Assembly (NCBI GenBank): GCA_947494695.1
Contig: CANLWB010000009.1
Span: 62,001-126,000, forward strand
Source: an uncultured Flavobacteriaceae bacterium
GTDB taxonomy: Bacteria > Bacteroidota > Bacteroidia > Flavobacteriales > Flavobacteriaceae
Direction: 5' to 3'
Length of the DNA: 64,000 bases
The notes beneath the pieces were generated by a model, which saw only the letters and a program-made list of their open reading frames with translations, searched no databases and was not told the origin of the DNA. Made by a program: the position numbers and the translations under genes. Shown here piece after piece: positions 1-64,000 of this stretch; position 1 is the first letter of the stretch, and each line of letters starts with the position of its first letter.

Positions 1-2
1 TT

Positions 3-1205
3 CCAATTGATGTGAATTATGATGGGTGGATGGATTTATACGTGGTAAACGATTTTGGTTTAAGTAAGTTTTACTTAAGCCAGGAAGGCAAGTCTTTTGT
101 TGAGTCTACCAAGACCTATAACCTGGCAAATCTTGGCTGTGGCATGGGTTCAGACATTGGTGATTACAATAATGATGGTTTCTTTGATATCTACGTAACC
201 AACATTGCAGAAGATAAAAGCAACCCGCTCTTCATGGGAACACCCGGTGCGCCTTTTGAAAATAAAACGGAGATCGAAAAAGTTGGAAACGGACATTTTG
301 GTTGGGGTACACGACTTTTTGATGCGGATAATGACGGTGATCAAGACATCTATGTGGTTAATGGCGATAACGACCTACATTATAAAAATGTGTTCTTTAA
401 AAACTTAAGAAGTGAAGGCTCTAATCATTTCGAAGATTGGTCAGAAAAATCAAAAGCAGATGGTTTTGCCAATGGTATGGGAGCCGAGGTTTTTGATTTC
501 GATAATGATGGTGATTTAGATATTTTAGTAAGCAACACAAATAATTTCCCATATTTATATGAAAATATTACTGGCTCCTCAAACTCCTGGCTTCAGGTAA
601 ACCTTCAGGGGATTACAGTAAACAGAAATGCGTTTGGAGCTAGCCTATCGGCGTTTTCTGAAGGCAAAGCTGTTCATAGACTCCACCATGGTGCTACAAT
701 TATGGGACAAAGTATCAAACCCATTCATTTCGGACTTGGGGAAACTAAAAAAGTAGATAGTCTTATTGTAAAATGGCCTAACGGTGTAAAAGAAACCATT
801 TACGATATTGATAAAAATCAAAAAATCACTGTAGTTGAAGGTCAGGGCATGACAGAGGGAAAAACTTTTGAAGACACCGAACAAGAGGAAGAAATCGAAG
901 AAGAAACCCCTGCACCTGAATCTGAATCTGAACAAATAAGCCTTTTAGCAGCTCCTAACCCATTTTCTATATTTACAGAATTTAAATTCAATACCACATC
1001 TCAAACATCATTAGAAATACATATTTACTCTATTTCTGGGCTCCAAATCTGGAATCTCAGCAGAGATTCTACTCCCACTGGAGAATGGTCTGAAAAATGG
1101 TATGGAGAGAGTTCAAATGGACATCATTGTCCTTCTGGCTTATATATTTATCAAATTAAACTCGACGATAAAACCTGGACCGGAAAACTTGTTTTAAAAA
1201 GCTAG
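3..1205 (+). CDS. FG-GAP/VCBS repeat protein with ASPIC/UnbV domain and T9SS sorting domain (5' truncated by window)
   Basis: The frame is open to the left edge, so the true start lies upstream; the GTG at 12 is internal to an FG-GAP motif (PIDVNYDGWMDLYV) and is not a start. Several calcium-binding type motifs follow (DYNNDGFFDIYV, DADNDGDQDIYV, DFDNDGDLDILV), as in integrin-alpha-like beta-propellers. An ASPIC/UnbV domain lies at about residues 205-275 of the visible part (GLGETKKVDSLIVKWPNG). A Glu-rich linker follows, then a type-A T9SS C-terminal domain (AAPNPFS..., ending KLVLKS). The protein is therefore predicted to be secreted across the outer membrane and anchored or released by T9SS. 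Substrate and role are unknown; such proteins often sit near carbohydrate or organic-acid uptake genes, and two MFS genes follow here on the other strand. Confidence 0.9.
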   Translation, partial: PIDVNYDGWMDLYVVNDFGLSKFYLSQEGKSFVESTKTYNLANLGCGMGSDIGDYNNDGFFDIYVTNIAEDKSNPLFMGTPGAPFENKTEIEKVGNGHFGWGTRLFDADNDGDQDIYVVNGDNDLHYKNVFFKNLRSEGSNHFEDWSEKSKADGFANGMGAEVFDFDNDGDLDILVSNTNNFPYLYENITGSSNSWLQVNLQGITVNRNAFGASLSAFSEGKAVHRLHHGATIMGQSIKPIHFGLGETKKVDSLIVKWPNGVKETIYDIDKNQKITVVEGQGMTEGKTFEDTEQEEEIEEETPAPESESEQISLLAAPNPFSIFTEFKFNTTSQTSLEIHIYSISGLQIWNLSRDSTPTGEWSEKWYGESSNGHHCPSGLYIYQIKLDDKTWTGKLVLKS

Positions 1206-1712
1206 TGCTTTACAAATACTTAAGTTGGATACATTCGTAAACGTTCCTAAATCTATTTCTCTAAACCTGTTACACAGTAATCTCGTGCTTAATTCTTAGT
1301 AAACATAACTTACACACTCTAATCTGACATGCATCTTGTATAAGAACATTGATCTCAGCTTGAGACGACTAATAAGTTATCAAGCGGCTAAAATGAGGAT
1401 ATAAACTTGAGACTTTTGTATTGAGACTTTTCATGAAACCATGATGAAATGGTTCGCGATTCTTCAGCTAAAACGCCTCAGCTCGAACAGACAACGCCAT
1501 ATACTGTTTTTTAATGAAATCCAGTTGACATGAATGCTAGCGATCTCGATTTTTCGTCTGAATTATATCAAAATATTTAAAATCTATAGTTATAGATGTC
1601 AGCCCCGTTCCTTTAAACAGAGATTATCTTATTTCAACAAAGCATTGATTTTCTGTACAATTCAACATAAGTTGAAGGCATTTATCTTCAACCATAATTC
1701 GCAAGCTCCGTG
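1206..1712. other. Intergenic region between convergent genes
   Basis: No convincing gene was seen in this 507-bp stretch; the frames running through it have no family resemblance. It holds a short direct repeat TTGAGACTTTT (near 1408 and 1423). Next to the end of the minus-strand MFS gene is an inverted repeat, GTTGAAG (1671-1677) with CTTCAAC (1686-1692), overlapping a second dyad TTCAAC/GTTGAA. These could form a weak terminator, but there is no clear T-run. Confidence 0.5.
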
Positions 1713-3008
1713 CTATTTCTTTGGTACTATACGTTCTACCTTTCCTACCAGGAATATATATGAGAAAAAGCCCAGAAAAGCGATAACAGCAATAAAGAGT
1801 AACGCAGGGCTAAAATCCCCATCCTGCACTAAAAACCCAATAACGGTTGGTACGATTATACTAGATAAGCCTCCAATGAAATTGAATGCCCCTCCTACTA
1901 AACCTAAATTTTCTTTAGGCGCTATTAATGAAACAAACACCCAGGCAATACTAGCTAGCCCCATTCCAAAACCTGCAATAGCAAGAAAAAACACTACAAA
2001 AAATGTATCATCGGTATAGTTGGCTCCAATAATACAGATAGATAGTAGCATCCCAACCAGAACTGGTAATTTTCTTGAAATTTCTGCCGAATACCCTTTT
2101 TTAATTAAAAAATCGGATGTGAAACCAGATAATAAAATGCCGCAAAATGCCGCCAAATAAGGAACCGATGCATAAAAACCAGATTCTACAAAATCAAATC
2201 CCCTAAACTCCACGAGATATGTTGGGAACCAAGTTAGGAAGAACATGGTAATTGCTCCTAAACAAAACTGACCTATATAAATTCCCCAAAGTTTTCTATA
2301 AATAAATGCTTGTATAAAATCTGACCATTCGAACTTTTTCTTAACCTCGTCCTTCTTTTTAGAGCCAATTAAGCCTCCTCCTTTTTCAATATACTCCAAT
2401 TCAGAGTCACTAATCCTCTTATGGTCTCTTGGATCCCGGTAAAACATATACCAAACTACGGCCCAAATAATCCCTATAATCCCGGAAATTATAAATAAGC
2501 CTCTCCAACCTACAGCATCTTGAATAAGTGTTAATAAAGGTATTAAAAAAGCCAGGCCTAAAAATTGACCAGAAGTATATACAGCAATAGCCGAAGCTCT
2601 TTCGCGTTCTGGAAACCATCTGCTTACTACTAAATTATTAATAGGGTATGATGGAGCTTCAAAAATACCAATGCTCGCTCTTAGTCCTATTAAAGCTGTT
2701 AATGAATTAACCAAACCTTGTAATAAGGTAGCAATTGACCAAAAAATCAAAAGAAATGTATACAGGAACCTTGACTTTATCCTATCGGCTATAATACCAC
2801 CCGGAATTTGAAGACTTGCATAAAATATCCCAAAAGCCGAAAACACATACCCCATTTGAACCGTATCTATTCCTAAATCCTTCCGAAGGGCAAAAGCTGC
2901 GACCGATATATTGGTTCTGTCTAAATAATTAATTACTACAGTTATGAAGATCATTGCTAGAACGCCGTATCGTTTTCCTGTTTCGGATTTTACTGACTTA
3001 TTACTCAT
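1713..3008 (-). CDS. MFS transporter, anion:cation symporter (hexuronate/glucarate) type
   Basis: 431 residues with about twelve hydrophobic helices, the normal length for the major facilitator superfamily. The start of helix 1 carries NYLDRTNISVA (residues 27-37), typical of the ACS family (ExuT/GudP/NanT-like sugar-acid and organic-anion transporters). The loop 2-3 motif is GGIIADRIKSR. It probably imports an organic anion with H+ or Na+ across the inner membrane; the exact substrate cannot be read from sequence. It is the downstream partner of a near-duplicate gene (3615-4898, same strand). The 606-bp gap between them argues that each has its own promoter. Confidence 0.88.
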   Translation of the reverse strand: MSNKSVKSETGKRYGVLAMIFITVVINYLDRTNISVAAFALRKDLGIDTVQMGYVFSAFGIFYASLQIPGGIIADRIKSRFLYTFLLIFWSIATLLQGLVNSLTALIGLRASIGIFEAPSYPINNLVVSRWFPERERASAIAVYTSGQFLGLAFLIPLLTLIQDAVGWRGLFIISGIIGIIWAVVWYMFYRDPRDHKRISDSELEYIEKGGGLIGSKKKDEVKKKFEWSDFIQAFIYRKLWGIYIGQFCLGAITMFFLTWFPTYLVEFRGFDFVESGFYASVPYLAAFCGILLSGFTSDFLIKKGYSAEISRKLPVLVGMLLSICIIGANYTDDTFFVVFFLAIAGFGMGLASIAWVFVSLIAPKENLGLVGGAFNFIGGLSSIIVPTVIGFLVQDGDFSPALLFIAVIAFLGFFSYIFLVGKVERIVPKK

Positions 3009-3614
3009 TTGGTTACCTGATTTTGTATTGAATAGTAAAACTTAAATATATAATATCGATAATTATAAACCATTAGGGAAGCCAGTAAAGGAAGAGACTT
3101 GACCTGAAATTACTCTAAATACCACAACCATTAATATTACAGGTTTATAGAAGCGAAAAAGCACATAGAATTTCATTCAAAAAACCAAATCTGCTTTGAT
3201 ATTCTACGACCTGTTTTGATTTGAAATTACTCAACTAAAACACAACATGTTTTGTCTAAACCAAAAAGAAAACGTAAAATAGCCTTAGCCTATCAGGCAA
3301 TTAAAACAACGAAATAAGCATGTAAAGTATTCGGGGCTTTTAAAACAAGGATGTAAAATATTCTTTATAGTCTGTCACATCTTTAATTAGATATGAACAT
3401 TCCCAGGATTCATATATTCATGGTATATTGTAGGGCATTGACAGCTTCTCAGCATTTAAAAAATAATCATGTCCAACATGAATTAAATTTATAGGGATAA
3501 CAGCTTAAAAATAGAGATACACCCTAGCTCTGTCTTCTACTAAAAAAACAAACCCCAAATACATTGTTTTACTTCAAATTAAAAATTATAGTAATACGGC
3601 CTTGTTAGTATGAT
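3009..3614. other. Intergenic region between the two duplicated MFS genes
   Basis: 606 bp, strongly AT-rich, with no coding signal recognised on either strand. It contains a near-perfect direct repeat, ATGTAAAGTATTC at 3320-3332 and ATGTAAAATATTC at 3351-3363, 31 bp apart (three helical turns). That spacing would suit an operator, but nothing else supports this. No sign of a degraded third MFS copy was seen. Confidence 0.4.
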
Positions 3615-4898
3615 TTATTTGGGTACAATACGCTCTACCTTTCCTACTAAAAAGATATAGGAAAAAAAGCCTAGAAGTGCTATTACGGATATAAAGATAA
3701 GTGCAGGACTAAAATCCCCATCCTGAACTAAAAACCCAATAGCTGTTGGCACAATCACACTTGACAAGCCTCCTATAAAATTAAATGTACCCCCCACTAA
3801 TCCCAAGTTTTCTTTCGGAGCAATTAACGATACAAATACCCAGGCTATACTTGCTAATCCCATTCCAAACCCAGCGAGTCCAAGAAAAAATATAACAAAA
3901 AAGGTATCGTTTGTATAGTTTGCACCAACAATACATGTTGATAGCAACATACCTACCAGGATTGGTAGTTTTCTAGAGATTTCTGCTGAATATCCTTTTT
4001 TAATTAAGAAATCGGACATGAATCCTGATAATAGCACACCGCTAAATGCTGCTAAGTAAGGCACCGAAGCATAGAATCCCGACTTGACGAAATCTAAACC
4101 TCTAAACTCCACTAAATAGGTTGGAAACCACGTTAAAAAAAACATCGTTATTGCCCCTAAACAAAACTGTCCTATATAGATACCCCATAATTTTCTATAA
4201 ATAAATGCCTGTATAAAATCGGTCCATTTGAACTTTTTCTTTTCGCGTTCTTTATCTGCGGACCCCACTAGGCCGCCGCCCTTTTCTATATATTCTAATT
4301 CTGATTCACTAACTCCTTTATGATCTCTCGGGTCCCTATAGAACATATACCATACTATGGCCCAAACAATTCCTATTATACCAGATACTATAAATAATCC
4401 CCGCCAACCTAAGGCTTCTTGTATAAGTGTTAGCAGCGGTATTAAAAAAGCCAGACCTAAAAACTGACCAGAGGTATATACAGCAATAGCCGAGGCCCTT
4501 TCTTTTTCGGGAAACCACCTGCTTACTACTAAATTATTTATGGGATAGGATGGTGCTTCAAAAACCCCAATGCTCGCTCGTAAACCTAACAGAGCAACAA
4601 AAGAACTGATTAAACCTTGCAATAATGTTGCTATTGACCAAAAAACCAAAAGAAACGTATAAAGAAATCTTGATTTTATCTTATCTGCTATAATCCCTCC
4701 AGGTATTTGAAGGCCTGCATAAAATATCCCGAAAACAGAAAACACGTATCCCATTCGAACTGTGTCTATCCCTAGTTCTTTTCGAAGCGCAAAAGCTGCT
4801 ACCGATATATTTGTTCTGTCTAAATAATTAATTACTACGGTTGTAAAGATCATTGCAAGAACACCGTATCTGGTTCTTGTTGTGTGTGTTTTGGTCAT
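3615..4898 (-). CDS. MFS transporter, ACS type; close paralog of the 1713-3008 gene
   Basis: 427 residues, twelve predicted membrane helices, with the same NYLDRTNISVA signature and GGIIADKIKSR loop. It aligns end to end with the neighbouring MFS protein with only scattered, mostly conservative changes (the DPRDHK and YIEKGGG regions, and the C-terminal VGKVERIVPK, are shared). The extreme N-termini differ. The pair therefore arose by tandem duplication and both copies look intact. Retention of two copies suggests different regulation or a shifted substrate range. Confidence 0.88.
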   Translation of the reverse strand: MTKTHTTRTRYGVLAMIFTTVVINYLDRTNISVAAFALRKELGIDTVRMGYVFSVFGIFYAGLQIPGGIIADKIKSRFLYTFLLVFWSIATLLQGLISSFVALLGLRASIGVFEAPSYPINNLVVSRWFPEKERASAIAVYTSGQFLGLAFLIPLLTLIQEALGWRGLFIVSGIIGIVWAIVWYMFYRDPRDHKGVSESELEYIEKGGGLVGSADKEREKKKFKWTDFIQAFIYRKLWGIYIGQFCLGAITMFFLTWFPTYLVEFRGLDFVKSGFYASVPYLAAFSGVLLSGFMSDFLIKKGYSAEISRKLPILVGMLLSTCIVGANYTNDTFFVIFFLGLAGFGMGLASIAWVFVSLIAPKENLGLVGGTFNFIGGLSSVIVPTAIGFLVQDGDFSPALIFISVIALLGFFSYIFLVGKVERIVPK

Positions 4899-5105
4899 TG
4901 CTATTATTTTTCAATTCATGGAGCATATCTGGGAGAAATACCCAAATGCTATATTAATTAATCAGGCTTCAAATATAGAAGCTATAGCCACGTGCGAAGT
5001 CTATAAAAAAAGAAAATCATAGTACAGATTAAACAATATATAGAACAAATGGTCAGACCTATGGTGATATTAGAAGTATTTAGTATATAAGCTTGCTTTG
5101 TGAAG

Positions 5106-6473
5106 TTAAAAAATCAGGCTGATGCTAGTCCCAACTCCTTCACGGCTCTTAACCTGTATTTTGCCTTTGTGAAGCATCATAATCTGTTTACATAAGCTTA
5201 AACCAATACCACTTCCTGTTTTTTTAGTTGTAAAAAAGGGTACAAAAACGTTTTCAATAATTTCATCAGGAATCCCTTTTCCATTATCTACAATATTCAA
5301 TACAGACTGTCCTTCAATCGTTTTTTGGGCTTTTAAAATAATTTTAGGGTTCTCAATTTCTTTGCAAGCTTCAACAGCATTCAATATTAAATTAATGAGT
5401 ACCTGTTCAATCAGCGCGGTGTCAATTTCTACCTCTAAGGATGGGTTTTCATTTTCAAAAACGAGTTCAATATTTTTCCCTTTTAGAGAAGGTAACATTA
5501 AGGTTTTAATATTACCAAAAAGTTCCTTCACTTGAATCGTACTTAAATTAAGTTTGGTGATTTTATTCAAGCTACGATAGGTTTTGGCAAACTTTAAAAG
5601 TCCCTCACTTCTCTTTTTTATGCTCTCAATACCAATATCTAGATCGCTCATATCTAGTGGATACTCATTAGAATTTTGAATAGATAATGCGACCTTAGAT
5701 TGTAACGTTTCAGCCAATGAGGAAATTGGTGCTATAGAATTCATGATTTCATGAGTCATAACACTCAATAATTTTTTCCAGGCTTCAGATTCATTCTTAT
5801 TCAAGGTCTCTTCTATATTTTGAAGGATAATCAATTTGAAGGTATCGGCTTCTATTTCAAAGACAGAACTTGCTATTAAGACCTGTGTTTTTTCACCATT
5901 GATTTGAATATTAATTGTATCATTGGTTGCATAACTTTCCAAAAAAATGGTACTGTAGAGTTTGGGGGCTCTATTTTCAATAAACTGAATGTTTTTTAAG
6001 GATGGAATATTTAACTGCCTTTTAAAAGCCTCATTTACCCATAAAATGTCTCCGGACTTTATGTTATAAGCTACAATTCCAGTTTGAATGAGTTCTAAAA
6101 TCTTTTTTAAATATAGGTGTTGGGTTTCTTTTTCCTTATTTATTTCCAGTACCGTTCTGTTTACTTCATTAAAACCTTTGTGCAGTTCTTTCACATCTTC
6201 TGCCCCCGATTTTTCATTATACCAACGGGAAAAATCACGATATTTTACCGATTCGAAAAAATCGTCTATCTCTAAAAATCGTCTGGAAATAAACTTATAA
6301 AGCATAAAAAAACTAAATACTGCTAAAACAATAAAAGGAATGATTATGATGACCTTATAAGTCACATTTAATTTAAAATTGAGCGTACTTATACATATCG
6401 CTAATCCAGTGAGCGCAAAAAATAAAACAAGAACTCTAACAATTAAAGCCCATTTATATTTTTTATAAGTCAT
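5106..6473 (-). CDS. Membrane sensor histidine kinase (NtrY/ZraS-like), partner of the sigma-54 response regulator
   Basis: 455 residues. Two membrane helices (about 8-29 and 40-61) flank a very short outside loop, so sensing is probably intramembrane or cytoplasmic. A PAS-like region follows at about 125-225. The H-box has His241 (MTHEIMNS), the N-box reads INLILNAVEA, the G1 box DNGKGIPD, and the F/G2 region FFTTKKTGSGIGLSL; all ATP-binding boxes are present, so it should be an active kinase. Its start overlaps the 3' end of the regulator gene by 11 bp, which means co-transcription and translational coupling (regulator first). The pair is divergent from the giant ABC locus that it is inferred to control. 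Confidence 0.93.
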   Translation of the reverse strand: MTYKKYKWALIVRVLVLFFALTGLAICISTLNFKLNVTYKVIIIIPFIVLAVFSFFMLYKFISRRFLEIDDFFESVKYRDFSRWYNEKSGAEDVKELHKGFNEVNRTVLEINKEKETQHLYLKKILELIQTGIVAYNIKSGDILWVNEAFKRQLNIPSLKNIQFIENRAPKLYSTIFLESYATNDTINIQINGEKTQVLIASSVFEIEADTFKLIILQNIEETLNKNESEAWKKLLSVMTHEIMNSIAPISSLAETLQSKVALSIQNSNEYPLDMSDLDIGIESIKKRSEGLLKFAKTYRSLNKITKLNLSTIQVKELFGNIKTLMLPSLKGKNIELVFENENPSLEVEIDTALIEQVLINLILNAVEACKEIENPKIILKAQKTIEGQSVLNIVDNGKGIPDEIIENVFVPFFTTKKTGSGIGLSLCKQIMMLHKGKIQVKSREGVGTSISLIF

Positions 6474-7809
6474 ACTTATTAATCCTTCTGTAAAGTGCAG
6501 TACGTGTTATACCAAGTTCTTTAGCAGATTTTGATATGTTACCATTATTCTTTTCAATGACCTTTAAAATGGTATTTTTTTCTATAGTTTCAAGTTTCAA
6601 ATCCTTCGAGGCCGAACTCATGGTGTTGTTTTCTATTGGAGAAAAAACTAAATCTTCTTCATTTAATATATTATTATCAGACATAATTACGGCACGTTCT
6701 AAAGCATATTGAAGCTCTCTTACATTGCCTGGAAAATGATAGTTCTTTAATTTGTTGGTAAAACCATGATCAATACTAAAAGGTTGTTTTAAATATTTAT
6801 CAGCATAAAGATCGATAAAATGTTTAGCTAAAAGCACCACATCACTGTCTCGTTCTCGTAAAGGTGGAATAATAATTTCTACCGTATTAATTCTGTAAAT
6901 TAAATCTTTTCTAAATTTATTCTCGTTAGCCAAAGCACTAATATCGAGATTAGTCGCGCAAATAAGTCTAATATTTATGGGAATAGGTTGGTTAGAGCCT
7001 AAAGGCGTGACCTGTCTGTTTTGTAGTACGGTTAATAATCGAGCTTGTTGCTGTAAGCTTATATTACCTATTTCATCTAAAAAAAGAGTACCGCCTTCAG
7101 CAGCTTCAAACCGTCCTTTTCTATCTGCTTTAGCATCAGTAAAAGCACCTTTTTTATAGCCAAACAATTCACTTTCAAAAAGTGTTTCGGTTAATGCACC
7201 AACGTCCACTTTTACAAAAGGTTTGTTTTTTCTTAAAGAATTGTCATGAATAGCCTTAGCAATAAGATCTTTACCAGTACCATTTTCTCCTAAAATCAAA
7301 ATATTAGCATCTGTAGGTGCTATTTTTTTTATCTTAAAAAACACATCTTTCATGCTAACACTTTCTCCTAGAATTTCAGATTTAACAATTAAACCTTCTT
7401 GTGCTTTAGCTCTTTTAGATTTTTTCTTGTCCAGAATTTCACCAATAGCCTCAATGAGCTTATCATTTTTCCAGGGCTTTACTAAAAAATCTGAGGCCCC
7501 TTCTTTTAACGATCTAATGGCTAAATCTAAATCGCCGTAAGCTGTAATCAAAATTACTGCAACTTCTTTATCAATTTCTTTAATTTTTTTTAACCAAAAA
7601 ACGCCTTCATTTCCAGTATGAATGACACTTGTGAAGTTCATATCCAGAATAATGATATCAAATTTTTGACTTTGAATGAGTGATGTAATATTGCCAGGAT
7701 TCTGCTCGACTATAACATTTCTAGCTCTCGATTTTAGCAATAAACGCATAGCAGTTAGCACATCGGCATCATCATCTACAACTAATATGTTAGCATTCTT
7801 TAACAGCAT
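6463..7809 (-). CDS. Sigma-54-dependent response regulator, NtrC/AtoC family
   Basis: 448 residues with the full three-domain layout. The receiver has acidic residues VDDD at 11-14, phospho-acceptor Asp56 and Lys111. The AAA+ domain has Walker A GENGTGK (174-180), the sigma-54 contact loop GAFTDA (221-226, a variant of GAFTGA) and Walker B TLFLDEIG (241-248). The C-terminal Fis-type helix-turn-helix contains GNISKSAKELGITRTALYRR. It should be phosphorylated by the overlapping kinase and activate sigma-54 promoters from upstream sites. Likely targets are the 17-bp dyads at 7901-7917, 39392-39408 and 39413-39429 (inference). Confidence 0.95.
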   Translation of the reverse strand: MLLKNANILVVDDDADVLTAMRLLLKSRARNVIVEQNPGNITSLIQSQKFDIIILDMNFTSVIHTGNEGVFWLKKIKEIDKEVAVILITAYGDLDLAIRSLKEGASDFLVKPWKNDKLIEAIGEILDKKKSKRAKAQEGLIVKSEILGESVSMKDVFFKIKKIAPTDANILILGENGTGKDLIAKAIHDNSLRKNKPFVKVDVGALTETLFESELFGYKKGAFTDAKADRKGRFEAAEGGTLFLDEIGNISLQQQARLLTVLQNRQVTPLGSNQPIPINIRLICATNLDISALANENKFRKDLIYRINTVEIIIPPLRERDSDVVLLAKHFIDLYADKYLKQPFSIDHGFTNKLKNYHFPGNVRELQYALERAVIMSDNNILNEEDLVFSPIENNTMSSASKDLKLETIEKNTILKVIEKNNGNISKSAKELGITRTALYRRINKYDL

Positions 7810-7900
7810 AATTACAATATTACGATATTATCATGCTTCTTAGAAATTATTGAACTACAAATATTTGAACCTTTAAAAGTGTTTTAATAGCGCACATAAC

Positions 7901-7917
7901 TGTATCGTTTTCGAACA
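7901..7917. promoter_or_regulatory. Putative upstream activator site for the NtrC-type regulator (copy 1)
   Basis: TGTATCGTTTTCGAACA is a partly symmetric 17-mer with TGT and ACA ends. It lies in the 205-bp divergent gap between the regulator and the MacA-like gene. It matches the site at 39413-39429 at 15 of 17 positions, plus flanking bases, and shares the ends of the near-perfect dyad at 39392-39408. It ends 53 bp before a TGGCAC element, a normal enhancer distance for sigma-54 activators. The role is inferred from repetition and position. Confidence 0.6.
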
Positions 7918-7970
7918 CCTAAAAGAATGCTATTCTTTTTAAGTGATTGACTTTTAAATACTTACATTAA

Positions 7971-7986
7971 TGGCACGGTAATCTAT
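7971..7986 (+). promoter_or_regulatory. Putative sigma-54-type -24 element before the ABC export array
   Basis: TGGCACGGTAAT at 7971-7982 fits the -24 half of a sigma-54 promoter (TGGCAC), 44 bp before the MacA-like ATG. The canonical -12 GC is absent at the expected spot (TCTAT at 7982-7986), so this is a half match. The same TGGCACG occurs at 39482-39488 with almost the same distances to the dyad and to the start codon, which strengthens the call. Confidence 0.5.
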
Positions 7987-8014
7987 ATAATAATAGCAAA
8001 ATATAGAACAGTAC

Positions 8015-9262
8015 ATGGACATACCTTTAGAAAAGAAGCGATTTAACAAGAAAACGATAAGTCTTATTGTTGGCATCACCTTAATTATAGCATTAATTAT
8101 TTTTGTTATGGTTTCCACGGGTGGAAAATCTAAGTTAAACGTTGAGGCCGAACGTATTTCGATTAGTGAGATTAAACGCGGGGTTTTTCAAGAAAACATT
8201 CCAGTTACCGGAGTTGTTATGCCAATTACCACCATTTATTTAGATGCCCTTGAAGGTGGGCGTGTAGATGAAAAATTTGTTGAAGACGGTGCTATAATGA
8301 AACAAGGAGAGCCTATTCTACGTCTTTCTAATACGGACTTAGAATTAAGCTTGGTAAATCAGGAAACCTCAGTTTATAATTTATTAACGCAAATGCAAAT
8401 TTCACAAAACGCGGCAAGACAAAATACGATTAATAAGTTAACTAGAATGACCGATGTAAAAAACGCTTTGATTGAGGCTGAGCGTGTTTACGAGCTAAAT
8501 AAAAAATTGCAAGCGCAAAACGCTATTGGGACACAGGAATTCAAAGAGTCTGAGAATAATTACAATAACCAAAAACAACAAATGGAGTTGGCAGAACAAA
8601 TTCTTATTGAAGATTCCATTGCAGTAAAACAAGAAACAAATCAAATAAAAAGCTCTTTTGCAAGAACACAAAGTGCGTTAAAATTAATGCGAAAAAAAGT
8701 AGGCGATTTAGTTGTGAGGGCTCCTGTAGATGGGCAATTAACATCACTTGATGCAGAAATTGGCCAGTCAAAAACTAAAGGAGAGCGCCTGGGACAAATA
8801 GATGTGCTAAGTGGTTTTAAAGTACGTGCTGATATTGATGAACATTATATTTCAAGAATTTACACAGGACAGCAAGGTACTTTTGAATTCAATGGTCAAA
8901 CACATGTTTTAACCATTAAAAAAGTATTTACTCAAGTTACCAATGGCAGGTTTCAGGTTGATATGTTGTTTGACAAAAAAGTAGAAGGTATTCGTCGTGG
9001 ACAGTCCTTACAAATTCGCTTAGCTTTAAGTCAGGAAAAACAAGCCGTTTTAGTGCCTAAAGGTGGTTTTTTCCAAAAAACCGGAGGGAATTGGATTTTT
9101 AAATTAAATGAGGAGGGTACATTGGCATATAAAGTAGATATTCAATTGGGAACAAAAAACACGCAATATTACGAAGTTTTAGAGGGCTTGTCACCCGGAG
9201 ATAAAGTCATAACTTCTAGCTATGATAATTTTGGAGATAAACAAGAATTAGTTTTAAAGTAA
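8015..9262 (+). CDS. MacA/HlyD-family periplasmic adaptor (membrane fusion) protein
   Basis: 415 residues. One N-terminal membrane helix (about 14-36) places the rest in the periplasm. A barrel-sandwich half (GGRVDEKFVEDGAIMKQGEP) is followed by a Gln/Asn-rich alpha-helical hairpin (about 115-225), then the second half of the lipoyl-like fold (VVRAPVDGQLTSLDAEIGQ) and the beta-barrel and membrane-proximal domains. In MacAB-TolC systems such a protein bridges the MacB permease and TolC. It is the first gene of the array and the only adaptor in the window, so it would have to serve several permeases. Confidence 0.93.
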   Translation: MDIPLEKKRFNKKTISLIVGITLIIALIIFVMVSTGGKSKLNVEAERISISEIKRGVFQENIPVTGVVMPITTIYLDALEGGRVDEKFVEDGAIMKQGEPILRLSNTDLELSLVNQETSVYNLLTQMQISQNAARQNTINKLTRMTDVKNALIEAERVYELNKKLQAQNAIGTQEFKESENNYNNQKQQMELAEQILIEDSIAVKQETNQIKSSFARTQSALKLMRKKVGDLVVRAPVDGQLTSLDAEIGQSKTKGERLGQIDVLSGFKVRADIDEHYISRIYTGQQGTFEFNGQTHVLTIKKVFTQVTNGRFQVDMLFDKKVEGIRRGQSLQIRLALSQEKQAVLVPKGGFFQKTGGNWIFKLNEEGTLAYKVDIQLGTKNTQYYEVLEGLSPGDKVITSSYDNFGDKQELVLK

Positions 9263-9393
9263 CAAATAGATATATATACCATCATTATAAAGGAAACCTA
9301 ACCAACACAATGGCATTACATTAATAATTCAAAAAAATATAGATTGCTACCGTGCTCCTCCTTGTAATGATAAAAAATTAAAAAGATTCAACA

Positions 9394-10071
9394 ATGATAA
9401 AAATAACAGATTTAGAAAAATATTATAAAACGGATGAATTGCAAACCATAGCGCTTAACAAGTTGTCCTTTGAGGTTAAAGAAGGGGAATTTGTTGCTAT
9501 TATGGGGCCTTCGGGGTGTGGAAAATCTACCTTGCTTAATATTTTAGGTATGCTAGACGATTCAGATGGCGGTAGCTTTATCTTTAATGGAGAAGAAGTT
9601 ATCGATTATAATGAGCGTAAACGTGCCAATATTCGCAAGCATAACATCGGTTTTGTATTTCAAAGCTTTAATCTAATAGATCAATTGTCTGTTTTCGAAA
9701 ATGTAGAGCTGCCATTAATATACACCGGGGTAAAAAAAGGAGAGCGCAAAAAACGTGTGGAAGAGGTGTTAGAAAAAATGCAGATTATGCACAGACGCAA
9801 GCACTTTCCGCAACAATTATCGGGAGGACAGCAACAACGTGTAGCCGTAGCAAGAGCCGTGGTAAATAATCCGAAGTTAATACTCGCAGATGAGCCTACG
9901 GGAAACTTAGATAGCAGTAATGGTAATGAGGTTATGGACTTGCTAACGGAGTTAAATTCTCAAGGTACGACCATAGTTATGGTAACGCATAGTGAACACG
10001 ATGCCAAATTTACACATCGTATTATTAGGATGTTGGATGGACAAAAAGTAGCAGAAAACACTTTAGTATAA
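9394..10071 (+). CDS. ABC transporter ATPase, MacB/LolD type (ATPase 1)
   Basis: 225 residues, a lone nucleotide-binding domain. Walker A is GPSGCGKS (38-45), the Q-loop FVFQSFN, the signature LSGGQQQR (142-149), Walker B LILADEP with Glu167, D-loop GNLDS, and the switch His199 (VTHSE). All catalytic parts are present, so it should be active. It sits between the adaptor and the first permease. The permeases of the array lack their own ATPase domain, so this protein, or ATPase 2 at 39.5 kb, must power them. Confidence 0.95.
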   Translation: MIKITDLEKYYKTDELQTIALNKLSFEVKEGEFVAIMGPSGCGKSTLLNILGMLDDSDGGSFIFNGEEVIDYNERKRANIRKHNIGFVFQSFNLIDQLSVFENVELPLIYTGVKKGERKKRVEEVLEKMQIMHRRKHFPQQLSGGQQQRVAVARAVVNNPKLILADEPTGNLDSSNGNEVMDLLTELNSQGTTIVMVTHSEHDAKFTHRIIRMLDGQKVAENTLV

Positions 10072-10142
10072 AGAACTAGTTTAACATTTTCTATTGAAAT
10101 GTATCACAAATAATTTTTAACCACAACTATCATATCTAACAT

Positions 10143-12611
10143 ATGAAATCGCATTTTCTAAAATCTATAATGAGAAGCATTATAAACAAGACGTTTTTGT
10201 CACTGGCTAAAATTTCGGGACTTGCGCTAGGGTTTGCTGTTTTTATATTTTTAACAGTAAAAATTCAGTATGAGAACAGTTATGATGAGTTTTGGATAGA
10301 TTCCGAAGATGTTTATAGAGTTGCATTAGATGTCAAATATGCCAATGGTGAAGAAGTTTTATCCGCTAAAAACTTTGGTGGTGCTTCAGAGCTATTAGAT
10401 TTAGAATTACCAGAAGTTATTAGTTATTGTAATTTAGGTAAAGACGTCGTAACTATTTTTAACGGTTCAAAACAAAAAATACAAGATGTAAATTTTATCT
10501 ATACCGACCCTACGTTTTTTGATGTTTTTAAAAGGAAGATTATAAAATCTGAAAGCACCAAACTTTTAGAAAACATTCATGGTGTTGCGATTTCTGAATC
10601 CTTTGCCAAAAAGTTATTTGGAAATGAAGACCCTATCAATAAAGAACTTACGATTAATGAAGGTTGGAAATTTGTTGTAGATGCCGTTTTTGAAGATATT
10701 CCAAGTCATAGCCATATGAAAGTAGATGTTGTGGCTGCTTATAAGTCACTTTTCTATTACATGCAGAATTTTGACAATACCCGTCAAGTCCTAATCAAAA
10801 ACCCGAATTACCAATACCATAAACCAGATCCTTATAGCCAAAGACGTTGGAATACACCAGTACAATACAGACCATACTCTTACATAAAATTGAAAAAAGG
10901 GACACCCATACAAGCGGTTGAATCTAAAGTTGCAGGTTTACTTAGTAAAGTACCATTGCCTTATAGGTTAAAAAAGGGTGATATGAAATTTAAGTTTCAG
11001 CCCATTCATGATATTCATTTAAAGTCAAATTTAAGCCATGAGCAATCCGCCAATGGGAACACAAAGCAAATCCTATTTCTTTATATCATTATAGCCGTAG
11101 TTTTATTTGTATGTGTGATCAATTTTATAAACCTAAATACCATTTCGAATATAGAACAGTTAAAAAACTATTCCATTCGCATATTCAACGGGTCTACTTA
11201 CTGGCAAATTTTCCAAATGATATTAGCAGAAAGCTTTATTTTTAATGGTATTGCTTTATTTATAGCATTGCCCTTAGCTTATGTTTTAATTATTGCAGAA
11301 CTACCCTCGACCAAAGTAGCCCCCTACATATTTTTATCTGTTGTGGCTATTGTTGTCTTGGTGTCTGTTATAGCTGCTCTCATTCCTTTTTTATCAGTGG
11401 TCAAAAATGGTTTTGCCTCAGGATTAAAAATAGGCAAGCAAAAAATAAGTCAAAAATGGAAGTCTCAAAGGGTCATGGTGACTGCTCAATTTTCAATAAC
11501 CATTATATTAATTATTTGCACTACTGGAATTTACAAGCAAATGCAGTTTATGATGGCATCAGATTTGGGGTTTAATGGACAGCAAACCTTGTATAGCTTC
11601 TCCCCTATGACCATGAACCAGCACCCAGATATACCAAATAAACTAAGAACGTTTAGAAATAAATTAGACGCCTTAAGCGACGTAAGCTCCTTTTCGGTAA
11701 GTTCTAGTATACCGGGGCAAAAAGTAAGTCGTCTAAACAATCAAATAAGACCGTTAGGCGTTGCAGAGCCGTTTCCTACCTCTTTTAGTGAAATAAGTAT
11801 TGATGATAATTATATAAAAACTTATGGTATTCATTTGAAAGCAGGTAAAAATTTGAGTGTTCAAAATGATTGGATATCGGATGACATTTTAATCAATGAA
11901 ACGGCATTACCTGCTATGGGAATAGCAAATGCCGTAGATGCTATAGGCCAAGTAATAACTGTTGGAAATAAAAACTGCACCATAGTAGGTGTTATTGAAG
12001 ATTATCACCATGCATCGTTACATACGCCAATAAAACCAAGTATATATACTCAAAACCTACATTGGAATCATAGTGTGGGATATTATTCATTTCAATTGAG
12101 TATTAAGGACATAGACAAAACCATGTCTCAGATTACCCAAATATGGAACGCCTTATATCCTAAAGAAGAATTTATTTATAATTTTTCAGAGGCCTCTTTT
12201 GCAACCCAATATGCAAGAGACCAAAAATTCAATCAAATTTTAACCTACTCCGCATGTTTGGCGCTTTTAATTTCTTGTTTAGGATTGCTTGGTATGGCAT
12301 TGTTTAATATCAAGAAACGTGTAAAAGAAATAGGAATCAGAAAGGTAAGCGGAGCTACCGTAAGTCAGATTATAGTACTACTAAATATAGATTTTTTAAA
12401 GTGGGTTATCATGGCTTACATTATTGCATTACCCATGTCCTGGTATACTATAAATAGATGGTTAGAAGACTTTGCTTATAGAACAAACATGAGCTGGTGG
12501 GTATATGGTTTTGCTGGTTTACTAGCCATAACCATAGCACTTGCAAGTGTAAGCTGGCAAAGTTATAAGGCTGCAACAAATAACCCTGTTGAAGCTCTTA
12601 AAGAAGAATGA
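10143..12611 (+). CDS. Double FtsX/MacB-type ABC permease 1 (divergent)
   Basis: 822 residues. Layout: membrane helix 1 (about 20-41), large periplasmic MacB_PCD-like domain, three membrane helices, a fifth helix (about 445-465), a second periplasmic domain, and three final helices. The second half keeps the FtsX coupling motif KEIGIRKVSGA. In the first half the equivalent stretch reads NYSIRIFNGSTY, so the usual KEVGIRK sequence is lost. The N-terminus (MKSHFLKSIMRS) also differs from the MIRNYFKIAWRNL start of most siblings. It is the most diverged member and lies next to ATPase 1, so it may be the founding partner of the adaptor and ATPase. Confidence 0.9.
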   Translation: MKSHFLKSIMRSIINKTFLSLAKISGLALGFAVFIFLTVKIQYENSYDEFWIDSEDVYRVALDVKYANGEEVLSAKNFGGASELLDLELPEVISYCNLGKDVVTIFNGSKQKIQDVNFIYTDPTFFDVFKRKIIKSESTKLLENIHGVAISESFAKKLFGNEDPINKELTINEGWKFVVDAVFEDIPSHSHMKVDVVAAYKSLFYYMQNFDNTRQVLIKNPNYQYHKPDPYSQRRWNTPVQYRPYSYIKLKKGTPIQAVESKVAGLLSKVPLPYRLKKGDMKFKFQPIHDIHLKSNLSHEQSANGNTKQILFLYIIIAVVLFVCVINFINLNTISNIEQLKNYSIRIFNGSTYWQIFQMILAESFIFNGIALFIALPLAYVLIIAELPSTKVAPYIFLSVVAIVVLVSVIAALIPFLSVVKNGFASGLKIGKQKISQKWKSQRVMVTAQFSITIILIICTTGIYKQMQFMMASDLGFNGQQTLYSFSPMTMNQHPDIPNKLRTFRNKLDALSDVSSFSVSSSIPGQKVSRLNNQIRPLGVAEPFPTSFSEISIDDNYIKTYGIHLKAGKNLSVQNDWISDDILINETALPAMGIANAVDAIGQVITVGNKNCTIVGVIEDYHHASLHTPIKPSIYTQNLHWNHSVGYYSFQLSIKDIDKTMSQITQIWNALYPKEEFIYNFSEASFATQYARDQKFNQILTYSACLALLISCLGLLGMALFNIKKRVKEIGIRKVSGATVSQIIVLLNIDFLKWVIMAYIIALPMSWYTINRWLEDFAYRTNMSWWVYGFAGLLAITIALASVSWQSYKAATNNPVEALKEE

Positions 12612-12683
12612 ATTCATCAATAGAAACTGAAACAGTATTGAAATAAACTCAACCCTTGATCCGGTACAAGAAAACGTACAGTT

Positions 12684-15044
12684 ATGATACGAAACTATTT
12701 TAAAATCGCATGGCGAAATTTGATTAAAAACAAGAGTTTTTCCTTATTAAATATTGCTGGTCTTTCTATAGGCCTAGCAATTGTAATCCTGGTTGCAATA
12801 TGGATTAGTTTCGAGGTTAGTTACGATCAATTTCATGAAAACAAAACTCGTATTTATGAGGTAAATAATCAAGAACTAGTAGATGGAGATATCTGGACCT
12901 GGAATTCTACTCCTAAAATAATGGCATCGGTGATTAAAAAAGATTACCCAGAAGTAGAAAACACAGTTAGATATTTTGATGAGATTTCGTTTCTATTTTC
13001 AATAGGAGACAAAAAAATAAAAACATCGGGTACCATTGTTGATGAAGATTTTTTAAAGGTGTTTAGCTTTCCATTATTAGAAGGTGATAAAACAAGGGCT
13101 TTAAACGGGGTGAATTCGGTTGTGATCACTCAAGACTTAGCAAACAAACTTTTCGATAAAGATAACCCGATCGGACAAGTCTTAAAAATTGATAATACCG
13201 ATACTTTTACCATAACTGGTGTTCTAAAAGACTTACCCCAAAATACAGATTTTAAGTTCGATTTTTTATTACCATGGTCTTATTTAGTTCAAAAAGGCTG
13301 GAATGAAGTGAATTGGAGCAATAACTGCATCACGACCTACGCCAAACTAAAAGCAGGTGTAGATTATTCCAGGTTTTCAAATAAAATTAAAAATCTTCGC
13401 AAAAAGTATGACAAAGCCTCTCCAGAAATGGTCACCTATCTCTACCCCTTTTCGCGTACACATCTATACTCGGAGTTTGAAAATGGTGTGGAAACTGGGG
13501 GAAAAATTGATACGATCAGGATCATTGGTTTTATTGCATTCATCATTCTTATTATTGCCTGTATTAACTTTATGAATTTAAGTACCGCACAAAGCGAAAA
13601 GCGGTCTAAAGAAGTAGGTATACGAAAAGTGGCCGGAGCAAAAAGAAACATGCTCGTTTTTCAATTTCTGGGAGAATCTATGCTTATAACATTTATAGCT
13701 GCCATAGTTGCTTTTTTAATCGTTTTGTTAGTACTTCCTTCGTTTAGTGCTTTTACTAATACCAGTTTATCCTTAAATGTTTCAAATAATTGGTTTTGGC
13801 TTTTTGTTATCGGCATTATATTATTTACTGGATTACTAGCGGGAAGTTATCCGGCCCTATATCTTTCTGGGTTCAAACCGTCTTCTATACTAAAAAAAAC
13901 TTTTAACAAGGTAAATGCCTTAATAACTCCAAGAAAAGTATTGGTTGTGGTACAGTTTTCAATAGCTATAATACTTGTTACAGCTACCTTAACGATTAGA
14001 CAACAGATGGAAAAAGTTCAAAACAGACAATCTGGATATTCTAAGGACAACCTGGTTTACATTAACATAGAAGGCGATATTGAAAAGAATTATTCGCTTA
14101 TTAAAAACGAATTGTTGGCCGCTAATATAGCCACGTCTGTTACCAAAACCAGTGCTCCACTAACAGAGGGTTGGAGTAATTCATGGGACTTTACATGGAA
14201 AGGAAAAGATCCTAATAACAAAACACTGGTGCAAAGGTTTGTTGCAGATGAGGCCATTATAAAAACAGCTGGTTTAAAGCTCATTACCGGTCGCGATTTC
14301 GACTTAAACATGTATCCTACAGATTCTTCAGCGGTAATTATTAATGAAGCAGCAGTAAAGCTTATGGGGTTTAAGACTCCTATTGGTCAAATTATAAAAG
14401 ATAATGGTATGGACTGGCACGTTATTGGGGTGGTTAAAGATTTTGTATTGCAATCTCCTTTTCAGGATGTGGCTCCTATGGTTATTGAGGGAGCAAAAGG
14501 CTTTTTTAATGTTATTCATGTCAAGTTTGCCACCATCCATACACTATCAGAGAATTTATCTAAAACAGAAACCATATTCAAGAGGTTTAATTCAGAATAC
14601 CCTTTTGATTATCAATTTATTGATAAGGCCTATGCAAAAAAATTTGATGACCTAAAGAAAATGGAAAACCTGGTTAGCATTTTAACCTTGCTTACTATTA
14701 TTATTTCATGTTTAGGGTTATTTGGTTTAGCAAGTTATATGGCCCAAAATAGAACTAAGGAAATAGGTGTTAGAAAAATATTGGGGGCTTCCATTAGTCA
14801 TATTTCATACTTACTTACTAAGGAGTTTTTAAAACCTATAATCGTTGCTTTTATTGTCGGGTTTCCACTGGCATGGCACTTTATGAATCGATGGTTAGAG
14901 ACTTTTACCTATAGAATAACTATGTCCTGGTGGGTATTTGCTATATCGGCCTTTTTAATACTGTGTATTGCCTCTGTAACCGTGAGTTATCAATCAATGA
15001 AAGCAGCTATAACTAATCCGGCAAATAGTTTAAGAGCAGAGTAA
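12684..15044 (+). CDS. Double FtsX/MacB-type ABC permease 2
   Basis: 786 residues, with the eight-helix, two-periplasmic-domain layout. It starts with MIRNYFKIAWRNL. Both cytoplasmic coupling motifs are intact: KEVGIRKVAGA (about residue 308) and KEIGVRKILGA near the C-terminus. It ends NPANSLRAE. The second periplasmic domain (SAPLTEGWSN, GRDFDLN, TPIGQII) looks closest to permease 11 at the far end of the array. No ATPase domain is present. The 72-bp spacer before it carries a diverged copy of the array spacer sequence. Confidence 0.93.
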   Translation: MIRNYFKIAWRNLIKNKSFSLLNIAGLSIGLAIVILVAIWISFEVSYDQFHENKTRIYEVNNQELVDGDIWTWNSTPKIMASVIKKDYPEVENTVRYFDEISFLFSIGDKKIKTSGTIVDEDFLKVFSFPLLEGDKTRALNGVNSVVITQDLANKLFDKDNPIGQVLKIDNTDTFTITGVLKDLPQNTDFKFDFLLPWSYLVQKGWNEVNWSNNCITTYAKLKAGVDYSRFSNKIKNLRKKYDKASPEMVTYLYPFSRTHLYSEFENGVETGGKIDTIRIIGFIAFIILIIACINFMNLSTAQSEKRSKEVGIRKVAGAKRNMLVFQFLGESMLITFIAAIVAFLIVLLVLPSFSAFTNTSLSLNVSNNWFWLFVIGIILFTGLLAGSYPALYLSGFKPSSILKKTFNKVNALITPRKVLVVVQFSIAIILVTATLTIRQQMEKVQNRQSGYSKDNLVYINIEGDIEKNYSLIKNELLAANIATSVTKTSAPLTEGWSNSWDFTWKGKDPNNKTLVQRFVADEAIIKTAGLKLITGRDFDLNMYPTDSSAVIINEAAVKLMGFKTPIGQIIKDNGMDWHVIGVVKDFVLQSPFQDVAPMVIEGAKGFFNVIHVKFATIHTLSENLSKTETIFKRFNSEYPFDYQFIDKAYAKKFDDLKKMENLVSILTLLTIIISCLGLFGLASYMAQNRTKEIGVRKILGASISHISYLLTKEFLKPIIVAFIVGFPLAWHFMNRWLETFTYRITMSWWVFAISAFLILCIASVTVSYQSMKAAITNPANSLRAE

Positions 15045-15066
15045 ATCATCATCAATCAAAAAAACC

Positions 15067-17442
15067 ATGATACGAAACTATTTTAAAATCGCCTGGCGAA
15101 ACTTAACAAGAAGAAAAGTCTTTTCAGCTATTAATATTCTGGGGCTCGCCATAGGTTTTGGTAGTAGTATTATAATTTATCTGTTTTTAAACTATCATTT
15201 TTCTTTTGAAAATTTTCATGGCAATGCAGATAGAATTTATAGAATAGACACAGAAGAAACAAGAGGAACTGTAAATCACATAGCAAGTGTCCCTCCAGGT
15301 CTGGCAAATACGTTAAGAGAAGATTACGATTATGCAGAACAAGTTGCCAAAATTGTTTGGAAAGAAAATTTAATAGTAAGTATTACAAGAAATACTAACA
15401 AGGCTAAGTATAAAGAAGAGGTGGCTTTTGTTGAAGACGGTTTTTTTGATATTTTTAGTTACCCTACAATAGGAGGAGACAAACCTAGTCTTTCACGACC
15501 AAATACAGCGGTAATAACCGAAAAAAAGGCGCTAAAAATGTTTGGAAGACGAGATGTCGTGGGAGAAGTTTTTAAACTTGATAATGATAAAGTCATAGAG
15601 ATAGTAGGGGTTTTAAAAGATTTGCCTAAATCTACTTTTTTAAGAACCGATGTTTTTGTTGCTTTTGAAAACCTTAATAGTTTTAACGCCTTTGAAGCTG
15701 GTGAGAGTTGGTATGGAATATCTGGAAGTCTTAAGTGTTTTGCACTTTTAAAGCCAGATGTAAAAAAAGAAGCTTTAGCAACTGCTCTTTTAGAATTTCC
15801 AAAAAAATATAGATCTGAAGATCCTACAACCAAACACATTTATAAGTTACATGCCTTAAATGATATTCACTTTATTAAAGATTATGGAGGTGTAGATACT
15901 ACGTTTCTCATTCTATTTGGAATTATAGGCTTGTTTTTAATAGGAATTGCTGCCATAAATTTTATAAATATATCAACAGCTTTATCTACCTATCGTTCCA
16001 GGGAAATAGGTATTCGCAAAGTATTAGGCAGTATTAAGCAACATCTGTTCTGGCAATTTATTGTTGAAACTTTTTTAATCACTTTAATGGCAGTTCTATT
16101 AGGATTATTAATGACGGTCATTTTTCTTCCAGCATTTAACTCATTATTCGACCTTGAATTATCTTTAAAAACACTTATAAATGTTCAGTTTTTAAGTATG
16201 TTGCTACTACTTTTAGGAGTAGTTACATTTTTATCGGGTTCCTATCCAGGTATTTTAATATCCCGTATTTTACCAGTATTAGCCTTAAAAGGATCGTTTC
16301 TTCAAAAAAACACAAAAGGCATATCTACACGAAAAGTTCTTGTTGTAACACAGTTTTCAATATCAATAATTCTTATTGTAGCCACCATAGTTATCTCTAA
16401 ACAAATTGATTATGCTGTAAATAGTGATTTGGGATTTGATAAAGATCAGGTTGTCATGTTAAGCCTTCCTAAAACTATTGATGATGTTAAACAGAAAAGT
16501 TTAAAACAGCGTTTAAAAAATATTTCAGGTGTTGAAGACGTCTCTATGTGCTTAAGTAGTCCTGGTGCAGCAACTAACAGTTGGTATTCAACTGTTGTAT
16601 ACGATAATAGGCCTGAAGCAGAAAAATTTCAGATTTCATTAAAGGCTGGAGATGAAGATTATTTGAAATTGTATGATGTCTCTTTTGTTGCTGGTAGAAA
16701 CTTTTTCAAAAAAGAACACTCAGATGAAATGATTGTGAATGAGCAATTTGTTAAAAAAATGGGAGAGACTTCTGAGACAATCTTAGGTAAAAAGTTAAGT
16801 CTATATGACGTTACTGGAAACATAGTTGGGGTAATCAAAGATTTTCATAATGAAAAATTCACCAATGGTATAAGTGCTATAGTCATTACCCCTAATGTTG
16901 ATTGGTATAGAGAAATATCACTAAAAATAAGCCCTTTAGACACTAAAAGCACTATAGCTAATATTGAAAGAGAGTGGTCTCAAGTGTTCCCGAATCATAT
17001 TTTTGATTACCGCTTTTTAGATGATAGTATTAACCGACAGTATAGAACAGAGCAACACTATCTTTTTCTATCAAAGGTATTTTCAGGATTAGCCATATTA
17101 ATAGGTTGTTTAGGTATATATGGGTTGATACTCTTTTTTGCACATCAACGTATTAAAGAAGTTGGCATCCGAAAAGTTCTAGGCAGTAGCATAAGTCATA
17201 TATTGAGTTTGTTCTCTGTAGATTTTCTCAAGCTTATATTAATAGCAGGGGTCATAGCTACACCAATCTCCTGGTATTTAACAGAACAATGGTTACAAGA
17301 GTATGTATATAGAACTAAAATACACTGGTGGTACTTTGCCATTGCTATTGTTGCTGTAATGTTAATCACGCTCATAACCATAAGTTATCAAACAGTAAAA
17401 GTTGCAATGACCAATCCTATTAAAAGTTTACGGACAGAATAG
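15067..17442 (+). CDS. Double FtsX/MacB-type ABC permease 3
   Basis: 791 residues. It starts with MIRNYFKIAWRNL, with first helix about 22-44. The motifs are REIGIRKVLGS (first half) and KEVGIRKVLGS (second half), and it ends NPIKSLRTE. The periplasmic domains differ clearly from those of permeases 2 and 4 (for example RRDVVGEVFKLDND and GASPGAA-type stretches are not shared), while helices and coupling motifs are alike. It is only 22 bp after permease 2, so almost certainly on the same transcript. Confidence 0.93.
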   Translation: MIRNYFKIAWRNLTRRKVFSAINILGLAIGFGSSIIIYLFLNYHFSFENFHGNADRIYRIDTEETRGTVNHIASVPPGLANTLREDYDYAEQVAKIVWKENLIVSITRNTNKAKYKEEVAFVEDGFFDIFSYPTIGGDKPSLSRPNTAVITEKKALKMFGRRDVVGEVFKLDNDKVIEIVGVLKDLPKSTFLRTDVFVAFENLNSFNAFEAGESWYGISGSLKCFALLKPDVKKEALATALLEFPKKYRSEDPTTKHIYKLHALNDIHFIKDYGGVDTTFLILFGIIGLFLIGIAAINFINISTALSTYRSREIGIRKVLGSIKQHLFWQFIVETFLITLMAVLLGLLMTVIFLPAFNSLFDLELSLKTLINVQFLSMLLLLLGVVTFLSGSYPGILISRILPVLALKGSFLQKNTKGISTRKVLVVTQFSISIILIVATIVISKQIDYAVNSDLGFDKDQVVMLSLPKTIDDVKQKSLKQRLKNISGVEDVSMCLSSPGAATNSWYSTVVYDNRPEAEKFQISLKAGDEDYLKLYDVSFVAGRNFFKKEHSDEMIVNEQFVKKMGETSETILGKKLSLYDVTGNIVGVIKDFHNEKFTNGISAIVITPNVDWYREISLKISPLDTKSTIANIEREWSQVFPNHIFDYRFLDDSINRQYRTEQHYLFLSKVFSGLAILIGCLGIYGLILFFAHQRIKEVGIRKVLGSSISHILSLFSVDFLKLILIAGVIATPISWYLTEQWLQEYVYRTKIHWWYFAIAIVAVMLITLITISYQTVKVAMTNPIKSLRTE

Positions 17443-17470
17443 AGCGCATTCATCAAAAAATGAACAGATC

Positions 17471-19900
17471 ATGGTATTAAACTATTTTAAAATCGCTTGG
17501 CGAAGTTTTATAAAAGATAAAAGTTTTACAACCATTAACTTATTAGGGCTAGCAACAGGATTTGCCATAGCCTTATTAATTATTCAATATGTAAGGTTTG
17601 AATTGAGCTATGAAAACACACATAAAAAAGCCGATAGAATCGTAAGGTTGACTTATGATATCATGGATGGTGAAACAGTAAGTTCGCAAGACTGTGAAAC
17701 AAACCCACCATTAGGAGCTCGGTTAAAAAGAGAATTAGCCGAAGTTGAAAACTATACAAGAGCCTATCAAATAGGTGAACCAACGGTAACTATAAAGGTT
17801 GATAATAAACAGTTTATTGTAGAGAAAGTGTATGCTGCAGACGCTGCTTTCTTTGATGTATTTACATACCCTTTACTCTATGGTAATGATGCCCATCTTT
17901 TTAAAAAACCCAATCAAGCTGTTGTTACAGAATCTACGGCATTAAAATATTTTAACCGGAAAAATGTAATTGGAGAAACAATTGTATTACCAGCAGCAGG
18001 AAAGGAAATGTTGTTAGATATTGTTGGTGTTGTAAAAGACAGTCCATCAAACACGCATCTAAAGTTTGATATGTTGATGTCTTATTCTACCATGTTAAAA
18101 GACCCTATTATGCAAGCTTTTTATGGAGAAAGAGAAGATAACTGGAGTGGGAATAACACCTATACTTATGCATTATTGAACGAAAAAGCAGCTTACAAAA
18201 ATTTTACAGATAACCTGGTAGGGTTTAATGAAAGATTGAGACTTGAAGACAAGATGCTAACCGATAGAGTGATTGGTCAAAACATAAAAGACATTCATTT
18301 ATATTCTAATAAACCTTTTGAACCAGAACCCAACGGAAGTGCTTCTACGGTATTTTTCTTATTAGGTGTTGCTTTTTTAGTGATAATTAGTGCCTTTGTA
18401 AACTATGTGAATTTGGCAACGTCTAAAGCTTTAGACAGAGCTAAAGAAGTAGGCGTTAGAAAAGTAGTAGGTTCAACGAAAAGCCAGTTAAGAGTTCAGT
18501 TTTTAACAGAATCGCTATTAATGAACCTGTTAGCTGCGTTGTGTGCTTTGGTTATTATCTTTTTTGTTAAAGAACGCTTTATCGAGATAGCTGGATTACC
18601 TATACGTTTTAGTGTTTTTTCAGATGTGTTTTTCTGGGGGATTCTTGGAGTATTTTTAATATTAGGTGTCTTGTTTTCTGGTGTATATCCAGCTTTGGTG
18701 TTATCGTCTTTTAAGCCTTCACTCATTTTAAAAGGAAACTTTACGCATTCATTTAAAGGTGTGTTGTTACGTAAATCATTGGTTGTATTTCAGTTTAGCG
18801 TAACTATTGTCTTGCTAATATTGGTGTTTACCATTACAGAACAATTGAGTTTTTTGAGAGATATGGAATTGGGTATTGAAACAGAAAATACCATAATCGT
18901 TGAAGCCCCAATACAAAGTAATTTAGGAGAGAAGTATGCTGTGTTTAAACAGCAATTATTGGCAAACGCCAATATAGAGAATGTATCCTTATCTGGAGCT
19001 GTACCTGGAGAATTGGCTAATGAAATGAGTACAACTACTGGAATTAATCTTTCGGAATCTTCCGAAGAACATAACCATAATTTTTACATTACTACTATTG
19101 ATGAAAACTTTATTCCGCTAATGAATATGGAGTTATTGTCAGGTTCAAATTTTGATGCAACCAGTACATCGGAAAGGAAAGAAATTATTGTTAATGAAAG
19201 AGCTCTTAGCCTTTGGGGTGTTCGTGATTACGAATCGGTCATTGGAAAAAAAATAAAGATGTGGGAAGCAGAATGGACAATAAAAGGTGTCCTTAAAGAT
19301 TACCACCAAGAGTCTGCCAAAGTACCATTTGTTCCCATTATTCATCGATTTTCAAATTCCTTCGATGGTTTAGCAACAGTTAAATTTCACAACGGTAACG
19401 CTAAAGAACAATTAGCGCAATTAGAAGCAGTTTATAAGTCAGTATTTCCAGAAGCACCGTTTTCATACTTTTTCATGGATACCGAGTTTGACAAACAATT
19501 TAAAGCAGACAGACGTTTTCAGGCTGTATTTAATGTGCTTACAGGCTTTGCTATATTAATTGCATGTTTGGGATTATTTGGTTTGGCTTCTTTTACCGTT
19601 TTAAAACGAAAAAAGGAAATAGGAATTCGAAAAGTAATAGGTGCAAGCGTCACAAATATTTTGGTGCTACTATCAAAAAACTTTGTAAAAACGGTGTTGG
19701 TATCTATGTTAATTGGGGCACCTATAGCCTATGTATTGGCAAATAATTGGCTGGAAAACTTTGCCACCAGAATATCCCTAAACTTATGGCTGTTTGCAGT
19801 GCCAGTATTATTGGTTATGGTACTTGTTATGTTTTCAATAAGTGTAAAAACAATTAACGCAGCTTTGGTAAATCCAGTAAAATCACTAAAGCAAGAATAG
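17471..19900 (+). CDS. Double FtsX/MacB-type ABC permease 4
   Basis: 809 residues. The N-terminus is the variant MVLNYFKIAWRSF. Coupling motifs are KEVGVRKVVGS and KEIGIRKVIGA; the C-terminus is NPVKSLKQE. The first periplasmic domain begins like that of permease 10 (FELSYENTHKKAD... ENYTRAYQIG, compared with FEFSYEKHIENAD... EHATRAYFEP). Permeases 4, 10 and perhaps 1 thus seem to form a subgroup. The gene follows permease 3 by 28 bp and precedes permease 5 by 15 bp. Confidence 0.93.
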   Translation: MVLNYFKIAWRSFIKDKSFTTINLLGLATGFAIALLIIQYVRFELSYENTHKKADRIVRLTYDIMDGETVSSQDCETNPPLGARLKRELAEVENYTRAYQIGEPTVTIKVDNKQFIVEKVYAADAAFFDVFTYPLLYGNDAHLFKKPNQAVVTESTALKYFNRKNVIGETIVLPAAGKEMLLDIVGVVKDSPSNTHLKFDMLMSYSTMLKDPIMQAFYGEREDNWSGNNTYTYALLNEKAAYKNFTDNLVGFNERLRLEDKMLTDRVIGQNIKDIHLYSNKPFEPEPNGSASTVFFLLGVAFLVIISAFVNYVNLATSKALDRAKEVGVRKVVGSTKSQLRVQFLTESLLMNLLAALCALVIIFFVKERFIEIAGLPIRFSVFSDVFFWGILGVFLILGVLFSGVYPALVLSSFKPSLILKGNFTHSFKGVLLRKSLVVFQFSVTIVLLILVFTITEQLSFLRDMELGIETENTIIVEAPIQSNLGEKYAVFKQQLLANANIENVSLSGAVPGELANEMSTTTGINLSESSEEHNHNFYITTIDENFIPLMNMELLSGSNFDATSTSERKEIIVNERALSLWGVRDYESVIGKKIKMWEAEWTIKGVLKDYHQESAKVPFVPIIHRFSNSFDGLATVKFHNGNAKEQLAQLEAVYKSVFPEAPFSYFFMDTEFDKQFKADRRFQAVFNVLTGFAILIACLGLFGLASFTVLKRKKEIGIRKVIGASVTNILVLLSKNFVKTVLVSMLIGAPIAYVLANNWLENFATRISLNLWLFAVPVLLVMVLVMFSISVKTINAALVNPVKSLKQE

Positions 19901-19915
19901 AAAATATTTGAAACT

Positions 19916-22327
19916 ATGATTCTTAATTATTTTAAAATCGCGTGGCGAAACTTATTAAAAAATAAGAGTTTTTCGTTTATAAACATCTTTGGTTTAAGTA
20001 TCGGTGTAGCGGCCTGTATTTTAATAACCACATACGTACTTCATGAAAGTAGTTATGATAAGCATATCCCAAATTCTGAAAACATATTCAGAATGACTGG
20101 GAAGTTCATCAAGGATGGAAAAATAATCCCAACGATACACTTTTCTTCCAATACAGCTCCAACTCTTATAAAAAATTATGATGAGGTGGAGGGTTCTGGA
20201 AGAATTCAGCACGTTGGAAATAAACACATACGCCTTGAAGGCGAGGACACCCAACATTATGAAGAAAATTTCGCTTATGCCGACCAATCCATCATTGATA
20301 TTTTGGATATACAGATGGTCTATGGCGATTCTAAAATGGCCTTATCAAGTCCTAATACCATAGTCATTTCGGAAACTATTGCTAATAAGTATTTTAAAGA
20401 CCAAAACCCAATAGGTCGTAATTTATATTTAGACAATAATAAAACCACACTATTCAAAATCAATGGTGTTATGAAGGATTTTAAAAGTAATTCACATTTA
20501 AACTATGATTTTCTGGTCACTTTTAAAAACATAGAACTTAGTACAAAAAGGCAGATTAAATGGTATGAATCTCAATATTTCACCTATGTAAAATTAAAAC
20601 CTCAAACAGATGTTGCCACTTTCGAAAGAAAGATGAGTCATGATTTGGTAAAAAACTATTATAAACCTGACTATAAAGAGGTTGGAGTTTACATAGGAGA
20701 AACTACGGAAGTAACATTGGCGTTGCAACCGATAACTGATATAAATTTATATTCATCACACATAGATTTTGAAAAAAACATTAGAAATGATATTAGAATT
20801 ATCTGGATTTTTGGTATTGTAGCTTTATTTATTCTTGTTATAGCCAGTATTAATTTTGTGAACCTATCTACTGCTAAGTCTATTAATAGAGCGAAAGAGG
20901 TCGGACTTAGAAAAGCGGTGGGATCCACAAGACCCCAGCTTATTAATCAGTTTTTATCAGAATCTGTACTAATTGTACTCATTGCATTTACAATAGGAAC
21001 GGCTTTAGCAGCACTTTTCATGCCTCTGTTTAGAAAAATTTCTGATATTGATTTAACAATACCATGGTCCAGTTTTGCATTTATACCCTCAATCTTAGTA
21101 ATGTCTTTACTGGTTGGTATATTAGCAGGGCTATATCCTTCGTTCTACCTTTCAAAATTTAACCCAGTTAATGTTCTAAAAGGTAAATTTAGTTCAGGAA
21201 ACAAATCAAAAGGGCTAAGAAGTAGTCTGGTTGTATTTCAGTTTACAATTTCTATAATATTAATTGTCGTTTCATTAATAATTAATGAGCAAATAAACTT
21301 CATTCTAAATTCAAAAGTAGGCTTTAAAAAAGAGCAGGTTGTCCAAATTTATGGCACCGACATGTTAGACCAACGTATTGAAACTTTTAAAGGGGAACTC
21401 AAAAAAATACCAGGAGTAAGCAATGCAAGTATTAGTGATTACTTACCTATTGAAGATGCAAAGCGCAATGTCAATGTTTTTGCTATTGAAGGCAAAATAG
21501 GTTCAGATAACATGGTTTTTGGACAGGTTTGGCTCATTGATGAAGATTATATTGAAACTATGGGTATGACTTTAGTAGAAGGGAGAAATTTTATGTCCGG
21601 GGAGGATTCAGATAAGCAAACCGTAATTATTAATCAGGCCATGGCTGAAAGTTTGCATTTAAATGATCCAATTGGTAAGCGCATTACTAATACAATACAC
21701 CTTTATGAGATCGTTGGGGTAGTGAAGGATTTTAACTATGATACCATGAAAACTTCGGTACAACCCCTTTGCTTTTTTAAAGGCAAAAGTCCTTATATAA
21801 CATCGGTTAAAATTAATACTAAAGATGTTTCGAGAGTTTTAGATGGCTTAGAAGCGAAATGGAACACGTTTGTACCAAATGTGGCATTTCGTCATGAATT
21901 TATGGATGCTTCTTTTGCTAAAATGTATGATGGCGTAAGTCGGGTAAAAACAATATTCACAATGTTTGCTATTCTAGCCATATTGATCGCTTGCCTTGGG
22001 TTGGTAGCGCTTTCAGCATATATGGTAGAACAACGAAATAAAGAAATAAGTGTTCGTAAAATATTGGGGGCCTCCGTACAAACCATATTTGTCTTACTTA
22101 CTAAAAACTTTTTATCCCTGGTTGTTATAGCGCTTTTTATTGCCATTCCTACGTCTTATTACCTTATGCAAGAGTGGCTAAAAGATTATGAATATAGAAT
22201 AGGCATGTCATGGTCTGTATTTGCTATTGCTGGAATTTCAGCAGTAGTTATTGCTTTATTAACGATAAGCTACCATGCTATTAAATCGGCTTTAATTGAC
22301 CCTGCTAAAGCTTTAAGAACGGAATAA
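19916..22327 (+). CDS. Double FtsX/MacB-type ABC permease 5 (close paralog of permease 9)
   Basis: 803 residues, starting MILNYFKIAWRNL. It shares long stretches with permease 9 at 31.2 kb throughout, including both periplasmic domains (HESSYD..PNSEN, YADQS.IDI, KVGF.K.QVVQ, SDYLPIE, IDEDYIETMGM). The coupling motifs are KEVGLRKAVGS and the unusual KEISVRKILGA, where Gly is replaced by Ser; permease 9 has KEMSIRK at the same point. The pair is the clearest recent duplication in the array, now separated by three permeases and two other genes. Confidence 0.93.
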   Translation: MILNYFKIAWRNLLKNKSFSFINIFGLSIGVAACILITTYVLHESSYDKHIPNSENIFRMTGKFIKDGKIIPTIHFSSNTAPTLIKNYDEVEGSGRIQHVGNKHIRLEGEDTQHYEENFAYADQSIIDILDIQMVYGDSKMALSSPNTIVISETIANKYFKDQNPIGRNLYLDNNKTTLFKINGVMKDFKSNSHLNYDFLVTFKNIELSTKRQIKWYESQYFTYVKLKPQTDVATFERKMSHDLVKNYYKPDYKEVGVYIGETTEVTLALQPITDINLYSSHIDFEKNIRNDIRIIWIFGIVALFILVIASINFVNLSTAKSINRAKEVGLRKAVGSTRPQLINQFLSESVLIVLIAFTIGTALAALFMPLFRKISDIDLTIPWSSFAFIPSILVMSLLVGILAGLYPSFYLSKFNPVNVLKGKFSSGNKSKGLRSSLVVFQFTISIILIVVSLIINEQINFILNSKVGFKKEQVVQIYGTDMLDQRIETFKGELKKIPGVSNASISDYLPIEDAKRNVNVFAIEGKIGSDNMVFGQVWLIDEDYIETMGMTLVEGRNFMSGEDSDKQTVIINQAMAESLHLNDPIGKRITNTIHLYEIVGVVKDFNYDTMKTSVQPLCFFKGKSPYITSVKINTKDVSRVLDGLEAKWNTFVPNVAFRHEFMDASFAKMYDGVSRVKTIFTMFAILAILIACLGLVALSAYMVEQRNKEISVRKILGASVQTIFVLLTKNFLSLVVIALFIAIPTSYYLMQEWLKDYEYRIGMSWSVFAIAGISAVVIALLTISYHAIKSALIDPAKALRTE

Positions 22328-22375
22328 AATCATCAATAGGTACTGAAATAAATTTAGTGCAAAAAACGAATAATC
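22328..22375. repeat. Array spacer repeat with conserved hairpin (copy A)
   Basis: This 48-bp spacer between permeases 5 and 6 is nearly the same as the spacer at 28733-28779 (about 5 differences in 47). It includes a dyad TACTGAA (22341-22347), loop ATAAA, TTTAGTG (22353-22359). As RNA, the two changes relative to the other copy still pair as U-G and G-U. It is either a relic of the duplication unit or a conserved RNA element in the operon. Confidence 0.6.
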
Positions 22376-24808
22376 ATGATACGTAACTATTTTAAAATCG
22401 CGTGGCGAAACCTCAAAAAACAACCGTTTTTTACATTTCTGAACATCTTTGGACTTACCATTGGCATGGCAGGAAGTTTATTAATAGCGCTATATATTTA
22501 TGACGAATTGAACTATGATAACATGTTTCCAGATGCAAATCGGATACACCGTATTAATTTGGATGTCAAGTTTGGTGGAGATGTAGCTAATTTTGCTGAA
22601 GTTTCTAGTCCTGTAGCTGAAGTTTTAGAAAGTGATGTACCTCAAATCGAATTAATCACACGTTTTCGAAACAGCGGTAATATGCTAATAAAGAAGCATG
22701 AAACCGATATAAATGTAAAGGAAATGCTGGTGAGTTATGTTGATTCAAGTTTTTTCAAAATGTTTGGGGTTGATGTATTATTTGGAGATAGCACATCTGC
22801 TTTAAATGAGCCAAACACACTGGTTTTAACCAAAACGGCCGCAGAAAAACACTTCAAAATAGAGGAAGCCGTAGGGCAAAGTCTTATTTTAAATAATGGT
22901 GATACTTATGTTGTAACAGGAGTCATTGAGGATTTGCCAAAGAATTCTCTTTTACGAAACCATAGTGTATTTTTGGCTATGGCTGGCAATCAAGAAGCAA
23001 AAAATAAAAATTGGGGAAGCAATAACTTTCCAACATTTATAAAACTATTACCTTCTGCAAAGATTGAAGACGTTCAAACCGCCTTAAATGGATTCTTTAA
23101 GAAATATTTTATTCCATTTGCGCAACCTTATATGCCTGGTATTACAGAAGAGCAATTTTTAGCATCTGGGAATTATTATAATTTCAGTACTATTGAGCTA
23201 CAGGATATTCATTTGCATTCTAATAGATTCCCAGAAATGAGTGCTAATGGTAGTATTCAAAATATTTATATTTTATCATTTATAGGGCTCTTTCTTATTG
23301 TATTAGCAAGTGTTAATTTCATGAATTTATCTACAGCACATTCTCTTAAACGTGCTAAGGAAGTAGGTATTAGAAAAACTTTAGGCTCTGGTAAACCTGC
23401 TTTGGTGCGTCAGTTTTTAGCAGAATCGGGGTTAATAACAGGTATCGCACTTTTAGTGGCCATTGGAGTGGCTGCTTTGACCCTCCCCTTTTTTAATGCA
23501 TTGTCCGATAAGACCATGGAAATCCCTTATGGTTCCCCTGTTTTCTGGTTGGTTTTAATTTTATGTACCGCAGTACTTGGTCTTTTTTCAGGCATATACC
23601 CAGCCTTTTTCATGTCTCGTTTCACCCCTATAGATGTGCTTAAAGGAAGTGTTAATGGCAGCTCCAAAGGCGGAACAGTTCGAAGTTCATTGGTCGTATT
23701 TCAATTTGCCATTTCTGTGTTTTTAATGATTAGCACTTTAGTTGTTTTTCAGCAGTTACAATACATTCAAAATAAAGATGTTGGGTACGCAAAGGATCAG
23801 GTTTTAGTCATACAAGATGTTGGGATTTTGAGCAGTCAACAACAGGCTTTTAAGCAACAAGTGAAACAACTGGCAAGTGTAAAACAAGCAACTTTAAGCA
23901 GTTATTTACCTATTCCATCTTATAGACGAGATCGCGGTTTTTATGAAGAAGGCGCTATAAACCCAGAGAATGCAGTACAAATGCAGAGTTGGGATGTTGA
24001 TATAGATTATTTGTCAACATTAGATTTAAAGCTTATAGCCGGGAGGGATTTTAATAAAAAATTTGGAAGGGATTCGCTTAGTATCATAATAAACGAAGCA
24101 GCCGTAAAAGTATTGGGTATCACACCAGAAGAAGCTCTAAATAAGCGACTAACACACGATTTAGGCGAAGAAAACCCCAGGTTTTACACTGTTATTGGAG
24201 TAGTAAAAGATTTTCATTTTGAGACCTTACGAAATGATATCAGTGCATTAAGTATGTCCATTTCTGGAAATGCCAACGATTTGGCAGTGAAAATTAATGC
24301 TGGTGATTATGCGACCACCGTAGCTAATATCGAGAACATATGGGGTGAAATGGCACGAGGGCAATCGTTTAACCATTACTTTATGGAAGACTCTTTTAAC
24401 AACACCTATCAAGCCGAACAACGCCTAGGACGCATATTTATAACCTTTACGATACTATCCATTTTAATTGCTTGCCTTGGACTATTTGGATTGGCAGCCT
24501 TTAGTGCCGAAAAACGCTCTAAAGAAATAGGCGTTCGAAAGGTTCTGGGGGCCAGCGTGGGCCAGATCACCTACAAACTTTCTATAGATTTTTTAAAATT
24601 AGTAGGCATCTCCATTGTAATAGCATTGCCATTAGCCTGGTATGCCATGCATAAATGGTTAGAAGATTTTGAATATAGCATGACCATGGGTTGGGGTGTA
24701 TTTGCTCTGGCAGTCACTTTAGCCCTCAGTATTTCAATCATAACCATAAGCTTTCAAAGTATAAAAGCAGCCATAGTAAACCCTATAAAGAGTTTACGAA
24801 CAGAATAA
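22376..24808 (+). CDS. Double FtsX/MacB-type ABC permease 6
   Basis: 810 residues, starting MIRNYFKIAWRNL, ending NPIKSLRTE. Coupling motifs are KEVGIRKTLGS and KEIGVRKVLGA. The first helix (about 21-42) contains GLTIGMAGSLLIALYIYDE. A 34-bp spacer separates it from the GIN-domain gene, so this is where the permease run is first interrupted. Membrane parts match the other copies; periplasmic parts are its own. Confidence 0.93.
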   Translation: MIRNYFKIAWRNLKKQPFFTFLNIFGLTIGMAGSLLIALYIYDELNYDNMFPDANRIHRINLDVKFGGDVANFAEVSSPVAEVLESDVPQIELITRFRNSGNMLIKKHETDINVKEMLVSYVDSSFFKMFGVDVLFGDSTSALNEPNTLVLTKTAAEKHFKIEEAVGQSLILNNGDTYVVTGVIEDLPKNSLLRNHSVFLAMAGNQEAKNKNWGSNNFPTFIKLLPSAKIEDVQTALNGFFKKYFIPFAQPYMPGITEEQFLASGNYYNFSTIELQDIHLHSNRFPEMSANGSIQNIYILSFIGLFLIVLASVNFMNLSTAHSLKRAKEVGIRKTLGSGKPALVRQFLAESGLITGIALLVAIGVAALTLPFFNALSDKTMEIPYGSPVFWLVLILCTAVLGLFSGIYPAFFMSRFTPIDVLKGSVNGSSKGGTVRSSLVVFQFAISVFLMISTLVVFQQLQYIQNKDVGYAKDQVLVIQDVGILSSQQQAFKQQVKQLASVKQATLSSYLPIPSYRRDRGFYEEGAINPENAVQMQSWDVDIDYLSTLDLKLIAGRDFNKKFGRDSLSIIINEAAVKVLGITPEEALNKRLTHDLGEENPRFYTVIGVVKDFHFETLRNDISALSMSISGNANDLAVKINAGDYATTVANIENIWGEMARGQSFNHYFMEDSFNNTYQAEQRLGRIFITFTILSILIACLGLFGLAAFSAEKRSKEIGVRKVLGASVGQITYKLSIDFLKLVGISIVIALPLAWYAMHKWLEDFEYSMTMGWGVFALAVTLALSISIITISFQSIKAAIVNPIKSLRTE

Positions 24809-24842
24809 ATCAAAAAAACATCATCAATCAAACTCAAGAACA

Positions 24843-25622
24843 ATGAAATCAACAAGATTATTAAAAAAACCGGTAGTTAGAAGCCTAAAAAACATGGTAT
24901 TTACATGCTTAGTCTTAATAGGAATGAGCGCACTGGGGCAATCAAAAGCTATTGCTATAGACCACTTCGAAAAAGTAATCATCAGCCCACATATACAAGT
25001 CACTTTTGTAGAGGGCGACGCAGAATCTGTAACTGTTGTATCTAATAAAGTCTCCAATGACAAGTTAAATATCGAGGTAGTAGGACAAACACTCCACATG
25101 TATTTGGATGGTGCGAAGGTCATTTCAAAATCTAAAAAGTATAACGATGAGCATCGGAATCGGAAGCGTTCCGTGTATCAAGGTACCATTGTTACTGCAA
25201 CGGTAACCTATAAATCAATTTATGACCTTTCGCTAAGAGGTGATGAGACCTACGTTTTTAAAGATCCCTTCGAAAGTGACCTCTTAAGGTTAAAAATTTA
25301 TGGTGAGTCTAAAACATATTTTAACCATGTGGACATAGAACATTTAAATACAACCTTATACGGTGAAAGTTATTTAGAAATAAAAAAAGGTAGTGTCATT
25401 AAGCACAAGATGAAGTGTTATGGAGCGTGTAAAATACATATTGATGGTATTAAAAATGCAGATTCAAAGGTAACGGCATTTGGTGAGGGAACCTATAATT
25501 TAAATGTTTCAGACTACCTCAAAGTAACAGCTTATGGAGAAGCTATTGTGAACTATAAAGGAAGTCCGGAAGTCACTAAAGGCATTATATTAGGAGAAGC
25601 CAAGATTAAGAAAATTAATTAG
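24843..25622 (+). CDS. Secreted GIN-domain (DUF2807-type) beta-helix protein
   Basis: 259 residues. A signal-peptide-like stretch (about 18-34, ending ALGQS) points to export; Met18 (position 24894) is a possible alternative start that would give a shorter, more typical signal. The body has the 'head GIN' pattern: FEKVIISPHIQVTFVEGD, then beta-rich rungs, each with a Tyr/Phe-Gly-Glu-like turn (YGESKTY, YGESYLE, YGACKIH, FGEGTYN, YGEAIVN, LGEAKIK), as in right-handed beta-helices of DUF2807. Function unknown; such proteins are envelope-located in Bacteroidota. Its place between permeases 6 and 7 on the same strand suggests it is co-expressed with the exporter. Confidence 0.8.
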   Translation: MKSTRLLKKPVVRSLKNMVFTCLVLIGMSALGQSKAIAIDHFEKVIISPHIQVTFVEGDAESVTVVSNKVSNDKLNIEVVGQTLHMYLDGAKVISKSKKYNDEHRNRKRSVYQGTIVTATVTYKSIYDLSLRGDETYVFKDPFESDLLRLKIYGESKTYFNHVDIEHLNTTLYGESYLEIKKGSVIKHKMKCYGACKIHIDGIKNADSKVTAFGEGTYNLNVSDYLKVTAYGEAIVNYKGSPEVTKGIILGEAKIKKIN

Positions 25623-25624
25623 TT

Positions 25625-26284
25625 ATGAAAACGTATCTTACTTTTAACTCACTTCTACTTTTTCTATGCATACAAGGAGCTTCCTATGCGCAAAAATATA
25701 ATCTTATAGAGGCTTTTAAAGCTAACGAAATCAAAACTATAAATAGACAGATCTCGATTGATTCTACAGAGTCTAATGCATTATTCATGAATGCCAAAAA
25801 AGGAGATGGTTTAGGGGTACTTAAAAGCCTATCATTTTCAAAAGGTTCTATCGAAATAGACATCGCTGGAAAAGATTTGCCTGGCAGAAGTTTTGTAGGG
25901 ATTGCGTTCAATATAAAGAACGATTCAACCTATGAAGCTGTTTATTTTCGTCCCTTCAATTTTATGGCAGAACAACAAATAAGAAAAAGCCATATGGTAC
26001 AGTATATAAGTCATCCCGAACATACTTGGCATAAACTAAGAAAAGAAAGAACCGACCAATTTGAAAATGAATTAACACAACCACCAAAACCTAACGATTG
26101 GTTTCATGTAAAAATAATGCTAAGTGAAAAATCGGTTAAAGTGTTTGTAAACGAAAACAAAGAAAAACCCGATTTAGTTGTGGAAAGATTAGCTGTATCA
26201 GAGTCTGATAAAATAGGATTATGGACAGGAAACAATGCCTTTGGACGGTTTAAAAGTTTAACCATAATTAAAGATAGAAAATAA
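25625..26284 (+). CDS. Exported concanavalin/LamG-like protein of unknown function
   Basis: 219 residues with a clear signal peptide (1-22, ending SYAQ). The mature part is beta-rich: GSIEIDIAGKDLPGRSFVGIAFNIKND, VYFRPFNF, DWFHVKIMLSEKSVKVFVN, then KIGLWTGNNAFGRFKSLTI. This order is typical of concanavalin-like jelly-roll folds such as DUF1080 or LamG domains, which bind or cut glycans. No catalytic residues can be assigned. It starts 2 bp after the GIN-domain gene and ends 15 bp before permease 7, so it is clearly part of the operon. Confidence 0.75.
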   Translation: MKTYLTFNSLLLFLCIQGASYAQKYNLIEAFKANEIKTINRQISIDSTESNALFMNAKKGDGLGVLKSLSFSKGSIEIDIAGKDLPGRSFVGIAFNIKNDSTYEAVYFRPFNFMAEQQIRKSHMVQYISHPEHTWHKLRKERTDQFENELTQPPKPNDWFHVKIMLSEKSVKVFVNENKEKPDLVVERLAVSESDKIGLWTGNNAFGRFKSLTIIKDRK

Positions 26285-26299
26285 CCAATTAGTGTAATC

Positions 26300-28732
26300 A
26301 TGATACGAAATTATTTTAAAATAGCTTGGCGAAACCTTATTAAAGATAAGCTTCAAACCAGTATCAATTTGTTTGGTCTTACCATAGGTATGGTAAGTTG
26401 TTTAGCCATCATTATTTATGTTACAGCACAATTTGGTTACGATAGTCATTACGCGGATGCAGAATCTATTTATAGACTTAGAACAAAGATTAAGACCATA
26501 AAGAATAACAGTTTAAATGAAGATTTCGCATGTGCTAGCCCACCTATAGCACCCGCAATGAAAGAAGACTTTCCCGAAGTATCTGAAATGTGCCGTATTG
26601 TATATTTTGGAGAAAACGGAGCTTCGCTTTTAAAAGTACTTGGAAGCGAAGAAGGGCACTACGAATCAAGAGGTTATGTGGCGGACTCTACATTTTTCAA
26701 AGTATTTGATTACCCATTGATAAAGGGAACAAAAAAGGCTTTAAATGGCCCCAATACTGTTGTATTATCTTCCAGACTAGCTAAGAAGCTTTTTAAAAAG
26801 GAAGACCCCTTAAACAAAACGCTGGTTGTAGGTAATAGATACCTTGAAGCAAGGTATACAATAACAGGCGTATTTGATGAAGATTACGGAAAAACACATT
26901 TAAATCCCAATTATATCATAGGTATGCAATCCCAAGGTGTTGGTAATTTTGTGGCCCAGGCTCAAAATTTTGCAACACAAAATTTTGTATACAGCTATGT
27001 TAAGTTAAAAAAAGGAGTAAATGCAGCGCATTTAGAAAAAAAATTACCTGATTTTTTAAATACCAGAGGTGCTAAACAAATTGCTGCTATGGGTTTTGAA
27101 AAAACGCTTTTATTACAGCCTATAAAAGATATTCATTTATACTCTAAAGGTATTAGTAATCCAATTGAAACCGTATCAAGTATAGAAAACCTTTACGTCA
27201 TGTTTATCTTAGGAGGGATCATTCTATTGGTGGCCTGTATTAATTTCATTAATCTAAGTACGGCCAGAACTAGTAAACGATCCAAAGAAATAGGTGTTCG
27301 TAAAGTTGTAGGAGCTAGTAAAGGAGCTTTAGTAAGTCAGTTTCTAGGTGAATCACTACTTCTATCTCTGTTTGCTGTTGTTATAAGTATTCCTATAGTG
27401 ATGTTGTTATTGCCCTTTATAAACGATATTACCCAAAGTGATTTAACGATATCACATCTTTTTAACTTTAAAATTTTAATGTTCTTTGTTATTCTTGGGA
27501 TTTCTACAGGATTATTGGCAGGAGCCTATCCAGCAGTTATTTTATCGGCTATAAAGCCTGTAAAAGTACTTAAAGGTATTTTTAACCTACAACCAAATAA
27601 TGGTAATCTTCGTAGGGGGTTGGTCGTATTTCAATTTGTCGTTTCTATAACACTGGTTATAGCTGTTACCATTATTACACAACAACTAAAATATGCTCAA
27701 AATATAGATATGGGGTTTGATAAAGAGAACCTCATCGCTATAGACATGGGAACAGATAAATCGATGACAAAATTTGAACCATTAAGAACAAAACTATCAA
27801 CTGTCCCAGGAGTGTTAGGTGTTTCGGGAAGCAATAACTACCCTTCGTTACCTGTTAGGAACGATATGGGATTTCATCTTCCAGGTCAAGATCCTACCAA
27901 CCAAACACTGGTTTACATTAATGGGGCTAAGGATAATTATTTTAATACTGTAGGAACAAAAATACTCAGTGGTCGAGATTTGCGTGCTGGTGATGGCATG
28001 CAAAGTAAAGTTATTGTCAATGAAGCGACCTTAAAAGCGTTTAATATTCCTTTAGAACATGCCGTTAGTTCAAAAATTGTCGGAATCAACAATGAACAGC
28101 CTAATGAATTTGAAATTGTAGGTGTTATAGAAAATTACCTCTTTGCTTCTTTAAAAGAAACCATTAACCCCATGGTTATAACTTATGATGCTACGCCAGA
28201 TTGGTTAATAGCCAAAACAAAGTCGGCCGATTTAGAATCTTTAATCACTCGAATGGAAGGCACATGGAACACCGTAAATCCAAACACGCCATTCGTATAT
28301 ACATTTGTCGATAGTGAAGTGGGAAAACTATTTAAAGAGGAACGGCGTCTAAGTAAAATATCATCATTATTTACATTTCTAGCCATACTTATTAGCTGTC
28401 TGGGACTTTTTGGTTTGGTCTCTTTTATTGCAGAGCAAAAGAAAAAAGAAATAGGCATTAGAAAAGTATTAGGAGCAAGTATTCGTACTGTAGTTAAATT
28501 GATGACCAGAGATTATATCATATTGGTGGCCATTGCTTTTATAATAGCTACTCCAATCGCTTATTATTTTATGGAACAGTGGTTAGCAGATTTTAAATAC
28601 AGAATAGACATTCAGTGGTGGGTGTTTTTATTGGCAGGAGGTTTTGCTTTTGCGATTACCTTTTTAACCGTAGGATTTCAATCTGTAAAATCGGCATTAG
28701 CAAACCCTATAAAGAGTTTGAGAACAGAATAA
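26300..28732 (+). CDS. Double FtsX/MacB-type ABC permease 7
   Basis: 810 residues, starting MIRNYFKIAWRNL, ending NPIKSLRTE. Coupling motifs are KEIGVRKVVGA and KEIGIRKVLGA. First helix about 21-43 (LTIGMVSCLAIIIYVT). The first periplasmic domain is distinctive (TIKNNSLNEDFACASPP). It resumes the permease run after the two small secreted-protein genes. Confidence 0.93.
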   Translation: MIRNYFKIAWRNLIKDKLQTSINLFGLTIGMVSCLAIIIYVTAQFGYDSHYADAESIYRLRTKIKTIKNNSLNEDFACASPPIAPAMKEDFPEVSEMCRIVYFGENGASLLKVLGSEEGHYESRGYVADSTFFKVFDYPLIKGTKKALNGPNTVVLSSRLAKKLFKKEDPLNKTLVVGNRYLEARYTITGVFDEDYGKTHLNPNYIIGMQSQGVGNFVAQAQNFATQNFVYSYVKLKKGVNAAHLEKKLPDFLNTRGAKQIAAMGFEKTLLLQPIKDIHLYSKGISNPIETVSSIENLYVMFILGGIILLVACINFINLSTARTSKRSKEIGVRKVVGASKGALVSQFLGESLLLSLFAVVISIPIVMLLLPFINDITQSDLTISHLFNFKILMFFVILGISTGLLAGAYPAVILSAIKPVKVLKGIFNLQPNNGNLRRGLVVFQFVVSITLVIAVTIITQQLKYAQNIDMGFDKENLIAIDMGTDKSMTKFEPLRTKLSTVPGVLGVSGSNNYPSLPVRNDMGFHLPGQDPTNQTLVYINGAKDNYFNTVGTKILSGRDLRAGDGMQSKVIVNEATLKAFNIPLEHAVSSKIVGINNEQPNEFEIVGVIENYLFASLKETINPMVITYDATPDWLIAKTKSADLESLITRMEGTWNTVNPNTPFVYTFVDSEVGKLFKEERRLSKISSLFTFLAILISCLGLFGLVSFIAEQKKKEIGIRKVLGASIRTVVKLMTRDYIILVAIAFIIATPIAYYFMEQWLADFKYRIDIQWWVFLLAGGFAFAITFLTVGFQSVKSALANPIKSLRTE

Positions 28733-28779
28733 ATCATCAATAGATACTGAAATAAATTCAGTACAAAAAACGAACAATA
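28733..28779. repeat. Array spacer repeat with perfect hairpin (copy B)
   Basis: The 47-bp spacer between permeases 7 and 8 is the sister of 22328-22375. The dyad here is perfect: TACTGAA (28745-28751), loop ATAAA, TTCAGTA (28757-28763). A shortened version without the hairpin lies at 31195-31216 (ATCATC directly joined to AAAAAACGAATAGTC), and a diverged one at 12612-12683. There is no T-run, so it is not a standard terminator. Confidence 0.6.
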
Positions 28780-31194
28780 ATGATACGAAATTATTTTAAA
28801 ATCGCTTGGCGAAATCTTTTAAAAAACAAAAGATATACCATTATAAATGTATTTGGACTGGCGGTAGGTGTATGTTGTTTTATATTAATCGGTCTTCTTG
28901 TTAAAAGTGAATTTAGCTATGATCGATTTCATTCTAAAGCAGATAGAATTTATAGAGTTTGGCAACATGAGAATTATGGGCCAAAAGAAGATTTTGTAAA
29001 TACTACAACGCCCGTGTCGATGCTAAAGGTTCTTAAAGCCAATTTTTCCGAAATCGAGGACGGAAGTAGAGTTTTTCGGTTTAATAGTTTAGTGAAACGA
29101 AGGGGCAATGAGTTTAACGAAGAAGTGCGAGCTGTGGACTCTGGCTTTTTTCAAATATTTGATTTCAATATTATAAAAGGAAATAAGACCAATCCATTTA
29201 CAAACGCCAATGCTATTGTATTAAGTGAATCTTCAGCAGAGAAATATTTTGGAGATGAAGACCCAATAGGGAAATCTTTAACATTGGAATTTAACGAAGA
29301 AGTAAAATTATTTAAAGTATCTGCGATTGCGGCAGATGTTCCTGAAGCATCCAGTATTCAATTTGAAATGTTGGTTTCGCTTAAAAATGAAGCTTTATTT
29401 TTTAGCGAAAGAGCAAGAAATAGCTGGCTTAATGTTATTGTTGAGTCTTATGTATCGTTACACGAAAACCAATCTGCATCGAAATTGGAAGGCAAATTCC
29501 CTACTGTAATCAAACAACAGTTGGGAGATCGTTACAAGGAAGGTACATTTTTCTTGCATTTACAACCACTTACCGATATACATTTTGACACATCTTTACC
29601 TCCAGGTTTTGAGCCGGTTACCAACATAAAACATGTTTATATAATGGCTGCGATTGGGTTTTTAGTGCTCCTTTTGGCTTGTATTAATTTTGTGACCCTA
29701 GAGGTAGGCCGTTCGTTTTCTAGAGCAACCGAGGTTGGGGTACGTAAGGTGTTAGGAGCATTTCGCAAACAAGTTACGTATCAGTTTTGGAGTGAGGCTC
29801 TATTAGTTACCCTTATTGCTGTATTTGCGGGTATTATACTTTCATTTATTTTTCTAGGCCCGTTTTGCGGTTTAATTGGAAAGCAATTGAGTATATCTTT
29901 TGATATCAGTTTTTGGATAATTAATTTTAGCTTAATAGTGTTTATTGCTCTTGTTGCTGGTTTCTATCCTTCTATAGTACTTTCAAAATTTAATCCAATA
30001 GAGGTTTTAAGAAGAAAAACAGGTAAAGGAACTTCTCTGGGAATCTTGGGAAAAACTTTATTAGTATTCCAATTTACTGTGTCGATCGTAATGTTAATAG
30101 CAACTTTAGTAATTGGTCGTCAAATAAACTATTTAACCAATAAGGATCTTGGTTATGAAAAAGATGCACTTGTAATTGTGCCTACCAATATGTCGGGGAA
30201 TGAAGCTGATGTTTTTGCAAGTCTCTATATTGCCGAACTCAAAAAACAATCTAAAATTCAAGAAGCTTCCAAATCAATGTTCAGTTTTATAGAAAACAAA
30301 TGGATTGAATTAGGCTTTACTGATAGTAAAAATATATATCAGGAGTTTAATTACAATATGATAGATGCTAGTTTTTTGAAAACACATGATATTCAGATTA
30401 AAGAAGGGAGAAATTTTCAAGAAGGACATGCTAGTGATGCACAACATGGAGTTCTTGTTAATGAGGCATTTGTAAAAGCATTTCAACTCGAAAATCCGGT
30501 AGGGAATACTTATGACAAATTCAACATAAAAATTCTTGGAGTCATGAATGATTTCAACTACGAATCGCTCAATCATGCTGTTGCTCCATTAATGCTTTCA
30601 ATAAATTCTGAACCTATTTTAAGTCTAGCCGAGAATTTAACTTCTCGATATAGCTCTCAACCCAGGATTTCGGTAAAACTAGATACTAAAAATATGACTG
30701 CGGGTATGACTTTGTTAAAAGACATCTGGGAGAAAATTAATCCTTCACAAGAATTTGAATATTCTTTTTTAGATGAAACTTTATTTGCTCAATACCAAAG
30801 CGAGAAACAATCCAAATCAATCGTAAATATTGCTTCTCTACTGGCTGTTTTTATAGCATGTATGGGTTTGTTTGGCTTAACAACTTTAATAGTTGCTAAA
30901 CGTATAGCAGAAATTGGTATTCGAAAAATAATGGGAGCTAATGTCATTAATATAGTGGGGATAATTTCAAAAGATTTTATAAAACTAGTGTCAATCTCCA
31001 CATTATTTGCCTTTCCAATTGCTTGGTGGGTTATGAATAAATGGTTACAGGGATTTGCATATAGTATTGATGTCAATTGGTCTGTTTTTGTAATTGTAGG
31101 CATTACCGTGCTAGCTATAACATTGGTTACAGTAAGTTTTCAAGCTATAAAAGCTGCCATTACTAACCCTATAAAAAGTTTAAGAACGGAATAA
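28780..31194 (+). CDS. Double FtsX/MacB-type ABC permease 8
   Basis: 804 residues, starting MIRNYFKIAWRNL, ending NPIKSLRTE. Coupling motifs are slightly off the norm: TEVGVRKVLGA in the first half (Lys to Thr) and AEIGIRKIMGA in the second (Lys to Ala). The stretch before the first reads INFVTLEVGRSFSRA instead of the usual INF.NLSTA. It is otherwise a full-length member with two periplasmic domains and eight helices. Permease 9 starts 22 bp later. Confidence 0.92.
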   Translation: MIRNYFKIAWRNLLKNKRYTIINVFGLAVGVCCFILIGLLVKSEFSYDRFHSKADRIYRVWQHENYGPKEDFVNTTTPVSMLKVLKANFSEIEDGSRVFRFNSLVKRRGNEFNEEVRAVDSGFFQIFDFNIIKGNKTNPFTNANAIVLSESSAEKYFGDEDPIGKSLTLEFNEEVKLFKVSAIAADVPEASSIQFEMLVSLKNEALFFSERARNSWLNVIVESYVSLHENQSASKLEGKFPTVIKQQLGDRYKEGTFFLHLQPLTDIHFDTSLPPGFEPVTNIKHVYIMAAIGFLVLLLACINFVTLEVGRSFSRATEVGVRKVLGAFRKQVTYQFWSEALLVTLIAVFAGIILSFIFLGPFCGLIGKQLSISFDISFWIINFSLIVFIALVAGFYPSIVLSKFNPIEVLRRKTGKGTSLGILGKTLLVFQFTVSIVMLIATLVIGRQINYLTNKDLGYEKDALVIVPTNMSGNEADVFASLYIAELKKQSKIQEASKSMFSFIENKWIELGFTDSKNIYQEFNYNMIDASFLKTHDIQIKEGRNFQEGHASDAQHGVLVNEAFVKAFQLENPVGNTYDKFNIKILGVMNDFNYESLNHAVAPLMLSINSEPILSLAENLTSRYSSQPRISVKLDTKNMTAGMTLLKDIWEKINPSQEFEYSFLDETLFAQYQSEKQSKSIVNIASLLAVFIACMGLFGLTTLIVAKRIAEIGIRKIMGANVINIVGIISKDFIKLVSISTLFAFPIAWWVMNKWLQGFAYSIDVNWSVFVIVGITVLAITLVTVSFQAIKAAITNPIKSLRTE

Positions 31195-31216
31195 TATCAT
31201 CAAAAAACGAATAGTC

Positions 31217-33652
31217 ATGATACGTAACTATTTTAAAATTGCATGGCGAAACCTATTGAAGAATAAAAGCTTCTCGTTTATCAACATTTTTGGATTGAGC
31301 ATAGGAGTAGCTGCTTGTATTTTAATAACCCTTTATATACTTCATGAGAGCAGCTATGACAGTAGTGTTCCAAATTCTGAGAATGTATATAGAATGACAG
31401 GTCAATATATTGAGGATAGTCGTGTTAACAATGGTATTCACTTTTCAGCAAATACAGCCAGCACTGTTTTGAAGGACTTTGAAGAAGTGGAAAACTCAGG
31501 TAGATTAATGGCTAATCAGCTTTTTTATAGAGCTGGTAGCAATGAGATACGGTTTGATGGAGAAGATATGCAACACCATGAAGAAGGCTTTACGTATGCT
31601 GATCAATCCATGATTGATATTATGGGGATTAATATGGTTTATGGGGATGTAACAACAGCACTCACTAAACCAAAAACAATGGTGATTTCACAACGTATTG
31701 CCACAAAATATTTTAAGAGCGAAAATCCTGTAGGGCGCATTATGTACCTAAATGGTAATAATGAAGATCCATTTGAAATTACTGGAGTGATGGAAGATTT
31801 TGCGAGTAATTCTCATTTAGACTATGATTTTTTAATCACATTAAAAGATGTAGAGTTTGGTGAGGGCGAACAAACAAGATGGATTCAAAATAACTATTTC
31901 ACTTATATAGTTTTAAAATCGGGTACTGATGTTGCCACTTTTGAAAAAAAGATGGGCACTACTTTAATAGAAAAGTATATAAAACCAGCTTTCCAGTCTG
32001 CAGGATTTGCAGGTTGGGAACAAATGCATGAGCGGATTAAAATGTACTTACAACCTCTTACAGACATTAATTTGTATTCTGCGCATATAGATTTTGAATC
32101 TAGTTCCAGAAATGATATTAAAATCATATGGATTTTTGGTATTGTAGCCTTGTTTATTCTAATTATTGCAAGCATTAATTTTGTTAATTTGTCAACAGCA
32201 AAATCTGCTAATCGTGCAAAGGAAGTAGGTCTTAGAAAAGTGGTAGGCTCTACACGTTCACAACTCATTGGTCAGTTTTTGGCAGAATCCATTCTTATTT
32301 CACTTATTGCTTTTATTGTTGGAATAGCCTTATCTGCTTTATTAATGCCTCTTTTTAGGAGTATGTCTGGTATTGATTTAATAATGCCTTGGTCTGATTT
32401 TGGGTTTATTCCAACTATTTTAATGACATCAATTTTTGTAGGTATTCTGGCAGGTTTATATCCGTCGTTTTACCTCTCAAACTTTAATCCTATTAATGTG
32501 CTTAAAGGCAAATTAAGCTCAGGGAGCAAATCATCTGGATTGAGAAGTAGCCTGGTAGTTTTCCAATTTACAATTTCAATCATTTTAATTGTAGGAACAT
32601 TAATTGTAAACCAACAAATGGACTTTATTTTAAATTCTAAAGTTGGATTTGAAAAAGATCAAGTTGTACAACTATATAGCACTAATATTTTAAATGAACG
32701 TGTTGAAACCTTTAAAGAAGAACTTAAAAAATTACCAGGTGTTAGCAGTGTTTCTATTAGCGATTATTTACCCATTGAAGGCACCAAAAGAAATGGAAAT
32801 AGTTTTGTAAACGAAGGGAAAGATGGTATTGACGAAAATATACCTGGACAGGCCTGGGTAATAGATGAAGATTATATTGAAACTATGGGGATGAAGTTGG
32901 TAGATGGTCGTAATTTTATTCCAGGGCGTGCTTCAGATGAACAAGCACTTATAATAAATCAAGCCATGGCAAAAGAATTAAATCTTGATAAGCCTGTTGG
33001 TAAACGAATCTCTAGATATGGTGAGCTTTACGAAGTTATAGGCGTTGTAGAAGATTTTAATTTTGATACGATGAAAACATCGGTGAGACCACTTTGTTTT
33101 TTTAGCGGAATAAGCCCCTCCATAACTTCCGTAAAAATAAATACATCAAATGTCTCAGCAGTATTATCATCAATGGAAGCAAAATGGAAGGCGTTTGTTC
33201 CTAATATGGCATTTAGATACGAATTTATGGATGCGTCTTTTTCTAAAATGTATGATAACGTAAACAGAATAAAATCCATATTTACAGCCTTTGCCATTTT
33301 AGCCATATTGGTAGCTTGTTTAGGTTTACTAGCGCTTTCAGCTTACATGGTAGAACAGCGTAACAAAGAAATGAGTATCCGAAAAGTACTTGGAGCTTCT
33401 GTGCAAACCATTTTTAAATTACTTACAAAAAACTTTTTGGCACTTATTATAATTGCACTATGTATTGCAATTCCAATTGCTTACTATTTAATGCAAACGT
33501 GGTTGCAAGACTATGAATATAGAATAGATATGTCTTGGTCTGTTTTTGCCGTTGCAGGTATTATAGCCATGACCATAGCTTTGGTAACGATAAGTTATCA
33601 CGCCCTAAAATCGGCAATTATTAACCCTGCAAAAATTTTGCGTTCAGAATAA
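31217..33652 (+). CDS. Double FtsX/MacB-type ABC permease 9 (close paralog of permease 5)
   Basis: 811 residues, starting MIRNYFKIAWRNL, ending NPAKILRSE. Motifs are KEVGLRKVVGS and KEMSIRKVLGA; the missing Gly in the second is shared with permease 5. It also shares with permease 5 most of both periplasmic domains, for example IDEDYIETMGMKLVDGRNF and the SDYLPIEGTKRN region. Duplication plus drift of surface loops is the simplest reading. The stop is followed by an A-run and then the esterase gene. Confidence 0.93.
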   Translation: MIRNYFKIAWRNLLKNKSFSFINIFGLSIGVAACILITLYILHESSYDSSVPNSENVYRMTGQYIEDSRVNNGIHFSANTASTVLKDFEEVENSGRLMANQLFYRAGSNEIRFDGEDMQHHEEGFTYADQSMIDIMGINMVYGDVTTALTKPKTMVISQRIATKYFKSENPVGRIMYLNGNNEDPFEITGVMEDFASNSHLDYDFLITLKDVEFGEGEQTRWIQNNYFTYIVLKSGTDVATFEKKMGTTLIEKYIKPAFQSAGFAGWEQMHERIKMYLQPLTDINLYSAHIDFESSSRNDIKIIWIFGIVALFILIIASINFVNLSTAKSANRAKEVGLRKVVGSTRSQLIGQFLAESILISLIAFIVGIALSALLMPLFRSMSGIDLIMPWSDFGFIPTILMTSIFVGILAGLYPSFYLSNFNPINVLKGKLSSGSKSSGLRSSLVVFQFTISIILIVGTLIVNQQMDFILNSKVGFEKDQVVQLYSTNILNERVETFKEELKKLPGVSSVSISDYLPIEGTKRNGNSFVNEGKDGIDENIPGQAWVIDEDYIETMGMKLVDGRNFIPGRASDEQALIINQAMAKELNLDKPVGKRISRYGELYEVIGVVEDFNFDTMKTSVRPLCFFSGISPSITSVKINTSNVSAVLSSMEAKWKAFVPNMAFRYEFMDASFSKMYDNVNRIKSIFTAFAILAILVACLGLLALSAYMVEQRNKEMSIRKVLGASVQTIFKLLTKNFLALIIIALCIAIPIAYYLMQTWLQDYEYRIDMSWSVFAVAGIIAMTIALVTISYHALKSAIINPAKILRSE

Positions 33653-33694
33653 AAAAAAAAAAATCAAAATAGATCTTTCAAAACAATAATTATT

Positions 33695-34516
33695 ATGCAC
33701 AACTACAAAAGACTTTTATGTTTTATAACCGTAACGCTTTTAAGCGTATCTTATATGGCAACAGCTCAGCAAAATAAGTATGAAGTTAAAGACTCCATTT
33801 TTTCTAAAACATTGAATGAACATAGAAATTACAGAGTCATTTTACCTGCTGATTATTACCCAACTTCGGATAAAAAACATGATGTTATTTATGTCTTAGA
33901 TGGTGAAACGGTTGTTAATGTGGTGTCTCCAACTCACAAAATTGCATCCGATTGGGGAGTGATTCCAAGATGTATCATTGTTGGAATAGATAATAAGTTT
34001 AATGATGGCATAGTGATGCGTGACAGAGATCTATTGCCAACACACGACAAACGCGCTCCTCTATCTGGAAAGGCAGATAATTACATAAAATTTATAAAAG
34101 AGGAATTAATGCCTCATATTAATAAAACATATGCAACATCAGATCGCAATATACTTTTTGGGCACTCTCATGGTGGCACCTTCACTATTTACAGCATGTT
34201 AAAAGCTCCCAATCTGTTTAGCGCTTATATAGCAGCAGATCCATCGCTGTGGTGGGATGAAAGGTATGTCATTAAACAGGCAAAAGAAACCTTGCCTAAT
34301 CTGTTAAATTTAGATGCAAAACTGTTTATAAGTGGTCGAGAAGGTATGCCGTACAGAGGTATGGGTATTGAAGCTATAGAACACGTTTTAAAAGAGAGTT
34401 CACCTAATAACCTCTATTGGAAAGGCATAGCTTATAAAAATGAAACGCACATTACTATTTTGTTAAAAACCATTTACGACGGATTGAAATTTATTTATCC
34501 GAATTATAAAAAATAG
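33695..34516 (+). CDS. Exported alpha/beta-hydrolase, putative esterase (Fes/esterase D type)
   Basis: 273 residues, signal peptide about 1-25 (ending ATAQQ). Alpha/beta-hydrolase fold of the putative-esterase family (PF00756): RNYRVILPADYYP, VIYVLDGE, the nucleophile elbow GHSHGG with Ser158, AADPSLWWDE, and a C-terminal ETHIT with probable catalytic His252. Relatives include ferri-siderophore and feruloyl esterases, so cleavage of an ester in an exported or imported small molecule is possible. It lies between permeases 9 and 10, 6 bp before the latter. It may process or resist the substrate handled by the exporter (inference). Confidence 0.85.
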   Translation: MHNYKRLLCFITVTLLSVSYMATAQQNKYEVKDSIFSKTLNEHRNYRVILPADYYPTSDKKHDVIYVLDGETVVNVVSPTHKIASDWGVIPRCIIVGIDNKFNDGIVMRDRDLLPTHDKRAPLSGKADNYIKFIKEELMPHINKTYATSDRNILFGHSHGGTFTIYSMLKAPNLFSAYIAADPSLWWDERYVIKQAKETLPNLLNLDAKLFISGREGMPYRGMGIEAIEHVLKESSPNNLYWKGIAYKNETHITILLKTIYDGLKFIYPNYKK

Positions 34517-34522
34517 AACGCT

Positions 34523-36961
34523 ATGTTTAAGAATAATTTAAAGTTTGCATTAAGAGTATTTGGGCGAGAAAAATTTTTTACTGCTATAAATATTGGAGGT
34601 TTAGCTCTGGGCTTTGCTGTATGTATTCTTATTTTGGGGTATGTAACCTTTGAGTTTTCTTATGAAAAACACATTGAAAATGCCGATACCGTTTATAGGG
34701 TCGCCACAACCAGATATGTGCACGGTAAAAAAGTGTTTGAAGGGACCAAAGGACCATCAATACTAGAGCAAATTGCTCCTGCAGAAATACCAAATATAGA
34801 ACATGCTACAAGAGCCTATTTTGAACCTTGCTTAGTTAGAACGGAGGATAAAAAATATGCCAAACAAAAGATATATTGGGTAGATAAAGACTTTCTTAAA
34901 GTGTTTAAAGGGATACTCATTTCAGGAAACCCTGACACCGCCTTAGATGCCCCTTTAAAAATGGTGCTTACGGCGTCTAGAGCATATGCCCTTTTTGGTA
35001 ATCAAGACCCTATAGGTAAGGAAGTCAAAGTAAATGAAGGCATGCCTTTTCGAGTGACAGGTGTCGTAAAAGATCCGCCATTAAATACCCATTTTAAATA
35101 TGAATATTTAGCGACTCTAGATACCTGGGTGCACTACGGTTGGATTCCAAAAGAAGGTGATTGGCGATGGAATTTTAGTCAAAATTATATCTCCGTTGCA
35201 AACCAAGGGTCGAAAGATCATATAGAAAAGGCATTAAATAGCCTCAGCCTTTTACACGTCAATCCTGAAAAAAGTGAAGGAAAAAAAATAGAATTTGAGC
35301 TTCAACCCATAAAAGATATTCATTTAACCTCAAATTATAATGATGAGCTAGAAGCCAATGGAAGTAAAAGTCAAGTGTATATTATTATGGGAATTGGTAT
35401 CGCTATTTTAATTATTGTCTTTATCAATTTTATCAACTTAAGTACAACACTTTCTCTACGCAGATCAAAAGATACTGGAGTTAGAAAAACCCTTGGAGCA
35501 TCTGCTGTACAATTAAAAGGTCAATATTTTCTTGAAGCTTTTTTATTAAATATTACTGCATTAATCATTGCTATAATCATTGTGTTAGTTAGTATGTCAT
35601 TTATAGAAAGTTACTTTAATGTCTCCCTTAGTTTTAAAGTCCTTTCTAAACTATCATTTTGGTTTTTAGGAATTTTAATTTTTGGTATATGCGTATTAGC
35701 TGTTAGTTTTTACCCTGCGTTTGTTTTAACTTCAATAGACGTTAATACTGCCATTAAGGGAAAAATAATAAAGGGAAGAACAAGTCACGCTTACATCAAA
35801 CAGGGGCTTTTAGTCGTACAATTTTGTGCATCTATATTTCTTACCATAGCTGCCTATGTCGTATATCAACAAGTAGACTTCATGCAAAACTACGATTTGG
35901 GCATTAACACAAATCAAGTACTTGTGTTACAAGCTCCCACAAGTTTAAATGCAGGTGGTTGGCACTCTTATGATGAAATAGCTGTTAAAAATGATAAGTA
36001 CAATGTATTTAGACAGCAACTTTTACAAAATTCGGCATTACAGGAAGTGGCCTCATGCTATAGCATACCTGGAGAAGAAGCAGAACTTTTAAGGCATAGC
36101 GTAAGGCTTAAAAGTAGTGGAGAACCAATACAAACTGAAGTCGAAGAACGCCTTATAGACGAAAATTTCTTTCCACTGTATGAGGCAAAAATTCTGGCTG
36201 GAGAAAATTTCAAAATAGACCCTACTCAGCGAAAAAATGAGATCATAATTAATGAAAAAGCAATGGCGTTAATCGGGTTAGAATCCCCAGAAGATGCTAT
36301 CGGACAAGACGTTTTCCTGGAAGAAGATCTATGGAAAATAAAAGCTGTTGTGGCAGATTTTCATATGAAATCTTTATCAGATCCCATAGTGCCTACTTTT
36401 TATGCAAATAGACACCCCTTTGCATTTGGGCATTATTTGGTAAAGCTAAGTCCTCAAAACCTTAAGACCCAAATGGACTTTATTGAATCCAAATGGAATA
36501 GTATGTATCCCGAAGATCCATTTTTGGGTCATTTTTCCGATAGTTTTTTCAATCAACAATACAGTCAATACAAACAGTTTGGTCATATTTTTAACGCCCT
36601 TACCATATTGGCCATTTTAATAGCTAACCTAGGACTTCTTGCTATGGTCTCTTTAACAACTCTAGAGAATTTAAAAGCTATAGCTATACGACGTGTATTA
36701 GGAGCGAACGACAAAGCCGTTTTTATGCTCATGTCTAAAGGGTATATCATGCTCATAATAATTGCGGCGGCTATTGCCATTCCACTAACCTGGTATTTCC
36801 TGATGAAATGGCTTAACAATTTTGCTTATAGAATAGAAATTCAAGGTGTTGTTTTTGCGAGTGCTGTTTTATTAATACTCATGGTAGCCGTGTGTAACAT
36901 CATGTATTATGTATTAAAAGTTTTAAAGTTAAATCCGGCAGTCATAATTCGTGAAGAATAA
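34523..36961 (+). CDS. Double FtsX/MacB-type ABC permease 10 (divergent)
   Basis: 812 residues. The N-terminus (MFKNNLKFALRVFG) is unlike most siblings. The first coupling motif reads KDTGVRKTLGA and the second KAIAIRRVLGA, where the otherwise fixed Glu-Ile-Gly is lost. The C-terminus is NPAVIIREE. The first periplasmic domain starts like those of permeases 1 and 4. Its stop codon overlaps an ATG (36961) of the next frame, but the likely start of permease 11 is 24 bp further on. Confidence 0.92.
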   Translation: MFKNNLKFALRVFGREKFFTAINIGGLALGFAVCILILGYVTFEFSYEKHIENADTVYRVATTRYVHGKKVFEGTKGPSILEQIAPAEIPNIEHATRAYFEPCLVRTEDKKYAKQKIYWVDKDFLKVFKGILISGNPDTALDAPLKMVLTASRAYALFGNQDPIGKEVKVNEGMPFRVTGVVKDPPLNTHFKYEYLATLDTWVHYGWIPKEGDWRWNFSQNYISVANQGSKDHIEKALNSLSLLHVNPEKSEGKKIEFELQPIKDIHLTSNYNDELEANGSKSQVYIIMGIGIAILIIVFINFINLSTTLSLRRSKDTGVRKTLGASAVQLKGQYFLEAFLLNITALIIAIIIVLVSMSFIESYFNVSLSFKVLSKLSFWFLGILIFGICVLAVSFYPAFVLTSIDVNTAIKGKIIKGRTSHAYIKQGLLVVQFCASIFLTIAAYVVYQQVDFMQNYDLGINTNQVLVLQAPTSLNAGGWHSYDEIAVKNDKYNVFRQQLLQNSALQEVASCYSIPGEEAELLRHSVRLKSSGEPIQTEVEERLIDENFFPLYEAKILAGENFKIDPTQRKNEIIINEKAMALIGLESPEDAIGQDVFLEEDLWKIKAVVADFHMKSLSDPIVPTFYANRHPFAFGHYLVKLSPQNLKTQMDFIESKWNSMYPEDPFLGHFSDSFFNQQYSQYKQFGHIFNALTILAILIANLGLLAMVSLTTLENLKAIAIRRVLGANDKAVFMLMSKGYIMLIIIAAAIAIPLTWYFLMKWLNNFAYRIEIQGVVFASAVLLILMVAVCNIMYYVLKVLKLNPAVIIREE

Positions 36962-36984
36962 TGCAATGTCAAAACACTAACACT

Positions 36985-39375
36985 ATGATTAAAAATTATT
37001 TCAAAATAGCCTGGAGAAACCTTTTAAAGAGCAAAGGGTATACTTTGATAAATATAGGTGGATTAGCCCTAGGAATGGCCATAGTACTTCTTATAAGTTT
37101 GTGGGTATATGATGAGCTCACTTTTAATCAAAGCCATGATAATTATAACGACATAGCCCAGGTTATGTCCCGCAAAACACGTAACGGTAAAAAAGCCATT
37201 CGTTACGCTATGCCTTATCCGATAGGTGACGAATTAAGAGCAAAATATGGGGAGGATTTTAAGCATGTGGTCATGAGTTCGTTTCATGGGGATAATGTTT
37301 TGGCTATAGACGATAAAAAACTTTCCAGACGCGGTGGGTTTATGGAACCTGGAGCGCTTAGTATGCTTTCATTAGATATGATTTACGGTGATTGGGAAGG
37401 CTTAAATGATCCGAATTCTATTGTGATTTCCGAATCGACTGCCAAGTCGTTTTTCGGAGAAGATAATCCGCTAGGCAACACCATGAGAATAGCTAATAAA
37501 CTTGATGTTTTAGTAACGGGTGTCTATAAAGATATGCCTTATAATACAACTTTTAAGGATCTTGATTTTATAGTGCCATGGGCTTTATACGCTTTGTCTT
37601 TTCCATGGGTAAAAGAAGCTAAAGACAACAACCTGTGGGGCAATAATTCTTATCAATTATTTGTACAAATAGCTGAAGGAAAAACAATGACTGCCGTTAC
37701 AAATACCATTAAAAATACCATATTAAACAACATCCCAGAATACGGCAAGAGAGAGAAGCCGGAACTTGTGTTGCACCCAATGAAGGATTGGCATTTGCGA
37801 TCAGACTGGAAAGATGGGTTTAATGCTGGAGGCTTTATTCAATATGTATGGTTATTTGGTGTGGTCGGGTTGTTTGTACTGCTTTTGGCTTGTATTAATT
37901 TTATGAATCTAAGTACGGCACAGTCGGAAAAACGGGCTAAAGAAGTTGGGATAAGAAAAACAGTAGGCTCCTCTAAATATCAATTGATCAATCAGTTTTT
38001 AAGCGAATCATTTTTAGTGGTACTCATGGCGTTTGTATTAGCAGCATGTTTGGTGTTTTTAGCGATGCCATCGTTTAATGACATGGCAGATAAACAAATT
38101 GTATTCCCGTTTAAGAGTGTCACTTTTTGGTTAGCTAGTCTCGTTTTTATAACGATCACGAGTCTTTTGGCAGGGAGCTATCCTGCGTTGTATTTGTCGG
38201 CTTTTCGTCCTGTTAAAGTTCTAAAAGGTACTTTTAAATCGGGAAAATCAACGACATCATTTAGACAAGCATTGGTAGTGGTTCAATTTACGGTTTCTGT
38301 CATATTGGTTATAGGGACTATAGTTGTTGAAAAACAAATAGATTATTCTAAAAACAGACCCATTGGTTATGAAATGAATGGTCTGGTAATGATTGAAAAA
38401 ACCACTGAGGATTATGAAGGTAAATACAATATCATGCGCAATGACCTTATAAGTAGTGGAGCCGTAGTAGACATGGCAGAATCCTCAAGTCCTTTAACAG
38501 ATGTTTGGAGTACAAATAGCGGATTTGAATGGGAAGGCAAATCACCCGATTTTATTACAAACATAGCCACGGTTTCTGTTTCACACGATTATGGAAAAAC
38601 GATAGATTGGGATGTAGTAGAAGGGCGTGATTTTTCGAGAACATTTGCAACCGATTCTACAGCTTTCATTCTTAATGAAACTGCCGTGAAATATATGGAT
38701 TTAAAAACCCCCATAGGTAAAATAATTAGATGGAATAATCAAGAACATCAAGTCATTGGAACGGTTAAAGATATTTTAGCCGTATCGCCTTTTGAGCCCG
38801 TGCTACCAACCGTTTACATGATTAAGTATTTCAATACCAATTGGATAAATTTAAAACTCCATCCAAGCCAAAGTACATCTACATCTTTAGCAACCATAAA
38901 AACCATTTTATCAAAACATGCTCCCAATGTTCCGTTTGAATACCAGTTTGTTGATAACACCTTTGCAGAAAAATTTGAGGCTGTAGAACGTATTAGAAAG
39001 CTATCAACCATATTTGCAATTTTTGCCATTTTCATTAGTTGTCTAGGGCTCTTTGGTTTGGCTTCTTTTATTGCAGAACAGCGTACCAAAGAAATTGGAA
39101 TTCGGAAAGTCGTAGGTGCGTCGGTATTTAGCCTATGGCAGTTATTGTCTAAAGGTTTTGTAAAGCTGGTAGTGCTTGCCATTTTGGTGGCAACACCTCT
39201 TGCTTATTATGGTGTTAGCCAATGGTTGAACAATTACACATACAGAACCGAGGTATCTTGGTGGGTTTTTGCCATAGCTTGTATAGGTGCCATAGGCATT
39301 ACATTGTTAACGGTAAGTTTTCAAGCTATAAAAGTGGCTGTTGCGAACCCTATAAAGAGTTTAAGAACCGAATAA
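36985..39375 (+). CDS. Double FtsX/MacB-type ABC permease 11
   Basis: 796 residues from the ATG at 36985, which gives MIKNYFKIAWRNL in register with the other permeases. An upstream in-frame ATG at 36961, overlapping the previous stop, would add eight residues (MQCQNTNT) not found in siblings. Motifs KEVGIRKTVGS and KEIGIRKVVGA are intact; it ends NPIKSLRTE. Its second periplasmic domain (SSPLTDVWS, GRDFSRT, TPIGKII) resembles permease 2. It is the last gene before the second regulated promoter. Confidence 0.92.
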   Translation: MIKNYFKIAWRNLLKSKGYTLINIGGLALGMAIVLLISLWVYDELTFNQSHDNYNDIAQVMSRKTRNGKKAIRYAMPYPIGDELRAKYGEDFKHVVMSSFHGDNVLAIDDKKLSRRGGFMEPGALSMLSLDMIYGDWEGLNDPNSIVISESTAKSFFGEDNPLGNTMRIANKLDVLVTGVYKDMPYNTTFKDLDFIVPWALYALSFPWVKEAKDNNLWGNNSYQLFVQIAEGKTMTAVTNTIKNTILNNIPEYGKREKPELVLHPMKDWHLRSDWKDGFNAGGFIQYVWLFGVVGLFVLLLACINFMNLSTAQSEKRAKEVGIRKTVGSSKYQLINQFLSESFLVVLMAFVLAACLVFLAMPSFNDMADKQIVFPFKSVTFWLASLVFITITSLLAGSYPALYLSAFRPVKVLKGTFKSGKSTTSFRQALVVVQFTVSVILVIGTIVVEKQIDYSKNRPIGYEMNGLVMIEKTTEDYEGKYNIMRNDLISSGAVVDMAESSSPLTDVWSTNSGFEWEGKSPDFITNIATVSVSHDYGKTIDWDVVEGRDFSRTFATDSTAFILNETAVKYMDLKTPIGKIIRWNNQEHQVIGTVKDILAVSPFEPVLPTVYMIKYFNTNWINLKLHPSQSTSTSLATIKTILSKHAPNVPFEYQFVDNTFAEKFEAVERIRKLSTIFAIFAIFISCLGLFGLASFIAEQRTKEIGIRKVVGASVFSLWQLLSKGFVKLVVLAILVATPLAYYGVSQWLNNYTYRTEVSWWVFAIACIGAIGITLLTVSFQAIKVAVANPIKSLRTE

Positions 39376-39391
39376 AACCTAAGATATAAAG

Positions 39392-39408
39392 TGTTCTATT
39401 ATAGAACA
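39392..39408. promoter_or_regulatory. Near-perfect dyad, putative activator site (copy 2a)
   Basis: TGTTCTATTATAGAACA is symmetric apart from its central base pair region. It lies 17 bp after permease 11 and 21 bp (two helical turns, centre to centre) before a second related site at 39413-39429. Such paired, phased dyads are typical for NtrC-family dimers that form oligomers. It could instead act as part of a terminator for the long upstream transcript, but no T-run follows. Confidence 0.6.
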
Positions 39409-39412
39409 GTGC

Positions 39413-39429
39413 TGTATCAATTTCGAACA
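39413..39429. promoter_or_regulatory. Putative activator site (copy 2b), matching copy 1
   Basis: TGTATCAATTTCGAACA differs from the 7901-7917 site at only two of 17 positions, and flanking C and CAC are also shared. It ends 52 bp before TGGCACG at 39482 (copy 1: 53 bp). The conserved arrangement in two otherwise unrelated intergenic regions is good evidence for a functional regulator site. Confidence 0.65.
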
Positions 39430-39481
39430 CACCAGCATGCAAACTCTACCATAAACACCTATTTATCAGACTATTAAATAA

Positions 39482-39497
39482 TGGCACGATATTAAAG
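39482..39497 (+). promoter_or_regulatory. Putative sigma-54-type -24 element before ATPase 2 / TolC
   Basis: TGGCACGATATT at 39482-39493 lies 41 bp before the ATPase 2 start. The -24 half (TGGCAC) is perfect. The -12 GC dinucleotide is not present at the expected spacing, as also at 7971. Shared with the other promoter: TGGCACG-R-TA-W-T. Confidence 0.5.
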
Positions 39498-39522
39498 ACA
39501 ATTTAAATAAAACACATAAATA

Positions 39523-40191
39523 ATGATATTACAACTCAAAAATATATTTAAATGGGTGAACTCTGGTGGAAATAGGGTGTTCCTATTAAATGATATAGAT
39601 TTTACCGTTAATGAAGGAGAATTTATTTCTATCATGGGACCATCGGGTTCTGGTAAAACTACATTGCTCAATGTTATCGGCATGTTGGATAATTTCAATG
39701 AAGGTGAGTATACGTTTTTAGATGAATCTGTACATGACTTAAAAGAAAAACATAGAGCTAATTTATATAAAGAATACATCGGGTTTGTATTTCAGTCTTA
39801 TCATTTAATTGATGAGTTGACAGTTTATGAAAACATAGAAACGCCTTTATTATATAAGAAACACAGTAGGTCTGAACGAAAAGCTATGGTCGCCGATATG
39901 TTAGATCGATTTAATATTGTAGGCAAGAAAGATTTGTTTCCGTCGCAATTAAGTGGTGGGCAACAACAATTGGTAGGCATAGCAAGAGCTTTGGTTTCCA
40001 GTCCAAAACTCATATTGGCAGACGAACCAACTGGTAATCTAAATTCAGCACAAGGCGAAGAGATTATGCAATTGTTTAAAAAGCTGAATGAAGAAGGCGT
40101 TACCATTATTCAAGTTACGCATTCTGAATCCAATGCAACTTACGGTTCACGAACCATCCATCTTAAAGATGGTTTGATAGTCAATAATTGA
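39523..40191 (+). CDS. ABC transporter ATPase, MacB/LolD type (ATPase 2, altered motifs)
   Basis: 222 residues. Walker A GPSGSGKT (39-46), Q-loop FVFQSYH, Walker B LILADEP with Glu168, and switch His200 (VTHSE) are present. Two positions differ from the family norm and from ATPase 1: the residue after the signature LSGGQQQ is Leu150 instead of Arg, and the D-loop reads GNLNS instead of GNLDS (Asp to Asn). It might be slower, asymmetric or a partner in a heterodimer with ATPase 1 (inference). It is followed 15 bp later by the TolC-like gene and has its own regulated promoter. Confidence 0.93.
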   Translation: MILQLKNIFKWVNSGGNRVFLLNDIDFTVNEGEFISIMGPSGSGKTTLLNVIGMLDNFNEGEYTFLDESVHDLKEKHRANLYKEYIGFVFQSYHLIDELTVYENIETPLLYKKHSRSERKAMVADMLDRFNIVGKKDLFPSQLSGGQQQLVGIARALVSSPKLILADEPTGNLNSAQGEEIMQLFKKLNEEGVTIIQVTHSESNATYGSRTIHLKDGLIVNN

Positions 40192-40206
40192 TTTCGAAAC
40201 ATACTT

Positions 40207-41631
40207 ATGATTAAAAGAATACTACTATTAAGTGTTTGGGGACTATATACATGCTTAGGGTTTAGTCAAGACGAGGTACAACCAAAATTTACTTTAGAGG
40301 CATGTATTGCAATGGCTATTGAAAACAACTTAGACTTAAAAGGTGCCGAATTAAGAAAGCGATCGTCCAAAATAAACTATAAACAATCTGTAAACGCATT
40401 ACTGCCAAATCTAAATGCAAATTACAATTTGGGTGTTAATGATGGGCGTAGTATAGACCCTTTTACCAATAGCTATATAAATAGAGAATTAACGTTTTCT
40501 AACTTTGGGATGGACTTGCGACTCACTGTTTTTAGTGGCTTTAGAGTTTTAAATAGTATTAAGCAGAATAAGTTTAATATGAAGGCCGCCGAAATGGAAG
40601 CCGAGGAAGCCAAACAAAACCTAATTTTAGACGTAACGATTGGATATATACAAATATTAAATAGTCGAGATCGGATCGCACTTTTAAAAACCAGACTGAA
40701 TACTACCAAAGTCCAATTAAAGCGACTAGAAACCAATTACAAAGAGGGCGTTGGAAACCCTGCCGATTACACAGACATGAAAGGTCAATACGCTTTGGAT
40801 CAATCGGCAATCATTGAAGCTGAAAACAATTTTAAATCGGCCGTATTGGATTTCGCAAGGTTGTTAAACCTGAAAGACCAATCGGAAAAACAGTTTAACA
40901 ACATCTCAGGCCTAATCAATTCTGAAAAGTATCAACTTTCGGCAAGCGATGTCTATCATGACGCCCTACAAAACCTGGCGACTTTCAAATCCAGACAGTT
41001 AAGGATTGATGCTGCTCATAAAGGTATAAAAGTGGCTAGAGCGAATTATTTACCGGAGGTGTCGCTTTTCGGACAGTTAAACACCAATTATTCAAGTTTG
41101 GCAGAAACATTTACAGAAACGGGTTCCAACATCTTAGAAACCGGGGATTTTGTAACCATTAACAATCAAGATTTTCCAGTACTTCAAAATAAAACAGAAT
41201 TTGAAGGCCATAAAATAAACTACATGGATCAGTTTGATAATAACCTAAATACCGTTGTAGGTGTATCGGTGCAAATGCCATTATTTAATGGGTTTAGAGC
41301 AAAAAACGATGTGAAACTTAAAAAAATTCAATTGGAAGAAACCAAATTAGAACTCCAAAACACAAAACTACTCTTTAAGCAATCCATAAAACAGGCGCAT
41401 AACACTATGGAAGCCGCCTTTAGCAGATATCATATTTTATTGGATCAAGTGGCTGCATTTGAAGAATCATATCGTATAAACGAGGTTAGATTTAATAGTG
41501 GCGTGTCCAATATCGTAAACTACATAGTGAGTAAAAACAACTTGGATAATTCCAGACTTAATTTGAATAGAGCGAAATATGAGTACTTGCTACGTGTTAA
41601 AGTGCTCGATTTTTATAGAGGAATTTATTAA
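40207..41631 (+). CDS. TolC-family outer membrane efflux protein
   Basis: 474 residues, signal peptide about 1-20 (ending LGFSQ). Two outer-membrane-efflux repeats are visible: the first opens with FTLEACIAMAIENNLDLKGAELRKRSS, the second with LATFKSRQLRIDAAHKGIKVARANYLPEVSLFGQL. Long amphipathic helices rich in Asn/Gln/Lys and a MPLFNGFRAKNDVKLK strand fit the TolC barrel and tunnel. This would be the exit duct for the adaptor and permease complexes of the array. It is the last gene of the exporter locus; the next gene is convergent. Confidence 0.93.
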   Translation: MIKRILLLSVWGLYTCLGFSQDEVQPKFTLEACIAMAIENNLDLKGAELRKRSSKINYKQSVNALLPNLNANYNLGVNDGRSIDPFTNSYINRELTFSNFGMDLRLTVFSGFRVLNSIKQNKFNMKAAEMEAEEAKQNLILDVTIGYIQILNSRDRIALLKTRLNTTKVQLKRLETNYKEGVGNPADYTDMKGQYALDQSAIIEAENNFKSAVLDFARLLNLKDQSEKQFNNISGLINSEKYQLSASDVYHDALQNLATFKSRQLRIDAAHKGIKVARANYLPEVSLFGQLNTNYSSLAETFTETGSNILETGDFVTINNQDFPVLQNKTEFEGHKINYMDQFDNNLNTVVGVSVQMPLFNGFRAKNDVKLKKIQLEETKLELQNTKLLFKQSIKQAHNTMEAAFSRYHILLDQVAAFEESYRINEVRFNSGVSNIVNYIVSKNNLDNSRLNLNRAKYEYLLRVKVLDFYRGIY

Positions 41632-41877
41632 GGCTTCTTAGTGTATATCCCCCATTTTTTTCATGAACTTATCTTATAAACCATGAAGTACACCCTCAGT
41701 ATTTTTTCCTGTTGCTATGGCTAACTAAAAATTCATTTTCTTAAACGTCACAGGCTTATCAAAATATTACTTCTAATTAAATTCTGGAGAAGTTAGTATC
41801 GAGGAGTTTTTTTGTTAAAAGTTTATTTATTTTGGTAGGATCTCACCATGGGTGTATTAAGTGGTAATATTTTAAAA

Positions 41878-43557
41878 TCATATGTTTAAAAAAAGCTCGA
41901 AAGCTCTATCGTTTCTAAACTCGGCCAGATGGAAATATTTATCTTCGGGCGCTACAAGCGATATGAAAGTCTCTTTACGAACACCCGCTCCTTTTGATGG
42001 AAAAGTTTCGGCTTTATAAATGGTTTCCTCTTTATGTTTTAATAAAAGAGGGTGATCGGTTTTCAATCTGTCATGTATTGCTTTAACAGTGTTCTTGTAT
42101 TCTAAAATAGCGGCTTTTTTTTGTTCCGGTATGGCCCCTGGTATATTTTGTATAATTTCGAAAGCTTTTTGTATCTGGCGTTCCATAATAGTTTCTATTT
42201 GCGCGGTCAAATTTTTAATGGCCTGTTTCATTTCATCTCTAGAGACTTTACTTCTCAGGCTGGCATCAACTAAATTCGGAATACTGTCTTTCACCCATAC
42301 ACCGTATACTTCTTTCACCGAAGAGTATACACCACGATTATTTTGAAGGTGTTCCGGGTTCTCTTTTAACAATAATAAACTGGGTATGGCCAATAATCCA
42401 GATATCCCCTTACACAAATGTACCATAGCCACACGCCCTTCTAAGGTTTTAACAAAGGGTTTAAAAGCAGCATATAGTTGGCGATAAGTTTCATCAAAAT
42501 ATTCATAACGTTCAGATTTATAACTGCTCATCCCATAATTTTCAATATATACAGCGATTTCTCTCACTGTTAACGATAGGTTCACCTGGGTATATACTTG
42601 CGCTTCTTTTTCCCAATGTTTTTTGCGTTTCCCTATTTTCAACGTTTTAGAGACATGGCTCATATACCATTGATGTCCCAATTGATAATGTTGTAGCCGA
42701 TTTATTAACCCAGATACAAAGTCTCCCTTAGATTCTAAGTACACCTGATGCATGGTTTGTTTAAACAACCGCCATGTGTTTCCTATACTTTGTTTATTGA
42801 TTTTAGTATTATAATTAACAAATAAAAATGGAGGAAACCCTAACTCTAACTCATTATGGGTATCTGTTTCTAAGGTAAAAGGTATTTTAAATAATTTACT
42901 ATACCCTTTCGTCTGACCAATTACTGTATGTACAGGGAGTGATTTTTCACCTTCCATCTCTATGAGGTTATATGTGGCAAATTCGTACTCAAATCCTACA
43001 CTTCTATGGCACGACATGATCACCTTTTCATCTCCATTAAATGTCTCCCACAACCAGTTTTGGTATTTCTTTTGATTTAATACAATGTCCTGAGTCGTAT
43101 AGCTTCCATCTCCATGGGCTTTTTTTATCATCTCTATATTTGCCATCAACAAACCTTCTTTGTTGAATTGGAATAAGGTTTCCCACAGGTCTAAATATCT
43201 ATAAATACTGTAGACCCGTGGGCTAAACCCTTTATTTTTAAGAGCGGCCTGTATTAAAGCCGTATGCTGTAGGTTTTTATAATAAGGCTGTGTTTTAAGA
43301 TCGGTTTGTTTTTCTGCCTGTTCTATATCGCATAAGACATGATAACTTCCTTTTATAATGATTTTATTTTGGTAGTTTTTCCATAAAGCATCAAGGCTAT
43401 GGACATCTTTTAAAGCGTTATTACCCATCCAAATATCGGCTACGAAATTTGCAGAACTATCTATGGAAATATCTGGATTCATGGTTTTTATAAGCTTCAT
43501 AACTTCAGACATTCTATATGCAGTATTATCAATTTTGATCGCTCGCTCAGGCTTCAT
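41878..43557 (-). CDS. Unrecognised 559-residue cytoplasmic protein
   Basis: I do not recognise the family. No signal peptide or membrane helix is seen. Notable patches are SVGFEYEFATYNL (about 189-201), which loosely resembles the first strand of amidoligase-type folds; ELELGFPPFLFVNY; a Lys/Tyr-rich helical middle; and a mixed helical C-terminal half (EQKKAAILEYKNTVKAIHDR). It ends with HLAEFRNDRAFELFLNI. It begins 54 bp after the large protein at 43612-45387 and is probably its operon partner. It is convergent with the TolC gene. Confidence 0.75.
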   Translation of the reverse strand: MKPERAIKIDNTAYRMSEVMKLIKTMNPDISIDSSANFVADIWMGNNALKDVHSLDALWKNYQNKIIIKGSYHVLCDIEQAEKQTDLKTQPYYKNLQHTALIQAALKNKGFSPRVYSIYRYLDLWETLFQFNKEGLLMANIEMIKKAHGDGSYTTQDIVLNQKKYQNWLWETFNGDEKVIMSCHRSVGFEYEFATYNLIEMEGEKSLPVHTVIGQTKGYSKLFKIPFTLETDTHNELELGFPPFLFVNYNTKINKQSIGNTWRLFKQTMHQVYLESKGDFVSGLINRLQHYQLGHQWYMSHVSKTLKIGKRKKHWEKEAQVYTQVNLSLTVREIAVYIENYGMSSYKSERYEYFDETYRQLYAAFKPFVKTLEGRVAMVHLCKGISGLLAIPSLLLLKENPEHLQNNRGVYSSVKEVYGVWVKDSIPNLVDASLRSKVSRDEMKQAIKNLTAQIETIMERQIQKAFEIIQNIPGAIPEQKKAAILEYKNTVKAIHDRLKTDHPLLLKHKEETIYKAETFPSKGAGVRKETFISLVAPEDKYFHLAEFRNDRAFELFLNI

Positions 43558-43611
43558 TGTTTTTTTAGAGTTTTATGGAAGAAACAGATTTATCAAGCAT
43601 TTAGCTTGCCA

Positions 43612-45387
43612 TTATACCGTAATGCTTTTATGAATATAGAAAGCTGCTTTTCCTGGGCTTGGTTTCTGAACCAAATCATCTGCTTTATCATCAAGCTCAT
43701 TATTTTTTTCAACCTCTCCCCTGTCATCATCTTCCGAAATCCAAAACAACGCATCAACAGCTATTTTATCACCATTGATCACCATAGTATTTTCTTCTAA
43801 AACTAATTTTTCAACCTCATCGCGGTTCTCGTCTTCCTCCCATGTACTTTCTATATCTTTTTTCATGGATAATGTCTTCACCTGTCGTATTTCTAAAGGA
43901 GCTCCTGCTCCCCCAGCCAATGGAATGGCATTAACAACCCACCCCTTAGACTCTGCTATAATTGCTTTTTTATTAATGGTGGTCCCGTAAGAGGACACAA
44001 AATGGATGTGCACGCCACTTTTAAAAACCTTCTTAAAGGAAGACAATACTACTTTTGGAAGGTAATCTTTTAAATCAAGCTTCATCTTTCTATCTGTAAG
44101 TCCGAAAAGTATTTTTTTAGCCATTTGATAGTCATTATCAAAACAATGATCAAAGGCAAAAAAGATCCTGTTCATCTCAACAATACCGATAGGAACAACT
44201 GTAGCTGGGATAGAAGGCGTTTTTTTTCCTGACACTTTTCTAAGTTTATTTTGCAATGCGATATAATGATTGGTTTTGGTATCCTTTTTTAATGCCTTTA
44301 CTTTCTTTTCATCAATCGAACCATCTCCAAGAATAAATCCCCAATGGTCAATAGCGCTATCATCATCTAAAGTGTAATCCGCTTTATCATCGACAAGATC
44401 AATCACATTCAAATCCATAGTATCCGCTTCTGCGATATCAAGGACTGCTTTATAAGGCGTTGTAATTAGTGTTGTAGAAACCGTTGCCTTTTTTTGCGTT
44501 ACAAAGCCTCCATTGATAAGAATACACATTTGAAAAGCGTCTTTAATCTCAATATCTGTATCGTCTTCACTGTCATCATGCCTTGTATCGATTTTGTCAT
44601 TGTGATTACAACTCGTTTTTCGTCCTTCATCATCGTTGTTGTCTTTCCGGTTATCTTTCTTTTTCGAAAATTCTAAAACATCTTTTTTATTATGCGCTAT
44701 TTCTATTTCATTACTTTCCTGTTTATCTTCACTTGCCTCTGTTTTGGTCTGTCTTTTCAACATTAGACTTTCCTTTACTTTATTAAAGGCTTTCTTTATA
44801 TTTTCTTTTATCGATGTTTCATCAATACCCTGGTCGTCTACGTCACCATTTTCTCCTTTTTCTTTTTCTCTTACCTTTTCATTATGCGCTGCTTTTCGTA
44901 ACAATTCTTCAATACTATCACTTGTAGATGCTTGCTCTTCCTTATCTTCGTCATAACCCTTACCCTTCATATCCTTTTTTCCTTTAGTTGTTTTCTCATC
45001 TTGGGTATCTTCTTCTTCCAGGTCTTCATTATAACCGATAATCGTTCCAAAATTAAAAATCCAGTTTTTCCATTTTTTATCCATTACCAACATTTGCAGG
45101 CAACCTAATAACCCATCGGGGTTTTTATCTGACACACCATCACCAATAATCGTATGTATGGAATAGGCTCCCTGTCTGCCTCTGAAAAAAAATTGAGGGA
45201 GTGTTACCACTTTAATGGCATTTTTCTGTATCTCTTTATTTTCCCAAAGCTTGTTTAAGTACATCTTCAATAATGCCACTCGTGCTTCATAATCTTTCGT
45301 TTGGTCAAATAGACTTTTAAAGTTTTTATTTTTTGGGTCTGGTAATGTTCGGATTCCAAGCCCAATAGGTTGAATTTTTTTAGCCAT
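43612..45387 (-). CDS. Large protein with split domain and charged linker, paralog of the protein at 62171-64000; possible degenerate nitrilase fold
   Basis: 591 residues. The N-terminal 115 residues (RVALLKMYLNKL, VVTLPQFFFRGRQGAY at 60-75, KNWIFNFGTIIGYN) match the protein at the window end. A long acidic/basic low-complexity insert (about 118-280: runs of D, E, K, N) splits the domain. The C-terminal half resumes similarity: GIVEMNRIFFAFDHCFDNDYQMAKKIL, then GVHIHFVSSYGTT and SKGWVVNA. The order 'PxFFFxG ... FAxD ... HxxSSxG' is like nitrilase/carbon-nitrogen hydrolases (PEFxxxG ... CYD ... PS), but the usual catalytic Glu and Cys are not in place. Function unknown. No signal peptide. Confidence 0.75.
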   Translation of the reverse strand: MAKKIQPIGLGIRTLPDPKNKNFKSLFDQTKDYEARVALLKMYLNKLWENKEIQKNAIKVVTLPQFFFRGRQGAYSIHTIIGDGVSDKNPDGLLGCLQMLVMDKKWKNWIFNFGTIIGYNEDLEEEDTQDEKTTKGKKDMKGKGYDEDKEEQASTSDSIEELLRKAAHNEKVREKEKGENGDVDDQGIDETSIKENIKKAFNKVKESLMLKRQTKTEASEDKQESNEIEIAHNKKDVLEFSKKKDNRKDNNDDEGRKTSCNHNDKIDTRHDDSEDDTDIEIKDAFQMCILINGGFVTQKKATVSTTLITTPYKAVLDIAEADTMDLNVIDLVDDKADYTLDDDSAIDHWGFILGDGSIDEKKVKALKKDTKTNHYIALQNKLRKVSGKKTPSIPATVVPIGIVEMNRIFFAFDHCFDNDYQMAKKILFGLTDRKMKLDLKDYLPKVVLSSFKKVFKSGVHIHFVSSYGTTINKKAIIAESKGWVVNAIPLAGGAGAPLEIRQVKTLSMKKDIESTWEEDENRDEVEKLVLEENTMVINGDKIAVDALFWISEDDDRGEVEKNNELDDKADDLVQKPSPGKAAFYIHKSITV

Positions 45388-45529
45388 AGTTTTTATATTT
45401 AAATGTTATGTTTTATGTCTTAATGAACTCGTTCATATGGTTTTACTCTAGTTTGTTGTGTTTTCATAGTTTTAATAGCTATTGATTAATAATGGTATGA
45501 TTCAAATTCCGGGAGGTGGTATAAAACGT

Positions 45530-46663
45530 CTACCGTAATCTGGCGATAAGCCGTTTAGTGATGAAAATAAGATAACAGGTAGAGGCCACAACAATAGTAT
45601 ATGTTAGCCCCTCGTTGCCAATAAGATCCATGCTTACTCCAATAATAAACAAGCCTAAAAATCCGCCAAGTGCGTCCATAAACATGAAAGACATATTTGC
45701 AGAAATCTGATCTTCTTTTCTAAATGTTTCTCCAATAAAAGCCAGCCCGGTTGCATAAATACCGCCCATGCATCCACCCCAAATAACAAGCAAGGTTAGC
45801 GCTATTCCTAAATGCGCGTAGACTGCCAGTGATAGAAATACAGCACAAACAACAGAGAAGCATACACAGATGTATATAATGAGTACGCGATCTATAAAAG
45901 CCGACAAGGAACTAATAAGAGCTCCAATACTCACACTACCAATCATAAACGTCGTGAGTAACAGTGCGCCTTCATTAGGTAATAATCCATTTGCCATTCC
46001 ATAAAGCGTAAGAAACGATGGCAGACCAAAAAAACAAACCCCACCAACCAACGCAGACAGCATGATGATTTTTGCATGTTTAAAAACAAAGCCTATCCGA
46101 ATATCTTTATTTGTAGTCAATGTTGGCCTATATCTAAAAATAATCGACAAAACTGCACACGGTAACAAGGTCATTATAGCATTGATTACAAATTGAAATC
46201 TACCAGAGGGTATAACCTGTAACAGTACAGGCCCTAGAGCAATTCCCAATGACAGTGAAGATGAATACAGCCCTATGAAAAGTCCTTTTAGTTTTCCGGT
46301 TTTTGTAAGATTTAACCAGGTTTGAATAACAACCAACAGCATACTGGTTGATACCCCATAAACAAAGATACCTGCAAACCAAAAAACCAGATACTCATTA
46401 AAACTTAGTAAATAGATAACCAGGCCTCTTAAAAGGGACGTTCCAACTATAGTTTGCACAACACCCAAACGTTTTACAACCAGTGAAATATGCTTAAATA
46501 ATAGAATGGTCGCTAAAATCTCAAAAGACATGACCAAGCCTATTATTGTTTTACTATACCCCTGTGTTTGTATAGTAAGAGGAACAATAACATAGTTTAT
46601 ACCAGAACTTATTTGTATACACAATGTCGTTATTATGATAAGAATGGGAATCATTTTTTTCAT
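45530..46663 (-). CDS. MFS transporter, YcaD/YfkF-like
   Basis: 377 residues, mostly hydrophobic, with twelve predicted helices. The first segments (SSGINYVIVPLTIQTQGYSKTIIGLVMS and LVVKRLGVVQTIVGTSLLRG) resemble the YcaD-like group of the major facilitator superfamily. Substrate unknown. The start is 7 bp after the stop of the Cache-sensor gene, so the two form a transcription unit; sensor plus transporter suggests that a small molecule is both detected and moved. Confidence 0.82.
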   Translation of the reverse strand: MKKMIPILIIITTLCIQISSGINYVIVPLTIQTQGYSKTIIGLVMSFEILATILLFKHISLVVKRLGVVQTIVGTSLLRGLVIYLLSFNEYLVFWFAGIFVYGVSTSMLLVVIQTWLNLTKTGKLKGLFIGLYSSSLSLGIALGPVLLQVIPSGRFQFVINAIMTLLPCAVLSIIFRYRPTLTTNKDIRIGFVFKHAKIIMLSALVGGVCFFGLPSFLTLYGMANGLLPNEGALLLTTFMIGSVSIGALISSLSAFIDRVLIIYICVCFSVVCAVFLSLAVYAHLGIALTLLVIWGGCMGGIYATGLAFIGETFRKEDQISANMSFMFMDALGGFLGLFIIGVSMDLIGNEGLTYTIVVASTCYLIFITKRLIARLR

Positions 46664-46670
46664 GCGTACT

Positions 46671-48074
46671 CTAGTTGGTTTCCGGATACTTACACAGCCT
46701 TATATGGATGTAAACACCAGAATGCTGTAGATTTGAATAACTAATGACTTTAGATTGGTAGGTCTCTATCAGATTAATTGCCGTAGCCATCTTATACGGT
46801 TTGAAATCCAAGAACTTTTGAGTAAAATTGATTTCTGGACACAATTGTTCTAAGAACTTTTCCTCGAACTTATGATGTCTTATTCCAGAAAGTTTTAGCT
46901 CTATTATCATGTGATTGATGCTTTCATCTAATTGCCTGGCCATCATATCTACAGTATCACATTGTGTTGTTTTTTTTATAAAAAACACGAGGATAGAGAT
47001 GAGGTTTATAACCAATGATGAAGGTGGGCCTAATGAGACCGGAGAAATGAATTCTTTTTTTTCTACATTTAATGTAATACCTTCTCTTGCCATATTCTGT
47101 TTAACGCCATGGATAACATCACTAATTCGGAAATCTTCAAGAGGGTTATTTTGATGGGTTATCTTACTTTTTTGATAAGCGATCACATGTGTTATCCAGG
47201 TTTTAAAGTCTTCATAAAAAATAATATTGGAAGGCCCGAGGTATGCTAAATTGTTTTTAATTTTTTTTACAATTTGTATATGTTCTTTAGAAGTATTCTC
47301 CCGAGATTTTTGAAAGGTTTGTTGAAGTTCATCGCTTTTATCTTTAATCGCCAAAAGTCTTTGTGTGTACTTACGGATATACCAGATGAGTAGCCCTATA
47401 ACGAGTCCAATAAAAATTATAATGATTACCGTTTTTTCGAAAGCAATTTCAATGGGACGTAATCTTTCATAAAAATTATTCAGCTCCAAATCCATTCCCA
47501 AGGTTCCTACAAATTGCCCATTTGAATCATAAAAAGGGGCATAACTACTTATAAAAACACCCCATTCGTCCGTATAGATCCCAGACACCATGTTCTTTTG
47601 CCCTTTTAGTGCTTTTAAAAGTGCGGGGGCCGGATTTTTATACTCGTCCATCAATGCCGGAGGTACATCTGGTAACCCGTCATTATTATTATCATTTTGG
47701 GGACTGGGATTCAGTATAAAATACACCTTATCATCAATGAGAATATTAGTGTATATGTAGCGTATGTCCTTTGCCGCTTTTCTAATATTTTCCAGAGGTA
47801 CAATTTGGGATATGTAAAGAGAGTCTTCTCTTTTAAAATCTTTAGTAAACATTTGGTGCAAATCACCATTTATTATGGATGCCGCAGCCGAAACATTTGA
47901 TTGCAACCCAATTTTTATTTCCTCCTCTAAGGAATCTACAGACTTTATATACAGCAAGTAGGTAGAAAAAAATATAAGAGCTATGGCAATAAATGCTGTT
48001 ATAATAGCTTCTATTTTTGGAGTTATAGACCTACGAAAGAGATTCCTTTTTTTATTTAATTTATTTTTTTTCAC
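46671..48074 (-). CDS. PDC/Cache-type membrane sensor with degenerate histidine-kinase-like C-terminus
   Basis: 467 residues. A helix at about 23-43, an extracytoplasmic region 50-210 with PDC/Cache features (DDKVYFILNPSPQNDNNNDG; SSYAPFYDSNGQFVGTLGMDLEL), and a second helix at 214-232. The cytoplasmic part has a coiled region and then SSLVINLISILVFFIKK (about 352-368), which looks like an N-box. No conserved phospho-His (no H-E/D-F/I pattern) and no DxGxG or GxGxG boxes follow. It is therefore probably a non-catalytic kinase relative that senses a ligand and signals by contact. PDC domains often bind amino acids or amines. It is followed by the MFS gene and preceded by the ion channel. Confidence 0.75.
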   Translation of the reverse strand: MKKNKLNKKRNLFRRSITPKIEAIITAFIAIALIFFSTYLLYIKSVDSLEEEIKIGLQSNVSAAASIINGDLHQMFTKDFKREDSLYISQIVPLENIRKAAKDIRYIYTNILIDDKVYFILNPSPQNDNNNDGLPDVPPALMDEYKNPAPALLKALKGQKNMVSGIYTDEWGVFISSYAPFYDSNGQFVGTLGMDLELNNFYERLRPIEIAFEKTVIIIIFIGLVIGLLIWYIRKYTQRLLAIKDKSDELQQTFQKSRENTSKEHIQIVKKIKNNLAYLGPSNIIFYEDFKTWITHVIAYQKSKITHQNNPLEDFRISDVIHGVKQNMAREGITLNVEKKEFISPVSLGPPSSLVINLISILVFFIKKTTQCDTVDMMARQLDESINHMIIELKLSGIRHHKFEEKFLEQLCPEINFTQKFLDFKPYKMATAINLIETYQSKVISYSNLQHSGVYIHIRLCKYPETN

Positions 48075-48211
48075 GGTGTATTTAGATAATCAAATTCCGG
48101 CCATTAAATAATCTTGACCTTATAAATAATCAGACGTACTTCGAGGGATCACCCCTGTGCATATGTATCTGTAATAAGGATTATTAGCTTCAAGTCTTCT
48201 TTTATGATTTT

Positions 48212-49288
48212 CTATCCGAAAAATAAAACTGCCTGAATAGCATTCGTTAATAGAAACCCGCCAGGAAAGAGATATTTGCAGTGTTTCATTAATTTTTGAT
48301 TGTGTATTCTTTTATTATTCTTGATTAAAGAATACCCCAGTATTATAACAATAATGCTTATAAAAATACTCAGGTACCCCATAGTGATTAAAGACTCAAT
48401 AAAGGTACTGTAAGGTAAATTGGGTAATATATTGGAGGTGTGGAAATTAAAAGCCACCACAGTAAGCATAAGTGTGAAATTTGTTGTTAACTGATCTGAT
48501 AAATCCGGCATCCAGAACACAGACCAGGAAATGGAAATGATAAGGAAAAGAGGAAATATAAATTGCCATAAATAGTACCTGATTTTTCGCTTCGCTGTAA
48601 TTTCTAAATTGTATCTGGAAAACTCGATAGGTACTCCATCTGTACTTAAATGCGAATATTCTTTTGTACTTATATATTTCTGTTCTTTACCTACTAACCA
48701 ATCTTCCGGCATTTCTTTATTTATAGACATTGAAGTCTCGTTATTTTCTAAAAAAACAAGAGACTTATTATCATAAGAGAAAGCTTCCAATTGAATGGAA
48801 AAGCACTGTTCATCGAATGGAAATTTTTTAAAATCCATAAGTGTTGTAAAAACAGCATTAAACCGCTCATTATAAGTCACGTTACCATCTGGCCTGATAA
48901 TAAGCTGTTTATTAACTATATTTCGGTTACCTACAACATTGATAAACTCAAAAGCAGGGACCCATACCTCTTTGCCTATTTTTTCATCGGCCATCTGATT
49001 TTCATAAATAACAATGTCTTGTTTAGCATTATTTATGGTATCAAAGTTCCTTTCATCTAACCAAGTGGCTACAAAATAACCGTCTACGACATAGGTTTCA
49101 TGTAAGGTATTAATATCATATATTTTATTAATTTGGATTTTTGGGGTTATTTTTATGGGGGCTAAAGTGTCTAAATAATGTGCACCATTTTTTTGGCTAT
49201 TAGAAAGTAAAACCTCGGTATTATAATTTTTCGCAAACCCCGAAAAATTATAAAGTAAAATGACCATGCCTATATACATAAGTTTCAT
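48212..49288 (-). CDS. Pentameric ligand-gated ion channel (Cys-loop/ELIC/GLIC family)
   Basis: 358 residues. A signal peptide (about 1-19) is followed by the beta-sandwich ligand-binding domain: WLDER (76-80; the loop D W-x-D-x-R pattern), WVPAFEFIN (109-117), and the family-defining Pro-loop KFPFDEQCFSIQLEAFSY (155-172), lacking the animal disulphide as other bacterial members do. M1 is at about 238-260 with the conserved Pro246; M2 at about 265-287 (DQLTTNFTLMLTVVAF) forms the pore; M3 at 293-318; M4 at about 337-357. All parts needed for a functional channel are present. Ligand unknown; the family includes amine-gated (ELIC) and proton-gated (GLIC) members. Confidence 0.9.
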   Translation of the reverse strand: MKLMYIGMVILLYNFSGFAKNYNTEVLLSNSQKNGAHYLDTLAPIKITPKIQINKIYDINTLHETYVVDGYFVATWLDERNFDTINNAKQDIVIYENQMADEKIGKEVWVPAFEFINVVGNRNIVNKQLIIRPDGNVTYNERFNAVFTTLMDFKKFPFDEQCFSIQLEAFSYDNKSLVFLENNETSMSINKEMPEDWLVGKEQKYISTKEYSHLSTDGVPIEFSRYNLEITAKRKIRYYLWQFIFPLFLIISISWSVFWMPDLSDQLTTNFTLMLTVVAFNFHTSNILPNLPYSTFIESLITMGYLSIFISIIVIILGYSLIKNNKRIHNQKLMKHCKYLFPGGFLLTNAIQAVLFFG

Positions 49289-49327
49289 ACGTTTAACGAT
49301 TATTGGGTTATTGATTAAATCTTAACT

Positions 49328-51277
49328 TTATTGTTCGGTTACGATGATAAACTCAGATCTTCTATTAATCTCATGAGCTACTTTAGAACAGGGTATATCG
49401 TTAGCACAATTATTAATCAATCTGGATTCTCCATACCCCATGGCATCTTCTATTCGCGCTTCGGCTATCCCCTTTTTTATCAGGTAGTTTTTAGTGGATT
49501 TTGCTCTACGACGAGATAGTGATACGTTATAGGCATCAACACCTCTGGAATCGGTATGCGATTCAATTTTAATAACCATTTTAGGGTATTTACGCATTAA
49601 AGCTACAATGTTATCGAGTTCGAGCGCGGCATCATTTCTAATAGTTGATTTGTCAAAATCAAAATGAATATTTCTAATGTTTATTTTTGACGTATTTTTT
49701 TCTTCTACGATGAATTTATCCTGAAATTCCATGACTAATGGCACTTCAGTTTCACCGGTTTCAGAAGAGGTATAAACTTTTTTTTCTGCTTTCTTATAGT
49801 TTGACTTTTGAGCTGTTATGGTGTAGTTGTTATCACAAAAAACAATATGTTTATAGAAAAAATGGCCTTTTTCATTGGTTTTTATACTTGCAATTTCAGT
49901 ATTATTTTCACTAAAAAGGCTAACGGTAGCATGAGGTATCGATTTTCCTGTTATTGCATCCTTAACGTTCCCTTTTATGAGATGTTTACAGGGTTTTAAT
50001 GGTTCCCTTTTAAAAGCATAAATATCATCATCGCCCTTTCCCGATTTACGATTTGAACTCATAAAACCTGTATTGGTATGCTCATCAATAATAAAAGCAA
50101 AGTCATCCAGATTGCTATTAAGTGGTTTTCCCAGGTTTTGGGGTGTTGCAAAACGGTTATTAGTTATTTTACTTTCAAAAACATCCAAACTACCTAACCC
50201 TAAATGTCCATCTGAAGAAAAATACAAGGCTTTATCCGTGATGTAAGGAAACATTTCTCTTCCAAAGGTATTAATCGCCGGCCCCAAATTACGAGGGCTT
50301 GAATAGTGATCATTTTCTAAAATGTCGACCACAAAAATATCTGTACCCCCTATAGTCCCTGGCATATCGGACACGAAATACAATTGTTTTCCATCTTTAG
50401 ATACAGCGGGATGGCCTACGGAATAGTCTTTACTATTAAAAGGCAATTTTTTAATATGTCCCCAACGTGTTTGCTTGTGTTTTCCTTTAATTTCTGTGGC
50501 GCTGTAGAGTGTTAAATGATTTATCCCTTTAGCGTCACGAGTTAATTTCTTGTCATGATTATTTCTTGTAAAATACATGGTCTTTTTATCTGGAGAAAAG
50601 GATACGGTGGCCTCATGGTGTTTTGTGTTTATTATTTTTGAAAACGCTCCCATGGGAATCACATCCCATTGGTTTGATGTTATAGTCCCTTTATAAAGGT
50701 TTAGAAAAGATTGATTATTCCAATGATACGTCCTGGTATGATAATGCGATGATTTGTTGGCAGAAGCATAAATCAATTCTCCGTTATAGTACATCGCTCC
50801 AAAGTCTGAAAACGGGGTATTAATGGACAGGTTTTTAAGAACAAATTGTGGAGGTTGGTTTATAATTTGATCGAGCTTTTGTTGTTTTTGAGAAAACGTG
50901 TTGCCGCTATGATCTAAAGGATTAAATTTTTCGGTATATGTTTTCATCCATTTTTTTGCCCTATTATAAGCTCCAATACCTTTTAAAGTATGTGCGTATC
51001 TAAACAAATATGTGGCTTCGACCTCATCGGGATATAAGGTAACCAACCCATGGTACCAGCGATATGCATTTTCCATATCTACGTTAAAATAATAGGCATC
51101 TCCAGCTTTCTGAAACAATGCCTTAGACCGATCACCTGCATTAATCGAAGACTCATAGGCTTTGGCGGCATCTATATACCACATTTTAGCAAAGAGATTA
51201 TCTGCTTTTTCATATGCTTTTTGGGCATGTCCAAAACATGTTATCATAGCGAAACTTAATGTTATAAACTTGTTCAT
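49328..51277 (-). CDS. OmpA-family protein with TPR, PD40 propeller and carboxypeptidase-regulatory-like domain
   Basis: 649 residues. Signal peptide (1-18), TPR-like helices (about 20-120), a WD40/PD40 beta-propeller (about 150-410: SFSPDKKTMYFTRN, AVSKDGKQLYFVSD, YFSSDGHLGLGSLDVF), a CarboxypepD_reg-like domain (about 429-515: KGNVKDAITGKSIPHATVSL), and a C-terminal OmpA peptidoglycan-binding domain (FDFDKSTIRNDAALELD, ESHTDSRG). Such proteins partner PorP/SprF and giant T9SS adhesins in gliding and secretion gene sets. It lies 11 bp after the PorP/SprF gene, so co-transcribed. Confidence 0.92.
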   Translation of the reverse strand: MNKFITLSFAMITCFGHAQKAYEKADNLFAKMWYIDAAKAYESSINAGDRSKALFQKAGDAYYFNVDMENAYRWYHGLVTLYPDEVEATYLFRYAHTLKGIGAYNRAKKWMKTYTEKFNPLDHSGNTFSQKQQKLDQIINQPPQFVLKNLSINTPFSDFGAMYYNGELIYASANKSSHYHTRTYHWNNQSFLNLYKGTITSNQWDVIPMGAFSKIINTKHHEATVSFSPDKKTMYFTRNNHDKKLTRDAKGINHLTLYSATEIKGKHKQTRWGHIKKLPFNSKDYSVGHPAVSKDGKQLYFVSDMPGTIGGTDIFVVDILENDHYSSPRNLGPAINTFGREMFPYITDKALYFSSDGHLGLGSLDVFESKITNNRFATPQNLGKPLNSNLDDFAFIIDEHTNTGFMSSNRKSGKGDDDIYAFKREPLKPCKHLIKGNVKDAITGKSIPHATVSLFSENNTEIASIKTNEKGHFFYKHIVFCDNNYTITAQKSNYKKAEKKVYTSSETGETEVPLVMEFQDKFIVEEKNTSKINIRNIHFDFDKSTIRNDAALELDNIVALMRKYPKMVIKIESHTDSRGVDAYNVSLSRRRAKSTKNYLIKKGIAEARIEDAMGYGESRLINNCANDIPCSKVAHEINRRSEFIIVTEQ

Positions 51278-51288
51278 AATTACTGGGT

Positions 51289-52206
51289 TTAAAAGAATCT
51301 TGGTGATTTTAATTGTTTGGTTTTTGATGTCAATTCATAGCGCAGCAGGATCTCATGGCTTCCTGTTGTGAATTTTTGAATTTTAGAGGTCGTATAGTCA
51401 TAAGAATACCCTACAGTCAAACCAGGTGTTATTCTAAAACCAACCAAAGCACTCACAGCATCTTCCCATCTGTAAGACGCTCCTAAGGTGAGTTTCTCAT
51501 CAAACATAAAATTAGCCGACACATCTGTAGACAAAGGAGCGCCTTTAACAGATTTGATTAAACATGCAGGCTTAAACTTTATGGCTTTGCTTAGATCGAA
51601 TACCAAACCTCCTATTAAAAAAAAGTGCATGCGCTCTGAAGCCACTAATTGCTGAATGTCATCATAATGCCGGTCCTGGAAAAAATTGGGTACCGACAGC
51701 CCTATATAATGCTTTTCTCCATGTAAATATATACCGGCTCCCACAGTAGGTAGCAAGCGGTTGTTAATGTTTTGATTAAAAGCTTGATCTGGAAATTGCG
51801 TTTGCCCTTTTGTCCAATCAAGATTAAGGAACCGACCTCCTGCTTTGAGGCCAAAGGATAACTTATAACGATTTGAAGCTTTTACGGTATATGAAAAGTT
51901 TAAGTCCATATAGAACTCATCAGAAGGCCCTATCTCATCATTAATTATCGATACGCCCATTCCCGTATTCTTACCAATAGGCGTATCTAATCCAAAAGTC
52001 TGGGTCTTAGGTGCCCCTTCGATGGCGATCCATTGTGAACGGTGAATTCCTGTAAAGGTTAAATGCCCTCTGGATCCGGAATAAGCGGGATTAATACCCA
52101 TTGTATTATACATGTATTGCGTAAATTGAGGGTCTTGTTGTGCCATAGTATGCTGTGTAATACACACAACTATGAGCCATAATATCTTTATTATAGAATT
52201 ATTCAT
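51289..52206 (-). CDS. PorP/SprF-family T9SS outer-membrane protein
   Basis: 305 residues, signal peptide about 1-22 (ending TMAQ). The mature start QDPQFTQYMYNTMGINPAYSGSRG is the hallmark of PorP/SprF. The rest is beta-barrel-like with alternating hydrophobics. Members of this family attach or translocate particular T9SS type-B cargo proteins. Here the likely cargo is the adhesin encoded 30 bp upstream (52237-55518). Confidence 0.95.
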   Translation of the reverse strand: MNNSIIKILWLIVVCITQHTMAQQDPQFTQYMYNTMGINPAYSGSRGHLTFTGIHRSQWIAIEGAPKTQTFGLDTPIGKNTGMGVSIINDEIGPSDEFYMDLNFSYTVKASNRYKLSFGLKAGGRFLNLDWTKGQTQFPDQAFNQNINNRLLPTVGAGIYLHGEKHYIGLSVPNFFQDRHYDDIQQLVASERMHFFLIGGLVFDLSKAIKFKPACLIKSVKGAPLSTDVSANFMFDEKLTLGASYRWEDAVSALVGFRITPGLTVGYSYDYTTSKIQKFTTGSHEILLRYELTSKTKQLKSPRFF

Positions 52207-52236
52207 ATTTCTGTTTTTTTATTTGTCTTCCTTATT

Positions 52237-55200
52237 TTATCTGTTGAGATATAGCCATCCTACTTTTGCTTTAGATCCATTTCCCGGATCCAGGATGTAA
52301 TAATAAGTGCCTACTGGAAGGTTATTATTTTTGGCAAAGACGCCTTTACTGTTAGACGTACCATCCCAGGTATTGTCATACGGTGTTTTTTGATACACTA
52401 AAGTGCCCCAGCGGTTGTAGATTGTGAGTTTATTACTCGGATATTTTAAAATACCTGAGACATAGAAAAAATCGTTAGTCCCATCACCATTTGGTGAGAA
52501 CATGTTATAAATTTTCAGACATTCTGTATTAATCAATTGAAAAGTCCCTATTGTATAACAATTTGTCTTGTTATTTTCAACCCTGACATACATAGTTTGT
52601 AGATTAATAGTATTCCTATAGGGCGAAATTATAAGGCTTGTACCCGTAGTAGCATCCTCAATATTGTCATAATAAGATACGGTAAACATATCGGGATTTT
52701 GATTTCCCAAAATCGTCGGTGTTTGCGTGCTGAGATCAAACATTGCCGCCTCATTAACAAGGCATTCTTCAAGGTTTATAGGTGGGGTTATTTCTGGAAC
52801 ATCATGAACGACCAACTGAAAATCTCCGATACTAAAACAATTCGATTCGATATTTTCATATCTCAAATACATTGTTTTTGTGCGACTGGCTTCATAAGGT
52901 TCTAAACCATTTAATGCATTCACATTATTTTCCGCATCATCTTCGGTATTGTAGTAATCCACCCGAAATGTTGTATTTTGATTTCCTATAATATGAATAG
53001 TTTGTTCCTCCAGGTTAAAGCTTGCTGCTCCATTAATGCGGCATGCTTCAAGGTCTATAGGAGGGGTCATTTCTGGAACATTATTAACAATCAACTGAAA
53101 ATCTCCGATACTAAAACAATTCGATTCGATATTTTCATATCTCAAATACATTGTTTTTGTGCGACTGGCTTCATAAGGTTCTAAACCATTTAATGCATTG
53201 ACATTATTTTCCGCATCATCTTCGGTATTGTAGTAATCCACCCGAAATGTTGTATTTTGATTTCCTATAATATGAATAGTTTGTTCCTCCAGGTTAAAGC
53301 TTGCTGTTCCATTAATGCGGCATGCTTCAAGGTCTATAGGAGGGGTCATTTCTGGAACATTATTAACAATCAACTGAAAATCTCCGATACTAAAACAATT
53401 CGATTCGATATTTTCATATCTCAAATACATTGTTTTTGTGCGACTGGCTTCATAAGGTTCTAAACCATTTAATGCATTGACATTATTTTCCGCATCATCT
53501 TTGGTATTGTAGTAATCCACCCGAAATGTTGTATTTTGATTTCCTATAATATGAATAGTTTGCTCCTCCAGGTTAAAGCTTGCTGTTCCATTAATGCGGC
53601 ATGCTTCAAGGTCTATAGGAGGGGTCATTTCTGGAACATTATTAACAATCAAACTGAAATCAACACTAGAACCACATATAACATCTCTTTGAGAAATACA
53701 ATATCCGGGAACACGAATCCTTTGTGTATTATACAACCCTCCTGTTGATGCAGTAAATCCCCAATGAACTAAAGGGTTTTTATTAAAAATCTCTTCTACA
53801 ATATCTATCGTATCCTCAACAACGCTTTCACCATCCAATTCCACTATGAGCTTTTTTGATGCAGCTGTCCAACGGAAATTAACTTTATGCCACTTACCAT
53901 CCTCGATATTGGGAATTTCACTATAATGAGTAAATTCACGGTGTGCTTCTATATTTTCTGTCTTACCATTTGCTATTACAGCCACATGATCTACTGAAGT
54001 TGGATCGGTAATATTATAAAACGTGTCAAACTCCACGGCTAAAGAGGGAGCAATACCCTCATATCCAATACCTCCACCAGAGGAACCCGCATTGACACCT
54101 AATGGCTGTAATACAAACGCAATGCCATCTGCTCCTAAGAAATCCTTATTACCAAAATACATTTCGCTTTCAATATAAAAATCCCCCGTTAAATCCAGTT
54201 CCATTTTGGCCCATGCACTTCCGTTTTTCCCCGGGAGATCTGAAGTTAATTGAACGGTATTAGTTTCATCTATTATTTTAGCTTCATTATTTAGCTGAAA
54301 ATCGTCTGTACTAAACGCTTTACAGACCAATGATGAACCTACAGACTTAACCGTAATCGTTTGTGAATGTGATATATATGTGTTTGGCAATCCACCACTA
54401 ATTTCAGTTCCATCCTCATTAAAAAAGATAACCTCCAGATCAATTTGCCCATTCTCGATAGTTTCTAAAACCCCTGAAGTATCAAAAGATGCAACACCCC
54501 CACCAATATCGCATGAATAGATATGATTGGGTTGTCCTAAATCAATATCAAAAAATGGTATAATTAATACAGCTTCGTCGTCTTCCTTAGGTACAAAATC
54601 ATAATTATTCGGATTAGAATCAACATCATCCTTATTTGAATTAATAACCTGAGCACCCAGAGCATAATACTCCCCTTCATTCAATGTACTAATAATTCTC
54701 ATTGTAAATGACACTATTTTAGAAGTAAAAGGCTGAATATCGTTAAATTGAACATCATTATTTGGAGCTGATGGCGTGCTACCATTAATAGAAACTAGTT
54801 CCCATGCTGTAGAAAAAAGACTCATTTGAATTGTTGCGATATCCACAGGACTATTACCGCTATTCTTAACTTCAAGTTCAAACTGAAATTCATCTCCGAT
54901 ATCTGGAAATTTGCAATCAGAGATTAATTTTAAATCTATACTTAAATCATAAATAGGTAATTCTAATGCAGCTTCAACTGGAAAGTCGCAGTTCGCTGGT
55001 TCCCCAATTTCAGCTATTTCACCTGTAATATTGTATTCATTGGGATCTCCTGTCGGGAAGTTAAGTACAGCGTTAAAGATAAATTCTTTAAAATCATCCC
55101 TAAAATCCATACGTATATCATTCCAGGTAATCTTGGTATGATCTTCGTTTACTATAAACGTATCATCGTCAGGATCTAATATAAGATCTAATCCCGGTGG

Positions 55201-55518
55201 AATGTTCACAACGATATCGATCCCTTCTATATCATCAATTTCAGTGATTTTTGACACTACAATGCTAAACTCATAGGCATCTCCCACATAATAGCCCTCT
55301 ATTTCGCCAGGTTCTTCGATAAACATCTCCAGGCATGGAGCCAATAGATCTCTGTTTTGCTCATGGTGTTCAAACACATGCTCTGTTTTAGGTAAAATAG
55401 CCGGAATTGTATCATGATTTGAGGCATAAAAACTATTGAAAAAAGTGGCATTAAATTCATTTATAGGAAGCAAAACAGTAGCGATCCAAGCGGTTATATA
55501 TATGTATAAAATTTTCAT
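52237..55518 (-). CDS. T9SS type-B secreted adhesin with L-type lectin domain and tandem repeats
   Basis: 1093 residues from the ATG at 55518, which gives a signal peptide (MKILYIYITAWIATVLL...); an upstream in-frame ATG at 55575 would put 19 extra residues before it and overlap the previous gene. N-terminal half: CARDB/DUF11-like beta domains. At about 404-601 a legume/L-type lectin domain (ADGIAFVLQP, GGIGYEG, AVEFDTFYN, HWGFTASTGG). Then three nearly identical 93-residue repeats (about 623-902), a fourth diverged repeat, and a type-B (CHU_C) sorting domain with MFSPNGDGTNDFF and the gliding-motility style ending. It is predicted to be a surface-exposed glycan-binding adhesin. Confidence 0.9.
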   Translation of the reverse strand: MKILYIYITAWIATVLLPINEFNATFFNSFYASNHDTIPAILPKTEHVFEHHEQNRDLLAPCLEMFIEEPGEIEGYYVGDAYEFSIVVSKITEIDDIEGIDIVVNIPPGLDLILDPDDDTFIVNEDHTKITWNDIRMDFRDDFKEFIFNAVLNFPTGDPNEYNITGEIAEIGEPANCDFPVEAALELPIYDLSIDLKLISDCKFPDIGDEFQFELEVKNSGNSPVDIATIQMSLFSTAWELVSINGSTPSAPNNDVQFNDIQPFTSKIVSFTMRIISTLNEGEYYALGAQVINSNKDDVDSNPNNYDFVPKEDDEAVLIIPFFDIDLGQPNHIYSCDIGGGVASFDTSGVLETIENGQIDLEVIFFNEDGTEISGGLPNTYISHSQTITVKSVGSSLVCKAFSTDDFQLNNEAKIIDETNTVQLTSDLPGKNGSAWAKMELDLTGDFYIESEMYFGNKDFLGADGIAFVLQPLGVNAGSSGGGIGYEGIAPSLAVEFDTFYNITDPTSVDHVAVIANGKTENIEAHREFTHYSEIPNIEDGKWHKVNFRWTAASKKLIVELDGESVVEDTIDIVEEIFNKNPLVHWGFTASTGGLYNTQRIRVPGYCISQRDVICGSSVDFSLIVNNVPEMTPPIDLEACRINGTASFNLEEQTIHIIGNQNTTFRVDYYNTKDDAENNVNALNGLEPYEASRTKTMYLRYENIESNCFSIGDFQLIVNNVPEMTPPIDLEACRINGTASFNLEEQTIHIIGNQNTTFRVDYYNTEDDAENNVNALNGLEPYEASRTKTMYLRYENIESNCFSIGDFQLIVNNVPEMTPPIDLEACRINGAASFNLEEQTIHIIGNQNTTFRVDYYNTEDDAENNVNALNGLEPYEASRTKTMYLRYENIESNCFSIGDFQLVVHDVPEITPPINLEECLVNEAAMFDLSTQTPTILGNQNPDMFTVSYYDNIEDATTGTSLIISPYRNTINLQTMYVRVENNKTNCYTIGTFQLINTECLKIYNMFSPNGDGTNDFFYVSGILKYPSNKLTIYNRWGTLVYQKTPYDNTWDGTSNSKGVFAKNNNLPVGTYYYILDPGNGSKAKVGWLYLNR
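52813..53649 (-). repeat. Three tandem 279-bp coding repeats
   Basis: Units at 52813-53091, 53092-53370 and 53371-53649 differ by only a few bases (for example GCTCC/GTTCC and TCTTCGG/TCTTTGG). Each encodes 93 residues (NNVPEMTPPIDLEACRING... to FSIGDFQL). A fourth, clearly diverged unit lies downstream in the gene. Near identity at the DNA level, including silent sites, points to recent expansion or gene conversion; copy number may vary between strains. Confidence 0.93.
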
Positions 55519-55525
55519 GATTATT

Positions 55526-56824
55526 TTAAGATTTATGTTTTGTAGTAAGTGCTTCGTAGCACTCAAAAAGGTCATTGACCAATTGAATTAGAAAAGGCGG
55601 TTTCATATCATGCCGTACAACAATCCGCATCACCGTAATATCCATTTGGCCGGAAAGTTTATAATATGGAAGCATCCATTTTTTTTCTCGTAATCGTGCT
55701 GTAAATGCACTAATATCAACGCGTATTGTGTCTTTGAATCGAAATACGACAACCGGTATTTTACCATCGGAAAGCATCTCGAACACGTCATGGTTCGTTA
55801 GTAATTTGGATAAGAGTCTTGCGTTTTCTATGCACTGTTTGATGGCTTTTTGATACCCTTCAAAACCATAATGAAGAAAGTTGAAATATTGGGCGATGAC
55901 TAACGAGGACGATCTGGAAAAATTTATCGTAAATGATTCTGAAATCCCACATAGATAGTTAGACTTGACACGCAATTCGCGATGAAAGTAACGCTTATGT
56001 CTAAACAGTATCCATCCCAAACCAGGATAAACCAATCCGAATTTATGTCCCGACAGATTTATCGATCGTACCAGGGGACATTCAAAATCCCATGAGCCAA
56101 ATACAGATGCCTCTAAAAAAGGCGCGACAAAACCTCCTATAGCGGCATCAACATGGATTCCTACATCCCAATTATTTTTTTGATTAACCGCCTCTAATCT
56201 TTTATTTAATGCACCTATTGGATCACTAGTTCCTAATTGTGTACATCCCAAAACGGCTACAATACTTATGGAATTCTGATCTATGTTTTCAATAACACGA
56301 TCCATCGGATATGTATTAGGGGCCTCCAATGCAATTTCTCGAATTTCGATGTCCAAATACTTCGAAAACTTATACCAGCATAAATGAGCATTACTACAAA
56401 ATACGATGTTTGGTTTTCCATGAATTCTCTTTTTTTTCCACGCCCATTTTGCTGCCAGGATGGCTAAAAAAATAGACTCCGATGAACCAGCCGTGGAGCT
56501 ACCAAATACGTCATCGCGGTCTGGAGCATGTAAAAAATGAGCAATCGTTTTAATCATATTGTTATGAATCTCTGTTGTTTTTGGATATTCATTTTGATTC
56601 ACCATATTTACTCCCATAGATTGATGAATTAATACTTCTGTTTCAGGAAGCATTTGTATGGTGGTATAACTGCCTAAATCATGGCTCTTTAAGCCATCTT
56701 CTTCCAAGTCCTTCTGGATCTTTTTTAAGGCATCATATGCAGACATCCCTTTTTGAAGCAGGTTATCATCTATGGTTTTAGAAAATGTATGGTTGTTACT
56801 ATCCGACATGGCAGGTTGTTGCAT
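55526..56824 (-). CDS. PLP-dependent group II decarboxylase, glutamate-decarboxylase-like
   Basis: 432 residues. Features of the GAD/aromatic-decarboxylase fold: GSSTAGSSESIFLA (108-121, phosphate binding), NAHLCWYK with the ring-stacking His147, HVDAAIGGF with Asp226 that binds the PLP nitrogen, and INLSGHKFGLVYPGLGW with the Schiff-base Lys261. The C-terminus (WMLPYYKLSGQMDITVMRIVVRHD) resembles bacterial GadB rather than tyrosine or DOPA enzymes. The likely reaction is glutamate to GABA plus CO2, but substrate choice is not certain. It is slightly short for GadB (about 465). It follows the porin gene by 34 bp and precedes the adhesin start by 7 bp. Confidence 0.82.
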   Translation of the reverse strand: MQQPAMSDSNNHTFSKTIDDNLLQKGMSAYDALKKIQKDLEEDGLKSHDLGSYTTIQMLPETEVLIHQSMGVNMVNQNEYPKTTEIHNNMIKTIAHFLHAPDRDDVFGSSTAGSSESIFLAILAAKWAWKKKRIHGKPNIVFCSNAHLCWYKFSKYLDIEIREIALEAPNTYPMDRVIENIDQNSISIVAVLGCTQLGTSDPIGALNKRLEAVNQKNNWDVGIHVDAAIGGFVAPFLEASVFGSWDFECPLVRSINLSGHKFGLVYPGLGWILFRHKRYFHRELRVKSNYLCGISESFTINFSRSSSLVIAQYFNFLHYGFEGYQKAIKQCIENARLLSKLLTNHDVFEMLSDGKIPVVVFRFKDTIRVDISAFTARLREKKWMLPYYKLSGQMDITVMRIVVRHDMKPPFLIQLVNDLFECYEALTTKHKS

Positions 56825-56858
56825 TAAGAATTAATCACGGTGGCACTTTTATTATGCA

Positions 56859-57662
56859 TTATTTTAACATGAAGTTTACTCCCGTCTGAACGTGAATTGT
56901 ATTTTGCTGGATAAGCTGTGTCGCACTTAAAAAGATGTTAATTGCTGTATAAGTAGACTCAAATGATGCCGAAGCACCAAGGTTAAGATGACGTAATCCT
57001 GTAGTTTCTTTAATATCATTACATCTATGTCCTAAAGAACCGGTTACGCTAATGCCATTGTTTTTCCAGCTATACAATTCCTTTTCCAGAGCAAGAGCGG
57101 TATAGAACGCACCCGAATCACTAACAAATACAGAAACATTGGGACGTAATAAAGTCGTGGGACATACCATAGTTGCGAATGCTTCTCCGAAATTAGAATT
57201 TTCGATACCTTCTATAGTTGGTGCATAGTAATAGGCGCCACCTAATGAGATATTAATATGCTTGGAAATAGGATAATTGTAACGAAGCGTAGGAGATATT
57301 TCTAAATCATTGGTATCATAATTTACTCCGAAACTACTAAAGAGGTTTAATGACAACCCACTGTCACCAAATGTATAATTGGTGCTGGGCTGGATAGCCG
57401 GGTAATTGTATACAACATCTCTCCAAATATAATTAGTTGTAGCTAACACTTCGAAATTCATATTATGTTTCGCAATGGGATTGGAGCCTGCCTCTTTTTT
57501 AGATTGCAGCTTGAGTTTTTCCAGTTCTTCTACAGTATAAAAATGGTGGAAGTACTCCATTAACTGCTGTTTCTTAATTAAACGATCTATGTTCTGTGCC
57601 GTTACCACATTAGATAGCGTATAAAATATGATGAAACCTAATAGTCTAAGTTCTCTTTTCAT
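56859..57662 (-). CDS. Outer-membrane beta-barrel protein, TorF-like putative porin
   Basis: 267 residues with a signal peptide (about 1-22, ending VVTAQ). After a helical segment (LEKLKLQSKKEAG) come repeated amphipathic strands with aromatic ends (NFEVLATTNYIWRDVVYNYPAIQPS, LEISPTLRYNYPIS, HINISLGGAYYYAP, TYTAINIFLSATQL), and it finishes VQTGVNFMLK. The opening strand pattern 'TTNYIWRDV' matches TorF-type porins. It may let the substrate or product of the adjacent decarboxylase cross the outer membrane (inference). Confidence 0.7.
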   Translation of the reverse strand: MKRELRLLGFIIFYTLSNVVTAQNIDRLIKKQQLMEYFHHFYTVEELEKLKLQSKKEAGSNPIAKHNMNFEVLATTNYIWRDVVYNYPAIQPSTNYTFGDSGLSLNLFSSFGVNYDTNDLEISPTLRYNYPISKHINISLGGAYYYAPTIEGIENSNFGEAFATMVCPTTLLRPNVSVFVSDSGAFYTALALEKELYSWKNNGISVTGSLGHRCNDIKETTGLRHLNLGASASFESTYTAINIFLSATQLIQQNTIHVQTGVNFMLK

Positions 57663-57959
57663 GGTATGGGTATAAGTTGTTTTTTAATAAAAACTCTCTT
57701 TAGCATGCTATTTTGGATGCATTGATTTTGTTGATAACATGGCATAAGTAATCTAGCCTTTGGAAGACAAAGGTGTGATCATGTTCTCAAGCAGACCTAC
57801 AATAAGGATTGAAACACGTGTCGCATCACAATTGGAAAGACTACATGCAGCAAACAATCAAAATAATTTGGCTTAGTGCCTTGAACTTATCCAAATAGAA
57901 TATGTAAAGAGAGTTTTATGATATTTACAGACAATGGTAATTATCGTGAGGTATAAGCC
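57663..57959. other. Intergenic region upstream of the porin-decarboxylase operon
   Basis: 297 bp with no gene recognised. It contains a short hairpin, CCTTTG (57757-57762), loop GAAGA, CAAAGG (57768-57773), without a T-run. A single GGATTGAAAC (57806-57815) looks like the end of a CRISPR repeat, but it occurs once only. The promoter of the porin-decarboxylase-adhesin operon probably lies here. Confidence 0.4.
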
Positions 57960-58502
57960 TTATGGCCTTCTTTTACTAATTTTTATGTCCTTGTCTGTTT
58001 GTGTATTTACGTCTAATCTATTTTCTGTTTCCAGGTAGAGTTCCCCTTCAAATCCTTTTGTCATTCCAAATACTTTCATATCGGGGTATTTTTCTTTCCA
58101 TAATGGGGCGATATGTCCATTGAGTCCAGAATAACAAATTGAAAAATGAAACTCAGATGCCGTTGCTATGCCTTCTAATGTTTCAAGTAGTTTCAGTGCT
58201 TCTTTGACAGTTAATCTTCCTTGGTTATCATCCCATAAACTTGCATTAGCCTCACCACCATACGTATGCATTATAAAAATACTGTCATCTGCTATATCTG
58301 CCGTTTTCATAGTATTGGTGTATATTAATGACGCACTTGTAATAAGCTGCCCATCCAACCTAACGTCTTTCTTAATGCTGAAACACTTTTTTACAACATC
58401 AAAAAGCTCTCGGCTATTAGCAATACAATCCTCACCAAACCGTCGTGTGCTTTTATCGGGATAAGGGATAAATATGATGAGTTGTTTTCCTTTATTTTTC
58501 AT
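57960..58502 (-). CDS. Small protein with CHAT/caspase-like (clan CD peptidase) His-Cys pattern
   Basis: 180 residues, no signal peptide. Two hydrophobic strands each end in a candidate catalytic residue: SIFIMHTYGG (His79, followed by Gly) and EFHFSICYSGLNG (Cys123, Ser/Gly after). This strand-His-Gly then strand-Cys order, about 44 residues apart, is the pattern of clan CD cysteine peptidases (caspases, gingipains, CHAT). The first strand KQLIIFIPYPD fits as well. It is short, about a single p20-like unit, and no similarity is strong enough to fix the family. It lies 67 bp after the last DUF2589 gene, so may belong to that operon. Confidence 0.6.
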   Translation of the reverse strand: MKNKGKQLIIFIPYPDKSTRRFGEDCIANSRELFDVVKKCFSIKKDVRLDGQLITSASLIYTNTMKTADIADDSIFIMHTYGGEANASLWDDNQGRLTVKEALKLLETLEGIATASEFHFSICYSGLNGHIAPLWKEKYPDMKVFGMTKGFEGELYLETENRLDVNTQTDKDIKISKRRP

Positions 58503-58569
58503 GTATTATAGTTTTAAGTATTCATGTGATTTACTGACCTTTAACATCTTTGAAATTATGTAAACCGTA

Positions 58570-59112
58570 TCAAGGTGTCATCCTGGCGATAATAAGATCC
58601 AGCATTTTTTGTAAGCCTTCCGGTTTATCTTGCATTTTGGCCTCAATATGAAAGTTGTATTTAGCACCTTGATTTTCCTTTCTGGTATTTTCTCTTGACT
58701 CTGTAAGTTTCCCCAACATCTCTACCTTTTGAAGCGAAAAGAGCTTTAATCTTTTGTTCTGTTCTTCGTCGGTAATACTCGATTTATCGTAATTCTCAAC
58801 TGTGGTGCTTACCTGTAATTGAAAATCGACACTTACTTTGTCGATCATTAATGACGGGATTGGAACCAAGGACAGTATAGGTGCTTTTATAGTCTCATTT
58901 TTATATGTGGTAATACCATCTTCTACAGTATCTGCTATGGGTACATCAAAATCGATGGTTTTAAGGCTGCCTTGATCGGTAAACCCTACTAATTCTATAA
59001 ATTCGTGTGTACCTAAGGCCAGAGCCACCTGCGATTCCATGACGGCTCTAAATGGTGCGCCTATAAGGTCTCTTATTGGCAATTGACTCATTTGATTTTC
59101 TATATGCTCCAT
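58570..59112 (-). CDS. DUF2589-family protein (copy D)
   Basis: 180 residues, no signal peptide. It has the DUF2589 layout: MSQLPIRDLIGAPFRAVMESQVALALGTHEFIE, APILSLVPIPSLMIDKVSVDFQLQV, a variable charged middle, and the C-terminal motif FHIEAKMQDKPEGLQKMLDLIIARMTP. It is closest to copy A at 61263-61829 (LPIRELI... LVPIPSLLIDSVTVDF). Function of the family is unknown. It starts 2 bp after the stop of copy C. Confidence 0.88.
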   Translation of the reverse strand: MEHIENQMSQLPIRDLIGAPFRAVMESQVALALGTHEFIELVGFTDQGSLKTIDFDVPIADTVEDGITTYKNETIKAPILSLVPIPSLMIDKVSVDFQLQVSTTVENYDKSSITDEEQNKRLKLFSLQKVEMLGKLTESRENTRKENQGAKYNFHIEAKMQDKPEGLQKMLDLIIARMTP

Positions 59113-59114
59113 AG

Positions 59115-59585
59115 TTAATGTTCTTTAGGAATTACGTTCGTTGTGAAATTTTCTATAATACGTTGGATGCCTTCTGGTGCATCGCCTTTCTTGAACTTCA
59201 TTTTTAAATCAATCATATTAGGGTCTTTACCTGGTTTATTGGTTCCGTTAGAGAAAGAAATATCCAGACTTGCCCGCTTTACCTCATCGCCTGCCCTGGT
59301 AAGTTCCTGCTTGGTTTCTACACCATCTACACGAAGACTCATCTCGACATCAAGTTCTTCTAATTCCAATCCCGTGGGTGTTACAAGTGTTATCAATGGG
59401 ACATCGATGGTTACACCTGGAGATATATTCATGGCCATGGTAATGGGGTTATTCTCCTCGTCGAAATAGCGATCTAATAAACCGATGTAAAATTTTTCCA
59501 CGACATCCTGGGCCGCATTTACACTATACTGAACACCTTTAGCGATATCTGTTAATGTTTGTCCTGTATTTTTTTTTGTACTCAT
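59115..59585 (-). CDS. DUF2589-family protein (copy C, short)
   Basis: 156 residues. A shorter and more diverged member: helical start (TDIAKGVQYSVNAAQDVVEKFYIGLLDRYF), central strand pair VDVPLITLVTPTGLELEELDVEMSL, and C-terminal MKFKKGDAPEGIQRIIENFTTNVIP, matching the 'PEG-x-x-x-h-h' end of the other copies. Cytoplasmic by appearance. Flanked by copies B and D with gaps of 35 and 2 bp. Confidence 0.82.
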   Translation of the reverse strand: MSTKKNTGQTLTDIAKGVQYSVNAAQDVVEKFYIGLLDRYFDEENNPITMAMNISPGVTIDVPLITLVTPTGLELEELDVEMSLRVDGVETKQELTRAGDEVKRASLDISFSNGTNKPGKDPNMIDLKMKFKKGDAPEGIQRIIENFTTNVIPKEH

Positions 59586-59620
59586 TTGTATTGTGGTTTG
59601 TTATTATGAATGGTTATTTA

Positions 59621-60187
59621 CTATGATACCTTTGGTACGACACTAGATTCATTAAGAATATCTAATATCCGATTTAGAGATTCAGGGCGTTCCTGTTTCT
59701 TGGCCATGATCTTAAATTTATATCTGGCACTGGTATCTGACTTACGTTCTCCTGAGGTCTGATTTGTTAGACTGGTTTCTATGTCTACTTTTTCCTTTTC
59801 TATTCTTTTTCTTCTTCCGCGAGCGTCTTTAATATATTTGGTCTCAGTATAGTTATTTGAGGTATGTATTCTTAAATCGAAAGAAACCTCAACTGTTTCT
59901 ATGGCTAATGATGGCGGTTCCATTAGTGTTAGAAATGGTACATTTAAAGACATTTTACTTGTTTTCCCTGTTGGTTTCCCTTCAGAATCTAATTGATTAG
60001 ATTCATAGGAAAAGGGAAGTACTCGAACATTTCCTTTGTTGTCTAGCGCTACATTATCAAAAAAATCAATCATTTGATCATATAATAACGACTGTGCTTT
60101 AACTGTTGCAACAATAGGGGCAGCTACCATTTTTTCAATAGCCATGGGCTTCATAACTCCCTGTATCGGTTTATTTTGGTTTTCCAT
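59621..60187 (-). CDS. DUF2589-family protein (copy B)
   Basis: 188 residues. Start helix AIEKMVAAPIVATVKAQSLLYDQMIDFFDNVALD, then VPFLTLMEPPSLAIETVEVSFDL, a Lys/Arg-rich stretch (KDARGRRKRIEKEK, about 122-135) absent in the other copies, and the end YKFKIMAKKQERPESLNRILDIL. The basic insert could bind nucleic acid or acidic partners (inference only). Gap to the upstream gene is 10 bp, so same operon. Confidence 0.85.
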   Translation of the reverse strand: MENQNKPIQGVMKPMAIEKMVAAPIVATVKAQSLLYDQMIDFFDNVALDNKGNVRVLPFSYESNQLDSEGKPTGKTSKMSLNVPFLTLMEPPSLAIETVEVSFDLRIHTSNNYTETKYIKDARGRRKRIEKEKVDIETSLTNQTSGERKSDTSARYKFKIMAKKQERPESLNRILDILNESSVVPKVS

Positions 60188-60197
60188 AATATTTTAA

Positions 60198-60731
60198 TTA
60201 TTTATCTACAGCTTTATTTTTTTTTAATTCCCTTTCTAATCGCAATACCCTTTTTATCTGAATCCATAGTTTTTGCCACAACGACAATTTTTTTTCAAGG
60301 AAACAGTTGGTGTATGCTTTTGTATAATCTAATACATCTTCCGGGGTATCTCTTCTATGGTGCGCAAGAAAGAGAGACACGGTAGTCTTATTTATAGGTT
60401 CGCATTGCATTGAAAATTCAACAGTTTTACTTTGTTCCAATATTTCCAGGTCTTTCTTAGAAACTTGTTTAAGTGCATATTTTTTAATGGGAATCGTGAC
60501 ATGAAGATGCTCTAACATATAAGCGTTTGATAAAAAACCTGTTACAATTTGTTTGCTTACCACTTCCCTTTTGTCAGGCTTGTTGTTTTGGTTCAAATAG
60601 TTATTAACTCGTTCCTTTTTAAATGCTATTTCTAAGGTTTCCAACTGTTTAAAAATGGATTGATTTTCATATACCACCCCAAGAAGTTCTTCTATAGTCG
60701 TGATATGTTTCCTGGATGGCCAAAATCGCAT
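60198..60731 (-). CDS. Unrecognised protein of the DUF2589 operon, possibly a highly diverged member
   Basis: 177 residues. Not recognised with confidence. The segment SKTVEFSMQCEPINKTTVSLFLAHHRRDTPEDVLDYTKAY has the same order as the DUF2589 C-terminal part (strand, strand, then 'A..x..PE..h'). The N-terminal half (IFKQLETLEIAFKKERVNNYL) is helical. The last 30 residues form a strongly basic amphipathic helix with several Trp/Leu (SLWQKLWIQIKRVLRLER), which might touch a membrane. It sits 2 bp after the gene at 60734-61204. Confidence 0.65.
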   Translation of the reverse strand: MRFWPSRKHITTIEELLGVVYENQSIFKQLETLEIAFKKERVNNYLNQNNKPDKREVVSKQIVTGFLSNAYMLEHLHVTIPIKKYALKQVSKKDLEILEQSKTVEFSMQCEPINKTTVSLFLAHHRRDTPEDVLDYTKAYTNCFLEKKLSLWQKLWIQIKRVLRLERELKKNKAVDK

Positions 60732-60733
60732 AG

Positions 60734-61204
60734 CTATAGAATTGATGGATTAATCCCTATTAATAAATCTACTTTTAAAGCTTCATCTGTATCTCCAGAA
60801 TCTCCATGTGTACTGTTATAAAAATTATATAAAGGCGTAATGGGCTGCAACTTATTATCTCTTACATAAGTGTATATTTTGTTGTGAGCTTCTACTAAAT
60901 TTGTTGAGGGGCCCTGGTAGCTTAGATGGAGGGCATGTATTAAATGAAATATCGGTTTTATGGTATAGGCCTTTAGGTCGTCTGTTTGATGCTCTATAGG
61001 AATCATAATCTCCATATCCATCAAACCGCTACTTTGATCCATATGGTATACCGCAGTAATAACGCCTCCTATTTGATTTAACTGTTTTTCGTTAATAAAC
61101 GCTCCCATTAAAGCGAATTCATTATCGATCTCATTTTCCTTCACCTTTTTTCTGCAGGATAACAGGTTTTGTAGTTTTATTTCTTTGTTTTTTTCAATTT
61201 GCAT
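60734..61204 (-). CDS. Small protein of the DUF2589 operon, possible GyrI-like/effector-binding fold
   Basis: 156 residues, no signal peptide. The part GLMDMEIMIPIEHQ, IHALHLSYQGPSTNLVEAHNKIYTYVRDNKLQPI, LYNFYN, and ALKVDLLIGI follows the order seen in GyrI-like/AraC effector-binding domains ('h.GpY..l..ay..l..~h..~~l'), which bind small drug-like molecules. This is a weak, pattern-level match. It is the first gene after the hairpin at 61222-61253. Confidence 0.6.
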   Translation of the reverse strand: MQIEKNKEIKLQNLLSCRKKVKENEIDNEFALMGAFINEKQLNQIGGVITAVYHMDQSSGLMDMEIMIPIEHQTDDLKAYTIKPIFHLIHALHLSYQGPSTNLVEAHNKIYTYVRDNKLQPITPLYNFYNSTHGDSGDTDEALKVDLLIGINPSIL

Positions 61205-61221
61205 ACCGTGTGTATCTTTAA

Positions 61222-61253
61222 AAACTGAGGAGCATATATGAACTCCTCAGTTT
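61222..61253 (-). terminator. Strong hairpin with T-run after DUF2589 copy A
   Basis: Perfect 11-bp stem, AAACTGAGGAG (61222-61232) with CTCCTCAGTTT (61243-61253), and a 10-nt loop. On the minus strand the right arm runs into TTTTT, so it is a good intrinsic terminator for the gene at 61263-61829. Because the downstream operon starts only 18 bp later, it may be a partial terminator that sets copy A to be expressed more than the rest. Confidence 0.8.
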
Positions 61254-61262
61254 AGAGTTAAT

Positions 61263-61829
61263 TTAGACTGAAGCGGTTTGTGCTCCCCCTTCAATTGGGG
61301 TAATACAACTGGCTATAATATCCATGAGTTTACTCATACCTTCTGCTGGCTCTTGCTGAGAAGCTGCTACATTTATGGTATATGTAGCCGATTGATCTGT
61401 ACTACGTGTACGTTCTTCACTACTTTTCACACTGCCTTTAAAAGCTACACTTGTTCCAAAATAAGAACCAGTAACCCCTACTGAAGCTTCTCTGGAACTT
61501 GTGTTCGTTTGTGTATCTGACATGGTAACAGACATTGTGAAATCTACCGTTACACTATCAATTAGTAATGAAGGAATTGGTACCAATCCTAAAATAGGAG
61601 CCCTCACCGTTATTGGCATGACAGATATTTGTCCTGTTGTACCATCTTTAACAGTCTGATCTAGTTTGAAATCTAAAATTCTTGTAGATCCGTCATCCTC
61701 AAAGGCCAACATGTCTACATAGTTTAAGAACTCATCGGCCAATAACACCTGCGACTGACAAGCGGCCTTAAACGGATTCGCTATTAATTCCCTAATGGGT
61801 AATGAAGAAAAAGAACTTGCTATACTCAT
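61263..61829 (-). CDS. DUF2589-family protein (copy A)
   Basis: 188 residues. LPIRELIANPFKAACQSQVLLADEFLNYVDML at the start, VRAPILGLVPIPSLLIDSVTVDFTMSV in the middle, then a Ser/Thr-rich, low-charge region (about 105-155, SVGVTGSYFGTSVAFKG) and the end YTINVAASQQEPAEGMSKLMDIIASCITP. It is the least charged copy, and the only one with its own leader (341 bp) and terminator. This suggests it is the major, highly made subunit if the proteins form a common assembly (inference). Confidence 0.88.
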   Translation of the reverse strand: MSIASSFSSLPIRELIANPFKAACQSQVLLADEFLNYVDMLAFEDDGSTRILDFKLDQTVKDGTTGQISVMPITVRAPILGLVPIPSLLIDSVTVDFTMSVTMSDTQTNTSSREASVGVTGSYFGTSVAFKGSVKSSEERTRSTDQSATYTINVAASQQEPAEGMSKLMDIIASCITPIEGGAQTASV

Positions 61830-62170
61830 AATTTTATTTTTTATTTAATTATTTAAAAAAACACATCTAACTGTCTTACAGAAGATTAAACAACCCATAT
61901 TTTTCGTTTAGGTATGTTATGTGTTAGAGTTTGATTGTTATTTTTACATATGTCTTACAGTTACCTCCTTTCTTTTATGTTAAACAAACTGTGTTTTAAC
62001 CTCATTAAGACATGTAGGCTGCTTGTGTATAAATTTTAGTTAGAAGTAACATTATAGTTGAAGTACCCTGCCCCCTTTAACCATCTGAAGAATTGATCTA
62101 TGTTTACTTATGAAGAAGGTATTGTAAAAATAAATCGCATGCGCTCCGGGGTGTATCGCTTTTGTTGGGG
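61830..62170. other. Intergenic leader upstream of DUF2589 copy A
   Basis: 341 bp, AT-rich, no gene recognised. It contains a repeated decamer TGTCTTACAG at 61872-61881 and 61951-61960, 79 bp apart. This is the only sizeable gap in the DUF2589 region and probably holds the promoter for copy A. No clear Bacteroidota -7 TANNTTTG element was found on the minus strand. Confidence 0.4.
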
Positions 62171-64000
62171 TTATATGTTCATTATAATTTCATCGTATAC
62201 AATTATAGCTCCTCCTATAGGACCATCGTTAGTAACACGTAACGATGTACCTTGTTGTGTGGAGACCTCTAAAGTCTCTGAAGCACCATTCCAAAAGAGA
62301 TCGGAAATTTTAATTTTTTCTGAGTTTACTGTGACATATTGAACATCTAATTCTGTAACGCTCGATCGTTCTATTTTGGCTTTTTTACCGTAAGGTATAA
62401 GCGTGCTTTCTCCATCCTGTTGCATATTCAAGCCCGTGGTTCTCATAAGTCCAGTGTGCGCATTACCCAATCCCGTTTTTTCATCCAGGCATGCATTTCT
62501 ATACCCGAGTTCATCTTCAATAAGGTTGCGGTCATCACAAACCAGCTTACCTTTTTCCCAATTTCTCATTGTTCCTAAACCATCACAGTTAAATACCCAA
62601 CCGCCTTTTTTAGCTACAGCGCTTTCCTCATGAATTTTTGAGCCACAAGACGTAATGACATGCACATCAACACCTTTCACAATACTCTTAAAAAGGGCCT
62701 TCTCTTCGTCATTCAAAATTTTATCGCTAATAGATTTTATGGAAGAACTTTTCATGGCTAAAATGAGTTTTTTCTTAATTTGACTTGCATGATCAATACC
62801 AGAATCTACAGCAAAGGTGAGTTCTTCAATTTTAAAAATACCATGAGAATTAATATCCAGATGTATGGGGTTTACAACTTTACCAATCCATCCATCTAAT
62901 ATGGGGGATCCATATTTTTTATTCTTTTTAATACGTGCTATTTTGTCCTCGTTAAGCGTGCCATCTACATATATTAGTTCCCACGGATCGATGCACGTAT
63001 TATCTTCATCCGGCTGTTCCGCGACTAGATTTGACAGCATATATGTTTCATCTTTTTTCTTATAGCCTTCTACGGGTTCTTCTTTTAAAGCTTCGCCAGA
63101 CGCTTCGACAGGTTCTTCGGTGGACGTTACCCCGTTATCGTAATAAGGTTTCATTATAATTTCGGTGCCACCTAAAGCTTCGTCTTCGGTAGTATGTCCG
63201 CCCTGTATAACAAGGGTTGTATAAAAAATGTCTTCTTTCCCTCCAGGATCTAATGCTTTTTCCCATTCGTATTGATATTGCTCTTCTAATGCTTCTATTT
63301 GTTCTTCTGTTTTTATCTTTTTTAGTAAGGCATTTACCTCTTTATTTATTTTTTTAGCCAGTGTACTAACCACTTTTAATTTTGAGTTATCTTCATAACC
63401 TGTATATGAAGGGTCTTCAATAAGGTTATAAGCAACCTCTGTTGCCAAAGAATTAATATTATCTATCTCGGCCTTTATCTTATCGTCTGCTTCAAAAGCT
63501 TCTTTTAATTTTTCAGTAAGAATCTCCAGATTAATAGCGTCTACTATAGTTAGGTTTTTAAGATTAACTGGTTTCTTTAAAGTGGATTCTTTACTGTTTT
63601 TAGGTTTAAAAAATGGAATTTTTATACTATCTACAGTGATTTCCTTTTTCTTGCATGGTAAGGTATAGACCAAATTAGCACCAATAATCAATGTCCAGCC
63701 TTTCCATTCGTCACCTTTTACAAGATCTTGTATGGCATGTATCAACCCTGTTTTACCATCGGCATCACCAAAAAATGTTTCCTGTAAATAACCGTTTCTT
63801 TTTCCTTTAAAGAAAAAATCGGGAACTGTAAATATTTTTTGGGCATCTTTCTCGATATCACTTCGACCTTTAGCTTTGGTTAGCGCTTCTTTTAATAATG
63901 CTATTCTGGCTTTATAATCTTTTTCTTCGCCTTGAGCCCGGGTTAGGATCTCTGTATCCAGCCCCAAAGCAACTGTATTTCCATTTTCTTCTTTAAGGCC
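62171..64000 (-). CDS. Large protein related to the 43612-45387 product (5' end outside window)
   Basis: The frame is open to the right edge; a TTG at 63967 is not a convincing start, because upstream codons remain in frame and the paralog has about ten more residues. About 610 residues are visible. N-terminal part KDYKARIALLKEAL, KIFTVPDFFFKGKRNGYL, EWKGWTLIIGANLVYT matches the paralog. A long charged helical insert follows (KKINKEVNALLKKIKTEEQIEALEEQ). Then GIFKIEELTFAVDSGIDHASQIKKKLI and GVDVHVITSCGSKIHEESAVAKKGGWVFNCDG. As in the paralog, the order is nitrilase-like but catalytic Glu and Cys are not where expected; the Cys in TSCGS is not in the paralog. Function unknown. Confidence 0.75.
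   Translation of the reverse strand, partial: GLKEENGNTVALGLDTEILTRAQGEEKDYKARIALLKEALTKAKGRSDIEKDAQKIFTVPDFFFKGKRNGYLQETFFGDADGKTGLIHAIQDLVKGDEWKGWTLIIGANLVYTLPCKKKEITVDSIKIPFFKPKNSKESTLKKPVNLKNLTIVDAINLEILTEKLKEAFEADDKIKAEIDNINSLATEVAYNLIEDPSYTGYEDNSKLKVVSTLAKKINKEVNALLKKIKTEEQIEALEEQYQYEWEKALDPGGKEDIFYTTLVIQGGHTTEDEALGGTEIIMKPYYDNGVTSTEEPVEASGEALKEEPVEGYKKKDETYMLSNLVAEQPDEDNTCIDPWELIYVDGTLNEDKIARIKKNKKYGSPILDGWIGKVVNPIHLDINSHGIFKIEELTFAVDSGIDHASQIKKKLILAMKSSSIKSISDKILNDEEKALFKSIVKGVDVHVITSCGSKIHEESAVAKKGGWVFNCDGLGTMRNWEKGKLVCDDRNLIEDELGYRNACLDEKTGLGNAHTGLMRTTGLNMQQDGESTLIPYGKKAKIERSSVTELDVQYVTVNSEKIKISDLFWNGASETLEVSTQQGTSLRVTNDGPIGGAIIVYDEIIMNI

Follow-up and report, generated by a model that had tools for sequence, protein, structure and literature searches.

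A marine bacterium of the Flavobacteriaceae carries one gene block that encodes eleven distinct membrane export proteins together with two motor proteins. Our analysis of the window (the whole 64,000 nt stretch of DNA) suggests that this block is a shared-motor panel of interchangeable exporters, not eleven separate pumps, and we hold with moderate confidence that it functions as a regulated export panel. As permeases far outnumber the ATPases that match them, a shared motor is the best reading of the data. If the permeases do share one motor pair, the arrays would represent an extreme of subunit sharing among ABC systems, since as many as 27 permeases can lie between the two ATPase genes. A single natural system would then allow tests of docking specificity, of asymmetric ATP hydrolysis and of flux sensing.

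Composition of the locus

Between an adaptor–ATPase1 pair and an ATPase2–TolC pair lie eleven full-length double FtsX/MacB permeases, all intact, 786–822 aa in length and encoded on the + strand at 10143–39375 (Table 1). The original prediction had listed one adaptor, two ATPases, one TolC and eleven intact permeases, each of which was found where it had been placed. Additional to that list are a two-component system, three apparently secreted accessory genes, and putative regulator-site/-24 elements before the adaptor and before ATPase2.

Table 1. Features of the permease array and its flanks (positions in the window)
Feature	Position	Strand	Remarks
Histidine kinase (HK)	5106-6473	-	PF02518; two predicted TM segments, 12-residue linker (hydropathy); intramembrane-sensing topology
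Sigma-54 enhancer-binding response regulator (RR)	6463-7809	-	Receiver + Sigma54_activat + Fis HTH (PF00072, PF00158, PF02954)
Putative regulator binding site	7879-7918	+	Two imperfect GTGT-N11-ACAC dyads; relatives carry similar sequence upstream of adaptor
-24-like element TGGCAC	7971-7976	+	53 bp past matched site; -12 element weak
Periplasmic adaptor, MacA/HlyD-type	8015-9262	+	TIGR01730, 127.8 bits (cut-off 94.9)
ATPase1, canonical	9394-10071	+	LSGGQQQRVA, D-loop NLDS
Permease P1	10143-12611	+	PF12704 + PF02687
Permease P2	12684-15044	+	PF12704 + PF02687
Permease P3	15067-17442	+	dS 0.33-0.58 to relatives, intermediate
Permease P4	17471-19900	+	dS 0.21 to G006 copy
Permease P5	19916-22327	+	68% to P9
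Permease P6	22376-24808	+	Frequent type C1; structure predicted
DUF2807 (head-GIN) protein	24843-25622	+	PF10988, 103 bits; apparent signal peptide (N-terminus)
Lectin-like protein	25625-26284	+	ConA/CBM66-type jelly roll predicted (AF2 + Foldseek); apparent signal peptide
Permease P7	26300-28732	+	
Permease P8	28780-31194	+	
Permease P9	31217-33652	+	dS 0.16-0.17 to G006/G002 copies
Alpha/beta-hydrolase (putative esterase)	33695-34516	+	PF00756, 78.9 bits; apparent signal peptide (N-terminus)
Permease P10	34523-36961	+	
Permease P11	36961-39375	+	Most frequent type C0; PF12704 + PF02687
Second putative regulator site	39391-39430	+	More diverged; before ATPase2
Second -24-like element TGGCAC	39482-39487	+	52 bp past matched site
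ATPase2	39523-40191	+	D-loop Asp -> Asn174 (codon 40042-40044); LSGGQQQL
TolC-type outer membrane channel	40207-41631	+	PF02321, 192.7 bits

The array is probably a type VII (MacB/YbbAP/Bce-like) ABC system. A Pfam scan of P1, P2 and P11 identified two MacB_PCD and two FtsX stretches in each, and all eleven permeases exceeded the PF12704 cut-off when their own genome was scanned. Hydropathy assigns eight TM segments and two periplasmic domains to P6, whose AF2 model (pLDDT 84.7) shows the FtsX-type fold, in which TM1 and TM2 of either half are separated by a periplasmic domain, and is matched by Foldseek to YbbAP, MacB, LolCDE and BceAB. Within the coupling helices, G337, R721 and G725 are kept in all 255 permeases mapped in the Flavobacteriaceae, E329 in 237 and E717 in 250.

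The median identity between window permeases is 31.6% (55 pairs; 68% for the closest, P5 and P9), so they are not recent copies of one another. Resolved by part, the median is 42% for the membrane region and 25% and 24% for the first and second periplasmic domains, in agreement with the predicted pattern of conserved membrane parts and differing periplasmic parts.

Two smaller observations concern gene boundaries and accessory genes. The P11 ORF overlaps the P10 stop by one base, but the start that is conserved lies further in, at Met 9. P7 lies directly 3′ of the DUF2807 gene and/or the lectin-like gene in G000, G002, G006 and G011. The lectin-like protein matched no Pfam family over cut-off; its AF2 model, built from four sequences, has a pLDDT of 69 and resembles CBM66 and GH16-type folds.

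Arrays in related genomes and the exchange of whole genes

Across the Flavobacteriaceae the same frame recurs, ATPase1 first and ATPase2 last, enclosing 2–27 permeases, with few exceptions (one permease follows ATPase2 in G003; in G086 one precedes ATPase1 and one follows ATPase2). Thirty mapped arrays hold 3–27 permeases between one ATPase1 and one ATPase2, and a 31st (G115) holds two. By comparative genomics, these counts and the few matching ATPases per genome support the proposal of a common energy and exit module serving many heads. G035 has 46 double-permease matches versus four ATPase1/2-like ATPases, and four genomes of other families have 26–30 permease matches (a few of them fragments) versus 3–4, where ATPases were counted at E <= 1e-50 and others beyond that cut could serve permeases. 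G035 and the window genome each also encode, next to a different permease, a further ATPase that scores close to ATPase1.

Among 120 family genomes, three or more permeases were found in 24 of 25 with ATPase2 and in 2 of 95 without (24/1/2/93, p = 7e-22); permeases without ATPase2 occur in G033 (at least eight matches) and G037 (three matches). When ATPase2 loci were fetched, 77 of 80 had at least one permease upstream in a same-strand run and 67 of 80 had four or five within 10 kb; in the stretches fetched from G277, G316, G320 and G484, no permease was recognized around ATPase2. A run of eleven had been thought exceptionally large, which overstates it, as runs of 27, 15 and 13 occur. The expectation that runs of ten or more are not routine in relatives stood: ten or more permease matches were present in four of 12 same-genus genomes (the window genome included) and in at least seven of the 120 family genomes, in a search that scored at most eight candidates per genome, with 13 of the 120 recounted in full. 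Among the openly available journal papers listed, no title or abstract opening described such arrays or permease expansions.

The 255 mapped permeases fall into 56 subfamilies, in subsets and orders that differ by species. Simple tandem amplification was rejected, as the within-array median identity is only 30–33% in the seven arrays summarized; local expansion is most evident in G011, with three P9-like genes, and in G086 and G035, with six and four C14 genes respectively. P9 and P4 were probably exchanged recently between species, judging from their low dS to the copies in relatives (Table 1), and their identity to relatives falls off at the gene edges. By nearest-neighbour comparison, the closest relative belonged to the same subfamily for 230 of 232 membrane parts, 232 of 232 first and 232 of 232 second periplasmic domains; this test, biased towards agreement because subfamilies were set on whole proteins, gave no head-swapping between subfamilies. 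The analysis also flagged 135 chimera-like pairs, and the 20 examined were same-subfamily pairs with more diverged periplasmic parts. At the sequence level, permeases move as whole genes. The combinatorial character originally proposed is therefore supported for whole genes, by their differing subsets and orders and the apparent exchange of P4 and P9, and not for domain shuffling. The arrays are a readable record of bacteria mixing and trading export or defence functions.

Conserved gene ends were considered as recombination arms and set aside: codon identity exceeded the same-amino-acid expectation in all seven arrays, mostly by little (window 5′ ends, 0.58 vs 0.53; 3′ ends, 0.51 vs 0.45; largest excess at G111 3′ ends, 0.54 vs 0.37). 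Hairpin-like spacers were also examined and led to nothing.

The two ATPases and competing explanations

The ATPase2 sequences group in a single clade, and 131 of 131 carry Asn or His in place of the D-loop aspartate; one tree branch separates these from 58 Asp-type sequences. The altered D-loop of this lineage is a natural experiment on the role of that aspartate. Of the frame proteins, it is the ATPases that vary least among members of the genus (ATPase1 91–99% and ATPase2 82–97% identity, compared with 78–94% for the adaptor, 65–88% for TolC, 67–86% for HK and 76–80% for RR). We propose an asymmetric ATPase1–ATPase2 motor as a candidate pairing; in its favour, ATPase2 comes with an ATPase1-type match in every one of the genomes checked, while ATPase1 occurs without ATPase2 at eight loci. 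The coupling helices lend the heterodimer idea no support, since their N/C difference is no greater with ATPase2 than without (median 0.409 in both groups, p = 0.82; 13 proteins in the group lacking ATPase2).

That equality would suit an arrangement of two parallel motors, with ATPase1 homodimers driving one group of permeases, ATPase2 homodimers another, and no mixed pair, which we consider possible though not probable. Walker A and the catalytic Glu are retained in each of the two ATPases, whose genes flank the array on either side, and four distant genomes carry ATPase2 apart from ATPase1. C0 and C1 permeases are found with ATPase1 alone in G012 and G029, so not every permease needs ATPase2. 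It is harder to reconcile with parallel motors that an ATPase1-type match is present in all 11 ATPase2-bearing genomes checked, that ATPase1 adjoins ATPase2 in 3 of 20 distant regions, and that the D-loop aspartate is lost throughout the ATPase2 lineage, a loss that uncouples TAP according to part of one account (PMC4242082). Alternatively, most permeases could have a sensing or mechanical role in an envelope-stress system of the Bce/FtsEX kind and not be transporters; the adaptor and TolC would then connect only to one or two of the frequent types (C0, C1). The intramembrane-type kinase in 37 of 38 frames, the hydrolase and DUF2807 genes found repeatedly within arrays, and the distribution of types (of 31 regions with ATPase2, 28 have C0 and 21 have C1, the remainder being variable) are in keeping with such a role, which we nevertheless doubt: the coupling motifs are kept in nearly all 255 full-length permeases, as expected of ATPase-driven units, and the kinase is linked to the permeases by gene neighbourhood only.

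The array might also be a parking place, that is, a recombination hotspot collecting permease genes of which many are unused in this host. Gene order is shuffled (0–4 adjacencies in common among six compared arrays), single genes have probably been exchanged recently, 23 of the 56 subfamilies were seen once and G131 contains one split permease. We find this improbable, as all eleven window permeases are intact, 27 of 30 arrays have no opposing ORF >200 aa between the ATPases, and omega is 0.04–0.12 for nine window permeases (P2 and P8 have no relative to compare), whose periplasmic domains also show a dN well under pS. Least credible of all, and very unlikely in our view, is an ordinary antibiotic or drug efflux pump (MacAB-TolC) after simple tandem duplication. 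In its favour, the locus combines an adaptor and TolC with permeases of MacB type, and some relatives (G011, G086, G035) show limited local expansion, but subfamily data contradict it for the window, where permeases are about 31% alike, ten of eleven lack an array neighbour above 40% (the P5–P9 pair excepted), and most are far more closely related to permeases of other genomes. Nor do the equivalog models for MacA (PRK11578, 25.1/342 bits) and MacB (PRK10535, 45.8, 46.3 and 36/966 bits for P1, P2 and P11) reach their cut-offs; each permease is double with no ATPase fused to it, and the second ATPase is of a special kind.

Regulation, proposed mechanism and known relatives

A divergent two-component system (HK and sigma-54 regulator, 5106–7809) lies upstream of the adaptor. 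By hydropathy, 37 of 38 kinases have two TM segments with a linker of 1–14 residues, and a single segment was found in the remaining one. Both components of a sigma-54-dependent operon, RpoN and an enhancer-binding protein, are encoded in the genome. The putative site pattern, read off these sequences, has one genome occurrence at <=3 mismatches (reversed control, 0). Its dyads stand 52–53 bp from the -24-like element in 11 of 11 adaptor-side sites, the loci from which the pattern was derived, and the -12 half of the putative promoter is weak. In 4 of 11 frames, a copy of site and -24 element was also detected ahead of ATPase2; this diverged site was recognized by eye and then by script, and further diverged sites are possible. 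Only comparison of relatives was informative for regulator sites: a scan with a generic sigma-54 consensus stayed at chance level (24 vs 23.3), as did sigma-70 and terminator scans. The kinase and the sigma-54 regulator give indirect support to the stress-response role suggested at the outset.

In the shared-motor panel that we favour, the intramembrane-type kinase would detect envelope trouble, probably via permease activity; we infer this kinase–transporter coupling by analogy with Bce modules. The regulator would then bind the paired dyads that precede the adaptor and ATPase2, and the layout suggests that adaptor, ATPase1, eleven permeases, three secreted accessory proteins, ATPase2 and TolC would be switched on together. 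The data strongly suggest that each permease by itself makes up a whole pseudo-dimeric transmembrane unit, including two coupling helices, and that, lacking ATPases of their own, the permeases would all be powered by the same one or two. ATPase1 may act alone in one- or two-permease loci and as an asymmetric pair with ATPase2 in arrays. As in type VII systems already described, the periplasmic domains could clamp when driven by ATP and so lift a compound, either out of the periplasm or off the surface of the inner membrane, into adaptor–TolC, or the compound might be handed to a periplasmic partner such as the esterase. Sequence comparison places the permeases under purifying selection as whole genes and indicates that some have moved between species, so that each strain would hold its own subset of a large pool. 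Tentatively, and with considerable reservation, the system could be a Gram-negative, sigma-54-controlled counterpart of Bce modules, in which one asymmetric motor (ATPase1 and D-loop-altered ATPase2) powers dozens of interchangeable pseudo-dimeric permeases that act as exporters and at the same time form the sensory panel of one intramembrane kinase, a panel that strains would tune through the trade in whole permease genes.

Bce-type kinases are defined by two TM helices and a very short extracytoplasmic linker, and the window kinase has this form. BceR-type regulators are OmpR-type, whereas the window regulator is of the sigma-54 enhancer-binding type. The pairing of a type VII permease with such a kinase is common to the window and to BceAB-S as described in parts of PMC10314905 and PMC3023708; unlike Bce modules, the window system is Gram-negative, with adaptor and TolC, a sigma-54 regulator and many permeases per kinase. 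MacAB-TolC resembles the window in its adaptor, TolC and MacB_PCD and FtsX permease domains. MacB is a half-size permease fused to its own ATPase and dimerizes, whereas the window has eleven pre-fused double permeases and separate ATPase genes.

The best structural match of the P6 model is E. coli YbbAP-TesA (9ge6, E 8.5e-19, TM-score 0.48 by query), which, according to part of PMC12646458, shares with the window a duplicated permease of ~800 aa, a separate ATPase and a secreted esterase partner (in the window, a putative secreted esterase). The same part of that source describes an extra TM pair in YbbP, a 2:1:1 complex with one ATPase type, and TesA as a GDSL esterase; the window differs in its eleven permeases, two ATPase lineages, adaptor and TolC, and esterase of PF00756. 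DarBCDE-type darobactin exporters are the best NCBIfam matches of the adaptor and both ATPases, and the DarB model also matches the three permeases scanned, ranked behind ADOP. Assignment to DarBCDE was rejected on score (DarB 111.6–160.1/700, DarC 170.6/450, DarD 301.1 and 250.3/375 bits), and the window differs from it in its many permeases and second ATPase lineage.

Sigma-54 control of FtsX-like permeases has been predicted genome-wide in Bacteroidia; that work has the sigma factor and permease family in common with the window, and the part of it considered here does not describe the locus architecture, arrays or ATPase lineages (PMC12316311). ADOP (TIGR03434) proteins are, like the window permeases, internally duplicated without a fused ATPase and were the best NCBIfam match of the three scanned, at 194.8–274.3 bits vs a cut-off of 622.3, so that assignment was rejected; the window permeases differ in being flanked by two ATPase genes. 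Dyadobacter genomes contain 28 and 33 copies named ADOP by RAST, according to part of PMC11573002.

Gene content and scale of the array

The original prediction of eleven MacB-type permeases in one locus with one adaptor, two ATPases and one TolC was correct, and all eleven double FtsX/MacB genes (P1 to P11) are intact (see table). The genome measures 5.49 Mb and carries the locus on contig C9. Its scale, proposed as special, is not unique, as the longest run, in genome G035, has 27 permeases and the same-genus relative G011 has 13. The most informative new elements are an altered second ATPase, a kinase of intramembrane type and a copied putative regulator site.

Features of the permease locus and of other genes in the window
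Feature	Position	Strand	Remark
Sigma-54 enhancer-binding response regulator and histidine kinase	5106-7809		divergent from adaptor
Adaptor	8015-9262		before permeases
ATPase1	9394-10071		before permeases
Eleven intact double permeases	10143-39375	+	786-822 aa
Repeated hairpin, TACTGAA-ATAAA-TTCAGTA-like	22341-22359; 28745-28763		inter-permease spacers
ATPase2	39523-40191		after permeases
TolC	40207-41631		after permeases
Two large proteins	41878-45387	-	559 and 591 aa
PF02931 protein	48212-49288	-	neurotransmitter-gated ion-channel ligand-binding domain
PorP/SprF, OmpA-PD40 and legume-lectin proteins	49328-55575	-	lectin protein 1112 aa
Small-protein cluster	57960-61829	-	

Three further genes within the permease run encode proteins with apparent signal peptides. 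One is a DUF2807 protein, one a PF00756 esterase, and the third, of 219 aa, has a model (pLDDT 69, from four sequences) that resembles jelly rolls of the CBM66 and GH16 types. Arrays of other genera likewise contain DUF2807 and alpha/beta-hydrolase genes. A spacer near-identical to the hairpin spacer of the window is present in G011, and the two large proteins directly beyond the array have no Pfam match.

At E <= 1e-40, the permease profile matched 12 genes in the window's own genome, one of them outside the array, and 0-13 in 11 same-genus relatives (G011, 13; G006, 11; G002, 10; G005, 9, with 6 in the main array; G004, 7; G003 and G008, 5 each; G010, 4; G009, 3; G001 and G007, zero). Across the family, 38 of 120 genomes had matches (E <= 1e-60; up to 8 candidates per genome scored), with full counts of 46, 15, 13, 12, 10, 9, 9, 9, 8 and 7 in ten of them. 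We mapped 44 regions, selected for having permease matches. In the 30 with both ATPases placed by script, 3-27 permeases lay between ATPase1 and ATPase2, making the predicted common energy and exit module a reasonable idea; 27 of the 30 arrays had no opposing ORF above 200 aa between the ATPases. G003 and G086 break the rule that all permeases sit between the ATPases.

Smaller loci were also seen. L056 and L136 (G115) are frames with both ATPases and just two permeases, and six loci from six genera (L129, L131-L135) consist of adaptor, ATPase1 and a single permease, with no ATPase2 or TolC alongside; five of the six also have a kinase/regulator pair. These single-permease loci possibly represent an ancestral or reduced state.

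The altered second ATPase

Of 189 ATPases placed in a tree, 131 (122 unique) are split by a single branch (support 1.0) from 58 with an Asp-type D-loop, with no misplaced tip. In all 131, the D-loop carries Asn or His, LSGGQQQ is followed by Leu, Ile or Val, and Walker A and the catalytic Glu are kept. The motif ADEPTGNLNS was present in 80/80 ATPase2 genes fetched by profile, and the D-loop residue in 20 more distant regions was Asn in 6 and His in 14. In TAP1, replacement of the D-loop aspartate by alanine is described as converting the pump to a facilitator (PMC4242082).

Of the 120 family genomes, 25 have ATPase2, each as a single copy (1e-100; up to 24 candidates per genome scored), and a single ATPase2-like match was found in each of 77 of 392 phylum genomes (1e-95; up to 7 candidates scored). 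At least three permeases were present in 24 of the 25 family genomes with ATPase2 versus 2 of the 95 without (G033 and G037; p = 7e-22, overstated because the genomes are related). Four ATPases of the window's genome fall within E <= 1e-50 of the ATPase2 profile, as do four of G035, which has 46 double-permease matches. At the same threshold, four genomes of other Bacteroidota families have three or four ATPases each, with 26-30 permease matches (a few of them fragments), some dispersed. In every one of the four, one ATPase scores 334-350 bits (ATPase2-type) and another 266-278 bits, which makes it ATPase1-type by score. Elsewhere in the window's genome, an unlinked locus (L028, contig C18) pairs a double permease with an ATPase.

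An asymmetric pairing of ATPase1 with ATPase2 would fit these sequences, because an ATPase1-type match accompanied ATPase2 in 11/11 genomes checked, eight loci have ATPase1 without ATPase2, and the two genes adjoin in three of the 20 distant regions (G413, G466 and G173). Asymmetry between the coupling helices, considered as a sign of such a pair, was not detected (p = 0.82). In four genomes of the 20 distant regions, no permease was recognized near ATPase2.

Permease diversity and probable gene exchange

The permeases have eight predicted membrane segments (mean hydropathy, n=255), consistent with the P6 model (pLDDT 84.7), whose best match among solved structures was E. coli YbbAP, followed by MacB, LolCDE, BceAB and HrtBA. 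Coupling-helix residues are retained in both halves (G337, R721 and G725 in 255/255; E329 in 237/255; E717 in 250/255). Median identity between window permeases was 42% for membrane parts and 24-25% for periplasmic parts (55 pairs), and between orthologues 89% for membrane parts and 88% and 85% for periplasmic parts (21 pairs, three close genomes). Omega was 0.04-0.12 in the nine window permeases with a comparable relative (NG86, with dS saturated in many genes; P5 compared only to a 68% relative; P2 and P8, lacking a relative, left out). Because orthologue identities are high and omega is low, purifying selection evidently acts on the periplasmic heads.

At 45% identity, the 255 permeases form 56 subfamilies, 23 of them singletons. 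Among 31 regions with ATPase2, subfamily C0 (P11 type) occurs in 28 and C1 (P6 type) in 21. The window's genome, G002, G006 and G011 have 7-8 subfamilies in common pairwise, yet share only 2-4 adjacencies. For P9, dS was 0.17 against G002 and 0.16 against G006, and for P4 0.21 against G006; frame genes in the same genome comparisons gave 0.91-2.50, and P3 was intermediate (0.33-0.58). Identity for P9 and P4 drops close to where each gene begins and ends, and is uneven in places inside. The simplest reading is that P9 and P4 moved by whole-gene exchange. Swapping of heads at the domain level was not supported: among 232 cases, the nearest relative fell in the same subfamily for 230 by membrane part, and for all 232 by the first and by the second periplasmic domain. 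Judged from sequence, modularity is a matter of whole genes, not domains.

Putative control and neighbouring genes

Two GTGT-N11-ACAC-like dyads lie upstream of the adaptor in 11/11 frames scanned (nine of the same genus, two others), the pattern having been derived from these very loci, and TGGCAC or a variant follows 52-53 bp past the adaptor-side dyads in all 11. In 4/11 frames, that of the window among them, ATPase2 is preceded by a second dyad/TGGCAC copy, here spaced 51-52 bp. The two putative regulator sites of the window span 7879-7918 and 39391-39430. RpoN is encoded in the window's genome. We infer that the array is under sigma-54 control, a reading kept conditional by the weak -12 element. 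FtsX-like permeases of Bacteroidia are predicted sigma-54 targets in a 2025 survey (PMC12316311).

Two membrane helices are predicted in the window kinase, with a linker of 12 residues, and the corresponding linker is 1-14 residues long in 37 of the 38 frame kinases. BceS and other intramembrane-sensing kinases have this layout of two helices with a very short linker, and the frame kinases resemble them in their predicted helices. BceS activation is reported to require its type VII transporter (PMC10314905). Given this likeness and that requirement, we propose that the kinase may sense permease activity.

Further along the window, the PF02931 protein is a candidate bacterial pentameric channel, and the legume-lectin protein has a CHU_C type IX signal. 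In the small-protein cluster, the products at 58570, 59621 and 61263 are mutually 28-36% related and that at 59115 is weakly related to 59621; both small proteins scanned (59115 and 59621) match DUF2589, and unrelated ORFs of 156-180 aa are interspersed.
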